Positions 1-64,000 of a stretch of 64,000 bases of DNA are shown one piece after another. The stretch comes from Pararhodobacter zhoushanensis (GTDB lineage Bacteria > Pseudomonadota > Alphaproteobacteria > Rhodobacterales > Rhodobacteraceae). The notes under the pieces were generated by a model, which did not search any database, was not told where the DNA came from, and saw nothing but the letters and a program-made list of their open reading frames with translations. The position numbers were made by a program, and so were the translations under genes. The stretch is from assembly GCF_003990445.1 (NCBI RefSeq), contig NZ_REEZ01000006.1, forward strand, positions 186,001-250,000. Direction: 5' to 3'. Position 1 is the stretch's first letter. Each line of letters opens with the position of its first letter.

Positions 1-2
1 TT

Positions 3-146
3 CGCACGAAGCCGGGCGCGCGCCAGCCCATTGCCCACAAACCGACACCCGCCGAGATCAACGGTGGCGTGCGGTGGTGGACGGCAGCCGTGGTTATCCA
101 CATCGCGTCGGCGGTTTTGGGAGCCGCGTGGGCGCTGATCGGCTGA
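3..146 (+). CDS. C-terminal fragment of a probable membrane protein
   Basis: An open frame enters from the left edge and stops at TGA 144-146, giving 47 residues. The last 20 or so residues (AAVVIHIASAVLGAAWALIG) are hydrophobic and look like a terminal transmembrane helix. The product cannot be identified from this tail. The stress-type promoter of the next operon begins 43 bases downstream, so this gene is a separate unit. The other two frames give no better protein. Confidence 0.45.
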   Translation, partial: RTKPGARQPIAHKPTPAEINGGVRWWTAAVVIHIASAVLGAAWALIG

Positions 147-188
147 CACCGCCCCTTTCGCATCCCGGCCGCAAGCGCGCCCGACAAG

Positions 189-213
189 GGAACATTCCCC
201 AGCCTGAGCTGTT
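189..213 (+). promoter_or_regulatory. EcfG-type promoter of the aldehyde oxidoreductase operon
   Basis: GGAAC at 189-193, 16-base spacer, TGTT at 210-213. This is the general-stress sigma (EcfG) signature of alphaproteobacteria. Transcription would start near 220, ahead of the mini-ORF at 248 and the first structural gene at 283. Confidence 0.7.
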
Positions 214-247
214 GCCCCTTGTATGGAATTCGCAACAGGAGCACCCG

Positions 248-286
248 ATGCCCTTAGCCACCCTCAGCCCCGCGCCGCAGCCATGA
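248..286 (+). CDS. possible 12-residue leader peptide
   Basis: ATG 248 follows a good Shine-Dalgarno (AGGAG 237-241, spacing 6) and opens a 12-codon frame, [12 protein letters not shown], whose TGA (284-286) overlaps the ATG of the iron-sulfur subunit gene at 283. The structural gene itself has no clear ribosome site, so the mini-ORF may deliver ribosomes by coupling. The peptide is proline-rich. It could also be chance. An in-frame ATG at 223 would extend the downstream protein but lacks a ribosome site and lies only a few bases after the predicted transcript start. Confidence 0.35.
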   Translation: MPLATLSPAPQP

Positions 287-798
287 AGCTGTCGTTCAGT
301 GTGAATGGAACCCCCCGGACGCTGGATCTGGACCCGCGCGTCACCTTGCTGGACGCGCTGCGCGAGCATTTGCAGCTGACGGGCAGCAAGAAAGGCTGCG
401 ACCATGGGCAATGCGGCGCCTGTACGGTGATCGTTGGCGGGCGGCGGATCAACGCCTGCCTGAGCCTTGCAATGATGCATGAGGGCGACGAGATCACCAC
501 CGTTGAGGGGCTGTCTGGCGAGGGGCTTTCCGTTCTGCAACAAGCGTTCATCGAGCATGACGGCTTTCAATGTGGCTATTGCACGCCGGGGCAGCTGTGC
601 TCGGCGCAGGCGATGCTGGACGAAGTGGCCGAAGGGTGGCCCAGCCACGTGACCGAGGATCTCAATGCCCCCGCCCAACTGACCCAAGCAGAACTGGCGG
701 AACGGATGAGCGGCAACCTGTGCCGCTGCTCCTGCTACCCCGGCATCAATGCGGCGATCCTGCAGGCGGCGGGCACAAAAGCGGCGGACCCGGCATGA
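283..798 (+). CDS. aldehyde oxidoreductase, [2Fe-2S] subunit (PaoA/YagT-like)
   Basis: Small electron-transfer subunit of a three-subunit molybdenum hydroxylase (xanthine oxidase family). It is 171 residues long. The plant-type cluster ligands are in [11 protein letters not shown] (C39, C44, C47) with C59. The second cluster ligands are in CGYC (C97, C100) and NLCRC (C147, C149). Unlike E. coli PaoA, no twin-arginine leader is visible, so the enzyme is probably cytoplasmic. The gene is coupled to the next by an ATGA overlap at 795. An EcfG-type promoter at 189-213 suggests stress induction. Substrate (aldehydes) is inferred from family only. Confidence 0.88.
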
Positions 799-1769
799 GA
801 CCCTTCGACTACAGCCGCGCCGCCGATGCCGACACCGCCTGCACTGCGGCCTGCGCGCCGGATGCGGCGTTTATCGCGGGCGGTACCAACCTGATAGATC
901 TGATGAAGCTTGAGGTGCTTGCGCCCAGCGCGCTGATCGACATCGGTCATCTGGGGCTGGATCAGATCGAGGAGCAGGGTGACGACCTGCGCATCGGGGC
1001 GACGCTGACCAATGCAGAACTGGCAGCGGATCACCGCGTGCGTCGGCGCTGGCCGGTGTTGTCGCGTGCCCTGCTTGCCGGAGCCTCGGGCCAGCTGCGC
1101 AACAAGGCCACCACCGGGGGCAACCTGCTGCAACGCACACGCTGTCCGTATTTCTACGATACCGACACCGCCTGCAACAAACGCAACCCCGGGACGGGGT
1201 GCAGCGCCATCGGCGGCGAGCAGCGCAATCATGCCATTCTGGGCACGTCCGAGGATTGCATTGCCCTACACGCCAGCGACATGGCGGTCGCGCTGCGCGC
1301 CTTGGATGCGAAGGTCGAGGTGCGCACCGCCGGGGGTAGCCAGCGCCGGATCGACCTTGCCGATCTCTACCGCCTTCCGGGCGACACGCCGCATATAGAG
1401 ACCTGTCTCGCGCCCGGAGATCTGATCACGGCGGTGCATCTGCCCGCCGCGCGCGGTGATCGGCAGCAGTATCGCAAGGTGCGCGACCGGGCCTCGTACG
1501 CCTTTGCGCTGGTCTCGGTCGCGGCGGTTGTCGGCATGAAAAATGGACGCATCGACCATATCGCGCTGGCCTTTGGCGGGCTTGGCACGCTGCCGTGGCG
1601 CGACCCCGACATCGAGGCGCTGCTGACCGGAGAAGTCCCCAGAACGGCCCTGTTCGAGCGGGCGGCCGACACGTTGATGCGCGACGCCGAGCCGCAGGAC
1701 GGGACTGCCTTCAAGGTGGCTCTGGGAAAACGGGTGCTCAAAGCGGTGCTGACGGAGGTGACGGCATGA
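795..1769 (+). CDS. aldehyde oxidoreductase, FAD-binding subunit (PaoB/YagS-like)
   Basis: 324-residue FAD subunit passing electrons from the molybdenum site to the acceptor. The FAD-binding loops [11 protein letters not shown] and [13 protein letters not shown] are present. Four cysteines at 117, 127, 136 and 155 have spacing 10/9/19. As I recall, this is the spacing of the extra [4Fe-4S] cluster in E. coli PaoB, which places it in the PaoB/YagS branch rather than in ordinary xanthine dehydrogenases. Start ATG 795 overlaps the upstream stop, and its own stop overlaps the ATG of the large subunit at 1766. Confidence 0.88.
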
Positions 1770-3952
1770 GTGTCGAGATGAAGATTGACGGCCCCGAGCA
1801 GGCCCAAGGCGATCAAACCGGCGCGCAAGCGGTGCTGGGGTACGCGGCTGACCGTCCCGAGGGTGGCCTGAAGGTTACCGGTGCCGCCCCCTACGCCGCC
1901 GAACCCTGCCCTGCGAACATGGCGCATGGCTTTCTGGTGCGCGCACCCGGTTTGGGAAAGGTGCGCTTGACGAACCTTGAGGTCGTGCAGGGCATGGCCG
2001 GTGTGCTGACCGTCCTGCGCGACGACCGCATGATCCGAAACGCTGCGCAGGGCACCAGCGAAGGCGCACCGGTGCAGGGCGTCGATCAGGCCGAGTATGT
2101 CGGCCAGCCCATCGCGCTGGTTGTGGCCGAGAGTTTCGAACAGGCCCGCCATGCAGCGCTTGCCCTGCGTGTCGACACCGCCGGGGACGATCTGGTGGTG
2201 AACCCGCAGGATGCTGTAGCCGCCGATGACGACATCGACGAAACCGCGCAGGGTGATCTGGAGAGCGCCTTTGCCAGCAGCGCGCACCGGATCGACCAGA
2301 CCTATACCACGCCGTCCCTTATCTCGGCGGCGATGGAACCGCATGCGGCGCTGGCCGAGTGGGATGGCGACAAGCTGGTGCTGCGTGCCTCATTGCAGAT
2401 GCTCAAATACAGCCGCACCGAGATTGCCGATTGTGTCGGGATCGCCCCCGAGGATGTCCGGGTGCTGGCCCCCTATGTCGGCGGCGGCTTTGGCTCGAAG
2501 CTGGGCATTTGCGCCGAAGCGGTTGCGGCGGCGCTTGCCGCGCGCCAGCTTGGCAGGCCCGTGCGGGTGGTTCAGCACCGCCGGCAGGTGTTCGAGGTGA
2601 ACACAAGGCGCTCGGAAACCACCCAGCGCATCCGGCTTTGCGCCGATATGAACGGGCAGCTCACCGGGATTGGTCATCAGGCGCTTGTGTCGAACCTGCC
2701 GGGCGAGGATTTCGCCGAGCCCGTGCTTCAGGCCACGCATTTCGCCTATGCCGCGCCGAACCGATTGCTGCGCCGCGAAGTGCTTCGCCTGCACCGGCCC
2801 GCCGCAGGATCGGTGCGCGCGCCGGGCGAGGCTGTCGGGGTAACCGCTTTCGAGATCGCGATGGACGAGCTGGCCTGCGCTGCCGGGATCGACCCCGTGG
2901 CGCTGAGGTTGCGCAATATCCCCCGCAACGATCCCGAAAGCGGCCTGCCCTTCTCGTCGCACCGGCTGGCGGAGTGCCTGACGGATGGGAGCCGCCGCTT
3001 TGGCTGGTCCAAGCGCCCCACCGCCCCACGTCAGCAGCGCGAGGGGGAATGGTGGATCGGCACGGGCATGGCCGCTGCGTTCCGGGTCAATTCGATGATG
3101 GAAGCCGAGGCGCGCGTGGTGCTGTCCGCGCAGGGCGTCAGGGTGGAAACCGACATGACCGATATCGGCACGGCCAGCTACGCCATCCTGGGACAGATCG
3201 CGGCGGAGCGGCTGGGCCACCCTTTGAGCCGGACCGAGGTGATCCTTGGTGACACGGATCTGCCGCCCTCCTCGGGTTCGGGCGGGTCGTTCGGGGCCGC
3301 GTCGACCGGAACGGCGGTGTGGCTGGCCTGCGAAGAGCTGCGCCGCATGCTTGCAGGCAGGATGGGCTGCGACGCGGCGGATCTGACGCTCAAGGACGGT
3401 TACGCGCTGTGCGACAACCGCCGCCGCGCGATTGCGGACCTGCTGGACGGCGCGTCTGTCACTGGCCATGGCCGTGTCCAACCCGGTGAGGCGGGCGACA
3501 AGGTTCGTCAGGCCACCACCGGCGCGCATTTCGCCGAGGTTGCGGTCAGCGACATGACCGGTGAGGTGCGCGTGCGCCGCCTTGCCGGGACCTATGCCGC
3601 CGGGCGCATCCTGAACCCGCGTACCGCGCGCTCGCAGTGTCATGGCGGCATGACCTGGGGCATTGGCATGGCGCTGACCGAGGCCTTGATTCATGACCGC
3701 CGCGACGGCCATGTGGTGAACCGCGACTTTGAGGCGTTCCATCTGCCGGTCAATGCCGATGTCCCCGATCTTGATGTCGCCTTTGTCGAGGACCGCGACG
3801 ACTGGCTGGGCCCGCTGCGCGCCAAGGGTCTGGGCGAGTTGAGCATTTGCGGCGCGGCGGCGGCAGTGATCAACGCGGTCCACCACGCCTGCGGTGTCCG
3901 CGTGCGCGATCTTCCCGCCACGCCGGACCGTGTGCTTGAAGGGTTGGTGTGA
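1766..3952 (+). CDS. aldehyde oxidoreductase, molybdenum-binding subunit (PaoC/YagR-like)
   Basis: 728-residue catalytic subunit that binds molybdopterin-cytosine dinucleotide. Seen in order: an N-terminal a/b-hammerhead region ([20 protein letters not shown]), a pterin loop GGGFGSK, and [15 protein letters not shown]. The C-terminal [10 protein letters not shown] carries the catalytic glutamate of the family. Third gene of the operon, ATGA-coupled. No XdhC/PaoD-type cofactor chaperone lies in the window, so that must come from elsewhere. It ends 12 bases before the convergent ecfG stop, with no obvious terminator between them. Confidence 0.87.
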
Positions 3953-3964
3953 GGGCCGCGGCCC

Positions 3965-4489
3965 TTACAGCTCTTTGTCGCCGAGGTCCGCGATGATCAT
4001 CGCGCGGGCCCGGTTGACCCGGCTTTTCACCGTGCCGATGGCCACGTCGCAAATCTCGGCGCTGCTTTCGTAGCTTTCGCCCAGCATCACGACCAGAATG
4101 AACATCTCACGGTAATGCAGCGGTAGGCGATCGACAGCGCGCAGCACTTCGTTGCCGCGAATGGCCCATTCCTGCGTCGGCGGGGTCGAGGCCTTGTCCG
4201 CGACGCAATCCGCCTCGCCGGGGCTTTCGCGCATGGCCTTGACGCGGGCGTTGTAAAACGTGTTGCGCATGATGGTGAAGAGCCAGGCGCGCAGATTGGT
4301 GCCATGGCGGAACTTGTGCTTGTGTCGGATCGCCTTGAGAAGCGTCTCCTGCACCAGATCATCCGCCTCGGCGACGTTGCGGGTCAGGGTGCGGGCGAAA
4401 GCACGCAGGGCCGGGATCCATTCAAGGGTCAGGTCCGGGTCCAGCGGCTGGTTCCTTTCCTCGAATTCCTCACGCTTTTCTTGCCGCAT
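3965..4489 (-). CDS. ecfG: EcfG-family general stress response sigma factor
   Basis: 174-residue ECF sigma factor with only sigma-2 (about 22-90; ADDLVQETLLKAI, LRAWLFTIMRNTFYN) and sigma-4 (about 112-168; AIGTVKSRVNRAR). LRAWLFTIMRNTFYN is typical of the EcfG group, the RpoE-like sigma of the alphaproteobacterial general stress response. ATG 4489 was chosen because AAGGGAG lies upstream; an ATG at 4594 adds 35 non-conserved residues and has no ribosome site. It follows nepR on the same strand but has its own GGAAC/CGTT promoter at 4663-4688, implying positive autoregulation. Genes around it carry the same motif. Confidence 0.9.
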   Translation of the reverse strand: MRQEKREEFEERNQPLDPDLTLEWIPALRAFARTLTRNVAEADDLVQETLLKAIRHKHKFRHGTNLRAWLFTIMRNTFYNARVKAMRESPGEADCVADKASTPPTQEWAIRGNEVLRAVDRLPLHYREMFILVVMLGESYESSAEICDVAIGTVKSRVNRARAMIIADLGDKEL

Positions 4490-4662
4490 CGGCCCGCTTC
4501 TCCCTTGGCGCTTGTTGGTGTGCGCCGCCCCCAGACGGTTCTGGCTGCCAGACGAGGGTGAAACGGCACGACGGACCTGACGATCAGGACGCATCGAGGC
4601 GAGTCAGTGCCCCGTTCCCCTGTGTCCGTTGCGTTCCCGGTACTGGCAGCACCCTCAGACAC

Positions 4663-4688
4663 AACGCTGGCAGCGCTGTGGCGGTTCC
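4663..4688 (-). promoter_or_regulatory. EcfG-type promoter of ecfG (autoregulation)
   Basis: On the minus strand GGAAC (4688-4684), 17-base spacer, CGTT (4666-4663). It lies in the 304-base gap 4490-4793 between nepR and ecfG and would give a leader of roughly 165 bases. Two other GTTCC strings in this gap (4614, 4633) lack a matching -10. Confidence 0.65.
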
Positions 4689-4793
4689 ACGACGGCGGGG
4701 TCTGTTTACAACTTTTTGGCTAGTGGGCGCTCGGCCGCATCCACGCGCTGACGGCACAGCGCCGGTTGCGCCGGGCACAGGCAGAGCGAGGGA

Positions 4794-4952
4794 TCAGGAC
4801 CGGCCCTGGCGCAGCAAGCGCTGAAGCTCTGTCGCCAGCTTCAAAAGCCGCTCAGGCGTTTCCTCGCGTTCGATCTCGGCCAGATGTTTCCTGAGGGAAG
4901 CGTCTATCTGCGCATCAGCCTTTGCATCGGTCGCCTTGTCGTCCTCGCTCAT
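4794..4952 (-). CDS. nepR: NepR-like anti-sigma factor
   Basis: 52-residue protein. Its core QIDASLRKHLAEIE followed by ETPERLLKLATELQRLL matches the two-helix NepR pattern (in relatives ...VPDRFLDLLRKL). NepR holds EcfG inactive until phosphorylated PhyR takes it away. It lies directly upstream of ecfG on the same strand, the usual linkage. ATG 4952 (MSEDDK) was preferred to the longer frame from 5027, whose extra 25 residues are basic and not family-like. No convincing EcfG promoter precedes it: the GGAAC at 5080-5084 (minus) has no NGTT at the right distance. The stretch 4953-5117 holds nothing else I recognise. Confidence 0.78.
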   Translation of the reverse strand: MSEDDKATDAKADAQIDASLRKHLAEIEREETPERLLKLATELQRLLRQGRS

Positions 4953-5117
4953 GCTCTGGACCCTTTGCCGTCTTTTTCTGTCTGCGCCGGATACGGCGGA
5001 CCGCCGTGTCTGGATCATAAAAACCATGGCAAGACAAGTATACCACGATTTTTGAATGTGTTCGACGATGACTGTGCGTGTTCCCTTCGTGTTAGGCCCG
5101 ACACCGCGATCCCCGGC

Positions 5118-5705
5118 CTAGCCGCTGAGACCGAGGTACACGGCCACCGGCACTACAGCGAGCAGCAGCGCCGACAGGATGACCAGCAAACCGTCGCGGG
5201 TCAGCAGGCCAGCGGCGCAGAGCGCAATGGCGGCAGCGGCGATCGAGCCGGATGCCGGCACCAGTTCCATGAACGGCATGAAAAGCGTGAGCAGTGCAAT
5301 CAGCGACAACGGCAGCCAGATCAACGGGCGGTGACACAGAAAGGTCAGCCGCGCTTTCAACAGGCCTTCGACCTTCAGGGCCGGGCGTCGCACCGCCCGC
5401 AATCCCTTGCTCAGCATGGCGCTGCTGATTTCCTGACGGGTGATGATCTGTGGCAGCCAGACCCTGTCGCGGCGCGCCATCATCTGCACCGCCAGCAGGA
5501 AGACGGTAACGGCGACCACCGTCGTCACCCCCGGCACCGCGCTGGCTGGCGAGACGGCGATTAACGAAAAGATCAAAATAAGGGCAGGAAACGACTTTGC
5601 GCCCAAGGTTTCAACGACGTGCTCGACGCTTACCCTCTCGCCGTCGATTGACGCGTCCAAGGTCTCAAGAACATCCGACAGCCGCTGGTCTGCTTGCTCT
5701 CCCAT
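5118..5705 (-). CDS. ExoD-family membrane protein
   Basis: 195 residues with a soluble start (LSDVLETLDASIDGERVSVEHVVETLG) followed by FPALILIFSLIAVSPASAVPG and several more hydrophobic segments to the C-terminus. This is the layout of ExoD, a family linked to exopolysaccharide synthesis and alkaline tolerance in rhizobia. ATG 5705 has a near-perfect ribosome site (AAGGAGG, 7-base spacing), so the longer frame from 5735 is rejected. An EcfG-type promoter lies 45 bases upstream. Exact function is unproven. Confidence 0.8.
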   Translation of the reverse strand: MGEQADQRLSDVLETLDASIDGERVSVEHVVETLGAKSFPALILIFSLIAVSPASAVPGVTTVVAVTVFLLAVQMMARRDRVWLPQIITRQEISSAMLSKGLRAVRRPALKVEGLLKARLTFLCHRPLIWLPLSLIALLTLFMPFMELVPASGSIAAAAIALCAAGLLTRDGLLVILSALLLAVVPVAVYLGLSG

Positions 5706-5749
5706 GCGCCGGCCTCCTTTCTCTTCGTCCCGCACTCTGCATGAAAGGC

Positions 5750-5774
5750 AACAGCAAGCGGGGACGTCTGTTCC
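5750..5774 (-). promoter_or_regulatory. EcfG-type promoter of the ExoD-like gene
   Basis: Minus strand GGAAC (5774-5770), 16-base spacer, TGTT (5753-5750). Predicted start near 5743, leader about 38 bases. Confidence 0.7.
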
Positions 5775-5841
5775 CGGGCAAACGCAATCGCCGCCAGGAA
5801 ATGCGCCCCCTTCGCCGATTGATCCGCCTGATTTCAGTAGT

Positions 5842-6111
5842 TTACGGTTTCCCCCGCGATTGGCGCACCAGCGCCAGAATGTCCTCCATCTCAGCCGCGC
5901 GCGTCATGCCACCCAAAGCGGCGGGCACACCGGCGATGCTCACCGCGCTGGGATCTTCCTGTCCATCAGGGGCCATTGAGGTCTGAACCAGCCAGTCGCA
6001 GAGCGTCTGACACTCTGCGTCAGGCAACAGCGCCGCCATGCGCGCCACCACCGATTGCAAGGCTGCGATGCGCGTTCGCAGTGCCTGAAGCTCCATTTCT
6101 TGCGGTGTCAT
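5842..6111 (-). CDS. hypothetical protein, 89 residues
   Basis: Not recognised. Start ATG 6111 has a strong ribosome site (GGAGGGT). The N-terminus (MTPQEMELQALRTRIAALQSV) looks like a short coiled coil. A middle region has two cysteines (AECQTLCDWL), and the C-terminus is a second amphipathic stretch (TRAAEMEDILALVRQSRG). No signal peptide or membrane segment is visible. It is divergent from the MFS gene. I see no EcfG motif on its strand, so it may be outside the regulon. Confidence 0.6.
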   Translation of the reverse strand: MTPQEMELQALRTRIAALQSVVARMAALLPDAECQTLCDWLVQTSMAPDGQEDPSAVSIAGVPAALGGMTRAAEMEDILALVRQSRGKP

Positions 6112-6227
6112 TGCGACCCTCCGGTCCTTTCTGTTAGCTGTTGAGAAGATCAACGCATCCGGGCGTGATCGGGTTGCGTGCGCGCGCCCGGACGATCCCC
6201 ACGCCCGCCGACACATCGGCGGCGACC

Positions 6228-6252
6228 GGAACCATACCATACCCGGGTCGTT
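6228..6252 (+). promoter_or_regulatory. EcfG-type promoter of the MFS transporter gene
   Basis: GGAAC 6228-6232, 16-base spacer, CGTT 6249-6252. Predicted start near 6260, about 58 bases before the GTG at 6318. Confidence 0.7.
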
Positions 6253-6317
6253 GACCCTGAGAACTCTGGCGACAGCCGGGGTCTTGCCACGCATAAAACG
6301 GAGCAACGACAGGTCTC

Positions 6318-7538
6318 GTGACACGCAACTTCATGCCCTTGGTGGCCCTCTTCGCGGGCACAGCCCTTTTACTTTTCGCCGGTGGCATCAACGGATTGAT
6401 CCTGCCGATCCGTGGTGACGCCGAGGGGTTCAGCGCCACGTCGCTGGGCCTGCTGGGCACCGGCTGGGCCGTGGGCTATGTCGGCGGCTGCATGCTTACG
6501 CCGCGGCTGGTGGCGCGGGTTGGCCACATCAGAACCTTCGGCGCGATGTGCGCGCTTGCTGCCATCGCGGTGCTGGTGTCGCTGCTGGTGATCTCGTCCA
6601 CGGTGTGGATCCCGGTGCGCGCGCTGTCGGGTTTTTGCTTTGCAGGCTCGGCGATGATCGCGGAAAGCTGGCTGAACGAGAAAGCCGACGCGCGATCGCG
6701 CGGACGCATCTTTGGCATCTACACGATGGTCAATCTTGCCGCGACCACGGCGGGGCAGATGGTGCTGACGCTGGGCGACGCTTCCGGGATCTTCTTTTTC
6801 GTGCTGGCCGCCATTGTCTATTGCCTGGCGCTGCTGCCCACGGCCATCGGCGCGACCACCAGCCCGACCCCGCTGACCGAGGTAAAGCTGGACGTCTTCA
6901 GCCTGTGGGCAAACTCGCCGGTGGCGGTGTTTGCCGTGTTGATGGTGGGGATCTCGAACTCGGCCTTCGGGACGCTGGCGGCGGTCTATGCGGGCCGGGT
7001 CGGCTTTTCGCTGGGCGACATCGCGCTGTTTGCCAGCATCCCGATCCTGTCGGGCGCGCTGGCGCAGATCCCGGTGGGCATCGCATCGGACCGCTTCGAC
7101 CGTCGGCACGTGCTGGTCGTCATTTCGGTGCTCGCCGTGGTGACCGATCTGTGTTTCCTGACCATCGGCAGCACCGATCCGACGCTGTTGCTGATCCTGT
7201 CGGGCTTTTTCGGCGCGACGGTGTTCGTCATGTATCCGGTGATCGTGGCCCATGCCAACGACCATGCCGCCCCCGGAACCTTCATTCAGGTCAGCGGCGG
7301 GTTGTTGCTGGTGTCGGGCATCGGCTCGATCGTCGGGCCGACGGTGGCGGGGATTGCCATGGCGTCGATCAGCGCCGCCGCCCTGTTCCTTGTCACCGGC
7401 ATCTGCCACGTGTGCATCACCCTGTTCACGCTATACCGGATCAAGAAATCGGCAGCGCCCACCGAGAAGGGCAGCTTTCAGGCATCGCCGATGTCGCGGG
7501 GTTTGACGCCCGAGACCATAGCCCTTGCCGCCGAGTAG
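6318..7538 (+). CDS. MFS transporter
   Basis: 406 residues with about 12 hydrophobic helices in two halves. The loop after helix 2 (GCMLTPRLVARVGHIRTFG) and the matching one in the second half (GIASDRFDRRHVLVV) fit the major facilitator superfamily, and helices 4-5 contain AESWLNEKADARSRGRIFG as in YcaD/sugar-efflux-like members. Substrate unknown. Start is GTG 6318; the next ATG (6333) has no better ribosome site. It has its own EcfG-type promoter and ends 69 bases before the convergent response regulator stop. Confidence 0.85.
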   Translation: MTRNFMPLVALFAGTALLLFAGGINGLILPIRGDAEGFSATSLGLLGTGWAVGYVGGCMLTPRLVARVGHIRTFGAMCALAAIAVLVSLLVISSTVWIPVRALSGFCFAGSAMIAESWLNEKADARSRGRIFGIYTMVNLAATTAGQMVLTLGDASGIFFFVLAAIVYCLALLPTAIGATTSPTPLTEVKLDVFSLWANSPVAVFAVLMVGISNSAFGTLAAVYAGRVGFSLGDIALFASIPILSGALAQIPVGIASDRFDRRHVLVVISVLAVVTDLCFLTIGSTDPTLLLILSGFFGATVFVMYPVIVAHANDHAAPGTFIQVSGGLLLVSGIGSIVGPTVAGIAMASISAAALFLVTGICHVCITLFTLYRIKKSAAPTEKGSFQASPMSRGLTPETIALAAE

Positions 7539-7607
7539 GCCCCATGGGAACGCGATTTGCCTGCGCGCCTTTGGCCATCGCTTGACTGGGTTGAACGCAA
7601 AGCGTGG

Positions 7608-8183
7608 TCAGTTCAGGTGGCGCGGGTAATCGTTGCGGATTTCCTGATCCAGCAGATCGTGCAGCCAGAATGCCATCCGGTCACGGCGGCGGGTCTTGAT
7701 ATCGGCCAGCGCGCGATGCAGGACGGATTCGACGATCCGTTCTGCCGCCGTGGTGTCGCTGATCCGCTGGCGGGCACTGGCGAGCAGGTCGCGCACCAGG
7801 GTTTTAGCGGGTTCGGCGCCCGAGCGTTCAAGACTATGCGACAGCGAGGTCAGGAATTCGGTGCGCAGCGCATACAGCAGCGCCGGAACGCCGATTGGCT
7901 TTGCGTATAGCTCGATATGGTTATGGCGTTGCGGCAATGTCACCTTTTCCAAGCCTGACACAAAGATAAAGGGAATCCCGGCCACGGTCAGCAGATCGGC
8001 CATCTCAAAGCATTGCTCGGTCCCGATCCAGATATCCAGAATGGCGGCATCCGCCTGCGACAAATGCCGGGCAGCCTGAGCCAGAGACGGAAACGGTCCG
8101 ACCACGCTTTCACCGCAGGCCCGGATCTCGCGCGCCATTTCGCTGGCACTGTGGTGCTTGTTTTCCACGATCATGATCCGCAC
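7608..8183 (-). CDS. response regulator: receiver plus sigma-2-like C-terminal region
   Basis: 191 residues. Receiver 1-115: E7 at the acidic pocket (the neighbouring acidic residue is N8), phospho-acceptor D50 (DAAILDIW), S76 (PFIFVSG), K95 (YAKP). PFIFVSG resembles the PFxFxTG receivers used in the PhyR pathway. Residues 131-188 align by eye with region 2 of the EcfG in this window: 132-159 against EcfG 27-54 without a gap (8 identities, several conservative), then FWLHDLL against AWLFTIM after one gap. PhyR has a sigma-like domain before its receiver; here the order is reversed and no sigma-4 part is seen. GTG 8183 is preferred (GGGG upstream); ATG 8174 is possible. Own EcfG-type promoter. 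Confidence 0.75.
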   Translation of the reverse strand: MRIMIVENKHHSASEMAREIRACGESVVGPFPSLAQAARHLSQADAAILDIWIGTEQCFEMADLLTVAGIPFIFVSGLEKVTLPQRHNHIELYAKPIGVPALLYALRTEFLTSLSHSLERSGAEPAKTLVRDLLASARQRISDTTAAERIVESVLHRALADIKTRRRDRMAFWLHDLLDQEIRNDYPRHLN

Positions 8184-8228
8184 GCTGGTCTACCCCTGCC
8201 TTCCTTTTGACTGACTCTGTCACGAACC

Positions 8229-8254
8229 AACGCCCAGAACCGTTACGCAGTTCC
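8229..8254 (-). promoter_or_regulatory. EcfG-type promoter of the response regulator gene
   Basis: Minus strand GGAAC (8254-8250), 17-base spacer, CGTT (8232-8229). Predicted leader about 40 bases. Confidence 0.65.
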
Positions 8255-8362
8255 CCTGCCCCGGTTTGCGCGGTGCCGCTCAGGGGGCGGGATTTACGGG
8301 ATTTGCGGTGATATTTTCCGGCTGTACCGGCGCAGCGCGGCGGGTTTCGCGCGCTGATGTCG

Positions 8363-8396
8363 TAAAACAAACCCCGGATCGCAGGCGATCCGGGGT
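8363..8396 (-). terminator. intrinsic terminator after the first PRC-barrel gene
   Basis: Perfect 11-base arms (ACCCCGGATCG 8371-8381 and its complement 8386-8396) with a 4-base loop. On the minus strand they are followed by a T-rich run (complement of 8363-8370). It isolates the PRC-barrel gene from the response regulator. Confidence 0.85.
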
Positions 8397-8453
8397 CGTG
8401 CAGTGCGGGACCGGCAAAGCCCTCAGAAGAAGGCCGCCGGTCAGTTCGGTGGC

Positions 8454-8804
8454 TCAGATCCAGTACGGGGCGATCCCGTAGGCGCGGTGGGTGCTTTCTT
8501 CCCACGCGCGATCACCATGCCATTCGCGGGCGGGCGTCGGGGCATCGTTCAGCTGCTGCTCGGTGATGTTGGTGCGAAACCCGCCAAGCCCGGTGTCATA
8601 GGTCAGCGTGTTCCACGGCACGGGCCGTTCCGACCCGCCGATGCCCAGAATGCCGCCAAAGGACATGATCGCGTAGGCGACCTTGCCGGACACCTTGTCG
8701 ATCATCACCCGGTCGATGCTGCCCACCTTGCTGTCGTCTGCGCCATAGACAGCCGTCCCGGTGACGTCCGAGGCGGCAACGAGAGTCGCGTTGTGCGTAG
8801 CCAT
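8454..8804 (-). CDS. PRC-barrel domain stress protein (copy 1)
   Basis: 116 residues. A single PRC-barrel domain spans about 10-85 (VTGTAVYGADDSKVGSIDRV, KVAYAIMSFGG, RPVPWNTLTYD). It ends in a short tail WEESTHRAYGIAPYWI that is nearly identical in copy 2 at 11221-11574. PRC-barrel proteins are frequent general-stress targets; molecular role unknown. ATG 8804 follows a ribosome site (AGAAGGAGA). It has its own EcfG-type promoter and a strong terminator, so it is monocistronic. It is divergent from katE. Confidence 0.85.
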   Translation of the reverse strand: MATHNATLVAASDVTGTAVYGADDSKVGSIDRVMIDKVSGKVAYAIMSFGGILGIGGSERPVPWNTLTYDTGLGGFRTNITEQQLNDAPTPAREWHGDRAWEESTHRAYGIAPYWI

Positions 8805-8852
8805 TGGTTTCTCCTTCTGAAGTTGAAACGCCGGTTGAAGCGTCGACGGTAA

Positions 8853-8877
8853 AACAACCGTACCGCGCCGATGTTCC
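8853..8877 (-). promoter_or_regulatory. EcfG-type promoter of PRC-barrel copy 1
   Basis: Minus strand GGAAC (8877-8873), 16-base spacer, TGTT (8856-8853). It lies back to back with the katE promoter at 8930-8954. Confidence 0.65.
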
Positions 8878-8929
8878 CGCCCGCTGCATCGCGGTGTGCG
8901 CCTTGGGCAAAGAACCGTCGTCTGCGGCG

Positions 8930-8954
8930 GGAACATATCGCGCGGCTTGCGGTT
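8930..8954 (+). promoter_or_regulatory. EcfG-type promoter of katE
   Basis: GGAAC 8930-8934, 16-base spacer, GGTT 8951-8954. Predicted start near 8961, about 54 bases before the ATG. Confidence 0.72.
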
Positions 8955-9014
8955 TCGAGGTCCGAGCACGGCGCTCACGCATCCCCGCGACAGCCCCCCA
9001 GACGGAGACACACG

Positions 9015-11123
9015 ATGACCGACGAACCGCTCTATCGCCCGACCAGCGACAGCCAGACCGGCACCGAGACCGTGGACCATCCGGTCCAGCGCGGCGACGG
9101 CGGTGAGCTGCATCAGCGCCCCGACGGTGACACGCCCCGCCTGACAACCGCGCAGGGCGTTCCGGTTGCGGACGATCAAAACAGCCTGAAAGCCGGGGCG
9201 CGTGGCCCGTCCCTCATGGAAGACTTCCACTTCCGCGAAAAGATCTTTCACTTCGATCACGAGCGCATCCCCGAGCGTGTCGTCCATGCAAGGGGTTACG
9301 GTGCGCACGGCTATCTTGAAGTGACCGACGCGATCCCCGAGCTGACCGCCGCGAGCCTGTTTCAAAAGAAAGGCAACCGCGTTCCCGCCTTCGTGCGGTT
9401 CTCGACCGTGGCGGGCAACAAGGGCTCGGCGGATCTGGCCCGCGACGTGCGCGGCTTTGCGGTCAAGCTTTACACCGATGAGGGCAACTGGGACATCGTC
9501 GGCAACAACATCCCGGTGTTCTTCATTCAGGACGCGCTGAAATTCCCTGACCTGATCCATTCGGTCAAGGCGGCCCCCGACCGGGGCTTTCCGCAGGCGC
9601 AATCGGCGCATGACAATTTCTGGGACTTCATCTCGTTGATGCCCGAGGCGATGCACATGGTGATGTGGACCATGTCCGACCGCGCCATCCCCCGCTCGTT
9701 CCGCTTCATGGAAGGGTTTGGCGTCCACACTTTCCGCTTCGTCAACGCCGAGGGTCAGGGGACTTTCGTCAAGTTCCACTGGAAGCCCAAGCAGGGCCTG
9801 CAATCGGTGGTCTGGGACGAAGCGGTCAAGATCATGGGTGCCGATCCCGACTTCCACCGCCGCGATCTGTGGCAGGCGATCCAGAGCGGCGATTTCCCCG
9901 AATGGGAACTGGGGGTGCAGGTTTTTGACGACGCCTTCGCCGATGACTTCGAATTCGACGTGCTGGACGCCACCAAACTGATCCCCGAAGAGCAAGTGCC
10001 GGTGCGTATCGTCGCGCGGCTGGTGCTGGACCGCATGGTGGATAATTTCTTTGCCGAGACCGAACAGGTCGCCTTTTGTACGCAGAACATCGTGCGCGGC
10101 GTGGATTTCACCAATGACCCGCTGCTGCAGGGCCGGAACTTCAGCTATCTGGACACGCAGATCAAACGGCTGGGCGGGCCGAACTTCACCCATATCCCGA
10201 TCAACGCGCCGAAATGTCCGTTCCACCACTTCCAGCAAGACGGGCATATGGCGATGCATGGCCCCAAGGGCCGCGCCAATTACGAGCCGAATTCCTGGGC
10301 GCAAGGGGGGCCGCGCGCCGATCCTGACGCCGGGTTCCGCTCACTGGCCGAGCCGATGGAGGGCGACAAGCGGCGGGTGAGGGCCGAGGATTTCGCCGAT
10401 CACTACAGTCAGGCGCGGCAGTTCTACCGCAGCCAGACTGCCGTCGAACAAGAGCATATCGTCTCGGCCCTGACTTTCGAGCTGTCGAAAGTGGAAACGC
10501 CCGAGATCCGCGAACGGGTGGTGTCGCATCTGCCCAATATCGATACGGATCTGGCAAAGGCGGTCGCCAAGGGGCTGGGGCTGGCCAAGATGCCCAAGGC
10601 GCAAAAACCGGCCAAGGAGCCGATTGACCTGCCGGTTTCCGACAAGTTGTCGATCCACAAGAACCAGCGCGCCACCTTCAAGGGTCGCAAGCTGGGTCTG
10701 CTGGTCAGCGACGGGGCCGATGCCGCGCTGGTCGAGGCGCTGACCAAGGCTGTCAAGGCTGCGGGCGGTTTGGTCGAGGTGGTCGCGCCGGTGATCGCCG
10801 GGGTCGCGCTGTCCGATGGCACCAAACTGGCGGCGCAACAGAAGGTCGATGGCGGCCCGTCGGTTCTGTATGACGCGGTGGCTGTGGTGGTGTCGGCAAA
10901 GGGCGCGACGCAGTTTGCCGCGATGCACCCGGCCAAAGCCTTTGTCGCGGATGCGTATGCGCATGCCAAGTTTATCGCCTACTCACCCGAGGCCGAGACG
11001 CTGTTCGATGCGGCCGGCGTCACCGAGCGCGACGACGGTATGGTCTCGCTGGACGCGGCGGACGAAGCGAAGGCGTTCCTTGACGCCTGCAAGGCGCTGC
11101 GGTTCTGGGATCGCGTGGCCTGA
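9015..11123 (+). CDS. katE: large-subunit (clade 2) heme catalase HPII
   Basis: 702 residues, the length of HPII-type catalases. Visible: catalytic H91 ([11 protein letters not shown]), catalytic N164 ([14 protein letters not shown]; the 73-residue spacing matches HPII), the core [14 protein letters not shown], and the proximal heme motif R-x-x-x-Y in [13 protein letters not shown]-terminal flavodoxin/amidotransferase-like domain (about 555-702, from [15 protein letters not shown]) is present. It decomposes hydrogen peroxide in the cytoplasm. ATG 9015 follows GGAG; the longer frame from 8871 runs through the promoter and is rejected. EcfG control fits stationary-phase/stress catalases. Confidence 0.95.
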
Positions 11124-11141
11124 CCGCCCTTGCGCCGCGCC

Positions 11142-11166
11142 GGAACATTTGCCGGGGCGGCGTGTT
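11142..11166 (+). promoter_or_regulatory. EcfG-type promoter of PRC-barrel copy 2
   Basis: GGAAC 11142-11146, 16-base spacer, TGTT 11163-11166. It begins 18 bases after the katE stop. Confidence 0.68.
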
Positions 11167-11220
11167 CAGCCAGTGACCAGCGCCGCCGGAAATCCGGACG
11201 CGCACCAACGGGAGAGTACA

Positions 11221-11574
11221 ATGGCAGACCATTCGTCGACTCTGGTTTCGGCCAGCGATGTTATCGGAGCCACGGTTTATGGCCCCGATGAGAGCAAGAT
11301 CGGGTCGATTGACCGGGTGTTGATCGACAAGACGACCGGCAAGGTCGCCTATGCGATCATGAGTTTCGGTGCCATTCTGGTCGGAATTGGCGGACAGGAA
11401 CGCCCGGTGCCCTGGGGTGCCCTGCGCTATGACCCGTCGCTCGGCGGGTTTCGCACCGATATCACCCAGCAGCAGTTGGCCAACGCGCCCGAGACCAAGG
11501 AGCGCTGGCAGAATGACCGCGACTGGGAGGAACGCACGCATCTCACCTTCGGGCTTGCGCCCTACTGGATCTGA
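11221..11574 (+). CDS. PRC-barrel domain stress protein (copy 2)
   Basis: 117 residues, a clear paralogue of 8454-8804: GATVYGPDESKIGSIDRV, KVAYAIMSFGAILVGIGG and the tail FGLAPYWI are shared. The two copies flank katE in opposite orientation. Ribosome site GGGAG. It has its own EcfG-type promoter and a terminator at 11593-11625. Function of the family is unproven. Confidence 0.85.
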   Translation: MADHSSTLVSASDVIGATVYGPDESKIGSIDRVLIDKTTGKVAYAIMSFGAILVGIGGQERPVPWGALRYDPSLGGFRTDITQQQLANAPETKERWQNDRDWEERTHLTFGLAPYWI

Positions 11575-11592
11575 CCCTGTGACGCAGTGACA

Positions 11593-11625
11593 GACGCCCC
11601 GCCCGCTTGGGTGGGGCGTTTCTTT
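11593..11625 (+). terminator. intrinsic terminator after PRC-barrel copy 2
   Basis: Stem ACGCCCCGCCC / GGGTGGGGCGT with a short loop (one wobble), followed by TTTCTTT. Confidence 0.75.
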
Positions 11626-11724
11626 CCGTCGTAAGCGCTTGGGAAAGGATCAGCCGATGCGCGCCAGTACCGCGATGTTACCCCTGCAAGCGGGCACGTC
11701 CCTGCCCCGGAGCGGCTGAGCGCG

Positions 11725-12720
11725 ATGGCGTCCCGGCGGGCCGCGCTGGTGTACTACCCTGACGACCGGCCCGGCATCCGCCGACAGCGCCGGGGTCGCG
11801 GGTTCAGTTATTACGCCCCGGATGGCGCGCTTATCCGCGATACGACCGAGCGTGCGCGCATCGCTGCGATGGCGGTGCCACCTGCGTACACGTCGGTCTG
11901 GATCAGCCCCGAACCACAGGGGCATCTGCTTGCCACCGGGCGTGACGCCAAGGGACGCAAGCAGTACCGCTATCACCCGGAGTGGGCCGAACAACGCGCC
12001 CAGAAGAAATACGACAGCCTCGCCGCCTTCGGACGCTGCCTGCCGCGCTTGCGCGCGCGCATCGCGGCGGGTCTTTGCGCGCCTGCCGGGTCGAGGGATC
12101 TGGCGCTTGCGGCGGTGTTGGCGTTGCTGGACCGCGCCTCGCTGCGCATCGGAAGCGAGGATTACGTCCGCGAGAATGGGACCTATGGTGCCACGACCCT
12201 GCTGGCGAAACACATCAGCTTCGATGACAGCGGCATCACGCTGGATTTCCCGGCCAAGCGCGGCACGCCGGTGACGTGCCATCTGCACGGGCCACGTCTG
12301 CAACGCGCCCTGCACAAGGTTCAGGACCTGCCGGGCGCGGACCTGATCGCGTGGTCTGACGCCGAGGGCGTCTCGCACCCGCTGCGCTCGGACGAGGTGA
12401 ACGCCGTGCTGGCCGAAATCTGCGGCGCAGGAACCAGCGCCAAGACTTTTCGCACCTGGAATGGCACGCTGGCTGCTTTCAGCGTCGCGGTTCGGGATGG
12501 CCCGCTGACCATCATCGACATGGCAACGGCTGCCGCCGAGCGGCTGAGCAACACCCCGGCCATCGCGCGGAAAAGTTATATACATCCGACAGTTATCGCG
12601 CTGTCCGAGCTTCCCGAGGCTGACCGCGCGCGGCAGTTGAGCACGCTGCGCCCGCCGCCCCTGCACCGGCTCCGCGCCCACGAGGGGCTGTTGATCGCCC
12701 TGCTCGACACGGCGACCTGA
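11725..12720 (+). CDS. DNA topoisomerase IB (poxvirus-type)
   Basis: 331 residues. Type IB enzyme that relaxes supercoils through a 3'-phosphotyrosine. The N-terminal domain has GFSYYAPDGALI and PPAYTSVWISPEPQGHLLATG. The catalytic domain has ASLRIGSEDYVRENGTYGATT and KTFRTWNGT, and the active-site tyrosine lies in NTPAIARKSYIHP. ATG 11725 is preceded by CGGAG. A terminator separates it from the PRC gene and I see no EcfG motif for it, but genes of this family are often in alphaproteobacterial stress regulons. Confidence 0.9.
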   Translation: MASRRAALVYYPDDRPGIRRQRRGRGFSYYAPDGALIRDTTERARIAAMAVPPAYTSVWISPEPQGHLLATGRDAKGRKQYRYHPEWAEQRAQKKYDSLAAFGRCLPRLRARIAAGLCAPAGSRDLALAAVLALLDRASLRIGSEDYVRENGTYGATTLLAKHISFDDSGITLDFPAKRGTPVTCHLHGPRLQRALHKVQDLPGADLIAWSDAEGVSHPLRSDEVNAVLAEICGAGTSAKTFRTWNGTLAAFSVAVRDGPLTIIDMATAAAERLSNTPAIARKSYIHPTVIALSELPEADRARQLSTLRPPPLHRLRAHEGLLIALLDTAT

Positions 12721-12798
12721 GCGTCGTGTCCCCTGCCGCAGGCGGGCGGAATTTGCCCGCCGAACGGACTCGTCGCCAAAATTCTGTGCGGAAATGTT

Positions 12799-12823
12799 GG
12801 AACATCCCCGCGCCTCGCCGGTT
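12799..12823 (+). promoter_or_regulatory. EcfG-type promoter of the periplasmic PRC-barrel gene
   Basis: GGAAC 12799-12803, 16-base spacer, GGTT 12820-12823. Predicted start near 12830, about 50 bases before the ATG. Confidence 0.7.
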
Positions 12824-12879
12824 TACCATGCATCCCAGGCACATGTCTGGAGAACGTTTCTTACCTACTGGAGGATACC

Positions 12880-13884
12880 ATGAAGAAGCTGCTCCTCACG
12901 ACGGCCGTGGCCGCAATTCTCGTCGCCCCGGCTTATGCCCAAACCACGACCCAGCCGGTCGGTGTCGCCACCCAGCAACCCGCTGATCAGATGAACAACA
13001 GCGCCGCAACCGATCTGACCGCGCAGGCGAGCAACCTCAACGCGCACGCCAGCAGCAACATCACCATGATGGGCGGCGGCGAAGTCAGTGCCGACGAGCT
13101 GATCGGCCACCGGGTGCACGCCCCTGACCCTGACGCGACCGAAAACTCGGATCTCACGGTCGGTATCGCGGATGCGCCCGACGGTTGGGAAGACATCGGT
13201 GAAATCGGTGACGTGATCGTCGACGGCTCTGGCGGTGTCAGCGCGGTCGTGATCGACGCGGGCGGGTTCCTGGGCATGGGTGAGCGCCACGTGCGTATCC
13301 CTTACAGCGATCTTCAGTTCGTGGCCGATACCGATGACGAAGATGACTACTATGTCGTGTACACCGGCAATCGTAACCTGCTTGAAGACGCGGATGAATA
13401 CGATCCCGCGACCGAAGAGACGGGTATGATGTCGCTGCGTGACCGTTCGGCCATGTCCGATGACGCGGCGGGTGGCACTGCTGCGATGACCACGATGCCG
13501 GCTGAAACCACCATGCCGAGCGATGCGGACACCAACACCACGACCGACCATGCCGCGATGGACGGTATGGAGCGTCCTGACCGCGACGGTCTGATGGCTG
13601 TCGATGTTGCGACGATCACCGCGGACGAGGTCCAAGGGGCGCGCGTCTACGGCACCGAGCAAGACTGGATTGGTGACGTCAACGACGTTGTGCTTGGCGA
13701 TGACGGTCGTGTCTCGCAGGTCGTGCTGGATATCGGCGGCTGGCTGGGCATCGGCGAGCACCGGGTTGCGCTTGGTTTCGACCAGGTTGACCTGCGCCGC
13801 GACGGCGACGGTGGCTCGGTCTACGCTTATGTGGACTTCACCAAGGAAGAGCTGGAAGCGATGCCCGAGTGGGAAGCGCAGTAA
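12880..13884 (+). CDS. exported protein with two PRC-barrel domains
   Basis: 334 residues. A clear signal peptide (MKKLLLTTAVAAILVAPAYA) is followed by a low-complexity N-terminal part. PRC-barrel 1 spans about 68-155 (IGDVIVDGSGGVSAVVIDAG, GMGERHVRIPYSDLQF). A Met/Thr-rich linker with TTMPAETTMPSDADTNTTT follows. PRC-barrel 2 spans about 240-320 (IGDVNDVVLGDDGRVSQVVL, GIGEHRVALGFDQ). Very acidic, as expected for a periplasmic protein. Strong ribosome site (GGAGG), EcfG-type promoter, strong terminator after. Role unknown; probably envelope stress. Confidence 0.85.
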   Translation: MKKLLLTTAVAAILVAPAYAQTTTQPVGVATQQPADQMNNSAATDLTAQASNLNAHASSNITMMGGGEVSADELIGHRVHAPDPDATENSDLTVGIADAPDGWEDIGEIGDVIVDGSGGVSAVVIDAGGFLGMGERHVRIPYSDLQFVADTDDEDDYYVVYTGNRNLLEDADEYDPATEETGMMSLRDRSAMSDDAAGGTAAMTTMPAETTMPSDADTNTTTDHAAMDGMERPDRDGLMAVDVATITADEVQGARVYGTEQDWIGDVNDVVLGDDGRVSQVVLDIGGWLGIGEHRVALGFDQVDLRRDGDGGSVYAYVDFTKEELEAMPEWEAQ

Positions 13885-13951
13885 CGCCTGCCTTGATATC
13901 GTGGCCGCTGATTTTCGGCACAGCCGATTGATCAGCACCGTTCACGGAAAA

Positions 13952-13978
13952 GGGGTCGCCTTGGGCGGCCCCTTTTTT
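13952..13978 (+). terminator. intrinsic terminator after the periplasmic PRC gene
   Basis: GGGGTCGCC / GGCGGCCCC with loop TTG (one wobble), followed by six T. Confidence 0.88.
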
Positions 13979-13979
13979 C

Positions 13980-14100
13980 TGCCGCGACCGCAATAAAGAG
14001 CGGATCGGGCGGAAACTTTCAGCGCGCTTACGGGTTCTGTTTTCAGCGCGGCAAGCGCCGCCGGACTGTCTCCCTCGTTCCCATACTGTCTGAGAACAGA
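13980..14100. other. gene-free stretch between two terminators, possible small RNA
   Basis: No coding frame is convincing here, yet a second complete terminator follows at 14102-14136 with no gene in front of it. The stretch contains a direct repeat TTTCAGCGCG (14017-14026 and 14041-14050). A short untranslated transcript ending at the second terminator is possible; I see no clear promoter for it. Confidence 0.3.
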
Positions 14101-14101
14101 C

Positions 14102-14136
14102 GCGGCCTCACCCTTGATGGTGGGGCCGCTTTTTTT
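14102..14136 (+). terminator. second intrinsic terminator, without an upstream gene
   Basis: GCGGCCTCACC / GGTGGGGCCGC (one wobble), followed by seven T. It may back up the terminator at 13952 or end a small RNA. The following 14137-14362 holds no gene I can support. Confidence 0.8.
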
Positions 14137-14362
14137 CACCGCTTCCCGCGGTTTTAGGCATAAAATACGGGAACTTAACCCGCTGCCATCGGTTGAACCA
14201 ACAGATGTCGATACCCTGTCAACCGGGCGCGACGGTACGAAGAACACGGTGGTTTTCCCGGTTTCACACCGTGGCCAACGCAATGGCAGTCGAGCTTCTG
14301 TCCCGTCGGGTGTCGACATCTCCCCACCCCTCCGACCACGCCTTGCGGTTGTACCCGTGAAC

Positions 14363-14387
14363 GGAACATTTGGCGGCCTGAGTGGTT
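14363..14387 (+). promoter_or_regulatory. EcfG-type promoter of the 75-residue membrane protein gene
   Basis: GGAAC 14363-14367, 16-base spacer, GGTT 14384-14387. Predicted start about 25 bases before the ATG at 14419. Confidence 0.68.
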
Positions 14388-14418
14388 TTCTCTGCAAGAG
14401 CAAAGAAAGGAAACCACG

Positions 14419-14646
14419 ATGTCCGCACCCGACACCAACCCCAAGAAGCAAGCCTGCCGCCACGTAGGCCCCTTGATAGGGATGGCTGTTGCCGTGTTGG
14501 TCGGCGTCCTTCTGATTTTCTTCTGGATCTTTGAAGAGACCGCCGAATCCGACCCGCCCGCTAACCCGTCAGCCCAACAAACCGAGGTCGCACCACTTCC
14601 GCAAGCCGTCGAGCCTGAACAGATCACCCGGCCCGAAACCGAGTGA
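14419..14646 (+). CDS. small single-pass membrane protein, 75 residues
   Basis: A short basic N-terminus (MSAPDTNPKKQACRH) precedes one strong transmembrane helix (GMAVAVLVGVLLIFFWIF). An acidic, proline-rich tail ends in PETE. No family recognised. Ribosome site AAGGAAA. It is preceded by an EcfG-type promoter, and the next EcfG-type promoter begins 38 bases after its stop. Probably an envelope stress protein; function unknown. Confidence 0.7.
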   Translation: MSAPDTNPKKQACRHVGPLIGMAVAVLVGVLLIFFWIFEETAESDPPANPSAQQTEVAPLPQAVEPEQITRPETE

Positions 14647-14684
14647 TCCAGCCGCCGGGCAGCGGCACCGCCCTGCCCGGCCAA

Positions 14685-14709
14685 GGAACTTTTGTGCCCT
14701 GGGGACGTT
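14685..14709 (+). promoter_or_regulatory. EcfG-type promoter of the beta-oxidation operon
   Basis: GGAAC 14685-14689, 16-base spacer, CGTT 14706-14709, a full consensus match. The predicted start leaves a very short leader carrying TTGGAGG before the ATG at 14732. Confidence 0.72.
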
Positions 14710-14731
14710 TTTCTACCTTGGAGGACATGAC

Positions 14732-16978
14732 ATGACGAGTTTTCGCGCGCGCATTCTAACCAAGCCGATCCATCGCTGGGCGATGAAGGCCCTTCCCCAA
14801 CTCTCCGAAACCGAAAGCGAGGCGTTGGAGGCCGGCGAGGTGTGGTGGGAGGCCGAGCTGTTCTCTGGCAACCCGGACTGGGCGAAGCTGCACGGCGTCA
14901 AGCGTCCGGTGCTGAGCGATGAGGAACAGGCCTTTCTGGACGGTCCCTGCCGCGAGCTTTGCACGATGATCGACGACTGGTCGATCAATCAGCTTGATGC
15001 AGACCTGCCTGCGCCCGTCTGGGATTTTCTTCGTCAGAACAAGTTCTTTGGCATGATCATCGCCAAGGATTATGGCGGTCTGGGTTTTTCAGCCTACGCG
15101 CATTCCGAAGTGATCCGCCTGATCTCCACCCGCTCGATTGCGGCGGCGGTCACGGTGATGGTGCCCAATTCGCTGGGACCGGGCGAGCTGCTGCACATGT
15201 TCGGCACGCAAGAGCAAAAGGACAGCTGGTTGCCGAAACTGGCGCGCGGTGACGCGCTGCCCGCCTTTGGGTTGACCAGCGCCGAGGCGGGCTCGGATGC
15301 CAGCGCGATGGTGGATGAGGGCGTTGTTGAAAAGGGACTATGGCAGGGTGAAGAGGTTCTGGGCATCCGCCTGAACTGGTCCAAACGCTATATCACCCTT
15401 GCGCCGGTCTGCACCGTGCTTGGCCTGGCGTTCCAGTTGCGCGACCCCGACGGGCATCTGGGCGGCGAAGCCGATATCGGCATCACCTGCGCACTGGTGC
15501 CGACCGATCTGCCGGGCGTCGAAACCGGTCGCCGTCACATCCCGTCGGACACGATGTTCATGAACGGGCCGACGACCGGCACCGATGTGTTCATCCCGCT
15601 CGATCATATCATCGGGGGCACCGATTATGCCGGTCGCGGCTGGATGATGCTGATGAGCGCGCTGGCCGCCGGTCGCGGGATTTCGCTGCCGTCGATGTCT
15701 TGCGCCGCGATTGCGCTCTGCGCCCATACCTCCGGCGCCTATGCCCGCATCCGCCAACAATTCGGCCTGCCGATCGGCAAATTCGGCGGTATCCAGGAGC
15801 GGCTGGGCCGCTTGGCCGCTGATGCCTATGCGCTGGATGCCGCGCGTCGGCTGACCTGTGCGGGGCTGGATGAGGGACGGTCGCTGTCGGTCATCTCGGC
15901 CATCATGAAGGCCCATGCGACCTTCCGCATGCGCTCGGCCATCGACGACGCGCTGGATGTGCATTCGGGCAAGGCGGTGATTGATGGGCCGTCGAATTAC
16001 CTGCTGCCGCTGCACCGCGCAGTGCCCATCGGCATTACGGTCGAGGGCGCCAATATCGTGACCCGCTCGCTGATCATCTTCGGACAGGGCGCGATCCGCG
16101 CGCATCCGCATCTGCTGGACGAAATGAACGCGCTGGCGATAAAGGATCAGGATGAGAGCCTGGCCGCGTTCGACACATCGTTCTGGGCGCATGTCGGCCA
16201 CACCACGCGCACCGTGTTCCGGGCTCTGGGGCGCGGCTGGAGCGGCGGGCGGATCGGCCCTGCCCCCGATGCTGGTCCCGTCACCGACATCTATCGCCAG
16301 CTGGCGCGCTGGTCTGCCGCCTATGCGCTGACCGCTGATATGGCATTCCTGACCATGGGCGGCGCGCTCAAGCGCAAAGAGATGATCTCGGGCCGGATGG
16401 GCGATATTCTGTCCGAGATGTACATCCTGAGCGCCACGCTCAAACGCTGGCAGGATGAAGGGCAGCAGGCCGCCGATCTGCCGGTCGTGCGCTATTGCGC
16501 TGAGCGCAGTTTCGCCAAGATCCGCCAATCGCTGAACGAAGTGCTGGCCAATTTCCCCAACCGCTTTGCCGCTGTTCTTTTGCGCGCGATCACCGTGCCG
16601 GGCGGCAGCGTCGCCGGGCCGAGCGATGCGCTGTCCGAGGACTGCGCCGATCTGATCTACGAGGCATCGGCGGCGCGCGACCGTATCCTTGGGCAGACGC
16701 CGGGCGGCGTGGCGCGCGACGGGGTCAAGGTGCTTGACGATTGCTATGCCATGGTCACCCGTTGCGCCCCGCTGATGAAGCGGCTGCGTGAGGCTGGGCA
16801 AGACCCCGATGCCGGGCTCGAAGCCGGGACCATCACCCAGGTTGACCGCGACTCCATCGCCGAAATGCAGGCGCTGGTCGCCAAGGTGGTCGCGGTGGAT
16901 GATTTCACCCCCGAGGCGCTGAGCACGCTCTATCCCCGCCTCGAAACCCGTGAACCCCAGCGCGAGGCCGCAGAATGA
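14732..16978 (+). CDS. fadE: long acyl-CoA dehydrogenase, FadE/YafH type
   Basis: 748 residues, the long FadE architecture rather than the 380-residue ACAD. It carries out the first beta-oxidation step, FAD-dependent acyl-CoA to enoyl-CoA. Visible: FFGMIIAKDYGGLGFSAYAHS, the FAD/substrate region GLTSAEAGSDASAM, and LPIGKFGGIQERLG followed by EGANIVTRSLIIFGQGA. ATG 14732 follows TTGGAGG; the ATG at 14726 meets a stop after two codons. First gene of a four-gene operon coupled by overlaps. The EcfG-type promoter just upstream suggests that lipid use is raised under stress. Confidence 0.88.
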   Translation: MTSFRARILTKPIHRWAMKALPQLSETESEALEAGEVWWEAELFSGNPDWAKLHGVKRPVLSDEEQAFLDGPCRELCTMIDDWSINQLDADLPAPVWDFLRQNKFFGMIIAKDYGGLGFSAYAHSEVIRLISTRSIAAAVTVMVPNSLGPGELLHMFGTQEQKDSWLPKLARGDALPAFGLTSAEAGSDASAMVDEGVVEKGLWQGEEVLGIRLNWSKRYITLAPVCTVLGLAFQLRDPDGHLGGEADIGITCALVPTDLPGVETGRRHIPSDTMFMNGPTTGTDVFIPLDHIIGGTDYAGRGWMMLMSALAAGRGISLPSMSCAAIALCAHTSGAYARIRQQFGLPIGKFGGIQERLGRLAADAYALDAARRLTCAGLDEGRSLSVISAIMKAHATFRMRSAIDDALDVHSGKAVIDGPSNYLLPLHRAVPIGITVEGANIVTRSLIIFGQGAIRAHPHLLDEMNALAIKDQDESLAAFDTSFWAHVGHTTRTVFRALGRGWSGGRIGPAPDAGPVTDIYRQLARWSAAYALTADMAFLTMGGALKRKEMISGRMGDILSEMYILSATLKRWQDEGQQAADLPVVRYCAERSFAKIRQSLNEVLANFPNRFAAVLLRAITVPGGSVAGPSDALSEDCADLIYEASAARDRILGQTPGGVARDGVKVLDDCYAMVTRCAPLMKRLREAGQDPDAGLEAGTITQVDRDSIAEMQALVAKVVAVDDFTPEALSTLYPRLETREPQREAAE

Positions 16979-18258
16979 GCCGTCCTGTCTATCTGGTCGA
17001 TGGCGCGCGCACGCCGTTCCTCAAGGCGCGCGGCACGCCCGGTCCCTTCACCCCGGTGGATCTTGCCGTGCAATGCGGTCGCCCGCTGCTGGCGCGGCAA
17101 CCCTTTGACCGGCGCGCCTTTGATCTGGTCATTCTGGGCTGCGTCAATGTCATACAGGATGAGATGAACCCGGCCCGTGTCGCCGCGCTGCGGCTTGGGC
17201 TGGGGGCCGAGATGGTCGCCTTTACCGTACAGATCAACTGCGGATCGGGGATGCAGTCCATCGACACCGCCTACCGCTATATCCGCGATGGCAGCCATGA
17301 GATGATCCTTGCCGGCGGGGCGGAAGCGCTCAGCCACGCGCCGCTGGTGCTGCGCCAGTCCGCTGTCGAATGGTTCGGCGGCATGGCGCAGGCCAAGGGG
17401 ATTGCGGCGCAGGCCAAGATGCTGACCGACCTGCGGCCTGAGTTTTTCAAGCCGGTCGTCGGGCTGGAACGCGGCCTGACCGACCCGATCACCCATTTGA
17501 ACATGGGCCAGACGGCCGAGGTACTGGCCCACCGTTTCGGCATCGACCGCCAGACCGCTGATGCCTATGCGATGCAAAGCCACCACCGCCTTGCCCGCGC
17601 TCAAAGCGAAGGCTGGCTGGACAGCGAAGTCATGCCCGCCTTTGCCGACGATGGCACGGCCTATGACCATGACGACGGCGTGCGCCCCGACAGCGACATG
17701 GCCGGACTGGCCAAGCCGAAACCGGCATTCGAGCGCCCCTATGGCAAGGTGACGGCGGGCAACGCCAGCCAGATCACCGATGGCGCATCCTGGGTGATTG
17801 TCGCGTCCGAGGCGGCGGTGGAAAAGCACGGCCTTACCCCGCTCGCGCGGATCGTTGACAGCGAATGGGCGGCGCTCGACCCGTCGGTGATGGGTCTGGG
17901 GCCGGTGCTGGCCTCGACCCCCATCGCGCAGCGGCAAGGGCTGAGCCTGTCGGACATCGACCTGTGGGAGCTGAACGAGGCCTTCGCCGCGCAGGTGCTG
18001 TCTTGTGTCGAGGCCTGGGCGGACGAGGCGTTCTGCCGCGATGTTCTGGGGCTTGAGACTGCCTTCGGGCGCATCGACGCCGAGCGGCTGAACATCGACG
18101 GCGGCGCGATTTCGCTGGGTCATCCGGTTGGTGCCAGTGGAAACCGCATCGTGCTGCATCTGGCCAATGCGCTCAAACGGTTGGGAAAAACCCGTGGCAT
18201 CGCCACCGAATGCATCGGTGGTGGTCTGGGCGGTGCAATGATGCTGGAGGTGGCGTGA
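16975..18258 (+). CDS. acetyl-CoA acyltransferase (FadI-type thiolase)
   Basis: 427-residue thiolase. The acylated cysteine lies in NCGSGMQS. WELNEAFAAQ and GHPVGASGNRI hold the catalytic histidines, and the C-terminal cysteine is in ECIGGGLGGAM. It cleaves 3-ketoacyl-CoA to acetyl-CoA in beta-oxidation. Its length and sequence are nearer FadI than the 390-residue PhaA type. ATGA overlap with fadE at the start and TGATG overlap with the next gene at the end. Confidence 0.88.
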   Translation: MSRPVYLVDGARTPFLKARGTPGPFTPVDLAVQCGRPLLARQPFDRRAFDLVILGCVNVIQDEMNPARVAALRLGLGAEMVAFTVQINCGSGMQSIDTAYRYIRDGSHEMILAGGAEALSHAPLVLRQSAVEWFGGMAQAKGIAAQAKMLTDLRPEFFKPVVGLERGLTDPITHLNMGQTAEVLAHRFGIDRQTADAYAMQSHHRLARAQSEGWLDSEVMPAFADDGTAYDHDDGVRPDSDMAGLAKPKPAFERPYGKVTAGNASQITDGASWVIVASEAAVEKHGLTPLARIVDSEWAALDPSVMGLGPVLASTPIAQRQGLSLSDIDLWELNEAFAAQVLSCVEAWADEAFCRDVLGLETAFGRIDAERLNIDGGAISLGHPVGASGNRIVLHLANALKRLGKTRGIATECIGGGLGGAMMLEVA

Positions 18259-20324
18259 TGACGGGACCGGTCTTGCAACATCTCGGCACAACCAAGCTGG
18301 AACTCGGTCCGGTTGGACCCGGTGACGGCCCATGGCGGCGCGGCGAGGCGGATGGCATCGTCTGGCTGGTGCTCGAGCGCGCCGATGCGGCGGTAAACAC
18401 CGTGGATCGCAGCGTGATGACCGGGCTTGCCGCCGAACTCGATACGCTGGAGCGTACCCCACCCCGCGGCGTGGTGATCCGGTCGGCCAAACTGGCTGGC
18501 TTCGCCGCCGGGGCAGACATCACCGATTTCGAGGCGATGAGCGCCGAAGGAGCCGCCGATCTGCTGCGCCAAGGGCATGACGTGCTGGACCGGCTGGCAT
18601 CGCTGAAATGCCCAACGCTCTGCGTGGTGCATGGTGCAGCCTTGGGCGCGGGCTTCGAGATCGCGCTGGCCTGTGACTGGCGGATCGCCGTTGACGGCGC
18701 GTCCTTTGGCTTTCCCGAGGTGCAGCTGGGCCTGCATCCCGGTCTTGGCGGCACCTTCCGCCTGCCCGCGCTGATTGATCCGACCGAGGCGATGACGCTG
18801 ATGCTGACCGGCAAGACCGCGCACACGGCTAAAGCGAAAGCGCTGGGGATCGTCGATGTCGTGACCGAAGAACGGCACATCCGGGCGGCGGTCGATGCTA
18901 TCGTGGCAGGCGACGTTGAACGGGGCCAACCGGGGCTTAAGGCGCGTGCCTTTGGCCTTGATGCGGCGCGCTCGCTGGCCGCGCGGCAGATGCGCAGCGA
19001 AACCGAAAAGAAAGCGCCCAAGCAGCACTACCCCGCCCCGCATGCCTTGATTGACCTCTGGGAAAAGCACGGCGATGACCCCAAAGCCCTGCAAAAAGCC
19101 GAGATCGACAGCTTTGCGGCGCTGCTGGATACCGACACCTCGCGCAACCTGCGACGCGTGTTCTTCCTGCGTCAGGGCCTCAAGGATGGCGCGCGCGGCG
19201 ACGACGCGATTGCCCATGTCCATGTGATCGGCGGCGGTGCCATGGGGGCCGAGATTGCCGCCTGGGCCGCGATCAAGGGCAAGAGCGTGACGTTGGGCGA
19301 TGTCCAGCTCGACCCGCTGGGACGCGCGATCAAACAAGCGCGGGAGACCTGCAAAGGCCAGCACCTGAGCGCCATCGAAACCCGTGACGCGCTGGACCGC
19401 CTGATGCCGGACCCCAAGGGATACGGCATCGCGCGGGCCGATCTGGTGATCGAAGCGGTGCCCGAGTCGGCTGAGCTGAAGGCCAAGATCTATGCCGATC
19501 TGGCCGGTCGGATGAAGGCGGGTGCCATTCTGGCGTCGAATACGTCAAGCCTGCGGCTGAGCGACTTGCAGGCGTCCGCACCGGATGCCACGCGCTTCGC
19601 AGGCCTGCATTTCTTCAACCCTGTCAGCAAGATGCAGCTGGTCGAGGTGGTGCGCCACGACGGCACGGACCCGGCCGTGGTCCAACGGCTCGCGGCGTTC
19701 TGCGGGGCACTTGACCGTTTGCCAGTGCAGGTCACCGACTACCCCGGCTTTCTGGTGAACCGCGCCCTGACGCCCTATCTGATGGAATCGATGGTTCTCA
19801 TGGACGAGGGCGTCGCCAAAGAGACCATCGACGCCGCCGCGATGGAGTTCGGCATGCCGATGGGACCGGTCGCGCTGAGCGATCAGGTCGGTCTGGACAT
19901 CTGCCTGCACGTGGCCGAAAGCCTGAAAGAGACGCTGGACAAACCCATGCCCGAGATCAGCCGCCGCCTGCGCGACAAGGTCGAGGCGGGCAACCTGGGC
20001 AAGAAGACCGGGCAAGGGTTTTACGACTGGTCCAAGGGCACACCGCGCCCGCAAGCCGCGGGCGAGACGCCCGAGGATCTGATCAACCGGCTGATCCTGC
20101 CGATGCTCGACGCCTGCGTCGAATGTCTGCGCAAGGGCGTGGCGCGCGATGCTGACGACGTGGATGGCGCGATGATCTTCGCCACCGGCTTTGCGCCGTT
20201 CCGGGGCGGTCCGCTGCACTACGCCCGAGCACGCGGTGTTGGGGACGTCGCGCAACGGCTGACGGACCTGGCCGACCGCTACGGCGCGCGCTTTGCGCCC
20301 GATCCGGGCTGGAAGGACCTTTGA
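18258..20324 (+). CDS. bifunctional enoyl-CoA hydratase / 3-hydroxyacyl-CoA dehydrogenase (FadB/FadJ-like)
   Basis: 688 residues. The N-terminal crotonase domain (about 20-260) has AGFAAGADITDFE and CVVHGAALGAGFEIALACDWRI. The NAD-binding domain starts near 315 with HVIGGGAMGAEIAAWAAIKG. The C-terminal dehydrogenase domains contain GLHFFNPVSKMQLVEVV and DYPGFLVNRALTPYL. It catalyses the two middle steps of beta-oxidation. Start ATG 18258 overlaps the thiolase stop. Together with the neighbours this gives a full beta-oxidation spiral. Confidence 0.9.
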   Translation: MTGPVLQHLGTTKLELGPVGPGDGPWRRGEADGIVWLVLERADAAVNTVDRSVMTGLAAELDTLERTPPRGVVIRSAKLAGFAAGADITDFEAMSAEGAADLLRQGHDVLDRLASLKCPTLCVVHGAALGAGFEIALACDWRIAVDGASFGFPEVQLGLHPGLGGTFRLPALIDPTEAMTLMLTGKTAHTAKAKALGIVDVVTEERHIRAAVDAIVAGDVERGQPGLKARAFGLDAARSLAARQMRSETEKKAPKQHYPAPHALIDLWEKHGDDPKALQKAEIDSFAALLDTDTSRNLRRVFFLRQGLKDGARGDDAIAHVHVIGGGAMGAEIAAWAAIKGKSVTLGDVQLDPLGRAIKQARETCKGQHLSAIETRDALDRLMPDPKGYGIARADLVIEAVPESAELKAKIYADLAGRMKAGAILASNTSSLRLSDLQASAPDATRFAGLHFFNPVSKMQLVEVVRHDGTDPAVVQRLAAFCGALDRLPVQVTDYPGFLVNRALTPYLMESMVLMDEGVAKETIDAAAMEFGMPMGPVALSDQVGLDICLHVAESLKETLDKPMPEISRRLRDKVEAGNLGKKTGQGFYDWSKGTPRPQAAGETPEDLINRLILPMLDACVECLRKGVARDADDVDGAMIFATGFAPFRGGPLHYARARGVGDVAQRLTDLADRYGARFAPDPGWKDL

Positions 20325-20327
20325 TCC

Positions 20328-22163
20328 GTGCAACGTGATACCGACGCCGATGCCATCGTCCGCGAGATCATCGCGCGGACGGGTGGCGACATCCGTCTGG
20401 CGCTGCCGCTGGGGTTGGGCAAGCCGGTCACGCTGCTCAACGCGCTGGTGCAGGCCGCCTGTGACGATCCCGGCGTGACGCTTGCGATCTTCACGGCCCT
20501 GACGTTAGAGCGACCGAGCCCCGGCTCGGACGTCGAACGGCGGTTTCTGGAACCCGCGATGGACCGGCTTTTCGGCGCCTATCCAGACATCCTGTATGCC
20601 CGCCTGAGGCGAGAGGGCAAGTTGCCGCCCAACATCAAGGTCAGCGAATTCTTCATGCTTGCCGGGCGCTGGCTGGGCAATGAGGCGGCGCAGCAGGCCT
20701 ATATCTCGGCCAATTACACCCATGCGCGCGACGTCTTGCTGCGTCAGAGGCCCAATGTCCTGATGCAGCTGGTGGCGGAAGAAGGCGGGCGCTTCAGTCT
20801 GTCGTCGAACACCGATATCTCGTCCGATCTGTTCCGCTTCCGGGCGCAGGGCGAGGCCGATTTCATCACCGTCTTCGAGACCCATCCACAGCTGCCGTTC
20901 CTGCAGGGGCCGGGCGCAACGCTGGGTGTGGATGAGGTCGATCTTGTGCTCGACCCTGTTGAGCCGTTCGAGCTGTTCTCGGCCCCCCGCCGCCCGCTTG
21001 CGCTGGAAGATCACGCCATCGGCCTGCATGTCGCGCGGCTGATCGTTGATGGCGGCACTTTGCAGATCGGCATCGGAACCCTTGGCGATACCGTCGCGAA
21101 TGCCTTGCTACTGCGCGACCGGGGCGCGGCAGCGACCGTGCAGGCCGACTGCCCCTTCCCTGTCGCGCAGGACGCGGGCGAACCCTTCGCGGACGGCCTC
21201 TATTGCGTGACCGAAATGCTGGTTGCCGGGCTGATGGCGCTGTTCGATGCCGGGGTGATCCGCCGCGAGGTGGACGGCACCGCGATCCACGCGGGTTTCT
21301 TTGTCGAGACCCGGGATTTCTACGCCAGCCTGCGCAGCCTGCCGCCCGAACGGCGCGCAAAGATTGGCATGATGCCGGTCAGCTTCACCAATGCGCTGTA
21401 CGGTGACGAAGCACAAAAGCGCGCGGCACGGACCGATGCGCGCTTCGTCAACGCGGCGATGAAGGTCTCGGCGCTGGGGGACGTGATGTCCGACAGCGTC
21501 AAGGACGGTCAGGTTGTCAGCGGAGTCGGCGGTCAGTTCAACTTCATCGAGCAGGCCTTTGCGCTGGACGGTGCGCGCTCGATCATCACCCTTCCCGCGA
21601 CGCGGATCAGCCATGGCAAGGTCGAGAGCAATATCAGCTGGGTTCTGCCCAGCGTTACCGTGCCGCGCCACATGCGCGATATCGTGGTGACGGAATACGG
21701 TATCGCGGATCTGCGCGACCGGACGGATGCCGAGGTGATCGCGGCCCTGTTGGCGATCACCGACAGTCGCTTTCAGGACGATCTGATGGCCAAGGCCAAG
21801 GCGGCGGGCAAGCTGCCAAAGGACTATCAGATCCCGCCCGCGCACCGACGCAACCTGCCGCAGACGGTCGCCGACTGGCTTGTACCACACCGCGCGGCGC
21901 TGCCCGATTTCCCCTTTGACAGCGACTTTGACGCAATCGAGCGCGTCCTTTTGCCCGCGCTGCAAGAGCTGGCAAACCTGTCGCCCACGCTGAGCGGCAA
22001 AGCCAAGCTGCTGGCAGCCTCGCTCACATCCCCGCCGCATCCGCAGGAAGATGAGGCGATGGCCCGCATGGGCTATGAGGATGATCGCGGGCTGACCGCG
22101 CGTGCGCTGCGCGGGGCCTTGCGCCGCGTCGCCTCAGCCAAGCGTGACAACCAGATCCTGTGA
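20328..22163 (+). CDS. acetyl-CoA hydrolase/transferase family protein
   Basis: 611 residues, GTG start 3 bases after the previous stop. Its C-terminal half has the CoA-transferase family I pattern: FVNAAMKVSALGDVMSD, GVGGQFNFIEQAFALDGARS, VVTEYGIADLRDRTDAEV. It may hydrolyse acyl-CoA or move CoA between acids at the end of beta-oxidation, freeing CoA; substrate not determinable. Its last 30 bases overlap the 3' end of the convergent glucan synthase gene. No terminator is visible. Confidence 0.8.
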   Translation: MQRDTDADAIVREIIARTGGDIRLALPLGLGKPVTLLNALVQAACDDPGVTLAIFTALTLERPSPGSDVERRFLEPAMDRLFGAYPDILYARLRREGKLPPNIKVSEFFMLAGRWLGNEAAQQAYISANYTHARDVLLRQRPNVLMQLVAEEGGRFSLSSNTDISSDLFRFRAQGEADFITVFETHPQLPFLQGPGATLGVDEVDLVLDPVEPFELFSAPRRPLALEDHAIGLHVARLIVDGGTLQIGIGTLGDTVANALLLRDRGAAATVQADCPFPVAQDAGEPFADGLYCVTEMLVAGLMALFDAGVIRREVDGTAIHAGFFVETRDFYASLRSLPPERRAKIGMMPVSFTNALYGDEAQKRAARTDARFVNAAMKVSALGDVMSDSVKDGQVVSGVGGQFNFIEQAFALDGARSIITLPATRISHGKVESNISWVLPSVTVPRHMRDIVVTEYGIADLRDRTDAEVIAALLAITDSRFQDDLMAKAKAAGKLPKDYQIPPAHRRNLPQTVADWLVPHRAALPDFPFDSDFDAIERVLLPALQELANLSPTLSGKAKLLAASLTSPPHPQEDEAMARMGYEDDRGLTARALRGALRRVASAKRDNQIL

Positions 22164-25100
22164 TCCGGGCTGGACGGGCAATGTCAGGACGCCGTCTGCA
22201 ACGGGCAAAGCCGCGCCGTTCAGCACCGCCGCGCTGACGCCCCGGCCCTTGCCGCCGGTGTTGCGCACCACTACCGTCAGGACCATGGCGCCCAGGGTGA
22301 CGCGCAGGCTCACCTCGGGCCAGTCCGGCGGCAGGCAGGGATCAAGCATGAGCGCATCGCCATGCCGGGTCAGCCCGAGTATCCCCTCGATCCCCGCCCG
22401 GTACATCCACCCCGCCGAGCCGGTATACCACGTCCATCCCCCGCGCCCGGCATGGGGGGCGGTGGAATAGACATCGGCGGCGATCACATAGGGTTCGACC
22501 TTGTAGCGCGCGGCCTCTTCGGGCGTGCGGGCGTGGTTGACCGGATTGAGCAGCGCGAACAGCGATTGTGCCGCCGCGCCGTTGCCTTGCCGGGCGAAGG
22601 CCAGAATGGCCCAGAGCGCCGCGTGCGTGTACTGGCCGCCATTCTCGCGCAGGCCGGGCGGATAGCCCTTGATATAGCCGGGGTCTTTGGGCGTGCGGTC
22701 AAACGGCGGGGTGAACAGCAGCGCGATGCCCGGATCGGGACGGATCAGGTGCGTTGTGACCGACTCCATCGCGGTTTTTGCCCGCTCGGGGTCGCCAGCC
22801 CCCGACAGCACCGACCAGGACTGCGCGATGCTGTCGATCTGGCATTCGTCGGACTCGGCCGATCCGAGCGGCGTGCCATCGTCGAAGGTGCCGCGCCGAT
22901 ACCAGGCGCCGTCCCATGCTTCGCGCTCGATCGCCTCATGGACACGGGTTGCGTGCTCCAGCCAGCGCTCTGCCCGCGCATCGCCGCGCGCTTGCGCGAA
23001 GGGGGCCATGCGGCGCAGCGTGGCGATCAGCAGCCAGCCAAGCCAGACCGAGGTGCCCTTGCCCGCCTCACCAACCCGGTTCATCCCGTCATTCCAGTCG
23101 CCGGTGCCGATCAGGGGCATGCCGTTCTCGCCGGTCAGGGCGATGGCCTGATCAAGCGCGCGGGCACAGTGTTCGTACAGGCTGGCGGCCTCGTCCGATT
23201 TTTCCGGCAGAAAGAAATCATCATGCGCGCCGGGGGCTAGGTCAGGGCCTTCGATGAACGGAATGACCTCATCCAGAATTGCCGCGTCTCCGGTCACCGC
23301 GATATATTGCGATACGCCGTAGCCCAGCCAGACCCGGTCATCCGAGATGCGTGTGCGAACGCCCTGCCCCGAATGCGGCAGCCACCAGTGCTGCATGTCG
23401 CCCTCAGGGAACTGCCGGCCGGCGGCGCGCAGCAGGTGTTCGCGCGTCATGTCGGGACGGCTGAAGGACAGCGCCATGCCGTCTTGCAGCTGATCGCGGA
23501 ATCCATAGGCCCCGCTGGCCTGATAGAACCCGGCACGCGCCCAGATCCGGCAGGCCAGCGTCTGATAGAGCAGCCAGCCGTTGAGCATGATGTCCATCGC
23601 GCGGTCCGGCGTCGTGACCTGCACCGCCCCCAATAGACCGGTCCAGTGCTGCGTGACCGCGTCCAGCATGGCGTCGACGGGGCTGTCGCGTATCCGCTGG
23701 ATCAGCGCGCGGGCGTCCTCGATCGTTTCGCATTGGCCGAGCAGAACGACCACATCGACCGAGTGTCCGGGCGCTATAGTCACCTCGCGTTGCAGCACGG
23801 CGCAGGGATCCAGAGCAGCCCCGACTACGCCGTCAAGCGGCTTGCTCAGGCCCATCGGGGCCGAGCGTCCGCCCAGATGGCCGAAAAAGCTGGCTCTGTC
23901 AGCGGTGTAGCCGGTAACCTGCGCGCCCATATCGGCAAAGGCTATCCGCCCGGCAAAGGCGGTGGCCCAAGGATTGCGCGCCATCAGCGCGCCGGTTTCG
24001 GGGTCACGTTCGGTGGTCACATGGGCCAACGTGGCACTGCGCGAGGTGCCCAGAACCCATTCGGTATAACTGGTCACGGCGATGCGACGCGGGGTCTGGC
24101 CGGTGTTGGTCAACGTGAGCCGCGAGACCTTGACCGGATCGTTCAGCGGCACGAACTGGGTCAGCGTCGACGCGATGCCGCCCCGCGCATACGAGAACCG
24201 GCTGTAGCCGAAGCCGTGGCTGGCGGTATAGGTTCCCGGCCCGCGGATCGGTTGGGCGGTGGGTGTCCAGACCTCGCCGCTGTCGAGATCGCGCAGATAG
24301 AGCGCCTCTCCCGCCGGATCGGTGACCGGGTCGTTGGACCAGGGCGTCAACTGGTTTTCGCGGCTGTTTTCCGACCAGGTAAACCCGCTGCCCTCGGCCG
24401 AGACCTGAAAGCCGAAGGACGGGTTGGCGATGACGTTGATCCACGGCGCGGGCGTGTTGGTGCCGTCGCGCAAAAGCGTGGTGTACTCGCGCCCGTCTTT
24501 GGCAAAACCGCCGGTGCCGTTGAAGAACTCCAGATCCTGTTCGGGGGCATCGAGCCCGTCGGGTTGCAATGCCGGGCGCAACGCGGTGGCGGCCTTCTCA
24601 CGCGGTTTGGCCATCTCTGCAGCCGCCTGCTGCGCCACGCGGCGCAGCGTGCCAAGCTGCGTGCCAATTGAGCCACGGCTGGCCACCAGCACCACCCGCG
24701 CCGCTGCCATCAGCAAGGCGCGGGTCGGTGCCATCATCAGATCCGAGCGCAACACATGCACCGTGCCATCGGCCCGCGTGTCCGAGGCGCGGGGCCGCGT
24801 TCCCGCCGAGCGCACCGCCGCCTCGATCATGATTTGCAGATCCTGCACATAGCTGGACGAACGGTCATTCACGATGACCAGATCAACGGCCATCTGCCGC
24901 GCCCGCCAGTATTCATGCGCGGCCAGAATCTCGCGCAGCGCGCCTGCGTCCTGCGCATCGTCGATCAGGAACAACACGATCGGCAGATCGCCCGAAATGC
25001 CTTGTGCCCAAAGCCCTGATTGCGGCCCGGCCCCGGCGATGATCCGCTCTGAGCCCGGACGCAATCGCGAGTCGTTGCGCAGGATCATCCCGGCCAGCCG

Positions 25101-28100
25101 TTGAAAGTCTGCGGCCTGCGCATGCGTTATGCCCAGATGGCGCAATTGCACCTGCGCCTCGGTCCAGGCCAGCGTGCTGGCGCGGCCAAAGGCCGACGGG
25201 TCGCGGTGTCGTTCGAGCAGATCGAGCAAGGCGGCGGGTGTCTCGGCGACGATGGTCCAGAAGGTCACACGCGCCATGCCACCTGCTGGGACCGTGACGC
25301 GGCGACGGATCGCGAAGATCGGGTCCAGCACGGTGCCGGTGGTGCCCGAAAGCGGCGCGTCAGCCATCACCGGATTGGCCATCGAGCGCCCCCGGCCGAT
25401 GAAGCGGGCGCGGTCGGTCTCGTATTGCATGGGCGCGGTTTCCTCGCCCTCGACCACGGCGATATGCGCCGCCCAGACCGACGCTTCGTTGCCTGAGCGC
25501 GGGCGGCGGGTGGCGATGATAGCGCCCAGTTCGGGGAAGTGATCGGTGACCACGAACATCTTGGAAAACGCCGGATGCGCCAGATCTGCCGCCTGCGGGG
25601 CCAGCACCAGCTCGGCGTAGGATGTCAGATCAATCTCGCGCGCCTGATGGCCGGTGTTGGTCAGCGTCACGCGGCGCGCTTCGCTGTCATCCTCGGCCGA
25701 CACGACGACCTCGGTGGTCGTGGTCAGGCCCGCGTCCTTGTGCGTGAACTCGGCATGATGCTCGCAGAACACCGCGCTGTGGGTGCCGCTCGTCTGCGCC
25801 AGCGGGCGCATCGCGGCGGACCATGTCTTGCCGGTGCCGACGTCGCGGGCATAGAGGAACGTGCCCGGCGCATCCTGCGTCGTTTCGGGCCGCCAGCGCG
25901 TGATCGCCATAGTGCCCCAGCGGCTGTAACCGCCGCCCGGCGGGGTGAGCATGACACCGTAGCGCCCGTTTGACAGCAGATGCGCGGTAGGGATGGTGTC
26001 TGCGGGCCGGTCAAAGCGCCGCAACACCGGCGTCGTTTCCACCGTCTTGGGGCCGACCAGCACATCCTCGGCGCGCGGCGGCGCGGCAACCGCGTGACGC
26101 GGCACCCGTTCTTGCAGCAACAGCTCGACCGATTGCACCATCGGGTCGGCGTGGAACCGCGCGCGCAGCAGGCCGTCGCGCACTGTGTTCGCGATGGCCG
26201 TGATGGTCATGCCCTGATGATGCGCCATGTAATTGCGCACGATGGCGACCTTGGCCCCGGCAGGCAGGCGCGAAGGGCTGAAATCGAGCGCCTCATAGAA
26301 CCCATACCGGCCTTCGGCGCCCAGCGCGCCCAGCGCGCGGTAGTTGTGCAACGCGCCGACGGGGTCGACCATGCTGGCCAGACCGGTGGCATAGGGGGCA
26401 ATCACGCGGTCCTCGCTCAGGCCGCGTTTCAGGCCCAGCCCCGGCACGCCGAAGTTTGAATACTGGTAGGTCATTTCCAGATCGCGAGCGTTGAAGGCAG
26501 ATTCCGAAATGCCCCATGGAATATCCTTGGCCTTTCCATAGGCTTGCTGACGCGCGACGATGGCGCGGTTGGTGCGCTCTAAAAGCGAGCCGGCAGGCGC
26601 GCGCATCACCAGCGACGGCATCAGATATTCAAACATCGACCCCGACCACGAGATCAGCGCCGTATCGGTGCCGACCGGCGTCGCGGTGCGGCCCAGCCGG
26701 AACCAGTGACGGGTCTCGACATCGCGCTTGGCGATGGCAAACATACTGGCCAGCCGGGCTTCCGAGGCGAGCAGGTCATAGCAATTGGGGTCAAGACGGT
26801 TGCTATCGGCGGCATAGCCGATGGAGAGCAGCTTTTTCTCGGGATCGACGAGGAAGGCGAAATCCATCTCCATCGCAAAGCGGCGGCAAAGCGTCTCGAT
26901 CCGCTTGAGGCGGGCAAGGTCCGTGCTGTCCCCGATATGGTCGCGAAGCCGCTGCCGGATCGCGGCGACCAAGTCGGCGGTATCGTCGTCTGCATCGGTT
27001 GCCATCGCATCGGCCAGCGATAGCAGGTCATCCGCGTCGGAACCGGCGGCCAGTGCTGCCGCGAAGGCGGCGGTCTTGCCCCCGACCGGGGCGGCCTGAA
27101 GGCCCAGCGCATCGGTCAATCCATCGCGCAGCACGTCCTCGGTGACCGGCTGTTCGCCCCACGCGCGACAGCTTTGCGCGACCGCGATCAGATGACCGGC
27201 CAGATTTCCGCTGTCTACCGATGACACATAGGGCGGTGTCAGCACCCGCAGATCGCGGGTGTCGTACCAGTTATAGAAATGTCCCCGATGACGCGGCATG
27301 CGCTGCATGGTGGCCAGAGTGTCCTCAAGCCGGGTCAGTGCGGTCGATTGCGCGATCCAGCCCATGTCGCGGGCGGTCACGGTGGACAGCAGGTACAGAC
27401 CGATATTCGTCGGCGAGGTGCGATGCGCCACCACCGGGCGCGGCGTTTCCTGAAAGTTATCGGGCGGCAGATAGTGCTCTTGCGGCGTCACGAAGGTTTC
27501 AAAGAACTGCCATGTCCGCCGCGCGATCTGCCGCAGGGCGAGACTGTCTTGCGCACCCAAAGGCTCGGCCACCTGCGTGGCCCCCGGCTCGCTGAGACGT
27601 CGCACAACCGCCGGGGCACTGATCCAGAGGGCAAGGAAGGTCAGCGCCAGCGGCCAAAGCGGTGGATTGACGGCCAAGATCGCGGCGACAAGCGTGACCG
27701 ACACGACCACCCCGCCCAGCATCAGGCGGTACTGGCCAAAGGTGCCGGGAGGCGGCGTGCCTTCGGCCGAGGCGGCAGTGACCCATTCCAGCAAATGACG
27801 ACGGGACACGCCGAGGCGATAGAGGGTGCGCAGGATGGCATCCATCATCAGCACAGCCGTATAGGGCAAAAGCAGGACGGACAGGCCAAAGTTCAGAGCC
27901 GCTGAAAGCACATCGCGGCCATAGGCATTCAGCTGCAGGGGCGAAAACTGCGAGCGCCGCACGGGAATGAGCGTCGAGAGCAGCGGCAACACGTACGGGA
28001 CCGCCAAAAGCCCCAGCAACAGCCCGCTCCAGACCAGCGCGACCGGCAGTGGCAAGGCCCAGCCCGCGACCAGCGCCAGCAGTGTGAGTGGCGCGGTCAG

Positions 28101-30545
28101 CGAGCGGCGAAGGTTGTCGATCAGCTTCCATCGGCCCAGCGGCGGCACGCCGTCGCCGCGACGCCCGGTAATCCACGGCAAAAGCTGCCAGTCGCCGCGC
28201 ACCCAGCGATGCTGACGCTTGGCGGCGACATCGTAGCGCGAAGGGAAATCCTCGATCACCTCGATATCCGAGGCAAGCGCAGCGCGCGCATAGACGCCCT
28301 CGAACAGATCGTGGCTGAGCAGGGTGTTCTCGGGCACCCGCCCGGCCAGCGCCGCCGAGAAGGCATCGACGTCGTAAATGCCCTTGCCCGCAAAAGACCC
28401 CTCGCCGAACAGGTCCTGATACACATCAGAAACCGCAGCGGCATAGGGATCGATCCCGCCGTTGCCCGATTGCAGCCGCTGGAACATCGAACCCGCTGCC
28501 CCCATCGGCAGCGCCGGGGTGACGCGCGGCTGCAGGATGCCGTAGCCGTCGGTCACGCGCTGCAAGGCAGGATCAAACACCGGCCGGTTGAGCGGGTGGA
28601 CCATCTTGCCGATCAGGCGGTGCACCGTGTCGCGCGGCAGGCGCGTGTCGGCGTCTAGGGTGATCACATAGCGAATGTCTTGCGGCACCGGGGCATCGCT
28701 TGGCAAAAAACTCGTATCGGTCGCGCCGCGCAGCAGGCGGTTCAGCTCTTCCAGCTTGCCGCGCTTGCGCTCCCACCCCATCCAGCGGGACTCGCCGGGG
28801 TTATGTTTGCGCGCGCGGTGAAGGAACAGGAAGCGGTTGGCGGCGCCGTTGGGATAGCGCGCGTTCAGCGCGGCAATCGCGGCCCGCGCGGCGGTCAGCA
28901 GCGCGTCATCAGCGGGCATGTCGGCAGCGTCACTGTCGGGACCGTCCGAAAGGATGGCGTAATGCACAGCACCCGGCGCGCTGGCCAGATAGTGCACTTC
29001 CAGCCGTTCGACGATCTCGGTCAGGGCGGTTGTGCCCGACAGGATAACCGGAACGGCAACCAGAGTGCGGTAGTCATCTGGGACGCTCTCGGACAGATCC
29101 AGCGCTGGCAGGCGCTGTGGGGCCTTCAGGCGCGTGACCAGCAGGTTGACCAGTGCCGTTGCCGCCTCGGCGCTGGGCATCAGCAAGAGCAACCCCAGCC
29201 CGAGAAGCGGCCAGACCGACAGCCCGGCGGCAACCAAGGGCAGCAAAAGGGCGATAAGCGCCAGTGTCACCACACAAAGCGACGCCAGATACCCGCCGAG
29301 CCCGACCCGCGCCACGGCGCGCGACAGGCGCAGGCTTGCGGGCGGTGTGTAGCCGATGCTGGCGGCAAACGGCTGACGGTTCTTCCCGATCAGCCAGTGC
29401 CCCGGATCGCGCTCTCGCGCGCTGGCGCCGGTGGTAGTCTGCGACACAAGCGCCTGCGTGATGGCGATCTCGTCATGCGGCGCGTGGCGGGCCAGCGTTT
29501 CGATTTCGTCGCGGTAGCGGTTGCGCGTGGCAAAATCCAGCGCGTCGAAATCGGTGGTCTGGCGCAGCAGCGCGTCAACCAGACTGACCGATTCAAAGAA
29601 TTCGGCCCAGTCCAGTTCAGACAGCACGCGCATGCTGGCAACCAGATTGCGCATGGTGACATTGGCGGCGCTCTGTTCGTGTTGCACCCGTTCGACAACC
29701 GCGTCCAGACTGGTGCCCTGACGCTGCAAGCGATCGTGCAGCCACGGCAACAGCGGCGTCGTATCAGGGTCGAACCCGCGCAGCCGGTTGCCGATCTGTG
29801 CCGCCAGAAAATCGGGCAAAGGCGCGGCTTCATACGGGGCAACGGCTTGATGCAGGGGTGTCGGCGCGCGCTCGGCAGCGCCCATCACGCTGTCAACCAA
29901 GGCATCCGCCGCGCCTTTCAGCGCATGGGCGCGGGTGATCTGCACGACAATACGGCGCATGTTCTCGACCAGAACGATGCGCAAGGTGATGGCCAGCGCC
30001 CAGAGCTCACCGATGGTGAGCGGCTGAACCGTCTGATACGCCGCGACAAACCGCGCGAGGACGGACCCCACGACCAGGCTGTCGGTATGCGCGACATAGG
30101 CCCAGGCAATGCCAAAGACGCGCGGGTAACCGGCGAACGGGCCTGAGGCCAGTTTGGGAAGTTGGCGATAGTAGCCAGCGGGCAGATCTTGGGTGATCTG
30201 GCGCAGTTGCAGCTCGACCAGATGATAATTGTCCAGCAGCCATTCCGCTGCCGGAGCGACCGTCTCGCCGCGCCGCAGGGCATCGGCGCTGAACTGATAG
30301 GCCGAGAGCAGCTCGGCCGCGTTGTCGCGCAACCGCCGGGAAAGGTTGAGAACACGGACCGGACGGTCTGCGATGGCCTGTTCGGCTGCCAGACTGATGG
30401 CGTGGTGTTCAAGCCGCTCGACGCCGAACAGATCGCTGCGGATCGGGGCGGTGTCATCCCACAGTGCAGGGCCGCGCGGGTTAGGCAGCACAGCGTGCAA
30501 AACGCCCTGCCAGGCGGCAGGGCGTTTCAAAGGCGACCCTCTCAT
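22134..30545 (-). CDS. ndvB: cyclic beta-1,2-glucan synthase (NdvB/ChvB type)
   Basis: 2803 residues, close to NdvB length. A soluble N-terminal region is followed by membrane helices near 420-470 and a GT84 glycosyltransferase domain (YVITLDADTRLPRDT; KRQHRWVRGDWQLLPW). More helices lie around 830-980, then a glucoamylase-like region (FYNWYDTRDLRVLTPPYVSS). Two beta-sandwich modules and a C-terminal GH94 phosphorylase domain follow (GFRDQLQDGMAL, GTGDWNDGMNRVG, IKGYPPGLRENGGQYTHAA). It makes and trims cyclic glucan that is exported to the periplasm, protecting against osmotic stress. Start overlaps the stop of the 56-residue ORF upstream; both share an EcfG-type promoter. Confidence 0.92.
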   Translation of the reverse strand: MRGSPLKRPAAWQGVLHAVLPNPRGPALWDDTAPIRSDLFGVERLEHHAISLAAEQAIADRPVRVLNLSRRLRDNAAELLSAYQFSADALRRGETVAPAAEWLLDNYHLVELQLRQITQDLPAGYYRQLPKLASGPFAGYPRVFGIAWAYVAHTDSLVVGSVLARFVAAYQTVQPLTIGELWALAITLRIVLVENMRRIVVQITRAHALKGAADALVDSVMGAAERAPTPLHQAVAPYEAAPLPDFLAAQIGNRLRGFDPDTTPLLPWLHDRLQRQGTSLDAVVERVQHEQSAANVTMRNLVASMRVLSELDWAEFFESVSLVDALLRQTTDFDALDFATRNRYRDEIETLARHAPHDEIAITQALVSQTTTGASARERDPGHWLIGKNRQPFAASIGYTPPASLRLSRAVARVGLGGYLASLCVVTLALIALLLPLVAAGLSVWPLLGLGLLLLMPSAEAATALVNLLVTRLKAPQRLPALDLSESVPDDYRTLVAVPVILSGTTALTEIVERLEVHYLASAPGAVHYAILSDGPDSDAADMPADDALLTAARAAIAALNARYPNGAANRFLFLHRARKHNPGESRWMGWERKRGKLEELNRLLRGATDTSFLPSDAPVPQDIRYVITLDADTRLPRDTVHRLIGKMVHPLNRPVFDPALQRVTDGYGILQPRVTPALPMGAAGSMFQRLQSGNGGIDPYAAAVSDVYQDLFGEGSFAGKGIYDVDAFSAALAGRVPENTLLSHDLFEGVYARAALASDIEVIEDFPSRYDVAAKRQHRWVRGDWQLLPWITGRRGDGVPPLGRWKLIDNLRRSLTAPLTLLALVAGWALPLPVALVWSGLLLGLLAVPYVLPLLSTLIPVRRSQFSPLQLNAYGRDVLSAALNFGLSVLLLPYTAVLMMDAILRTLYRLGVSRRHLLEWVTAASAEGTPPPGTFGQYRLMLGGVVVSVTLVAAILAVNPPLWPLALTFLALWISAPAVVRRLSEPGATQVAEPLGAQDSLALRQIARRTWQFFETFVTPQEHYLPPDNFQETPRPVVAHRTSPTNIGLYLLSTVTARDMGWIAQSTALTRLEDTLATMQRMPRHRGHFYNWYDTRDLRVLTPPYVSSVDSGNLAGHLIAVAQSCRAWGEQPVTEDVLRDGLTDALGLQAAPVGGKTAAFAAALAAGSDADDLLSLADAMATDADDDTADLVAAIRQRLRDHIGDSTDLARLKRIETLCRRFAMEMDFAFLVDPEKKLLSIGYAADSNRLDPNCYDLLASEARLASMFAIAKRDVETRHWFRLGRTATPVGTDTALISWSGSMFEYLMPSLVMRAPAGSLLERTNRAIVARQQAYGKAKDIPWGISESAFNARDLEMTYQYSNFGVPGLGLKRGLSEDRVIAPYATGLASMVDPVGALHNYRALGALGAEGRYGFYEALDFSPSRLPAGAKVAIVRNYMAHHQGMTITAIANTVRDGLLRARFHADPMVQSVELLLQERVPRHAVAAPPRAEDVLVGPKTVETTPVLRRFDRPADTIPTAHLLSNGRYGVMLTPPGGGYSRWGTMAITRWRPETTQDAPGTFLYARDVGTGKTWSAAMRPLAQTSGTHSAVFCEHHAEFTHKDAGLTTTTEVVVSAEDDSEARRVTLTNTGHQAREIDLTSYAELVLAPQAADLAHPAFSKMFVVTDHFPELGAIIATRRPRSGNEASVWAAHIAVVEGEETAPMQYETDRARFIGRGRSMANPVMADAPLSGTTGTVLDPIFAIRRRVTVPAGGMARVTFWTIVAETPAALLDLLERHRDPSAFGRASTLAWTEAQVQLRHLGITHAQAADFQRLAGMILRNDSRLRPGSERIIAGAGPQSGLWAQGISGDLPIVLFLIDDAQDAGALREILAAHEYWRARQMAVDLVIVNDRSSSYVQDLQIMIEAAVRSAGTRPRASDTRADGTVHVLRSDLMMAPTRALLMAAARVVLVASRGSIGTQLGTLRRVAQQAAAEMAKPREKAATALRPALQPDGLDAPEQDLEFFNGTGGFAKDGREYTTLLRDGTNTPAPWINVIANPSFGFQVSAEGSGFTWSENSRENQLTPWSNDPVTDPAGEALYLRDLDSGEVWTPTAQPIRGPGTYTASHGFGYSRFSYARGGIASTLTQFVPLNDPVKVSRLTLTNTGQTPRRIAVTSYTEWVLGTSRSATLAHVTTERDPETGALMARNPWATAFAGRIAFADMGAQVTGYTADRASFFGHLGGRSAPMGLSKPLDGVVGAALDPCAVLQREVTIAPGHSVDVVVLLGQCETIEDARALIQRIRDSPVDAMLDAVTQHWTGLLGAVQVTTPDRAMDIMLNGWLLYQTLACRIWARAGFYQASGAYGFRDQLQDGMALSFSRPDMTREHLLRAAGRQFPEGDMQHWWLPHSGQGVRTRISDDRVWLGYGVSQYIAVTGDAAILDEVIPFIEGPDLAPGAHDDFFLPEKSDEAASLYEHCARALDQAIALTGENGMPLIGTGDWNDGMNRVGEAGKGTSVWLGWLLIATLRRMAPFAQARGDARAERWLEHATRVHEAIEREAWDGAWYRRGTFDDGTPLGSAESDECQIDSIAQSWSVLSGAGDPERAKTAMESVTTHLIRPDPGIALLFTPPFDRTPKDPGYIKGYPPGLRENGGQYTHAALWAILAFARQGNGAAAQSLFALLNPVNHARTPEEAARYKVEPYVIAADVYSTAPHAGRGGWTWYTGSAGWMYRAGIEGILGLTRHGDALMLDPCLPPDWPEVSLRVTLGAMVLTVVVRNTGGKGRGVSAAVLNGAALPVADGVLTLPVQPGSQDLVVTLG

Positions 30546-30712
30546 GTGTCAGAGGCTACGGCGTGCAGTGTTTCTGCCTCGGGCCGTGGCATGGCCGTTT
30601 GCAGCCTGCAGCTGGTGATGCTCGTGGTATCCCGGATCACCGTGACGGACCCCGGCGGGGATGCGCGAAGTGTCATCTCGGCCCATCGCTTTTCGATTTC
30701 CAACCAATTCAT
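30542..30712 (-). CDS. small protein, 56 residues, coupled to the glucan synthase
   Basis: MNWLEIEKRWAEMTLRASPP start; the remainder (VTVIRDTTSITSCRLQTAMP) is not recognised. The opening resembles the start of CsbD-like stress proteins (MNWDxIEGxWKQ), but the rest does not, so I do not call it CsbD. ATG 30712 has GGGGG upstream and lies 54 bases from the predicted transcript start. Its TGA overlaps the ndvB ATG, implying translational coupling. Confidence 0.6.
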   Translation of the reverse strand: MNWLEIEKRWAEMTLRASPPGSVTVIRDTTSITSCRLQTAMPRPEAETLHAVASDT

Positions 30713-30772
30713 GGCAGAACCCCCTCTGTCGGCATGTGTGACTGTGATGCTTGGCAGTGCATGTACCGGTTG

Positions 30773-30797
30773 AACAATGCTGCTGCGCGGAAGTTCC
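30773..30797 (-). promoter_or_regulatory. EcfG-type promoter of the small ORF-ndvB operon
   Basis: Minus strand GGAAC (30797-30793), 16-base spacer, TGTT (30776-30773). Confidence 0.68.
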
Positions 30798-30949
30798 CGT
30801 CGCGCAGAGCATAAACGCCCGTGCACGCGACGGGTTCAGCTGGGCAGGCGGAAGTCCGCCGGATTTGCCCCAAACCCTGCTGCGTTGCGCTGAAATCGCG
30901 CCAGCTTCGGCAACCCCACGCCAAAGCGCAGGATTGTGGTCGACCGCAC

Positions 30950-30974
30950 GGAACCATCGCGCAGATGCGGGGTT
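30950..30974 (+). promoter_or_regulatory. EcfG-type promoter of the oxidase cluster
   Basis: GGAAC 30950-30954, 16-base spacer, GGTT 30971-30974. It lies divergent to the ndvB promoter in the gap 30713-31041 and would start transcription near 30981, about 60 bases before the ATG at 31042. Confidence 0.65.
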
Positions 30975-31041
30975 GGCTTGATACCGGGCGCGGCCTGCCG
31001 CGTCTGCCGACCTGACCTGACCGCCGAAAGTTGGTGCGCCT

Positions 31042-31797
31042 ATGGAACAGCTGAGTTTTCCTGACACGCCCGGGCGTATCTCTCAGCCTGTTCCGTATTG
31101 CGGCCCGGCCCCCTCGCCCGGCGCGCTTTGGCTGGACTGGAACCTCTCCCCTGTGCTGCTTGCCGTTCTGACCGGGTTACTGGCCGCCGGGCTGTGGCGC
31201 GGCACCCACCGGGGAGCCTTTGCCCTGGGGTGGGCGGGGCTGGTCATCGCCTTCGTTTCGCCGCTCTGCGCGCTGACCACCGCGCTCTTTCTGGCACGCA
31301 CCGGTCATCACCTTGTCCTTCTTGCCCTCGCCACGCCTGCGCTGGCCATCGGCTGGCCGCTGCGCTGGCCCGGCCGCGTGCCCGGCTTCTTGCTGACAGC
31401 GGCAGCGTTGGTGCTCTGGCACCTGCCTGCAGCCTATACGCTCGCCTGGGACAGTCACGCGGCCTATTGGGCGCTGCAAGGCGCTCTGCTTGTCGGCGGC
31501 TGGAGCTTCTGGTCCGCCGTGCTGGCACCCGAGCAGGCGCGCGGCGACTCGGTGCTGGCGGATACGGCGTTTGTGCTGGGTCTGGGCAGCGTGATGAGCC
31601 TGCTGGGCGCGCTGCTGACCTTTGCGCCACGCCCGCTTTACGGCGAGCATCTTGCCACGACCGGGGTCTGGGGCCTGTCGGCGCTGGCCGATCAACAGGC
31701 CGCGGGTCTGGTGATGTGGGTGCCGGGCATGGTGCTGATGTCAGCGGGTGTCGCACTCACGCTGGTGCGCGCCTGGCGGCGGAGCGCGACCGCATGA
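31042..31797 (+). CDS. CtaG-type cytochrome oxidase assembly membrane protein
   Basis: 251 residues with about six or seven hydrophobic helices. The conserved pattern of the caa3_CtaG family (YCGPAPSPGALWLDWN start, RTGHHLVLLALATPALAIG, VLWHLPAAYTLAWDSHAAYW, DQQAAGLVMWVPGM) is clear, with histidines on helices that may handle copper. It assists assembly of the oxidase encoded downstream. Its stop overlaps the next ATG (31794). Confidence 0.82.
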   Translation: MEQLSFPDTPGRISQPVPYCGPAPSPGALWLDWNLSPVLLAVLTGLLAAGLWRGTHRGAFALGWAGLVIAFVSPLCALTTALFLARTGHHLVLLALATPALAIGWPLRWPGRVPGFLLTAAALVLWHLPAAYTLAWDSHAAYWALQGALLVGGWSFWSAVLAPEQARGDSVLADTAFVLGLGSVMSLLGALLTFAPRPLYGEHLATTGVWGLSALADQQAAGLVMWVPGMVLMSAGVALTLVRAWRRSATA

Positions 31798-32270
31798 TCG
31801 CAGCCCTGAAATTCGTGCATCTGGCCGGGATCAGTTGCTGGGCAGCCGGGTTGATCGCGCTGGCGCTGTTGATGCTGGTGTTCGGCACCACCAATGACGA
31901 GGACGATTACGTCGAGTATCGCCTGTTCACCCATGTCACCTATATCTCGTTCGTGACGCCCGCCGCGCTGATCGCCATCGTATCGGGCACAGCGCTTTGT
32001 TTCGCGGCGGGGATCTTCGAGCCCTGGCTCTTGCTGAAACTCGCCTTCGTCGCCGGGATGGTGCTGGTGCATACGTGGCTGGGCCATCTGATTCAGCGAT
32101 CGGGCGAAGAGCGGCGCAGCAAGTGGTTTACCGCGCCCTTCGCAGGTCTGGCGCTGGTGCCGCTGATTTGCGCGGTGATCGGCCTTGCTTTGGTCAAACC
32201 GCAGGCCGCCACGCTGAGCGACCTTCTCCCGGCTCAGCTTTTGTCGGTACGCGAGGGGGCCGCGCCATGA
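31794..32270 (+). CDS. CopD-like four-helix membrane protein
   Basis: 158 residues: MIAALKFVHLAGISCWAAGL, then three more hydrophobic helices (AALIAIVSGTALCFAAGIF; LLLKLAFVAGMVLVHTWLGH; FAGLALVPLICAVIGLALV). Conserved histidines in helices 1 and 3 suggest heme or copper binding as in CopD/HemJ-like proteins. It is ATGA-coupled to the CtaG gene. Its last 37 bases overlap the 3' end of the opposite-strand gene at 32234-32755. Confidence 0.75.
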   Translation: MIAALKFVHLAGISCWAAGLIALALLMLVFGTTNDEDDYVEYRLFTHVTYISFVTPAALIAIVSGTALCFAAGIFEPWLLLKLAFVAGMVLVHTWLGHLIQRSGEERRSKWFTAPFAGLALVPLICAVIGLALVKPQAATLSDLLPAQLLSVREGAAP

Positions 32271-32755
32271 GCCTCGTGCCCGCCCAGACCGTAGTCGAAC
32301 ACCAGCTTGCCACCGTGCCAGCCTGTCATGCCGATGAGCGCGGCGGAAAGCGCCGACAACAAAATGCCCCAAGGCAGGATTTCGCCACCCTGCAGACGCA
32401 GCCCCCAGTTCACCCCCAAAAGGCCCAACAGCATCACCGCCAGAATGGAATGCGTCCAGCTGGCAGCCCGGATGCGGATACCGGCCACCAGCAGCAACTC
32501 GGCAAGGCCGGTCAGACCGGCCAGAAGGCCCATGACGAAACTGCCACCCGCCGCCCACAACCCGGCCCGCAGCCAGAAATCATCCCCGCTCCACCAATAG
32601 AGCGCATCTGCCGCCAGCGTGGAAAAACCCAGCGCAATGGGAAAAGCCACCAGCATCGCGTGAACCGGGTGGCCGGCGATGGCGACGCGGGATTCGGTCA
32701 GGTGAAAGACGCGGTGCTGATGGATCGGATCGCGGAAGCGGCGGCGTGGGGGCAT
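32234..32755 (-). CDS. DUF2231-type membrane protein, opposite to the oxidase genes
   Basis: 173 residues. An N-terminal HLTESRVAIAGHPVHAMLVAF is followed by four hydrophobic helices; the GHPVHAMLV start is typical of DUF2231. Function unknown, often near respiratory or stress genes. ATG 32755 follows AAGG. It overlaps the CopD-like gene by 37 bases at its end, and only 12 bases separate its ATG from the TTG start of the divergent subunit II gene. Confidence 0.78.
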   Translation of the reverse strand: MPPRRRFRDPIHQHRVFHLTESRVAIAGHPVHAMLVAFPIALGFSTLAADALYWWSGDDFWLRAGLWAAGGSFVMGLLAGLTGLAELLLVAGIRIRAASWTHSILAVMLLGLLGVNWGLRLQGGEILPWGILLSALSAALIGMTGWHGGKLVFDYGLGGHEAHGAAPSRTDKS

Positions 32756-32767
32756 GGGGAACCTTTG

Positions 32768-33508
32768 TTGACGCGGGCCAGCGCCCGGTCGGCGCGTGTG
32801 TACAGTCAACGGGGTGCGGCGCTCTTGGTTCCCTTTATGCTGGCCGGATGCGACGGCGCGCTGTCCACCCTTGCCCCGCGCGGGCCCGAGGCCGAGGCGA
32901 TAGCCACCCTGTGGTGGATCATGCTGGCGGGCAGTATGGCCATTTCGCTCATGATGTTTGCCTTGTTGGGGCTGGCGTTCCGCAAGAACCGGCGCCCGCT
33001 GTCCGACCGCTTCTGGACGCATGGCATGGGGCTGGGTTTCAGCTTTACCATCCTGAGCGTTTTGCTGGCCGCCGCGATCATCACCGGCGACCGGCTGATC
33101 GCCCGCCACCAGAGCGCCTCGGTGCGGGTCGAGGCCATCGCCAGCCAATGGCAATGGCGCTTCGTGCAACCCGGCCCCGATGGCGCGCCGGTCGAAACGC
33201 AGGGGCGGCTGTACATCCCCGCGGGCGTGCCCGTCGAGGTGTTCATCCGCAGCGAGGACGTGATCCACAGCTTCTGGGTGCCGACACTTGCCGGAAAGCT
33301 GGACGCGATCCCCGGACATGAGAACCGCCTGCGCTTTGAGGCGTCAGAGCCGGGTGTCTATCAGGGACGCTCGGCCGAATTCTCGGGCGTGGGCTACGCG
33401 GACATGCTGTTCGAGGTGCTGGCCTATCCGCCCGATGACGTGCCCGCGCAGTTCACCAACCGGGGCGAATCCGCCCCCGCAGCACAGGCCGGGGAACCCG
33501 ACGAATGA
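32768..33508 (+). CDS. heme-copper oxidase subunit II without CuA ligands (quinol-oxidase type)
   Basis: 246 residues from TTG 32768 (GGGGA 7 bases upstream); GTG 32798 is the alternative. A lipoprotein signal ends at LAGC (C28), followed by two membrane helices and a cupredoxin domain (SQWQWRF, VIHSFWVPTLAGKLDAIPGH). The CuA motif C-x3-C-x3-H-x2-M is replaced by SAEFSGVGYADM, so both cysteines are serine and the histidine is missing, as in CyoA. The enzyme therefore probably takes electrons from quinol, not cytochrome c. It is ATGA-coupled to subunit I. Confidence 0.85.
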   Translation: MTRASARSARVYSQRGAALLVPFMLAGCDGALSTLAPRGPEAEAIATLWWIMLAGSMAISLMMFALLGLAFRKNRRPLSDRFWTHGMGLGFSFTILSVLLAAAIITGDRLIARHQSASVRVEAIASQWQWRFVQPGPDGAPVETQGRLYIPAGVPVEVFIRSEDVIHSFWVPTLAGKLDAIPGHENRLRFEASEPGVYQGRSAEFSGVGYADMLFEVLAYPPDDVPAQFTNRGESAPAAQAGEPDE

Positions 33509-35943
33509 CGCTGATCCCCCACCCGCCGCAACGCGCCCTGCCCCTGCACCGCGAGATGGAGCGCGTCTGGAGCCGTCCGCCGGGGCTCAAGGGCTTTCTG
33601 ACCTCGGTCAACCATTCCGAGATCGGATTGCGGTTCATGGCGCTGGCCGGGATCTATTTCGGTATCGGCGGCATTCTTGCCATGCTGATCCGCACCCAGC
33701 TAGCCACGCCGCAGGGCGCGTTTCTGGATACTGCGCTGTATAACCAGATCTTCACGATGCACGGCAGCATCATGATGTTCCTGTTCGCCATCCCCATGCT
33801 TGAAGGGCTGTCGATGTATCTGCTGCCCAAGATGCTGGGCACGCGCGACATGGCCTTTCCCCGCCTCTCGGCCTTTGGCTGGTGGTGCTATCTGTTCGGC
33901 GGGCTGATCCTGCTGGTCGCTCTGGCCGCCGGTATGGCCCCCGATGGCGGCTGGTTCATGTACACCCCGCTGTCGTCGCGCACCTATACGCCCGGTGTGA
34001 ATGCCGATGTCTGGCTGCTGGGCGTCACCTTTGTCGAAATCTCGGCCATCGCCGCCGCCGTCGAGATCACCGTCACCATCCTGCGCCTGCGTGCGCCGGG
34101 GATGCGGCTGACGCAGATGCCGCTGTTCGCGTGGTACATGCTGGGCACCTCGGCGATGATGCTGGCCGGGTTTCCGCCGCTGATCCTGGGCTCGGTGCTG
34201 CTGGAGCTGGAGCGCGCGTTTGACTGGCCGTTCTTCGACGTGGCGCGGGGGGGTGACAGTCTGCTGTGGCAGCACCTGTTCTGGCTTTTCGGCCATCCTG
34301 AGGTCTATATCATCTTCCTGCCCGCCGCCGGTGCGATCTCGACCATCCTGCCGGTCATGTGCCGCACCAGGATCCTGGGGTACGAGGCCATCGTTGCCGC
34401 CATCGTCGGGCTGGTGTTTCTCAGCTTCGGGCTTTGGGTCCACCATATGTTCACCGTGGGCATTCCGCAGATGGCGCTGGCGTTCTTCTCGGCTGCCTCA
34501 ACGCTGGTGGCGGTGCCGACTGCGGTGCAGATCTTTGCCTGGACCGGTACGATGTGGAAGGGCACGCCGCGACTGTCCCTGCCGATGCTGCACCTGCTGG
34601 CCTTCTTTGCCACCTTCGTTCTGGGTGGGCTGACCGGCGTGATGCTGGCGGTCGTGCCTTTCAACTGGCAGGCGCATGACACCGCCTTTGTCACGGCACA
34701 CCTGCACTACGTGCTCATCGGCGGGTTCGTCTTTCCGATGATGGCCGCCGCCGTGTACTGGCTGCCGCTGATGTCGGGCAGGGTTCGGGTGCGCGGGGTG
34801 GGAGAAGTCGCCTTTGCGCTGATCTTCATCGGTTTTCACGGCACCTTCCTGATCATGCACCTGACCGGCCTTCTGGGCATGCCCCGGCGCATCCCGGTCT
34901 ATCCCGACAACCCGGAATGGGCCTTGCCGAACCTGATCAGCACCCTGTTCAGTTTCATGATGTCGATCGGCTTTGTGCTCTTCGCGCTGGACCTGTTGCT
35001 GCACGCCCTCTTTGGTCGGCGCAGCACGCGCGATCCGTGGCAAGCGAACACGCTGGAATGGAAAATGGCGCTGCCGGTGCCGAGCTACAACATCGCCGCC
35101 CTGCCCGTTTCGACTGACATCACCGCCGTGTCGCTGGCGCGCGGTGAGGGAGCGCTGCCGGGTGCGCCGCGGGGCCGACGCGAGGTTCTGGCGGTGTCCT
35201 CGCTCGATGGTAAAGCCCAGCATGTCGCGGTTCTGCCGGGGAATACCCTGCTGCCGGTGGTGACGGCGGCAATGGTTGGCGTCTTTGTGCTGCTCATGCT
35301 GTTCGGGGCGTATATCCTCGCCTGTACAGCGATGCTCGGCGTGCTGGTTTGCGGCTGGACGTGGCACCGGTTTGGCCGCGATCTGCGCCCTGCGCGGATC
35401 GAAATAACACCGGGCCAAACCTTGCCCGATCAGACAGGCGTCGAGGGGTCGCTGACCCGCAGCGGCATGATCGCGCTGATCATCGCCGACGCCTCGCTTT
35501 TCGGGTCGTTCCTGTTTGCGCTGGGGTTTCTGAGCGTGATCGCGCCCGGTTGGCCGCCCCCTGACAGCGGGCTGGGCCTTGGGGCGCTGCTGCTGGGCGG
35601 CGTTGCCTTGGGAGCGCTGGCCGTGGCCTCGGGCCTTGCCCGCTGGAGCCGGGGACCGCTGCCCGGTGCGCTGGCGGGCGTTTTGGCGCTGGTCGCGGTG
35701 CTGGGCGTGGCCCTGCTGCTGGACGACCCCACACGCCACGCGCGCGATGCGTTGCGCGCGGCGGCCACGGGTTATGCGGCGCTGCATATCGGCATCGGTG
35801 TGCTGCTGGCGCTGATCGCCCGAACACGCGCCCCCGCGACGGCAGCGGCAAGCCGGTCCATCTGGCGGCTGTGGCAGGATTTCACGCTGATCACTGTGGC
35901 GATCCTCACCCTGCTCGTCGTCGCGCAAGAGGTCCTGTCGTGA
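33505..35943 (+). CDS. fused heme-copper oxidase subunit I/III, with K-channel lysine replaced
   Basis: 812 residues: subunit I (about 1-560) fused to a subunit III-like part (about 650-812). Metal ligands are intact: H86 (MHGSIMMF), H264/Y268 with E266 (HPEVY), H313-H314, H399 and H401 (HDTAFVTAHLHYV). The K-channel lysine of A-type oxidases (PTGxK) is Q342 (PTAVQIFAW), exactly 78 residues after H264 as in Rhodobacter sphaeroides. D-channel D115 is kept (RDMAFPR), but the two following asparagine sites read M104 and S122. A reduced or altered proton route is likely. Terminal oxidase in the inner membrane, stress-controlled by context. Confidence 0.87.
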   Translation: MTLIPHPPQRALPLHREMERVWSRPPGLKGFLTSVNHSEIGLRFMALAGIYFGIGGILAMLIRTQLATPQGAFLDTALYNQIFTMHGSIMMFLFAIPMLEGLSMYLLPKMLGTRDMAFPRLSAFGWWCYLFGGLILLVALAAGMAPDGGWFMYTPLSSRTYTPGVNADVWLLGVTFVEISAIAAAVEITVTILRLRAPGMRLTQMPLFAWYMLGTSAMMLAGFPPLILGSVLLELERAFDWPFFDVARGGDSLLWQHLFWLFGHPEVYIIFLPAAGAISTILPVMCRTRILGYEAIVAAIVGLVFLSFGLWVHHMFTVGIPQMALAFFSAASTLVAVPTAVQIFAWTGTMWKGTPRLSLPMLHLLAFFATFVLGGLTGVMLAVVPFNWQAHDTAFVTAHLHYVLIGGFVFPMMAAAVYWLPLMSGRVRVRGVGEVAFALIFIGFHGTFLIMHLTGLLGMPRRIPVYPDNPEWALPNLISTLFSFMMSIGFVLFALDLLLHALFGRRSTRDPWQANTLEWKMALPVPSYNIAALPVSTDITAVSLARGEGALPGAPRGRREVLAVSSLDGKAQHVAVLPGNTLLPVVTAAMVGVFVLLMLFGAYILACTAMLGVLVCGWTWHRFGRDLRPARIEITPGQTLPDQTGVEGSLTRSGMIALIIADASLFGSFLFALGFLSVIAPGWPPPDSGLGLGALLLGGVALGALAVASGLARWSRGPLPGALAGVLALVAVLGVALLLDDPTRHARDALRAAATGYAALHIGIGVLLALIARTRAPATAAASRSIWRLWQDFTLITVAILTLLVVAQEVLS

Positions 35944-36263
35944 TCTGGCTCCTGCGCGTCATCGCCGGGCCGTTGGTCTGGGCGGCGGGCTTCTCGGCGG
36001 TTTATGCGCTGCACGGGATCGGCTGTGCACGGGGCTGGCCGGGCGTGATAACCCCTTTGGGAACGCTGCATGATGGGGCGCTGATCGGCGCGCTGGTCGT
36101 CGCCTTAATTGCCGCCACCCTGATCTTTGTGCGCCGTCCCCGCCCGCCGATGGCACCCGAGGACCGGCTGATCGCCTATGGCGCGTGGATCGGACTTATC
36201 TCGGTCGCCTTCACGCTCTTCCCGGTGATCGCTGTCAACACCTGCAGCGTCACTGGCACTTGA
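35940..36263 (+). CDS. small membrane protein of the oxidase cluster, 107 residues
   Basis: GTG 35940 overlaps the subunit I/III stop. Three hydrophobic helices (VIWLLRVIAGPLVWAAGFSAV; ALIGALVVALIAATLIFV; IGLISVAFTLFPVIAV) with a cysteine-containing loop ALHGIGCARGWPG and a terminal NTCSVTGT. Position suggests an accessory subunit or assembly factor. No family recognised. Confidence 0.65.
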   Translation: MIWLLRVIAGPLVWAAGFSAVYALHGIGCARGWPGVITPLGTLHDGALIGALVVALIAATLIFVRRPRPPMAPEDRLIAYGAWIGLISVAFTLFPVIAVNTCSVTGT

Positions 36264-36671
36264 TGCCCTTGGGGTCAGGCCCAGCATCACCACGCGGCGC
36301 CAATCCTCCAACGGTTCAAACAGGGGCGCGGTCCGGTTTCACCATTTGCCGCAGCGCTTGTCGGATCTGACAATCGTCGCGCGCGATTTATGAGCCGGGA
36401 TGAAGGCCGTTCTTTCTTTGCCTTTTAAGGCGATACGGACCATATCCGCACCTAATCCCCTGTCGACTGACTGTCCGCGATTGTGCGCTTATCAACACAT
36501 CTCGTCGCGCAGCCCTGCTCGCGCAGAATGCTGAAAATCAAGACGCCCTGAGCCTAGAAACTTCTGGCTGTCGCCGATAACCTGTCGGGGGTTCGGGCGC
36601 ATAAATGCGACAACGCTGGATCGACCGGGAAAACCGCGCCCGACGCGCGGTGCTATTGAGGAACACATCGC
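36264..36671. other. gene-free stretch after the oxidase cluster
   Basis: No frame in these 408 bases looks coding. The only structure I see is GCCTT-TT-AAGGC at 36420-36431. With the following G it forms a 13-mer also present (minus strand) in the palindrome upstream of iscR. There is no clear terminator. The GGAAC at 36660-36664 belongs to the ribosome site of the next gene and has no -10 partner. Confidence 0.5.
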
Positions 36672-37886
36672 ATGCCCGATACGAGCGAGCCCAGACGGGA
36701 AGCCGCCGATACCCGTTTGGGCAGGTTGCCGGGGATGGTGTCTTTCGAGAATATCCTCGTGCAAGGGTACACCCGCTCGTTTTCCCCAGGAGTATTCTGG
36801 CCGGATTTTCACGCTGACGGCGTTCAACGGCATTTTCGCAACGGCGCTCCGATTTGCCAGCCCCCTGTGCCGGCTGAAGAGCCGCCCGTTCGGTTTCCCG
36901 GTGAGGCTGTTTTCCTAGGGGCGAACGGCTCGCATTTCGGGCACAGCTGTGCGGAGATCGTACCGCGCTTCCTGCAAAGCAAAACAGAACACCCTGACCT
37001 GCCGTTCATCCTGACGGGAAGGCTGGGCCATGCGGAAGAAACTTCGCCGACGCCGGTGATGTCTGCGCTTCTTGGTTGGTTCGGCATCGATCAACAGCGC
37101 GTTAAGATCATCACTGCGCCAACGGTTTTTGACCAACTGCATGTCGCGGCACAGGCCGAACACCTCAACGGCGCGCAACCGTATGACGAGTATCTTGACC
37201 TGCTCGATTCTCTCTACGCTGAAAACGGTCTGGAAAACATCGCCAACGACTTCGTTTACGTTTCACGCGCGCAACTGCGGCCCGGTTACGGGATCCATGC
37301 CGGTGAAAGCTATCTATGCTCGCTGCTTGAGGCCGCTGGCGTCAGAATTCTCTATCCGGAACGCAGTCCGCTGCGCCTGCAACTCGCGCTGTACGCTGGC
37401 GCCAAGCGTCTGATCTTTGCCGAAGGTTCTGCGCTTCACGGGCGCCAGCTTCTCGGGCGTTTTCCGCAGAAAATAGACATTCTGGAGCGGCGCAAGAAAA
37501 AGAAGAAATTCGCGATCAATCAGCTCGCCCCACGATGTGACGCGTTGACCTATGTTTCCGCCACGGCTCGAAACCTGACCTACAAGACAGAGACAGATGA
37601 TGGCGATCTGTTTCGCGCGCTCGCTCTTTACGACGTCGACACCGTGCTGAACTACTTCGAATCCATCGGTTTGCCGTTGAAAGACCTGTGGGATCAGGCC
37701 GCCTTCTTAACCTCGCAGGACGACGCGATCCTGGCCTGGGTCCGCGCCATCCACGGCCTGCGCAACAAGAGCCACCGGGCAGCGGGCACCGGAGACCATG
37801 TGATCGACCAACTGAACGACGCAGGCCTTGGCCATCTCGAAGCTGAGGTAAGGCACATTGTCGCCGACCTAAACCGCGCCGATTGA
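36672..37886 (+). CDS. glycosyltransferase family 61-like protein
   Basis: 404 residues, no signal or membrane segment. The C-terminal half follows the GT61/DUF563 pattern: FVYVSRAQLRPGYGIHAGE, then LLEAAGVRILYPERSPLRLQ and LYAGAKRLIFAEGSALHGRQ. An N-terminal FLGANGSHFGHSCAEIVPRF may be the matching His-containing stretch. Probably a capsule or surface-polysaccharide sugar transferase. Ribosome site GAGGAA. Its codon use looks less GC-biased than its neighbours, and it lies between the oxidase cluster and a tRNA, hinting at acquisition. The 150 bases after it hold nothing evident. Confidence 0.7.
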   Translation: MPDTSEPRREAADTRLGRLPGMVSFENILVQGYTRSFSPGVFWPDFHADGVQRHFRNGAPICQPPVPAEEPPVRFPGEAVFLGANGSHFGHSCAEIVPRFLQSKTEHPDLPFILTGRLGHAEETSPTPVMSALLGWFGIDQQRVKIITAPTVFDQLHVAAQAEHLNGAQPYDEYLDLLDSLYAENGLENIANDFVYVSRAQLRPGYGIHAGESYLCSLLEAAGVRILYPERSPLRLQLALYAGAKRLIFAEGSALHGRQLLGRFPQKIDILERRKKKKKFAINQLAPRCDALTYVSATARNLTYKTETDDGDLFRALALYDVDTVLNYFESIGLPLKDLWDQAAFLTSQDDAILAWVRAIHGLRNKSHRAAGTGDHVIDQLNDAGLGHLEAEVRHIVADLNRAD

Positions 37887-38036
37887 TCGCAATCTGCCTC
37901 CCGGTGTTGTGTTCCCCGCTGGAAAGGCCCGGGTGGAAATCGAGAGTTCATGGTCGGCTTTTCTAAGCGGACCCGTGCCCCGCATACGCATGGCTTTGGT
38001 CTCCGACCATCCAACATCTTGGAACTATAAAGGAAA

Positions 38037-38113
38037 TGGTGCACCCAAGAGGATTCGAACCTCTGACCTCTGCCTTCGGAGGGCAGCGCTCTATCCAGCT
38101 GAGCTATGGGTGC
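38037..38113 (-). tRNA. tRNA-Arg (anticodon CCG)
   Basis: Complete cloverleaf on the minus strand. The acceptor arms GCACCCA / TGGGTGC (38107-38113 and 38041-38047) pair, the D-arm is AGCTCAGCTGGATAGAGC, and the anticodon stem GCTGCC holds loop CTCCGAA (anticodon CCG). The T-arm is AGAGGTTCGAATCCTCT. Discriminator A and CCA are encoded (38040-38037). Its 3' end faces the accessory left half of the window. Confidence 0.95.
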
Positions 38114-38183
38114 AGCTTGCGCCGATATAGGCGAAAGGCGGGGGCGCTGCAATGGTGGAAATTGCTAAAGACCGGTCCTGAGA

Positions 38184-39404
38184 TCAGCCGAAAAGCTCGT
38201 GGCAGAACTCCAGCGCGTCGATCAGCGCATCCACTTCGGCGGTGGTGTTGTAGAGCCCGAACGAGGCGCGGCACGAGGCGTTGATGCCCAGATGCTCCAT
38301 CAGCGGCCCGGTGCAATGCTGGCCCGCGCGCACCGCGACGCCCTTTTTGTCGAGCACGGTCGAGATGTCATGCGCATGCGCGCCGTTGTTCATGGTGAAC
38401 GAGAAGATCCCGCCCTTGCCCGGCGCGTCGCCCTGAATGTTGAGCCAGTTCAGCCCCTTGAGGCGCGTTGTTGCGTAGGCTGCCAGCGCCTTTTCATGCG
38501 CGGCGATGTTCGCCATGCCCAGCGATTGCATGTACTCGATCGCCACGCCCATGCCGATCTGCTGGACGATACCGGGCGTACCGGCCTCGAACTTGTGCGG
38601 CGGGTCGTTATAGATCACCGCGTCGCGGGTGACCTCGCGGATCATGTCGCCGCCGCCGATGAACGGCCGCATCTCGGCCTGCCGTTCGCGGGTGACGTAG
38701 ATCGCGCCCGAGCCGGACGGGCCATAAAGCTTGTGCCCGGTGACCGGATAGAAATCGACGCCCAGATCCTGCACATCGACGGGCATATGCACCGCGGCCT
38801 GACTGCCATCCGCCAGAATCGGCACGCCCTTGGCATGGCATCCGGCGGCGATGGTCTTGATGTCCACGACCGTGCCCAGAACATTGGACATATGCGTGAC
38901 AGCCACCAGCCTGGTGCGTGGGGTGATCGCGGCGAGCACGCGGGCGGGGTCGAGGGAGCCATCGGCCTCGGTCTCGACCCAGACCAGCTTGACGCCCTGG
39001 CGTTCGCGCAGGAAGTGCCACGGCACGATATTGGCGTGGTGTTCCATGACGGACAGGACGATCTCATCCCCCGCCTGCAGGCGCGGCATCGCCCAGCCAT
39101 AGGCGATCAGGTTGATGCCTTCGGTGGTGCCCGAGTTGAAGAGGATCTCGTCCTCATGCTTCGCGTTCAGGAAATGCCTGACAATTCCGCGCACCGCTTC
39201 ATACTTGTCCGTCGCCAGATTGGACAGGAAATGCAGGCCCCGGTGGACGTTGGCATATTCCATCGAATAGGCCTGCGTGATCGCGTCGATCACCACCTGC
39301 GGCTTTTGCGCCGACGCGCCATTATCGAGATAAACCAACGGCTTGTTGTTAACTGTTCGCGACAGGATCGGAAAGTCGCGGCGCACCGCCTCAATGTCAT
39401 ACAT
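38184..39404 (-). CDS. sufS: cysteine desulfurase SufS
   Basis: 406-residue group II cysteine desulfurase that supplies sulfur to the SufBCD scaffold. The PLP lysine lies in [22 protein letters not shown] is present, and the catalytic cysteine is in [12 protein letters not shown] near the C-terminus. ATG 39404 ([12 protein letters not shown]) was chosen as the family-like start with GAGG upstream. Last gene of the suf operon, overlapping the YIP1-like gene by 8 bases. No sufA or sufT follows in the window; the tRNA-Arg does. Confidence 0.93.
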
Positions 39405-39972
39405 TGGAAACCTCGGCGGGCGAGAAGCCAAAGAAGAGCAGCACCATGGCGATTACGAAGCTGCTCAGAAGAAACACCATCAGCCCGGCAACCATCACGG
39501 TGATCCGCGACTTGAACCCGTGAAGGGCACAGATGAAGCCGACCAGCAGCCAGATCGACACGGCAATCGACGCAATGGCCACGATGACATTGGCCAGCGG
39601 CAGAACCAGCATGACCACGATCTGCGCAATCAGCAGCCCGGCGGTGATCAACTGCATCCAGCCGACCAGCCAGACGGCATCAGCAAAATTGCCCGTACCG
39701 CCGAAAGCGCGGCCGACATGGGTGATCAGCGCGATGACAAGCAGGTTCATCGCCGCCTGCGTGCCGGCAAAAGCGAAGGGCGACGGCAACATCGACACCT
39801 CGCCCGTCAAGACCGGCAGCAGGTACAGCAGCACCACCGAGCCCAGCACGCTGGCCGCCAGCAGCATCCAGCGCGTCGCCATCGGTGGGTTCAGCGCCAT
39901 CAGGTGCTGCGCCCCCGTCTCGGGGTCGGTAAGCGATTGGCGGATCAGCGCGAAAAACTCGGTGCGTGTCAT
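39397..39972 (-). CDS. YIP1-family membrane protein
   Basis: 191 residues with five hydrophobic helices after a short cytoplasmic start (MTRTEFFALIRQSLTDPETGAQ), the usual YIP1-domain layout. Such genes are commonly seen between sufD and sufS in Rhodobacterales (from memory). Its function there is unknown. It overlaps sufS by 8 bases. Confidence 0.75.
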   Translation of the reverse strand: MTRTEFFALIRQSLTDPETGAQHLMALNPPMATRWMLLAASVLGSVVLLYLLPVLTGEVSMLPSPFAFAGTQAAMNLLVIALITHVGRAFGGTGNFADAVWLVGWMQLITAGLLIAQIVVMLVLPLANVIVAIASIAVSIWLLVGFICALHGFKSRITVMVAGLMVFLLSSFVIAMVLLFFGFSPAEVSNV

Positions 39973-39981
39973 GCCCTGTCC

Positions 39982-40473
39982 CTATGCCGCCCGGTGGGGC
40001 GCTTCAAGCGCCACCCGCAGGCCCGCGATCAACACAGCGAAAAACGCCACAGCCGCGGGCAGCCCGGCCACGTTTGCCTGCAAGCCCGGACCGATAAGCC
40101 CGGCGACAAGCCCTTGAAACAGCATCAGGGGCGCCGCCACCAGCAGCGCCCAGAACAGCCCCAGCCGCACGGCGAAGGCATCCACCGGCCCCGCGATACG
40201 CAGGACCAGCGACAGCACCCCACCCAGCGCGTAAAACGCCAGCGGCGCGATGAAGATCCACGCGAACAGCGCGCCCGAGAGCAGCGCGTCGAGCGGAATC
40301 GTCTCATCCATATGCGCGTCACGCGCCAGACGCGGCCATTGTGCGACGAAGATCAGCGCGCAGGCGAGCATCAGGTACACCAGAATGCGCGCCTCGCGCC
40401 GGTCGCCCTGCAAGCGGCGCAGCACGCTGCGCGGGCGGCGGTAGCTGCCAACGATGTCTGTGGTCAGGGCCAT
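39982..40473 (-). CDS. YIP1-like membrane protein
   Basis: 163 residues. A cytoplasmic N-terminus rich in arginine (GSYRRPRSVLRRLQGDRREAR) precedes four hydrophobic segments. It is probably the partner of the adjacent YIP1-family protein, and the two are separated by 9 bases. It starts 3 bases after the sufD stop, so it is in the operon. Function unknown. Confidence 0.7.
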   Translation of the reverse strand: MALTTDIVGSYRRPRSVLRRLQGDRREARILVYLMLACALIFVAQWPRLARDAHMDETIPLDALLSGALFAWIFIAPLAFYALGGVLSLVLRIAGPVDAFAVRLGLFWALLVAAPLMLFQGLVAGLIGPGLQANVAGLPAAVAFFAVLIAGLRVALEAPHRAA

Positions 40474-40476
40474 GGC

Positions 40477-41787
40477 TCAGCTATGCCGTTCCAGCCAGCG
40501 CCGCAGGCGCAGGCGCATGTCCTGCGCGATGTCCTCGCGCTCGATCTCGTCCAGCGTTTCAGCCAGAAAAGCCAGCACCAGCAACATCTTGGCCTCTTGC
40601 TCGGGGACGCCACGGGCACGCAGGTAGAACAGCTGATCCTCGTTGATCTCACCCGAGGTCGAGCCGTGCGAGCATTTCACATCGTCGGCGTAGATCTCAA
40701 GTTCGGGCTTGGCGAGGAACTGGCAGCGCTCGTCCAGCAGCAAGGACTGGCTTTTCTGGTAGCCATCCGTGAGCTGGGCGGCCTGTTCGACCAGGATCTT
40801 GCCCTGAAACACCCCGATCGCCCCGTCGCGCAGCACCTTCTTGAACACCTGACGGCTTTCGCAGCCCGGTGCCTCATGGGTGATGAACACGGTGTCGTCG
40901 TGATGGAACATGCCGTCGCCCATCGCAGCACCGGCCAGATGCGCGGTGCCGCCTTCGCCGCCGAGCCAGATCATCGCCTCGTTGCGCACGAGGCGGCCGT
41001 TCATCGACAGGGTGAAACTTTTCAGCTTCGAACCTTTGCCGAGGCGGGCGAAAAGATGGGTCGACGCTTTGCGCTCGTGGTCGCGGCCCATGGTGCGGAC
41101 GTGGTGGAAGGTGCCGTGATCGCCTACCTCGACCTCGATCACCATCGAGCTGCGGGCCGCCACTGCGCCGTTTTCCAACAGCGTCAGCTCGCCGCCCTCT
41201 TCGATCTTGATCACATGGTGCATCGTCACCGACGCATCCGTGCCCGCGCGGCGGTAGATCAGCGAGACAGGGCGTGAGACCTTGCCGGTCACCCGGATCA
41301 GCACACCATCGGTCGCCAGCGCGCTGTTGAGCGCGGCCAGCGGGCGGGCGACGGGCTTTTGCCCGCGCGCTTCGAGCGTGCCGTAGAGATCAGCCGCCCA
41401 ATGGATGTCGGCGCTGTCGGCGAGACGGGTGATTTCCAGCCCCTCGCCTGCCAGCGGGTCCGAGTCTTCAGCGCTGAACACGCCATCGACCCAGATCAGC
41501 TTGAGCCGGTCGATGCCTTGGTACATCGGCGGCTCGTCGGTGATCTTGAACACCTCTGCCGGACGCACGTCGGCGCTTACCAGACGGTCGGGATCGGTAT
41601 AGCGCCAGTATTCGTCACGCTTGTCGGGGTAGCCGACGCTCGCCAGCCGGTCCAGCGCCGCCTTGCGCAGCGGGGTCAGCCAAGCGGGCACGGTCGGCAG
41701 GGTCAGCCCCGCGATCCGCTCGGCTGTGGCCTGCAGGCGCGCCGCGCGACGGGCCGCGCGCGGGCTGGTCGCTGCGGCGCCGCTCAT
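40477..41787 (-). CDS. sufD: Fe-S assembly scaffold SufD
   Basis: 436 residues. The C-terminal beta-helix core carries the SufB/SufD signature: DVKCSHGSTSGEINEDQLFYL and RGVPEQEAKMLLVLAFL. It forms the SufBC2D scaffold with SufC, and the histidine in KCSHGSTSG is the conserved one. The N-terminal helical region (LPTVPAWLTPLRKAAL, GYPDKRDEYWRYTD) fits SufD. ATGA overlap with sufC. Confidence 0.92.
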   Translation of the reverse strand: MSGAAATSPRAARRAARLQATAERIAGLTLPTVPAWLTPLRKAALDRLASVGYPDKRDEYWRYTDPDRLVSADVRPAEVFKITDEPPMYQGIDRLKLIWVDGVFSAEDSDPLAGEGLEITRLADSADIHWAADLYGTLEARGQKPVARPLAALNSALATDGVLIRVTGKVSRPVSLIYRRAGTDASVTMHHVIKIEEGGELTLLENGAVAARSSMVIEVEVGDHGTFHHVRTMGRDHERKASTHLFARLGKGSKLKSFTLSMNGRLVRNEAMIWLGGEGGTAHLAGAAMGDGMFHHDDTVFITHEAPGCESRQVFKKVLRDGAIGVFQGKILVEQAAQLTDGYQKSQSLLLDERCQFLAKPELEIYADDVKCSHGSTSGEINEDQLFYLRARGVPEQEAKMLLVLAFLAETLDEIEREDIAQDMRLRLRRWLERHS

Positions 41788-42542
41788 GCCTGCACCTCGG
41801 CCAGGATGTCGGCATAGCCGTTCTGCTCGACCTCAAGCGCCAGCTCGGGCCCGCCGGTCTTGATGATGCGCCCCCCCGCCATGATGTGCACGAAATCCGG
41901 TTTGATGTGGTCGAGCAGGCGCTGATAGTGGGTGATCACCAGGAACGAGCGCCCCTCGGAACGCAGCGCGTTCACGCCGTCGGCCACCAGCTTCATCGCG
42001 TCCACGTCAAGGCCCGAATCCGTCTCATCCAAGATGCACATGCGCGGCTCAAGCATGGCCATCTGCAGGATTTCGTTGCGCTTTTTCTCACCGCCCGAGA
42101 AGCCCACATTGACCGGACGCTTGAGCATATCGGCGTCGATCTTCAGATCCTTGGCCTTGGCGCGCACCAGTTTCAGGAAGTCGCCCGAGCTGAGCTCTGC
42201 CTCACCGCGCGCCTTGCGCTGCGCGTTCACGGCGGTACGCAGGAAGGTCATGTTGCCCACGCCGGGGATCTCGACCGGGTACTGGAACGCCAGAAACAGC
42301 CCGTGGGCGGCGCGTTCTTCGGGCTCCATGTCGAGCAGGCTTTCGCCTTCCAGCGTGGCGGTGCCGTCCGTTACCTCATAGCCGTCGCGGCCCGACAGCA
42401 CATAGCTGAGCGTCGATTTGCCCGAGCCATTCGGCCCCATGATCGCATGCACGGAACCGGCTTCGACACTCAGGCTCAGACCCTTCAGGATCTGTTTGTC
42501 TTCGGTCGCCAGTTTGACGTGCAGGTTGTTGATTTCCAGCAT
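41784..42542 (-). CDS. sufC: Fe-S assembly ATPase SufC
   Basis: 252-residue ABC-type ATPase. Walker A is GPNGSGKST, the Q-loop region FLAFQYPVEIPGV, the signature GFSGGEKKRNEI and Walker B MCILDETDSGLD (the SufC-specific insert region; T where most have I). It drives conformational change of SufB-SufD. ATG 42542 (MLEINNLHV) was chosen; the longer frame from 42653 reads back into the FkbM gene. 14 bases downstream of that gene. Confidence 0.94.
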   Translation of the reverse strand: MLEINNLHVKLATEDKQILKGLSLSVEAGSVHAIMGPNGSGKSTLSYVLSGRDGYEVTDGTATLEGESLLDMEPEERAAHGLFLAFQYPVEIPGVGNMTFLRTAVNAQRKARGEAELSSGDFLKLVRAKAKDLKIDADMLKRPVNVGFSGGEKKRNEILQMAMLEPRMCILDETDSGLDVDAMKLVADGVNALRSEGRSFLVITHYQRLLDHIKPDFVHIMAGGRIIKTGGPELALEVEQNGYADILAEVQA

Positions 42543-42556
42543 CTTATCCTCGTCTC

Positions 42557-43336
42557 TTATTCCTTGGCCAAGGCCTGCGGCAGCAGCAGGAAATTGGCGT
42601 GTTTCGGCTCGCGGCTCAGCGGTTCGGCGGTATAGCCATGGGCGCTGACCCAACTGGCAAAGTCTTCGGCATGGTCATTGCGGATCTCGATCATGATCAC
42701 CGGACGGGCTCGGGCAATCAGCGCCTCAAGCCCACGCAGGACCGGCATTTCCATGCCTTCCACGTCGATCTTGACCACCTGCGGCGACAGGGTGGCAAAA
42801 ACCTCGTCGCCCTTGCGGACGATCAGATCGCCCTGCCCCGCAAACATCCTGGTCGCGCCAAGATTGCGGTCGTGTTTCTTCATGCCCCAGCCGGTCGAGC
42901 TTTCCTCGCCCAAACCGAAGCCCAGATGATCGAGGTCAATCAACCCCTGCAGCCGGTTGCCCAGCACATTGGCCACCAGCGGCGCGTGGGCCAACGGATT
43001 CGGTTCGACCACGATCACGCGCGCGGCTCCGGTGAACATCGTCAGCCACAGCGCGTGATTGCCGACATTCGCCCCGATATCGAGGATCAGCGCGCCGGGC
43101 GGCACGTGCCGGGCCAGCGCCTTCAGATCCGCAGCCTCGTAGAAGCGACCCTTGCGGTGGGCGTTCTGGATCGGGTCATCGGCCATCGACAGATGGAACG
43201 TGACCGGGCGGTTGCGGACCGTCGCGTGAACCTGCGCCATCGGCGGCAGGATCAGCGGCTGACCGGCGTGCCAGGCGGCGATGCACTCGGGCATCGCTTG
43301 CTCGGCAACGGGCGCGGTTGTTGCAACGTCGCTCAT
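42557..43336 (-). CDS. FkbM-family methyltransferase, inserted in the suf operon
   Basis: 259 residues. SAM-binding motif ALILDIGANVGNHALWL, then VIVVEPNPLAHAPLVANV and VVKIDVEGMEMPVLRGLEAL, the FkbM signature set. It probably O-methylates a sugar or small molecule. It has no known tie to Fe-S assembly, although it lies 14 bases ahead of sufC and on the same strand. Confidence 0.85.
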   Translation of the reverse strand: MSDVATTAPVAEQAMPECIAAWHAGQPLILPPMAQVHATVRNRPVTFHLSMADDPIQNAHRKGRFYEAADLKALARHVPPGALILDIGANVGNHALWLTMFTGAARVIVVEPNPLAHAPLVANVLGNRLQGLIDLDHLGFGLGEESSTGWGMKKHDRNLGATRMFAGQGDLIVRKGDEVFATLSPQVVKIDVEGMEMPVLRGLEALIARARPVIMIEIRNDHAEDFASWVSAHGYTAEPLSREPKHANFLLLPQALAKE

Positions 43337-43408
43337 GCGCGCACCGCCCCGTCCCGCGCGGGGCGCGGCTGGATCAGGAGAGAAAGAGAGCGGTTTGCGG
43401 TCATCGGA

Positions 43409-43603
43409 TCAGCTGCGCATCACGAATTTGGCCGACAGGTGCGACAGGATAACCGCGCAGATCGCCACGAAGGCTGCCATGCCCCGGCCACCCGGATACC
43501 AGATGGGATAGGTCAGCGACATCATCAGCACGACGCCGATGGCCACCAGAAGCACGTAGCGCGGGCGCGGTTCACCCGCCGAGAGCAGCCATTTCCAGTT
43601 CAT
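43409..43603 (-). CDS. small membrane protein, 64 residues
   Basis: Two hydrophobic helices (YVLLVAIGVVLMMSLTYPIWY; MAAFVAICAVILSHLSAKFV). Good ribosome site GAGGAA, 6-base spacing. Not recognised; it lies between the YbjQ-like and FkbM genes of the operon, 10 bases after the former. Confidence 0.6.
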   Translation of the reverse strand: MNWKWLLSAGEPRPRYVLLVAIGVVLMMSLTYPIWYPGGRGMAAFVAICAVILSHLSAKFVMRS

Positions 43604-43613
43604 GCATCGTTCC

Positions 43614-43928
43614 TCAGGACAGGCTGACCGCGGTGCCCGAGGCGGACACCATCAGCATGGAATTTCCCACGACCTCGTAATCGAGATCGACACCCACGAC
43701 CGCATTCGCGCCCATCCGCGCGGCGCGGTCCTGCATTTCCTTGAGCGCAACTTCGCGCGCATCCTGCAGCTTGCTCTCATACGCGCCTGAGCGCCCGCCG
43801 ATGACATCGGTCACCGAGGCGAAGAAATCGCGCACAACATTGGCACCCATGATCGCCTCACCGACGACGATGCCGTGATAGGTGCGCACCGGGCGCCCCT
43901 CGACCGTGGGGGTGGTGGTGACGATCAT
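43614..43928 (-). CDS. YbjQ/UPF0145 family protein
   Basis: 104 residues: [73 protein letters not shown]. This is the typical YbjQ sequence, a pentamer-forming protein of unknown role sometimes linked to heavy metals. Complete and well conserved. One base separates it from the upstream 70-residue gene. Confidence 0.87.
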
Positions 43929-43929
43929 C

Positions 43930-44142
43930 TCAACGCATCCCGAACCAGGTGATGACCATCATGGTCACCCATGCCGCCGCCCCGACCGCCAGCGCGGTCA
44001 GCACGACCGAGCCTGCGAGCAGCCCGTCGGTCTTGCCCGACGAGCGGCGGCGATAGCCGAGGCCGAGCAGGACACCGACAAACACGCCGATGCCGACACC
44101 CGCCGACTTGATCAGCAGGAAACGCAACAGATCCAGCGTCAC
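43930..44142 (-). CDS. small membrane protein, 70 residues
   Basis: Two helices ([42 protein letters not shown]) joined by a basic loop ([10 protein letters not shown]). Its ATG overlaps the sufB stop (ATGA), so it is translated with sufB. No family recognised. Confidence 0.65.
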
Positions 44143-45662
44143 CCCACGCTCCCCTCAAGCGAGATCGCCACCAGCGCTTGCGCTTCCATGGCGAACTCCA
44201 TCGGCAGGGCTTGCAGCACGTCGCGGCAGAAGCCGTTGACCACCAGGGCGACCGCCTCTTCCTCATCCATCCCGCGCGAGCGGCAGTAGAAGAGTTGATC
44301 GTCGTCAACCTTGGACGTCGTCGCCTCGTGCTCGACACGGCTTGAGGCGTTCTTGACCTCGATATACGGTACCGTATGCGCGCCGCATTGATCGCCGATC
44401 AGCAGGCTGTCGCACTGCGTGTAGTTGCGCGAATTGGTGGCGCGGGGGTGCATCGAGACCAGCCCGCGATAGGTGTTCTGCGCATGCCCCGCCGAGATGC
44501 CCTTGGACACGATCCGCGAGCGCGAATTCTTGCCCAGATGGATCATCTTGGTGCCGGTGTCTGCCTGCTGGTAGTTGTTGGTGATGGCGATGGAATAGAA
44601 TTCGCCCGAGCTGTCATCACCGCGCAGGATGCACGACGGGTATTTCCACGTGATCGCAGAGCCGGTTTCGACCTGCGTCCACATCACCTTGGCGCGGTCC
44701 TCGCGGCAGTCGGCGCGTTTGGTGACGAAGTTATAGATCCCGCCCTTGCCGTCCTCATCGCCGGGATACCAGTTCTGGACGGTCGAATATTTGACCTCGG
44801 CATCCTCAAGGATGACGATTTCCACAACGGCGGCGTGCAGCTGCGTGGTGTCGCGCTTGGGGGCGGTGCAGCCCTCAAGGTAACTTACATATGCACCTTT
44901 ATCGGCAATAATCAGCGTGCGCTCGAACTGGCCGGTGTTCTCGGCGTTGATGCGGAAATAGGTCGACAGCTCCATCGGGCATTTGGTGCCCGGCGGGACG
45001 TACACAAACGAGCCATCGGTGAACACCGCGCAGTTGAGCGTGGCGAAGTAGTTGTCCGAGACCGGGACCACCGAGCCGAGGTATTTCTTCACCAGATCGG
45101 GGTATTCGCGGATCGCTTCAGAGATCGAGCAGAAGATCACGCCCGCCTTTTTCAGCTCATCCTTGAACGTGGTGCCGACGCTGACCGAGTCAAACACCGC
45201 ATCAACCGCCACCTTGCGGGGTGCGGCGATGTCTTCGGCGCCCTCGACACCCGCCAGAACCATCTGTTCTTTCAGCGGGATGCCCAGTTTGGCGTAGGTG
45301 GCCAGCAGCTTGGGGTCCACCTCGTCCAGCGACTTGGGCTTGCCCTCCATGCTTTTGGGTTTGGCATAGTAATACTGGTCCTGATAGTCGATCGCCGGGA
45401 TATCCAGCATCGCCCAGTCAGGCTCTTCCATCTGCTCCCAGCGGCGAAACGCCTCAAGACGCCAGTCGGCCATCCATTCGGGTTCGCCGTTCTTGGCCGA
45501 AATCAACCGCACGATGTCTTCGTTCAGGCCCTTGGGCGCGAACTCCATCTCGATGTCGGTTTCCCAACCGTGTTTGTACTTGCCGGCCATCAGCTGCACG
45601 GTTTCGACCGTCTCGCGGTCGACCCCGTCGCGCACTTCAACCGTATTGTCCAAAGCCGCCAT
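44139..45662 (-). CDS. sufB: Fe-S assembly scaffold SufB
   Basis: 507 residues, full length. Signature stretches include [60 protein letters not shown] and [20 protein letters not shown]; the last holds the cysteine thought to receive the cluster. The C-terminal [20 protein letters not shown] is standard. First scaffold gene of the operon, 17 bases after the cysteine desulfurase gene. Confidence 0.96.
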
Positions 45663-45679
45663 TGCGTCGTCTTCCCGTC

Positions 45680-46750
45680 TTATTTCGGCAGGTCTGCGCC
45701 TGCCTGTTTCATGCGTTCGCCCGCCCGTTTCCAGGCCTTGGCATAGGCTGCGGCAAAGCGCAGCGCGTCGTCTCTGTCGATACCGGGGCCCATCGAGACC
45801 CGCAGCGCGTTGCCGGCCGCTGTGGCATCAAAGCCCATCGCCCGCAACACCCCACTGGACGAGACCTTGCCCGACGAGCAGGCCGATCCAGCCGATACCG
45901 CGAAGCCTTGCAGGTCCATCGCCATCACCTGCGTTTCGCCCTTCCAGCCTGGCGCAACCAGGCTGATCGTGTTGGGCAAGCGTGGGCGATCCTTGGCTAC
46001 CAAGATAATCCCTGGACACTCGGCTTCCAGAGCCTGCTCACAGGTATTTCGGATTTCCGCCACCTCATCCCAGACGCCATTCGCCAGATCGCGCATCGCG
46101 GCCTCAGCCGCAGCCGCAAACCCGGCGATGCCGATGACATTTTCGGTGCCCGCGCGGCGGCCCATTTCTTGCCCGCCGCCCCTGATCTGCGCGGTAACGT
46201 CAAGGCTCCGTTTCAGCGCCAGCGCGCCGATCCCCTTGGGGCCGCCCAGCTTGTGCGCCGACACCAACCCCATGTCGCAGCCCAGCCAGTTGAAAGCGAA
46301 GGGCATTTTGCCAAAGGCCTGCGTCAGGTCGCTGACCGCCAGCCCGGCGGGCAGGTCCTGCACGATGCCGGTTTCGGAATTGGCCAGCTGAGCCGTGCTT
46401 TGCGCCGGGTCCGTTACGTCGATACGCCCCGTCTCATCGACGCTCAGCACCGGTCGACACCAGCTTTTCACCGCGTCATGCTCGACGGCCGCACAGGCCA
46501 AATCACGCCCGGCCAGCGCCAAGGCGGCAGACTCGGTCGCGCTGGAGGTGAAGACGATATCGGCCCCGTCGGCACCCAGCGCCGAGGCAATCTGCCCGCG
46601 CGCCTTTTCCACCAGCCCGCGCACCGCGCGACCCTCGGCGTGGATCGAGCTGGCGTTGCCCACCAGATCCATCGCCGCAATCATCGCATCGCGCGCTTCA
46701 GCCCGCAGCGGAGCCGAGGCATTCCAGTCGAGGTAAAGCCGAGCACTCAT
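45680..46750 (-). CDS. iscS: cysteine desulfurase, IscS/NifS type
   Basis: 356-residue group I desulfurase. [20 protein letters not shown] start, the PLP lysine in [14 protein letters not shown], the active cysteine loop in [17 protein letters not shown]. It is a little shorter than E. coli IscS (404). Start ATG 46750 overlaps the iscR stop; the frame upstream of it is inside iscR. It works beside SufS in the same operon, a layout usual in Rhodobacterales. Confidence 0.9.
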
Positions 46751-47211
46751 GCGCTGACCCGGAACAGACCCGGCACCGCCGGACAGGGTTTCAACCCGTT
46801 GGCAGCGACATCGGCCAGCGTCGTCTGGTGCAAGAACACATAGACCTGCGCCGAGAGGCTCTCCCACAGACGGTTAGTCATTGATTGCGCCTGACTGCCC
46901 GACATCCCGCCCGACGCGCCTGCGCCCTTTTCCATCGCCGAGACCGTCTCTTCGACCGCCTCAAGCACTTCGCTGACGCGGATATCCGCCGGTTCACGCG
47001 CCAACCGATAGCCGCCACCGGGCCCGCGGACCGATTCGACCAGTCCTGCGCGGCGCAATTTGACGAAAAGCTGCTCAAGATAAGCCTGACTCACGTCCTG
47101 ACGGCGGGCGATTTCGGCCAACGAGACGTGCCGCACGCCCGTTCCACGCAGCAACAGGGCCAGATCGACCATCGCAACCATCGCGTAACGCCCTTTGGTC
47201 GACAGCTTCAT
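46747..47211 (-). CDS. iscR: Rrf2/IscR-family regulator with a single cysteine
   Basis: 154 residues from ATG 47211 (MKLSTKGRYAMVAMVDLAL). The winged helix includes VSLAEIARRQDVSQAYLEQLF and VRGPGGGYRLAREP. The region that normally has three Fe-S cysteines reads KGAGASGGMSGSQAQSMTNR and has none; the only cysteine is C143 (LKPCPAV). From memory, Rhodobacter sphaeroides IscR also lacks the triad and was described as a new type of Fe-S binding regulator. It heads and probably represses the suf operon. Confidence 0.92.
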   Translation of the reverse strand: MKLSTKGRYAMVAMVDLALLLRGTGVRHVSLAEIARRQDVSQAYLEQLFVKLRRAGLVESVRGPGGGYRLAREPADIRVSEVLEAVEETVSAMEKGAGASGGMSGSQAQSMTNRLWESLSAQVYVFLHQTTLADVAANGLKPCPAVPGLFRVSA

Positions 47212-47229
47212 GGCGCAAATCCTCATGAA

Positions 47230-47245
47230 ACGCCTTAAAAGGCGT
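47230..47245. promoter_or_regulatory. palindrome upstream of iscR
   Basis: ACGCCTT-AA-AAGGCGT, perfect 7-base arms, 19 bases ahead of the iscR ATG and just before its ribosome site. Candidate operator or leader hairpin. Confidence 0.5.
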
Positions 47246-47324
47246 AAAAACATTGACGGATGAGGCGGCCTTGCTTAACTGCTAACCCGCTCACCCCGAC
47301 TCCCCAAGAGACGGGGGCAGAGAT

Positions 47325-47337
47325 TAGAACCGTTCTA
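47325..47337. promoter_or_regulatory. palindrome in the iscR/hydrolase control region
   Basis: TAGAAC-C-GTTCTA, a perfect 13-base dyad. It resembles the iron-related palindrome reported for Rhodobacteria (Iron-Rhodo-box, from memory) and could be the IscR operator for iscR, the divergent hydrolase, or both. Confidence 0.5.
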
Positions 47338-47409
47338 GATAAGGTGACTTCTTTTGTCAACAAAGGACGCCGCAGTCAGAACGCCTGGAAGGCAGTAGAA
47401 GGTCCCCGG

Positions 47410-48069
47410 ATGCCCGAAGTAATTTTTGCCGGCCCCGATGGCCGTCTCGAAGGCCGCTATCACCCGCAACCCAATCGCGACGCGCCGATTGCCATTGTGC
47501 TCCACCCGCACCCGCAGTTTGGCGGCACGATGAACAACAAGGTTGTGTACAACCTGCACTATGCGTTCCATTCGCTCGGCTTCTCGGTCCTGCGTTTCAA
47601 CTTTCGCGGCGTGGGCCGCAGTCAGGGCGAGTACGATCAGGGCATCGGCGAGCTGAGCGATGCCGCAGCGGCGCTCGACTACCTGCAGTCGATGAACCAG
47701 AACGCGCGCCATTGCTGGGTCGCGGGCTTCAGCTTTGGCGCCTGGATCGGCATGCAACTGCTGATGCGCCGCCCGGACATCACCGGCTTTGTGTCGGTCG
47801 CGCCGCCGGCTAACCTGTATGATTTCAGCTTCCTTGCGCCCTGCCCGGCCTCGGGTCTGATCATCAACGGCACCGCCGACCGCATCGCGCCGCCAAAGGA
47901 TGTGACCGGTCTGGTCAACAAGCTGCACGAGCAGAAGGGCATCACCATCACCCACGAACAGATCGAGGGGTCGGATCACTTCTTCCGCGATGATGAGCTG
48001 TACATGAACCCGATGCTCGACACGGTCAAAACCTACGTCAAACGCCGGCTTTCCGAAGTCACGCGCTGA
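47410..48069 (+). CDS. alpha/beta hydrolase
   Basis: 219 residues, no signal peptide. Motifs: IVLHPHPQFGGTMNNKVVYN, the oxyanion region NFRGVGRSQGEYDQGIGE, nucleophile elbow GFSFGAWIG, acid-loop region NGTADRIAPP, and histidine in EGSDHFFRDD. This is the dienelactone-hydrolase-like group often annotated as CocE/YdeN-type; substrate unknown. ATG 47410 (MPEVIFAGPDGR) has AAGG upstream; the longer frame runs through the control region. Divergent from iscR. Confidence 0.82.
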   Translation: MPEVIFAGPDGRLEGRYHPQPNRDAPIAIVLHPHPQFGGTMNNKVVYNLHYAFHSLGFSVLRFNFRGVGRSQGEYDQGIGELSDAAAALDYLQSMNQNARHCWVAGFSFGAWIGMQLLMRRPDITGFVSVAPPANLYDFSFLAPCPASGLIINGTADRIAPPKDVTGLVNKLHEQKGITITHEQIEGSDHFFRDDELYMNPMLDTVKTYVKRRLSEVTR

Positions 48070-48082
48070 TCCAGCGCGTTCG

Positions 48083-48125
48083 TTTGCAGCCGCAGCGCTT
48101 CAATTGTGCATGCTGCGGCTGCAAA
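48083..48125. repeat. 14-base inverted repeat between hydrolase and glgP
   Basis: TTTGCAGCCGCAGC (48083-48096) and its exact complement (48112-48125) around a 15-base loop. There is no T-run, so it is not a standard terminator for the plus strand. It lies 13 bases after the hydrolase stop. Confidence 0.7.
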
Positions 48126-48253
48126 TGACCCCTATTATGTCCATAAAGCAGACCAACCGTGCCCGCTTTTGGCCCTGTTTAACCGTCATCACCGATACTG
48201 ATCTGGCCCCGAGCGCGGGGGCACTCTAACGGTGAGCAGGACAGGAACAGGTT

Positions 48254-50719
48254 ATGAAAACCACCCGATCGATGACCTTCGACAAGGGCACCAGCAGCCT
48301 GAGCGGTTGGAATCCCAGTGCGATAAGCAAGGACAGTAAACCGATGAGAGCCACCGAACTGCGTGAGTCCATTCTCAAGCATCTGGAATTCTCGCAGGGT
48401 AAAGATCTGGCCCATGCCAGCCTCTATGACATGCGCATGGCCCTGACGCTGGCGATCCGTGACCGCGTGATCGAGCCCTGGTTCCGCGCCACCCGCGCCA
48501 CCTATGCCGCGCAGTCCAAGCGGGTCTATTACCTGTCGATGGAGTTCCTGATCGGGCGTCTGCTGGAAGATGCCGTGATGAACATCGGCCTGACCGAAGC
48601 CGCGCATGAAGCGATCTCGGGGCTGGGCCATGATTTCCGCGCCGTCTTGGATGACGAGCCGGACGCAGCGCTTGGCAACGGCGGCCTTGGCCGTCTGGCC
48701 GCCTGCTTTCTCGATTCGCTCTCGACGCTGGGCTGCCCCGCCTACGGCTATGGCATCCGCTATGAGCATGGCCTCTTTCGTCAAAGTTTTGGCCCTGATG
48801 GCCGTCAGGTCGAAACCGCCGAGGACTGGCTGCGCCAGAGCCACGGGTGGGAATTCGAGCGCCCCGAAGCCGCGTTCAACATCGGCTTTGGCGGCACCGT
48901 CGCTGAAAGCGGCCGCAGCGCCGTCTGGACCCCCGACAATGCCGTGGTTGCCAAGGCCTATGACACGCCGGTCATTGGCTGGCAGGGCAAATGGGCCAAC
49001 ACCCTGCGCCTGTGGGGGGCCGAGCCGCTCAGCGCCTTCGATCTGGCCGCGTTCAACAAGGGCGATTTCGTCGGGGCTGCCCAGCCCGAGGCCTTTGCCC
49101 GTACCATCAGCCGCGTGCTGTACCCCGATGACACCACCGAACAAGGCAAAGAGCTGCGCCTGAAGCAGGAATTCTTCTTCACCGCCGCCTCGCTGCGCGA
49201 CATCCTGCGCCGCTTCACGGCCGAGCATGGCGATCTGAGCGCCCTGCCCTCGCGCGTCGCGATCCAGATGAACGACACCCACCCCGCCATCGCCGGGCCG
49301 GAACTTGTCCGCCTGCTGCATGACGAGCGCGGCATGGAATTCGAGCAGGCCGTCGACACCGCGCGCGCCTGCCTGTCCTACACCAACCACACCCTGCTGC
49401 CCGAGGCGCTGGAGCGCTGGCCGGAAACCCTGATGAGCGCGGTTCTGCCGCGCCACATGCAGCTGATCGAGCGCATCGACGCGCTGCACGCCCAGCAATT
49501 CCCGGTCCGCAGCACGCCGATCGTGGAAAAGGGTGAGGTCAAGATGGGCGAGCTTTCGTTCATCATGGCCAACCGCGTCAATGGTGTCTCGGCGCTGCAC
49601 ACCGAGCTGGTGAAATCGACCGTCTTTGCCGATCTGCATGCCCTGCACCCCGAGAGGATCATCAACGAAACCAACGGCGTGACCCCGCGCCGCTGGCTCA
49701 AGGGCGCGAACCACGGGCTGTCCACGCTGATCACCGACACCATCGGCGAAGGCTGGGAAGACAATCTGGAACGTCTGGTCGAGCTGGAACCGGCGATTGA
49801 AGACCGGGGCTTCCGCGACCGCTTTGCCGCCGTCAAGAAAACCAACAAGGTGCATCTGTCCAACTGGATCGGTGATCAGATGGGCATCGCCGTTAACCCC
49901 GACGCGATGTTCGACGTGCAGGTCAAGCGCTTCCATGAATACAAGCGCCAGCACCTGAACATTCTGGAAACCATCGCGCTCTGGCAGGAAATCCGCGCCA
50001 ATCCGGGCGCAGGCTGGGCACCGCGCGTCAAGATCTTCGGCGGCAAGGCAGCGCCGGGCTATGTTATGGCCAAGGAGATCATCCACCTGATCAACAACGT
50101 AGCCCGTGTGATCAACGCCGATGCTGCGACCCGTGATCTGCTGACCGTGGTCTATCCGCCCAACTACAACGTGACCATGGCCGAGCGTCTGATCCCGGCG
50201 GCGGATCTCAGCGAACAGATCTCGACGGCGGGCAAGGAAGCCTCGGGCACCGGCAACATGAAGTTCAGCCTGAACGGCGCGCTGACCATCGGCACGCTGG
50301 ACGGTGCCAACGTGGAGATCCGCGATCTGGTCGGGCCTGAGAACTTCTTCCTGTTCGGCATGACCGCCGACGAGGTTGTCGAGCGTCGCCGCCACCCCGA
50401 TCACGCGTCCAGCGCAATTGCCGCCAGCCCGCGGCTCAGTGCAGCGATTGATCTGATCGAGGCCGGCACCTTCTCGAACGGGGATCGCAGCACGTATCGC
50501 GGTCTGACCCAGAACCTGCGGGCGCATGACTACTTCACCGTCTGCGCCGATTTCGACAGCTACTGGGACGCGCAACGCGCCGTCGACACCGCCTGGGGCG
50601 ACGCCGATCACTGGATGCGGATGGCCGCACTGAACACCGCGCGTTCGGGCTGGTTCAGCTCGGACCGGACCATCAAAGGCTATATGAAGGACGTCTGGAA
50701 CATTCAGCCGATGATCTGA
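48254..50719 (+). CDS. glgP: glycogen phosphorylase
   Basis: 821 residues. It releases glucose-1-phosphate from glycogen. Visible: YYLSMEFLIGRLLEDAVMNI, ALGNGGLGRLAACFLDS, YGIRYEHGLFRQ, VKRFHEYKRQHLN, and the PLP lysine stretch EASGTGNMKFSLNGALTIG. About 30 extra residues precede the conserved start (SMTFDKGTSSLSGW). Ribosome site AGGAACAGG. First gene of the glycogen operon, separated from glgB by 88 bases with no terminator seen. Confidence 0.94.
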   Translation: MKTTRSMTFDKGTSSLSGWNPSAISKDSKPMRATELRESILKHLEFSQGKDLAHASLYDMRMALTLAIRDRVIEPWFRATRATYAAQSKRVYYLSMEFLIGRLLEDAVMNIGLTEAAHEAISGLGHDFRAVLDDEPDAALGNGGLGRLAACFLDSLSTLGCPAYGYGIRYEHGLFRQSFGPDGRQVETAEDWLRQSHGWEFERPEAAFNIGFGGTVAESGRSAVWTPDNAVVAKAYDTPVIGWQGKWANTLRLWGAEPLSAFDLAAFNKGDFVGAAQPEAFARTISRVLYPDDTTEQGKELRLKQEFFFTAASLRDILRRFTAEHGDLSALPSRVAIQMNDTHPAIAGPELVRLLHDERGMEFEQAVDTARACLSYTNHTLLPEALERWPETLMSAVLPRHMQLIERIDALHAQQFPVRSTPIVEKGEVKMGELSFIMANRVNGVSALHTELVKSTVFADLHALHPERIINETNGVTPRRWLKGANHGLSTLITDTIGEGWEDNLERLVELEPAIEDRGFRDRFAAVKKTNKVHLSNWIGDQMGIAVNPDAMFDVQVKRFHEYKRQHLNILETIALWQEIRANPGAGWAPRVKIFGGKAAPGYVMAKEIIHLINNVARVINADAATRDLLTVVYPPNYNVTMAERLIPAADLSEQISTAGKEASGTGNMKFSLNGALTIGTLDGANVEIRDLVGPENFFLFGMTADEVVERRRHPDHASSAIAASPRLSAAIDLIEAGTFSNGDRSTYRGLTQNLRAHDYFTVCADFDSYWDAQRAVDTAWGDADHWMRMAALNTARSGWFSSDRTIKGYMKDVWNIQPMI

Positions 50720-50807
50720 CGCGCAGCGGCGGTATTGTGGCCCCATCGCAGACGATAGCGGGAAACGAGTCATTGCCTTTCACCCGGACCTGCGCGACTA
50801 ATTGCGT

Positions 50808-52997
50808 ATGGTTCGGGCAAAAACACCTGCGAAAAGCGTGATAACACAAGATGATGTGGCCGAGATCAAGTCTGGCCGCGTCCTTGATCCCTTTGCGGTT
50901 TTCGGACCGCGTCACCGGGGACAAGCCGGGTTTCTGGTTGCCTTCGATCCGGCAGCCGAAACAATGGAAGTGCTCACACCCAAGGGCAGTCTGCCGATGC
51001 AGGCGCTGGGTGACGGACTGTTCACCGGCCAGCTGGGCACCGAAACCATCTATCGCCTTAGGGCCACGAAGGGACCGCAACAGTGGGACTTCGATGACCC
51101 CTACCGCTTTGGCCCTGTGCTGGGTCCGCTCGATCTGCACCTGATCAGCGAAGGCACGCACCGGCGTCTTTGGCAGGCTCTGGGGGCGCATGCGATCACG
51201 CATGAAGGCTGCCAGGGCGTGCATTTCGCCGTCTGGGCTCCGAATGCGCGACAGGTTTCCGTCGTCGGTGACTTCAACGGCTGGGACCGCCGGCGCGCGG
51301 TGATGCGGCGGCGCGGTGCAGGGGTCTGGGAGATTTTCCTCCCCGGTCTGAAACCCGGCGAGACCTATAAATACGACATCGCCCCCATGCAGGGCGGCAG
51401 CGCGCTCAAGGCCGATCCGCTGGCCCGCGCGACCGAACTGCCCCCCGACACCGCCTCACGCATTGCCACGTCGCAGCCCTATGACTGGGCCGATGACGCC
51501 TGGATGGAAAGCCGCCACCTGCGCAACAACCGCGAGGCGCCGATCACCATCTATGAGGCCCATCTGGGCAGCTGGCGGCACCGCGACGGGCGCTCGCTGA
51601 CGTATCGCGAGGCCGGGATCGAGCTGGTCGAGTACGCGCATGACATGGGCTTCACCCATATCGAGCTGATGCCGCTGGCCGAATACCCGTTCGGCGGCTC
51701 GTGGGGCTATCAGCCCACGGCGATGTACGCGCCCACCAGCCGTTTTGGCACGCCCGATGATTTCCGCGCCCTGATCGACGCCGCGCACGCCAAAGGCATG
51801 GGCGTGCTGATGGACTGGGTTCCGGCGCATTTCCCGACCGACGCGCACGCGCTCGCACAGTTCGACGGCACGCCGCTTTACGAGCATGGCGACCCGCGCG
51901 AAGGCTACCATCCCGATTGGAACACGCTGATCTACAACGTGGGCCGCACCGAGGTGAAGAATTTCCTCACCGCCAACGCGATCTTCTGGCTGCGCGAGTT
52001 CCATCTGGACGGGCTGCGCGTGGATGCCGTGGCCTCGATGCTGTACCGCGACTATTCGCGCAAACACGGTGAATGGGTGCCCAACCATCTGGGCGGACGC
52101 GAGAATTTCGAATCCATCGCCTTCCTGCGCGAGATGAACACGCTGGCCTACAGCGAAGGCCCCGACGGGCTGATGACCGTGGCCGAAGAAAGCACGGCCT
52201 GGCCCGGGGTGACGACGCCGGTGCATAACGGCGGGCTTGGCTTTGGCTTCAAGTGGAACATGGGGTGGATGAACGACACCCTGCGCTACATTGAACACGA
52301 CCCGATCCACCGCCGCCACCACCACGACCTGATGACCTTTGGTCTGGTCTATGGGTTCAGCGAAAACTTTGTGCTGCCGATCAGCCATGACGAAGTGGTG
52401 CACGGCAAGGGCAGCATGCTGCAAAAGATGCCGGGCGATCATGCCACCAAACTGTCAAACCTGCGGGCCTATTATGGATTCATGTGGGGGCATCCGGGCA
52501 AAAAGCTGTTGTTCATGGGCTGCGAGTTCGCGCAGGACCATGAGTGGAACCATGACTTTGGCCTCGACTGGGGCGCGCTGAACCATCCGGGCCATGCGGG
52601 CATTCAGCGGCTGGTGCGCGATCTCAACACGCTCTACCGGGCCGAGCCCGCGCTGCACGCACGCGACGCGGATTCCAACGGTTTCGCCTGGGTTGACCGC
52701 GAGGCACGGGCGGAATCGGTGTTCAGCTGGCTGCGCTATGGCCATGCCGAGCATCGCCCGGTCGCCGTGCTGACCAACTTTACCCCGGTCGAGCGTCAAT
52801 GGCGCATCGGCCTGCCCCGCCCCGGCCGCTGGCGCGAGGCGCTGAACACCGACGCGGGTCTCTATGGCGGCGGCAACCGGGGCAATTTCGGCTCGGTGCA
52901 CGCCGATGGCCCGCCCCACGCGGCGCAGCCGCATAGCGCGGTGGTGACCTTGCCGCCGCTTTCCACCCTGTTTCTGATACCGGAGGACGACCGATGA
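50808..52997 (+). CDS. glgB: 1,4-alpha-glucan branching enzyme
   Basis: 729 residues, GH13. An N-terminal domain is followed by a CBM48 module ([20 protein letters not shown]). The catalytic barrel has [17 protein letters not shown], the nucleophile region [15 protein letters not shown], the acid region [14 protein letters not shown] and [14 protein letters not shown]. It makes alpha-1,6 branches. ATG 50808 has a weak ribosome site; a TTG two codons earlier is possible. The stop overlaps the glgC ATG. Confidence 0.95.
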
Positions 52998-54259
52998 CCC
53001 CCTCGACCACGCGCCTCTCCAAGCGAAGCATGGCCTTCATTCTGGCCGGCGGACGCGGCAGCCGGTTGCACGAACTGACCGACCAGCGCGCCAAACCGGC
53101 GGTCTATTTCGGCGGCAAGACCCGGATCATCGACTTTGCGCTGTCCAATGCCTTCAACTCGGGCATCAGCAAGATGGCCATCGCGACGCAGTACAAGGCC
53201 CATTCGCTGATCCGCCACTGCCAGCGCGGCTGGAACTTCTTCCGCTCGGAACGCAACGAATACCTCGACATCCTGCCCGCCTCGCAGCGCGTGGACGAGC
53301 ATCACTGGTACGAGGGCACCGCCGATGCCGTCTTTCAGAACACCGACATCGTCGACAGCTATGACATTGATTACGTGATCATTCTGGCCGGTGACCATAT
53401 TTATAAGATGGACTACGAGGTCATGCTGTCCGAGCATGCCGAAAGCGGTGCCGATGTAACCGTCGGCTGTCTGACCGTCCCGCGCGGCGACGCCAGCGCC
53501 TTTGGCGTCATGGCCATCGACCACGCCGGTCGCATCACCGATTTCATCGAGAAACCCGCCGACCCGCCCGGCCTGCCCGATGATCCCGACAGCGCGCTGG
53601 TGTCGATGGGGATCTATGTGTTCCGCTGGAAATTCCTGCGCCAGCTGTTGATGGACGACGCCGCCGATCCCAACTCGTCGCGCGATTTCGGCAGCGACAT
53701 CATCCCGACCGTGGTGCGCAACGGCAAGGCGATGGCCCATCGGTTCGAAAGCAGCTGCGTGCGCCACCGTGACGATGCCCCGTCCTATTGGCGCGATGTC
53801 GGCACGCTGGATGCGTTCTGGAAGGCCAATATCGACTTGACGGGCTTTGACCCCGATCTGGATCTGTGGGACCGCAACTGGCCGATCTGGACCTATTCCG
53901 AAAGCGTCCCGCCCGCCAAGTTCATCCACAACGAGGAAAGCCGCCGGGGTGTTGCGCTGTCTTCGCTGGTGTCGGGCGGCTGCATCATCTCGGGTACCGA
54001 GGTACGCAACTCGCTGCTGTTCACTGGCGTACATTCCAACAGCTGGTCCTCGCTGACCCATGCGGTCGTGTTGCCCTACGCCACGATCAACCGCCACGCG
54101 CGGCTGACCAAGGTGGTGATTGATCGCGGGGTGGTGATCCCCGACGGGCTGGTGGTGGGCGAAGATCCCGAAGAAGACGCCAAGTGGTTCCGCGTCAGCC
54201 CGGGCGGTGTGACGTTGATCACCCAGTCCATGCTGGACCGACGAGAGAGCCAGCGATGA
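52994..54259 (+). CDS. glgC: glucose-1-phosphate adenylyltransferase
   Basis: 421 residues. It makes ADP-glucose, the committed step of glycogen synthesis. N-terminal [20 protein letters not shown], then [30 protein letters not shown] and [10 protein letters not shown]. The C-terminal left-handed helix part starts near 300 ([18 protein letters not shown]). ATGA-coupled to glgB and glgA. Confidence 0.96.
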
Positions 54260-55716
54260 GCAACACTGCCGCTTTGCGCACGGTTCTGGCGGTCGCCTCG
54301 GAATGCGCGCCGCTGATCAAGACCGGCGGTCTGGCCGATGTGGTTGGCGCCCTGCCCGGTGCGCTGGCCTCGCAGGGCTGGGCGATCCGCACGCTGCTGC
54401 CGGGCTATCGGCGGGTGATGGCAGCGCTGAGCAAGCCGCGCGTGGTGCGCGACCTGCCGTCGCTTCTGGGCAGCAAAGCGCGGGTGCTTGCGGCAACGGT
54501 TCACGGGCTCGAGATGCTGGTGCTCGATGCGCCGGATCTGTTTGACCGCGACGGCACCCCCTATCTGGACGCCAACGGCAATGACTGGCCCGACAACGAC
54601 CTGCGCTTTGCCGCCCTGTCCCAAGCTGCGGCGCTGATTGCAAAGGACGGGATCGGCGGCTGGACGCCCGAGATCGTGCATCTGCACGATTGGCAGGCCG
54701 GGCTCACGCCCGTTTACATGAGCGAACTGGGTGCGACCCAACCGACACTTCTGACCATCCACAACATCGCCTTTCACGGCCTGACCGGGTACAACCGGAT
54801 GCGCGCTCTGGCGCTGCCGCCGTCGGGTTTTCATCCCGACGGGTTCGAGTATTACGGCCATATCTCGGCGCTGAAAGCCGGATTGACCGGGGCTTGGGCA
54901 ATCACCACCGTCAGCCCGACCTATGCACAGGAACTGACGACCGAGGAATTCGGTCTGGGGCTTGAAGGGGTGATCCGCGCGCGGGCCGCGCAGATGACCG
55001 GCATCCTCAACGGGATCGACACCGATCAATGGACGCCGACCACCGACCCTGCGATCGTGCCGTTTTCGACGCCGCGCGGGAAAGTTGCCAACACCGTCGC
55101 GCTGCGGGCCGAGTTCGGGCTTGCCCCCAGCGACGGGCCGCTGGCGGCGGTGGTGTCGCGGCTGTCGGACCAGAAGGGGCTGGATCTGCTGCTGGGCGCA
55201 CTGCCCTCCTTGCTTGACGGCGGAGGCCAGCTGGTTCTGCTCGGCTCGGGCGACCGGCGGATGGAAAACGACTGGCTCAACGCCGCGGCCGCGCACCCCG
55301 GGCAGGTGGCGGTCCGCATCGGCTATGACGAAACCCTCTCGCACCGGATTTATGCCGGGGCGGATGCCATTCTGGTGCCCTCGCGGTTCGAGCCCTGCGG
55401 GCTGACGCAGATGTACGGGCTGCGCTATGGCGCGGTGCCGGTGGTCGCGCGAACGGGCGGGCTGGCCGACACGGTGATCAACGCCAATGCCGCCGCCCTT
55501 GCCGTGGGCTGCGCCACCGGCATCGTGCATGCGCCCAAATCCATCCCGGCGCTGGCCCATGCCCTGACGCATCTGTGCCGCTTGTGGCAAGACAGGCCCA
55601 CCTTCCAACGCCTTCAGCGTAACGCCATGAAACACCCCGTCGGCTGGGAGGCCAGCGCGCCGCTCTATGCAGCGCTCTATGGCCGACTGGCAGCGGCGCT
55701 CCCGGAGTCCTCATGA
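54256..55716 (+). CDS. glgA: glycogen synthase (ADP-glucose)
   Basis: 486 residues, GT5. The ADP-glucose-binding [16 protein letters not shown] is near the N-terminus, with [14 protein letters not shown], a GINGxD-like [27 protein letters not shown] and the C-terminal [22 protein letters not shown] 54256 overlaps the glgC stop. Elongates glycogen from ADP-glucose. Confidence 0.95.
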
Positions 55717-57790
55717 ATCTGACCATCGAACGCGGCCGTCATGACCGCATCGGCGCGACCTTCGACGGTGACGGGGTCAATTTCGCGCTGTTTTCCGAGC
55801 ATGCAACGGCGGTCGAGCTGTGCCTGTTCTCGCCGGACGGCGTGCGCGAGACGCATCGGATGTTCCTGCCCGAGCGCACCGGCTATGTCTGGCATGGCCG
55901 GGTGTCGGGCCTGTGTCCGGGTCAGCTCTATGGATATCGTGTCCATGGACCCTATGCGCCCGAAGAGGGTCATCGCTTCAACCCCAACAAGCTGGTGCTT
56001 GACCCTTACGCCAAGCGCCTGACCGGCCATCCGCGCTGGTCGGATGCGCTGTTTGGCTACAACCCCGGCGCCAAGACGCTGGATCTGACCTATTCAACCC
56101 GCGATTCCGCGCGGTTCATGCCCAAATGCGTGGTCGAGGATCCCAGCTTCTTCTGGGGCAACGACCGACCGCCTGCCACCTCATCCAGTGAGACGGTGGT
56201 CTATGAGGCCCATGTAAAGGGGCTGACGCAGCTGTCGGGCGTGAACAATCCGGGGACGTTTCTGGGCGTTGCCTCGGACCGGATCATCGACCATCTGGTC
56301 GATCTTGGCGTCACCGCACTGGAACTTTTGCCGGTGCAGAGCTTTCTCAACGACCGCTGGCTGATCGAGAAGAAGCTGACGAATTACTGGGGGTATCAGA
56401 CACTCGGCTTCTTCGCCCCCGATCCGCGCTATCTGCAGACCGGCCAGATCAACGAATTTCAGCATATGGTCGCGCGCCTGCATGCCGCCGGGATCGAGGT
56501 CATTCTGGATGTGGTCTACAACCACACCTGCGAAGGCTCGGAACTGGGCCCGACGCTCAGCTTTCGCGGCATCGACAACCGCAGCTATTACCGGCTGGCC
56601 CCCGACCCGCGCCACTACATCAACGACACCGGCTGCGGCAATACGGTGAACATGGAGCACCCGATGGTGCTGCGCATGGTCATGGATTCGCTGCGCTATT
56701 GGGTCGAGGTGATGCATGTCGACGGCTTCCGCTTCGACCTTGCCTCGACGCTGGCGCGCGATGATGCCGGGTTCCAGTCCAACTCGGCCTTCTTCGCCGC
56801 GATCCGGCAAGATCCGGTCCTCAACCGCGTCAAACTGATCGCCGAGCCCTGGGACATCGGCCCCGGCGGCTATCAGCTGGGCGCGTTCCCGCACCCGTTC
56901 CACGAATGGAACGACAAGTTCCGCGACGGCGTGCGGCGCTTCTGGCGGCGTGACCCGCGCCCGGCCCCTGAGCTGGCAGCGCGCATCACCGGATCGGCCA
57001 TGCAGTTCGACCATTCGGGCCGGGGCGCGACCAGTTCGGTCAACTTCATCGCCGCCCATGACGGGTTCAACCTGACGGACATGGTCAGCTATAACGACAA
57101 GAACAACATCGCGAACGGCGAGGATAACCGCGATGGCCATTCCGAGAATTTCTCGGACAACATGGGCCATCAGGGGCCGACCGACGACCCGCAAGTGATG
57201 CAGGCCCGCGCCCTGCGGCGGCGCAATCTGATGGCGACGCTGCTGCTCAGCCAGGGCATGCCGATGATCCTGGCGGGCGACGAGATCGGCCATTCGCAAC
57301 AGGGCAACAACAACGCCTATTGTCAGGACGGCCCGATTTCGTGGCTGAACTGGGACGACATCGACGCCGATATGCTGGCGTTTACCAAGCGCCTGATCCA
57401 GTTCCGCAAGAACCACCCGATCCTGCGCCAGCGGCTGTTTCTGCACTCAAAGGCGCGCACCACCGATGGCAAGGCCGATGTGTTGTGGTGGCACCCCGAA
57501 GGACGGCGCATGACGCCCGAGGACTGGGAAGATCCGGCGCTCAGCTTCGTCTGCGTCGAGCTGCGCACGGCGTCGGGCACGCCCAGTTACTCGGACGTCG
57601 AGGACGCGCTGTTTCTGGTGTTCAACGCCGGGGGCGAGATTGACGTGATGCTGACCCCCGCGCCCGAGGGCAAGGTCTGGTCGCGCCGCATCAACACCTA
57701 CGCGCCGCTGATCCCGCCGCAGCGCATCCCCTATGGCAAGCTGAACGTGCCCGCGCATTCGGTCTCGGCTTTGGTTCTGGAAAACAACGG

Positions 57791-57794
<4 letters not shown>
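55713..57794 (+). CDS. glgX: glycogen debranching enzyme
   Basis: 693 residues, GH13 with an N-terminal CBM48 (DGVNFALFSEHATAVELCLF). Catalytic region: VVYEAHVKGLTQL, VILDVVYNHTCEGSELGPTL, the nucleophile in VDGFRFDLASTLARD, the acid in KLIAEPWDIGPGGYQLGAFP and NFIAAHDGFNLTDMVSYNDK. Cuts short branches left by glycogen phosphorylase. ATGA overlaps at both ends. Confidence 0.95.
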
Positions 57795-61254
<3,460 letters not shown>

Positions 61255-61256
61255 GG

Positions 61257-61275
61257 CTGTCCCACGATGGGACAG
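61257..61275. repeat. hairpin directly after pgm
   Basis: CTGTCCCA-CGA-TGGGACAG, perfect 8-base arms, 2 bases after the pgm stop. There is no T-run, so termination by it alone is doubtful. Confidence 0.6.
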
Positions 61276-61360
61276 TGAGGCGGGTCCAGTGATTTCAAGG
61301 GCTTGGCGAGCGGCGTTAAGAGTATTTTAGCGTTTACCCGCAGGTTCGCGGCGGAGCGAA

Positions 61361-61379
61361 GTCGGGGTGAAACCCCGAC
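61361..61379. repeat. REP-like palindrome GTCGGGGT-GAA-ACCCCGAC
   Basis: Perfect 8-base arms with a GAA loop in the gap between pgm and the convergent small gene. Palindromes of this form look like the dispersed intergenic repeats seen in Rhodobacterales genomes (from memory). No second copy was noticed in this window. Confidence 0.5.
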
Positions 61380-61432
61380 CTACGGGGCGTTGCTCATGAG
61401 TATTTGGGACATGATGATGGGGCGTTCGCGGC

Positions 61433-61753
61433 TCAGGAATTGAGCTGGCAGCGGGTCCAGGTCAGGGCGGTAGTGCCCGGTTCGGCGACGCGCAGGGATT
61501 CTTCACCGAGCAACGTCACGACCACGATGTCGCCCGCGCCCGCTTCCCCCTCAGGCACCGTATAGCCGCCGTCATGGCGGCGGTAGAGGCCGGTGACGGC
61601 GTGGCCGCCGGGGTTGACGAAGGACGATCCCCTTATCTGCAGCGAACGGGGGCCGCCCGGTTCGCACCATGTGCCGTCGATGGAATCGGCTAGCGCGGCG
61701 ACCGGGGCCAGAAGCACCATGGCGGCGATAAGGGGGCTGAGGATTCGTGGCAT
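61433..61753 (-). CDS. secreted hypothetical protein, 106 residues
   Basis: Signal peptide MPRILSPLIAAMVLLAPVAALA, then a small domain beginning SIDGTWCEPGGPRSLQIRG and ending TTALTWTRCQLNS. The two cysteines probably form a disulfide in the periplasm. The pattern (GTWC... and VVVTLLGEESLRV) suggests a compact beta-barrel, but I cannot name a family. ATG 61753 was chosen because the signal peptide starts there. It is 94 bases downstream of the ferredoxin gene and may be read from the same operon. Confidence 0.7.
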   Translation of the reverse strand: MPRILSPLIAAMVLLAPVAALADSIDGTWCEPGGPRSLQIRGSSFVNPGGHAVTGLYRRHDGGYTVPEGEAGAGDIVVVTLLGEESLRVAEPGTTALTWTRCQLNS

Positions 61754-61847
61754 TGTCCGCTCCCGCTGATTGCAACCAGCGTGACACAGACGGTGCAAAG
61801 CGCCAAGCGTTTCGGGGCAAGCCTGTGCCTGCCCCGAGAGGGATCGC

Positions 61848-62162
61848 TTAAACCTCGGGCACGCGCAAGATGATGCCATCAAGCGCCGGGGACATTTCCA
61901 TCTGGCACGACAGGCGCGACTGATCGAGCCGCGGGGCATCAGTGGCGTCGAGCATTGCGTCCTCGAAATCCGACGCCGCGCCCGCCGCCGCCAGCCATGC
62001 CTCATCGACATAGACGTGGCAGGTCGCGCAGCTCATCGTACCGCCGCACTCGCCGATGATGCCGGGGACGTTGGCGTCAACGGCGGCCTCCATCAGGTGC
62101 CGGCCGTCGGCCACGTCTGCGGTGATTTCGCGCCCGTCGGGCAGAATCCAGGTGGCTTTCAT
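61848..62162 (-). CDS. [2Fe-2S] ferredoxin (P450 redox partner type)
   Basis: 104 residues, adrenodoxin/putidaredoxin type: C39, C45 and C48 (GECGGTMSCATCHVYV) plus C86 (SRLSCQMEMSP). It carries electrons to the cytochrome P450 at the end of this gene group. ATG 62162 (MKATWILPDGRE) has GAGGAGAG upstream. 11 bases after the glutamine-synthetase-like gene. No ferredoxin reductase is in the window; it may lie beyond the right edge. Confidence 0.92.
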   Translation of the reverse strand: MKATWILPDGREITADVADGRHLMEAAVDANVPGIIGECGGTMSCATCHVYVDEAWLAAAGAASDFEDAMLDATDAPRLDQSRLSCQMEMSPALDGIILRVPEV

Positions 62163-62173
62163 GCGGTCTCTCC

Positions 62174-63466
62174 TCACACAAACCAGATTGAGAAATCGCG
62201 CGCCTGTTCGGGCGTCATGTCCTTGGTCTTGTCGACCTCGACGCGCTTCATATGCACGTGATGCGCGACATACTCAGGCCCCATCGCCGCGATCATGGGC
62301 GCGTCGGCTTCCAGATCATCGAGCGCGGCGCTGAGGGTTTCGGCCACGCCGTACTCGGCATTCTGGCCCATGAAGCAATCGCCCGTCTCGACCGGCGGCA
62401 GGTCATAGCGCCCCTCATAGCCCAGCCGCGCCGCTTGCAGCACGGCGGCGACGGCGGCGTAGGGGTTGGCGGCGGCGTCGGCCATGCGGTGTTCGAGCCG
62501 GGCTTTCTTGCCGCCCTCGCCCGAGACGCGGCAGGTGACGCCGCGATGATCCTCGCCCCAGTTGCACCAGAAGCCCGACATCGAGGCAGGTTGCAGGCGG
62601 GCGTAGGAATTGACCGACGGCGCGGTCAGCGCGGCCAGCGCCTTGTGGTGCTTCATCCAGCCTGCGATACAGCCGCGGCCCAGATCGGTCATGCCCTTGA
62701 TGCCACCCTGCGGCCCGGCGCTGAGGGCGTTGTTGCCCTGTGTGTCGGTGAAGGACAGGTTGATATGCATACCTGAGCCGCCGCGATCAAACAGCGGTTT
62801 TGGCAGGAAGGTCAGGATGATACCCTTTTGGAACGCCACTTCGCGCGCCAGTTGGCGGAACATCACCGTCTCATCCACCGCCTGCAGCGCCTCATCGAAG
62901 CTGAGGGTGAATTCGTATTGCGGCGTGTCGTATTCGGTGGTGACCAGATCGAGTTTGAAGCCTGCGGCCTCGGCCGCTTCCCAGATCGCGTCGGTGAAGC
63001 CGAGCGGATCGTTGAACGGCCCACCGCCATAGACATGGCCACCGGGGAGATCATAGGGGGCCAGCGTGCCATCCTCGGCGCGGGTGAAGGCGAAGGCTTC
63101 CAGCTCGATCCCGACCTTGGGGGTGAGCCCGTGCTTGGCCCAGTCGGCAATCGCGGCCTTGAGCCGATTGCGCCCCAGGATCGGCACCGGCGCGCCATCG
63201 CGGTCGGTCATGTCGCCGGTAACCATATGCACGCCCGGTTCCCAGCCCGGACGGATGTCGGCGGCGTCCCAGCTAAGAGTCATGTCGGGCAGACCCTCAA
63301 GGCAATTGGTGCCCGGCGCGTCGACGATCAGGTCTTTGTCATAATGGACGGCAAGGCAAGGCTGGGCAAAGCGGGTCGAGCCGGAGCCGATCTTTTCCTG
63401 CGGCAGGTATTTCGAGCGCAGGATGGAAAGATGGTCGCACCAGACGGGGCGCAAACGGTCACGCAT
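62174..63466 (-). CDS. glutamine synthetase-like enzyme (gamma-glutamylamide ligase type)
   Basis: 430 residues. The catalytic domain has GIELEAFAFTR (metal), GSGMHINLSFTD, a nucleotide region ARLQPASMSGFWCNWGEDH and KKARLEHRMADAAANPYAA. It lacks features of housekeeping GlnA (such as the adenylylation tyrosine loop) and is shorter, closer to PuuA-like ligases that attach glutamate to amines. Its place between a P450 and a ferredoxin matches MorA/PipC-type clusters for cyclic amines. Substrate is inference. 38 bases after the P450 stop. Confidence 0.85.
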   Translation of the reverse strand: MRDRLRPVWCDHLSILRSKYLPQEKIGSGSTRFAQPCLAVHYDKDLIVDAPGTNCLEGLPDMTLSWDAADIRPGWEPGVHMVTGDMTDRDGAPVPILGRNRLKAAIADWAKHGLTPKVGIELEAFAFTRAEDGTLAPYDLPGGHVYGGGPFNDPLGFTDAIWEAAEAAGFKLDLVTTEYDTPQYEFTLSFDEALQAVDETVMFRQLAREVAFQKGIILTFLPKPLFDRGGSGMHINLSFTDTQGNNALSAGPQGGIKGMTDLGRGCIAGWMKHHKALAALTAPSVNSYARLQPASMSGFWCNWGEDHRGVTCRVSGEGGKKARLEHRMADAAANPYAAVAAVLQAARLGYEGRYDLPPVETGDCFMGQNAEYGVAETLSAALDDLEADAPMIAAMGPEYVAHHVHMKRVEVDKTKDMTPEQARDFSIWFV

Positions 63467-63504
63467 GAGGGATCTCCCTGTTTCTTATGGTTTTTTTATT
63501 GTGG

Positions 63505-63999
63505 TCAGGCGCGGGTGATCCGCACCGGAAGTTCCTTGATACCGCCCACAAAGTTGGAACGGAGGAATTTTTGCGGCCCCGCCGGTTCAATCGACGTGAT
63601 CCGCTTGGCCAGTTCCTGAAACAGCACACGCACCTCAAGCCGGGCCAGATGCATGCCCAGACACAAGTGCGGGCCGCCCTGCCCGAAGCTGAGATGGGGG
63701 TTGGGATTGCGCGCAAGGTTCACGCGGAACGGGTCGTCAAAGGCGGTCTCATCCCGGTTGCCGCTGACGAACCAGTAGAGCACCTTGTCGCCCGCCTTGA
63801 TGGTCTTACCGTGCATCTCGTGGTCGCGCGTGGCAGTGCGGCGGAAATAGACGGCGGGGGTTGCCCAGCGGATGATCTCGTCGGGCGCGGTGGCCCAGAC
63901 CTCGCCGGCCTTCATCTGGACCAGCAGTTCGGGCTGGTGCGCCATGGCCTGAATACCGGCGGCGATGGAGTAGCGGGTGGTATCATTCCCGGCGGCGAC
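63505..63999 (-). CDS. cytochrome P450, C-terminal part (cut by window end)
   Basis: The frame is open to the right edge. Visible: I-helix AAGNDTTRYSIAAGI, K-helix E-x-x-R in DEIIRWATPAVYFRRTA, and the heme loop HLSFGQGGPHLCLGMHLARLE with the cysteine ligand. That loop has one residue more than the common FGxGxHxCxG, as in CYP125-like groups. About 164 residues are present of some 400. Heads an operon with the glutamine-synthetase-like and ferredoxin genes. Confidence 0.93.
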   Translation of the reverse strand, partial: VAAGNDTTRYSIAAGIQAMAHQPELLVQMKAGEVWATAPDEIIRWATPAVYFRRTATRDHEMHGKTIKAGDKVLYWFVSGNRDETAFDDPFRVNLARNPNPHLSFGQGGPHLCLGMHLARLEVRVLFQELAKRITSIEPAGPQKFLRSNFVGGIKELPVRITRA

Positions 64000-64000
64000 G

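Follow-up and report, generated by a model that had tools for sequence, protein, structure and literature searches.

The canonical PhyR-NepR-EcfG switch and the locus described here share an EcfG-type sigma factor, a NepR or NepR-like open reading frame (ORF), a protein that joins a receiver to a sigma-like domain, and promoters of the form GGAAC-N16/17-NGTT. The locus lies in a 64,000-nucleotide stretch of Pararhodobacter zhoushanensis DNA (the window), which, unlike the canonical system, holds a second copy away from the phyR locus. Its PhyR-like protein has the receiver first and sigma region 2 second, without the sigma4-like part, and its probable targets are physically clustered, with a promoter form that is different on average. 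Rubellimicrobium thermophilum has a Rhodobacterales-type genome. It also has two general stress response (GSR) loci, the second with a PhyR', but its PhyR copies are described with the usual REC and sigma-like domains, and the available part of the account does not mention a reverse order (PMC12148442). Rhizobium etli EcfG2, a non-canonical EcfG, is likewise a plasmid-borne paralogue with partly separate targets, including catalase, and each of the two sigma factors prefers its own promoter; unlike the window sigma, it is described, in the text available, as having no anti-sigma or regulator gene nearby and no target motif (PMC3892343). There are precedents for one EcfG-type sigma transcribing the gene of another, namely Caulobacter crescentus SigT for SigU (PMC4814048) and Sphingopyxis EcfG2 for EcfG1 (PMC7083833), and for an upper tier, since the rpoE5 gene of Sinorhizobium meliloti has a GGAACC site from which RpoE2 activates it (PMC6180224). 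SigU is reported to have no separate regulon and no NepR binding (PMC4814048). The accessible parts of these three accounts do not describe a clustered regulon with a promoter form peculiar to it (PMC6180224, PMC4814048, PMC7083833), and a literature search conducted largely outside subscription papers found no report of a clustered regulon, of a reverse-order PhyR or of the promoter form.

The regulatory genes of the window are the following.

3965..4594, minus strand: ECF sigma factor, type-2 EcfG paralogue by its sequence (alternative shorter start at 4489)
4794..4952, minus strand: NepR-like ORF, probable anti-sigma factor
7608..8183, minus strand: receiver-sigma2 protein, 191 aa, reverse-order PhyR-like

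The sigma factor matches Sigma70_r2 (PF04542), PhyR_sigma2 (PF22029; 58 bits in the genome search, cut-off 27) and Sigma70_r4_2 (PF08281), all above their cut-offs. It thus has the ECF regions 2 and 4, with a region 2 akin to the sigma-like domain of PhyR, that characterize ECF15. The sequence-only reading took this gene for ecfG; it does encode an EcfG-type ECF sigma, but the canonical ecfG of the genome sits in the textbook arrangement phyR-nepR-ecfG-kinase on contig C23. The window sigma is not beside phyR and nepR, its only such neighbours being the NepR-like ORF and the receiver-sigma2 gene. In the tree, the two sigma factors fall on opposite sides of a 100/100 branch; the tree labels are set by the linker Cys itself, so the tree shows that Cys and clade agree and does not supply two independent facts. 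Judged from sequence, the window sigma belongs to a distinct clade of EcfG paralogues that are often carried on plasmids (type 2). The NepR-like ORF scores below the Pfam NepR cut-off (E 0.01, 15.9 bits against 25.7), and an HMM of 14 canonical NepR proteins matches it at E 0.016. Its earlier naming as NepR stands as to the presence of a NepR-like ORF, with weak support from Pfam. It belongs to a NepR-like group found near other type-2 sigmas, and it is probably an anti-sigma factor. Of 25 type-2 sigmas, 14 have a NepR-like ORF within 7 kb (two of the 14 are doubtful).

The receiver-sigma2 protein went unremarked in the sequence-only reading. Its receiver occupies residues 1-125 and its sigma region 2 residues ~122-191, an inversion of PhyR's order, so that it lacks the N-terminal sigma-like domain and C-terminal receiver by which PhyR is recognized. 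Asp50 and Lys95 are invariant in an eight-sequence alignment, which gives the receiver the phospho-acceptor Asp/Lys pair, while the acidic pair is EN in the window protein. The receiver fold is supported by structure prediction and by PDB matches to PhyR receivers. The protein stops after region 2, the only region to which an HMM built on its tail aligns. Sequence matches and predicted fold show its second domain to be a homologue of sigma region 2 from EcfG-type factors. Among 111 stretches scanned, full-length receiver-sigma2 proteins occur in just eight distinct ones, and only the window copy has an EcfG-type site close upstream. Together with the NepR-like ORF, the protein may form a dedicated partner switch, and on such a reverse-order switch our judgement is evenly divided. 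A rather less probable reading, though one with some weight, is that of an ordinary response regulator with a merely sigma2-like tail, or of a sink for stress-kinase phosphate, in neither case an anti-anti-sigma factor. The tail argues against it, since its HMM finds EcfG-type sigmas at E values down to 4.7e-14 among 11,887 ORFs (reversed profile 0.044), its sequence matches sigma factors in the PDB and its predicted fold matches sigma region 2; so does the position of the gene, which in nine of the 12 plasmid records listed in both searches is 0.9-7.2 kb away from a type-2 sigma gene. The same reading draws support from receiver-only relatives, which adjoin other type-2 sigmas, and from single-domain regulators that act in the general stress response, such as SdrG, which is among the nearest solved structures, and MrrA, as far as its account is accessible (PMC5964349).

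The promoter-like sites of type-2 clusters differ on average from those of canonical loci, chiefly in the -10 box, which is GGTT or TGTT against CGTT. The sites of the window and their associated genes are listed below; the last two sites lie left of the window, on L003.

189..213, plus strand: site of cluster form, 69 nt before Mo-hydroxylase genes (283-3952)
4663..4688, minus strand: site of the sigma gene, canonical form GGAACC..CGTT
5750..5774, minus strand: site of cluster form, 44 nt before an ExoD-family gene (5118-5705)
6228..6252, plus strand: site of canonical form, 65 nt before an MFS gene (6318-7538)
8229..8254, minus strand: site GGAACT..CGTT, 45 nt before the receiver-sigma2 gene
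8853..8877, minus strand: site of cluster form, 48 nt before a PRC-barrel gene (8454-8804)
8930..8954, plus strand: site of cluster form, 60 nt before a large catalase gene (9015-11123)
11142..11166, plus strand: site of cluster form, 54 nt before a PRC-barrel gene (11221-11574)
11725-12720: topoisomerase IB gene, after the PRC-barrel gene 11221-11574
12799..12823, plus strand: site of cluster form, 56 nt before a double PRC-barrel gene (12880-13884)
14170..14194, plus strand: site of cluster form, next start 224 nt away; may be a small RNA promoter, a tandem promoter or a chance match
14363..14387, plus strand: site of cluster form, 31 nt before a 75-aa ORF (14419-14646) with no Pfam match
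14685..14709, plus strand: site GGAACT..CGTT, 22 nt before an acyl-CoA dehydrogenase operon (14732-22163)
22134-30545: GH94 cyclic-glucan-synthase-like gene, 2803 aa, its start overlapped by the 56-aa ORF 30542-30712
30773..30797, minus strand: site of cluster form, 60 nt before the 56-aa ORF (30542-30712)
30950..30974, plus strand: site GGAACC..GGTT, 67 nt before CtaG (31042-31797) and oxidase genes
32808..32832, minus strand: site of canonical form, 52 nt before a DUF2231 gene (32234-32755)
L003 19494, minus strand: site 56 nt before a DUF892 gene
L003 19598, plus strand: site 39 nt before a DUF3008 gene

The window contains 16 matches to GGAAC-N16/17-NGTT, against a mean of 2.28 and a maximum of 7 in 100 dinucleotide shuffles; the reversed pattern, used as control, has seven, four of them outside 1-31000. 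For 14 of the 16, a plausible start codon in the correct direction lies 22-69 nt beyond the end of the match, where the starts 5705, 8804, 14732 and 32755 are used after a correction of one or two bases from reading of the sequence and 4663(-) is counted with the longer reading of the sigma gene (173 nt with the shorter). The 13 sites named earlier are exact in coordinate and strand, and their grouping around an ECF sigma gene is borne out, as is the stress character of many putative targets (ExoD, the catalase, three PRC-barrel proteins, the GH94 glucan enzyme, the acyl-CoA operon, the Mo-hydroxylase and the oxidase genes). To these are added DUF892 and DUF3008 just left of the window, where two more sites extend the cluster. 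Missing from the earlier list are 14170(+), 32808(-) and 47120(-); the statement that the gaps of the right half hold no site is not quite correct, as 32808(-) sits in a gap at its very start. About 33 kb of contig C53 (185494-218832), 0.7% of the genome, holds 17 of its 196 matches, where even density would give 1.4, and 15 other 20-kb stretches of the same genome (300 kb in total) hold 11, with 19 of the reversed pattern. Equal density elsewhere, which the sequence-only reading had named as the outcome that would count against it, is therefore not what the genome has. There is no genome-wide excess of the motif (196 against 265 reversed), as would be expected of a loose pattern picked by eye in a GC-rich genome, and 47120(-), inside an ORF and probably a chance match, and perhaps 14170 may be single sites of chance origin. 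As the source of the whole cluster, chance is hardly conceivable and is refuted by the shuffles, the density, the placement, the further loci and the site that two plasmids retain ahead of the acyl-CoA operon.

Sites also gather at type-2 loci of other genera, and comparable blocks lie on plasmids of other alphaproteobacteria (palindromic pairs were dropped before counting in both type-2 sets and in the distance, Rhizobiaceae and canonical-like counts). The first 25 have 138 sites besides their own promoters, against 29 of the reversed pattern. A further 42, from a set of 80 from which three duplicate and four unreadable loci were dropped before counting, have 323 against 44, with at least five sites in 29 of the 42 against one of the 42 for the reversed pattern. 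In the annotated plasmid loci (seven of eight, L089 being left out), 49 of 66 sites are intergenic and at most 250 bp upstream of a co-directed CDS, against one of 12 for the reversed pattern (p 2.5e-5). Seven Rhizobiaceae loci whose paralogues lack the linker Cys have 81 sites against six, of a mixed form with C at -10 in 40 of the 81, and canonical-like loci also carry sites (29 against one reversed in 187 kb). A clustered type-2 regulon is very probable. The stress genes might instead have been gathered in a variable region in some other way, for example as plasmid cargo, each with its own EcfG promoter and with no control as a unit by the paralogue. The gene content does differ from one type-2 locus to another, and the cluster sits in a ~134-kb stretch that is absent at the matching junction of a sister species. 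A related acyl-CoA operon on two other plasmids keeps an EcfG-type site 19 and 22 nt before its annotated start (22 in the window), with no type-2 sigma seen in the 19-23 kb covered. The site counts, which drop with distance from the paralogue (101, 61, 63, 39 and 51 per 2-kb step, three off-centre loci of the 42 included), and the unlikeness of the sites to the canonical form make this account quite improbable.

The type-2 sigma gene's own site usually keeps the canonical form. In the window it is of the form GGAAC-N16/17-CGTT, the motif by which EcfG (ECF15) factors are characterized, while the majority of cluster sites are without C at -10. The first -10 base is C in 20 of 32 distinct canonical-locus sites (two of an initial 34 were one site obtained twice, and the test was repeated with 32), in 23 of 138 cluster sites and in 15 of 21 own sites of the 25 type-2 loci, five of which lack an own-promoter site; within-locus permutation of own and cluster sites gives p 1e-4. 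In the second set, C occurs in 76 of 312 cluster sites and seven of 11 own sites (permutation p 0.005). The available text on S. meliloti gives RpoE2 promoters as GGAACAAA..CGTT and a single target on RpoE5 overexpression (PMC6180224); base 6 is therefore no general mark. Across 295 genomes the canonical form tracks an EcfG-like match (p 2.6e-11). Type-2 genomes have an excess of the cluster form, an observation that is partly circular. Of the 16 own-genome cluster genomes, seven are covered by motif counts alone. Genomes rich in cluster-form sites but without a type-2 sigma exist, and a search of these for hidden type-2 sigmas found none. It is unlikely that the canonical EcfG transcribes the whole cluster, with GGTT and TGTT as weaker versions of its promoter and the paralogue redundant, given that the cluster form is no commoner in 130 genomes whose only match is canonical-type than in 149 that lack any match (p 0.14), that cluster sites gather near the paralogue and are uneven over the genome, and that the paralogue's own promoter is unlike its neighbours in the same loci. 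A single sigma would agree with the canonical form at three window sites (the sigma gene, the MFS gene and DUF2231) and with other systems, as far as their accounts are available: in Sphingopyxis, CGTT, TGTT, CATT and GGTT -10 boxes occur in one GSR regulon, CGTT being strongest with both EcfGs (PMC7083833), and in Methylobacterium extorquens GAAC-N16,17-C/GGTT promoters are common to several EcfGs, and EcfG2 lacks a separate regulon (PMC4814048). A cascade with two promoter forms is favoured, though with some reserve. The sequence-only reading had tied all targets to one signal; because two promoter forms are present, there are probably two tiers rather than one.

The region would then be a stress-survival module around a paralogous, often plasmid-borne type-2 EcfG. 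Under stress, the host PhyR/NepR/EcfG1 circuit would transcribe the type-2 sigma gene, and its product would transcribe the neighbouring genes from promoters of a separate form. The type-2 sigma would be bound by the NepR-like protein, which the phosphorylated receiver-sigma2 protein, acting as a sigma decoy, would draw away. Taken whole, with cascade and switch, this explanation stands evenly poised. Somewhat more tentatively, the sigma, promoter form, NepR-like inhibitor, reverse-order PhyR decoy and clustered regulon may constitute a self-contained second general-stress circuit on alphaproteobacterial plasmids and variable regions, one that would plug into the host because the host EcfG would read the promoter of the type-2 sigma gene.

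For a clustered regulon that uses a promoter form of its own, testable predictions can be made on which genes, which promoter bases and which sigma are involved. The reversal of receiver and sigma region 2, if true, would give the PhyR switch a new architecture and offer a natural way to test which NepR contacts suffice. The widespread extra, non-canonical EcfG copies have had no satisfactory explanation so far, according to the part of the source available (PMC3892343); a self-contained second circuit, if true, would help to explain the extra copies in many genomes. The finding suggests that stress tolerance can pass between genera as a package with its own control.

All 13 EcfG-type sites (GGAAC-N16/17-NGTT) proposed in the sequence-only reading are exact on re-scan, and the pattern scan finds 16 matches in the window, compared with 7 for the reversed pattern, used as a control, and with a mean of 2.28 and a maximum of 7 in 100 dinucleotide shuffles of the window. 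Over the whole genome (4.83 Mb in 56 contigs) there are 196 matches versus 265 for the reversed pattern, so the motif has no genome-wide enrichment. Seventeen of the 196 fall within 33.3 kb (C53:185494-218832, on the contig whose positions 186001-250000 are the window), where 1.4 are expected; two of them lie just left of the window, one upstream of a DUF892 gene and one upstream of a DUF3008 gene. The suggestion that the sites are denser here than elsewhere holds, since fifteen other 20-kb stretches (300 kb) contain just 11. Within the window, 14 of the 16 sites end 22-69 nt ahead of a plausible start, four start positions having been corrected by reading the sequence. Many of the gene kinds behind the sites are typical general-stress genes.

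Features of the window
3965..4594 (-), type-2 sigma gene, an EcfG paralogue with its own promoter site
4794..4952 (-), NepR-like ORF
7608-8183, receiver-sigma2 gene, downstream of a site; the 191-aa product has a receiver followed by sigma region 2, the reverse of the PhyR order
Downstream of a site, Mo-hydroxylase genes
Downstream of a site, ExoD-family gene
Downstream of a site, MFS transporter gene
Downstream of sites, three PRC-barrel genes, with topoisomerase IB behind one of them
Downstream of a site, large catalase gene
Downstream of a site, 75-aa ORF with no Pfam match
Downstream of a site, fatty-acid block
Downstream of a site, GH94 cyclic-glucan-synthase-like gene, behind a 56-aa ORF
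Downstream of a site, CtaG and oxidase genes
Downstream of a site, DUF2231 gene
14170-14194, site more than 220 nt from the next gene start, possibly that of a small RNA
36672-37886, glycosyltransferase 61-like gene, between the oxidase genes and tRNA-Arg
38037-38113, tRNA-Arg(CCG)

The window sigma factor, earlier named EcfG, is a separate protein from the standard EcfG of the genome; the standard locus, with phyR, nepR, ecfG and a kinase read as HisKA_2 type, is on another contig, C23. At 1e-20 the window sigma finds a match in 146 of 295 genomes from the family. The match reaches at least 157 bits in 15 besides P. zhoushanensis; in the other 130 no match exceeds 143.6 bits, which is at or below the level of the C23 sigma. 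Counting more distant members, 333 records of named plasmids match it at 1e-20 or better, and eight plasmid loci (Roseivivax, Martelella, two Paracoccus, Chelatococcus, Mesorhizobium, Rhizobium and Roseinatronobacter) were read closely. A 100/100 branch of the tree separates 25 type-2 sigmas from 19 others; since the type-2 label is itself the Cys in the linker (Cys130 in the window sigma), this amounts to agreement between Cys and clade. This Cys is invariant in 20 aligned type-2 sigmas (alignment A1) and missing from the 19 others, and is lacking in 31 of 73 loci of a wider set; a redox role for it is a speculative idea. A related sigma gene on a plasmid of S. meliloti RCAM1115 (L231, about 5974-6496) is split over two frames and is probably broken. 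Receiver-only relatives of the receiver-sigma2 protein occur near other EcfG-type paralogues (loci L211, L219, L198, L090, G091 and G051).

The clustering recurs at other loci. The 25 type-2 loci, including the window, contain 138 sites, own promoters excluded, versus 29 reversed-pattern matches, and a further sample from named genomes gives 323 versus 44 in 42 Cys-bearing loci. In these 42 the counts drop further out from the sigma gene (101, 61, 63, 39 and 51 in successive 2-kb steps, with three of the loci off-centre). Clustering extends beyond the Cys group, to seven Rhizobiaceae loci with Asn (81 versus 6 reversed), while ten canonical-like loci (29 versus 1) have about a third of the density of the Cys group. 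In seven annotated plasmid loci, where just 8-27% of the sequence is intergenic, 57 of 66 sites are intergenic, versus 2 of 12 reversed-pattern matches, and 49 of 66 versus 1 of 12 are also within 250 bp upstream of a coding sequence and in its direction (p 2.5e-5). Gene content varies between loci, and the kinds that recur are DUF892 or ferritin-like, PRC-barrel, CBS, catalase, superoxide dismutase, topoisomerase IB, DUF3008 and ExoD. The acyl-CoA operon was also traced alone, to plasmids of Paracoccus alcaliphilus and Pseudosulfitobacter with about 75% identity to that of the window; a site lies 19 and 22 nt, respectively, ahead of the annotated operon start, compared with 22 in the window. 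It is the sole match in the 23-kb Paracoccus stretch, and the Pseudosulfitobacter stretch has 5 matches and 2 of the reversed pattern.

The promoters take two forms. Sites at canonical loci are mostly GGAACC..CGTT, whereas cluster sites are mostly GGAACA(A/T)..GGTT or TGTT. The first base of the -10 element is C in 20 of 32 distinct canonical-locus sites and 23 of 138 cluster sites (p 6e-7), and in 15 of 21 own-promoter sites, which do not differ from the canonical ones (p 0.77, with 34 canonical sites). Own promoters differ from cluster sites by within-locus permutation (p 1e-4, 18 loci), as they do in a second sample (C in 7 of 11 versus 76 of 312; p 0.005, 10 loci). In the window, base 6 is A or T in 11 of 15 cluster sites, and the canonical form occurs at three sites, upstream of the sigma gene, the MFS gene and DUF2231. 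Among the 295 genomes, the excess of the cluster form over its reversed control is 12.9 in the 16 type-2 genomes, 4.4 in the 130 whose only match is weaker, and 3.4 in the 149 with none. The last two do not differ (p 0.14), and the type-2 figure is partly circular, the form having been derived from sites near those sigmas. The canonical form tracks the canonical-type match (median log2 ratio -0.16 versus -1.19 without one, p 2.6e-11).

In G222, the sister species and only congener among the 295 genomes, PhyR_sigma2 matches are limited to phyR and one ecfG. Its right flank (window 38182 onward, beside tRNA-Arg) is preceded by DNA that matches C53 at about 89.5 kb, so that about 134 kb including the cluster (C53:89528-224182, left of the tRNA-Arg(CCG) gene) is absent at the junction. 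The right edge of this variable region lies at tRNA-Arg(CCG), which in G222 is on a different contig from the right flank. Since other parts of the stretch are found elsewhere in G222, it is a variable region rather than a proven single insertion.

Extra and plasmid-borne EcfG copies are known, and so are EcfG cascades. What appears to be new is the clustered regulon with its promoter form, and the reverse-order PhyR; a literature search covering few subscription papers found none of these. Counter-examples to a separate regulon are SigU of C. crescentus and EcfG2 of M. extorquens (PMC4814048), and RpoE5, with one target (PMC6180224). The same papers provide precedents for an upper tier, in RpoE2 acting on rpoE5 in S. 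meliloti (PMC6180224) and SigT on SigU in C. crescentus (PMC4814048). In P. zhoushanensis, stress would activate PhyR and so free the canonical sigma, EcfG1, which would transcribe the type-2 sigma gene from its canonical-form promoter. The NepR-like protein would meanwhile hold the type-2 sigma, until the receiver-sigma2 protein, once phosphorylated, draws the NepR-like protein off, and the released type-2 sigma may then transcribe the neighbouring genes.
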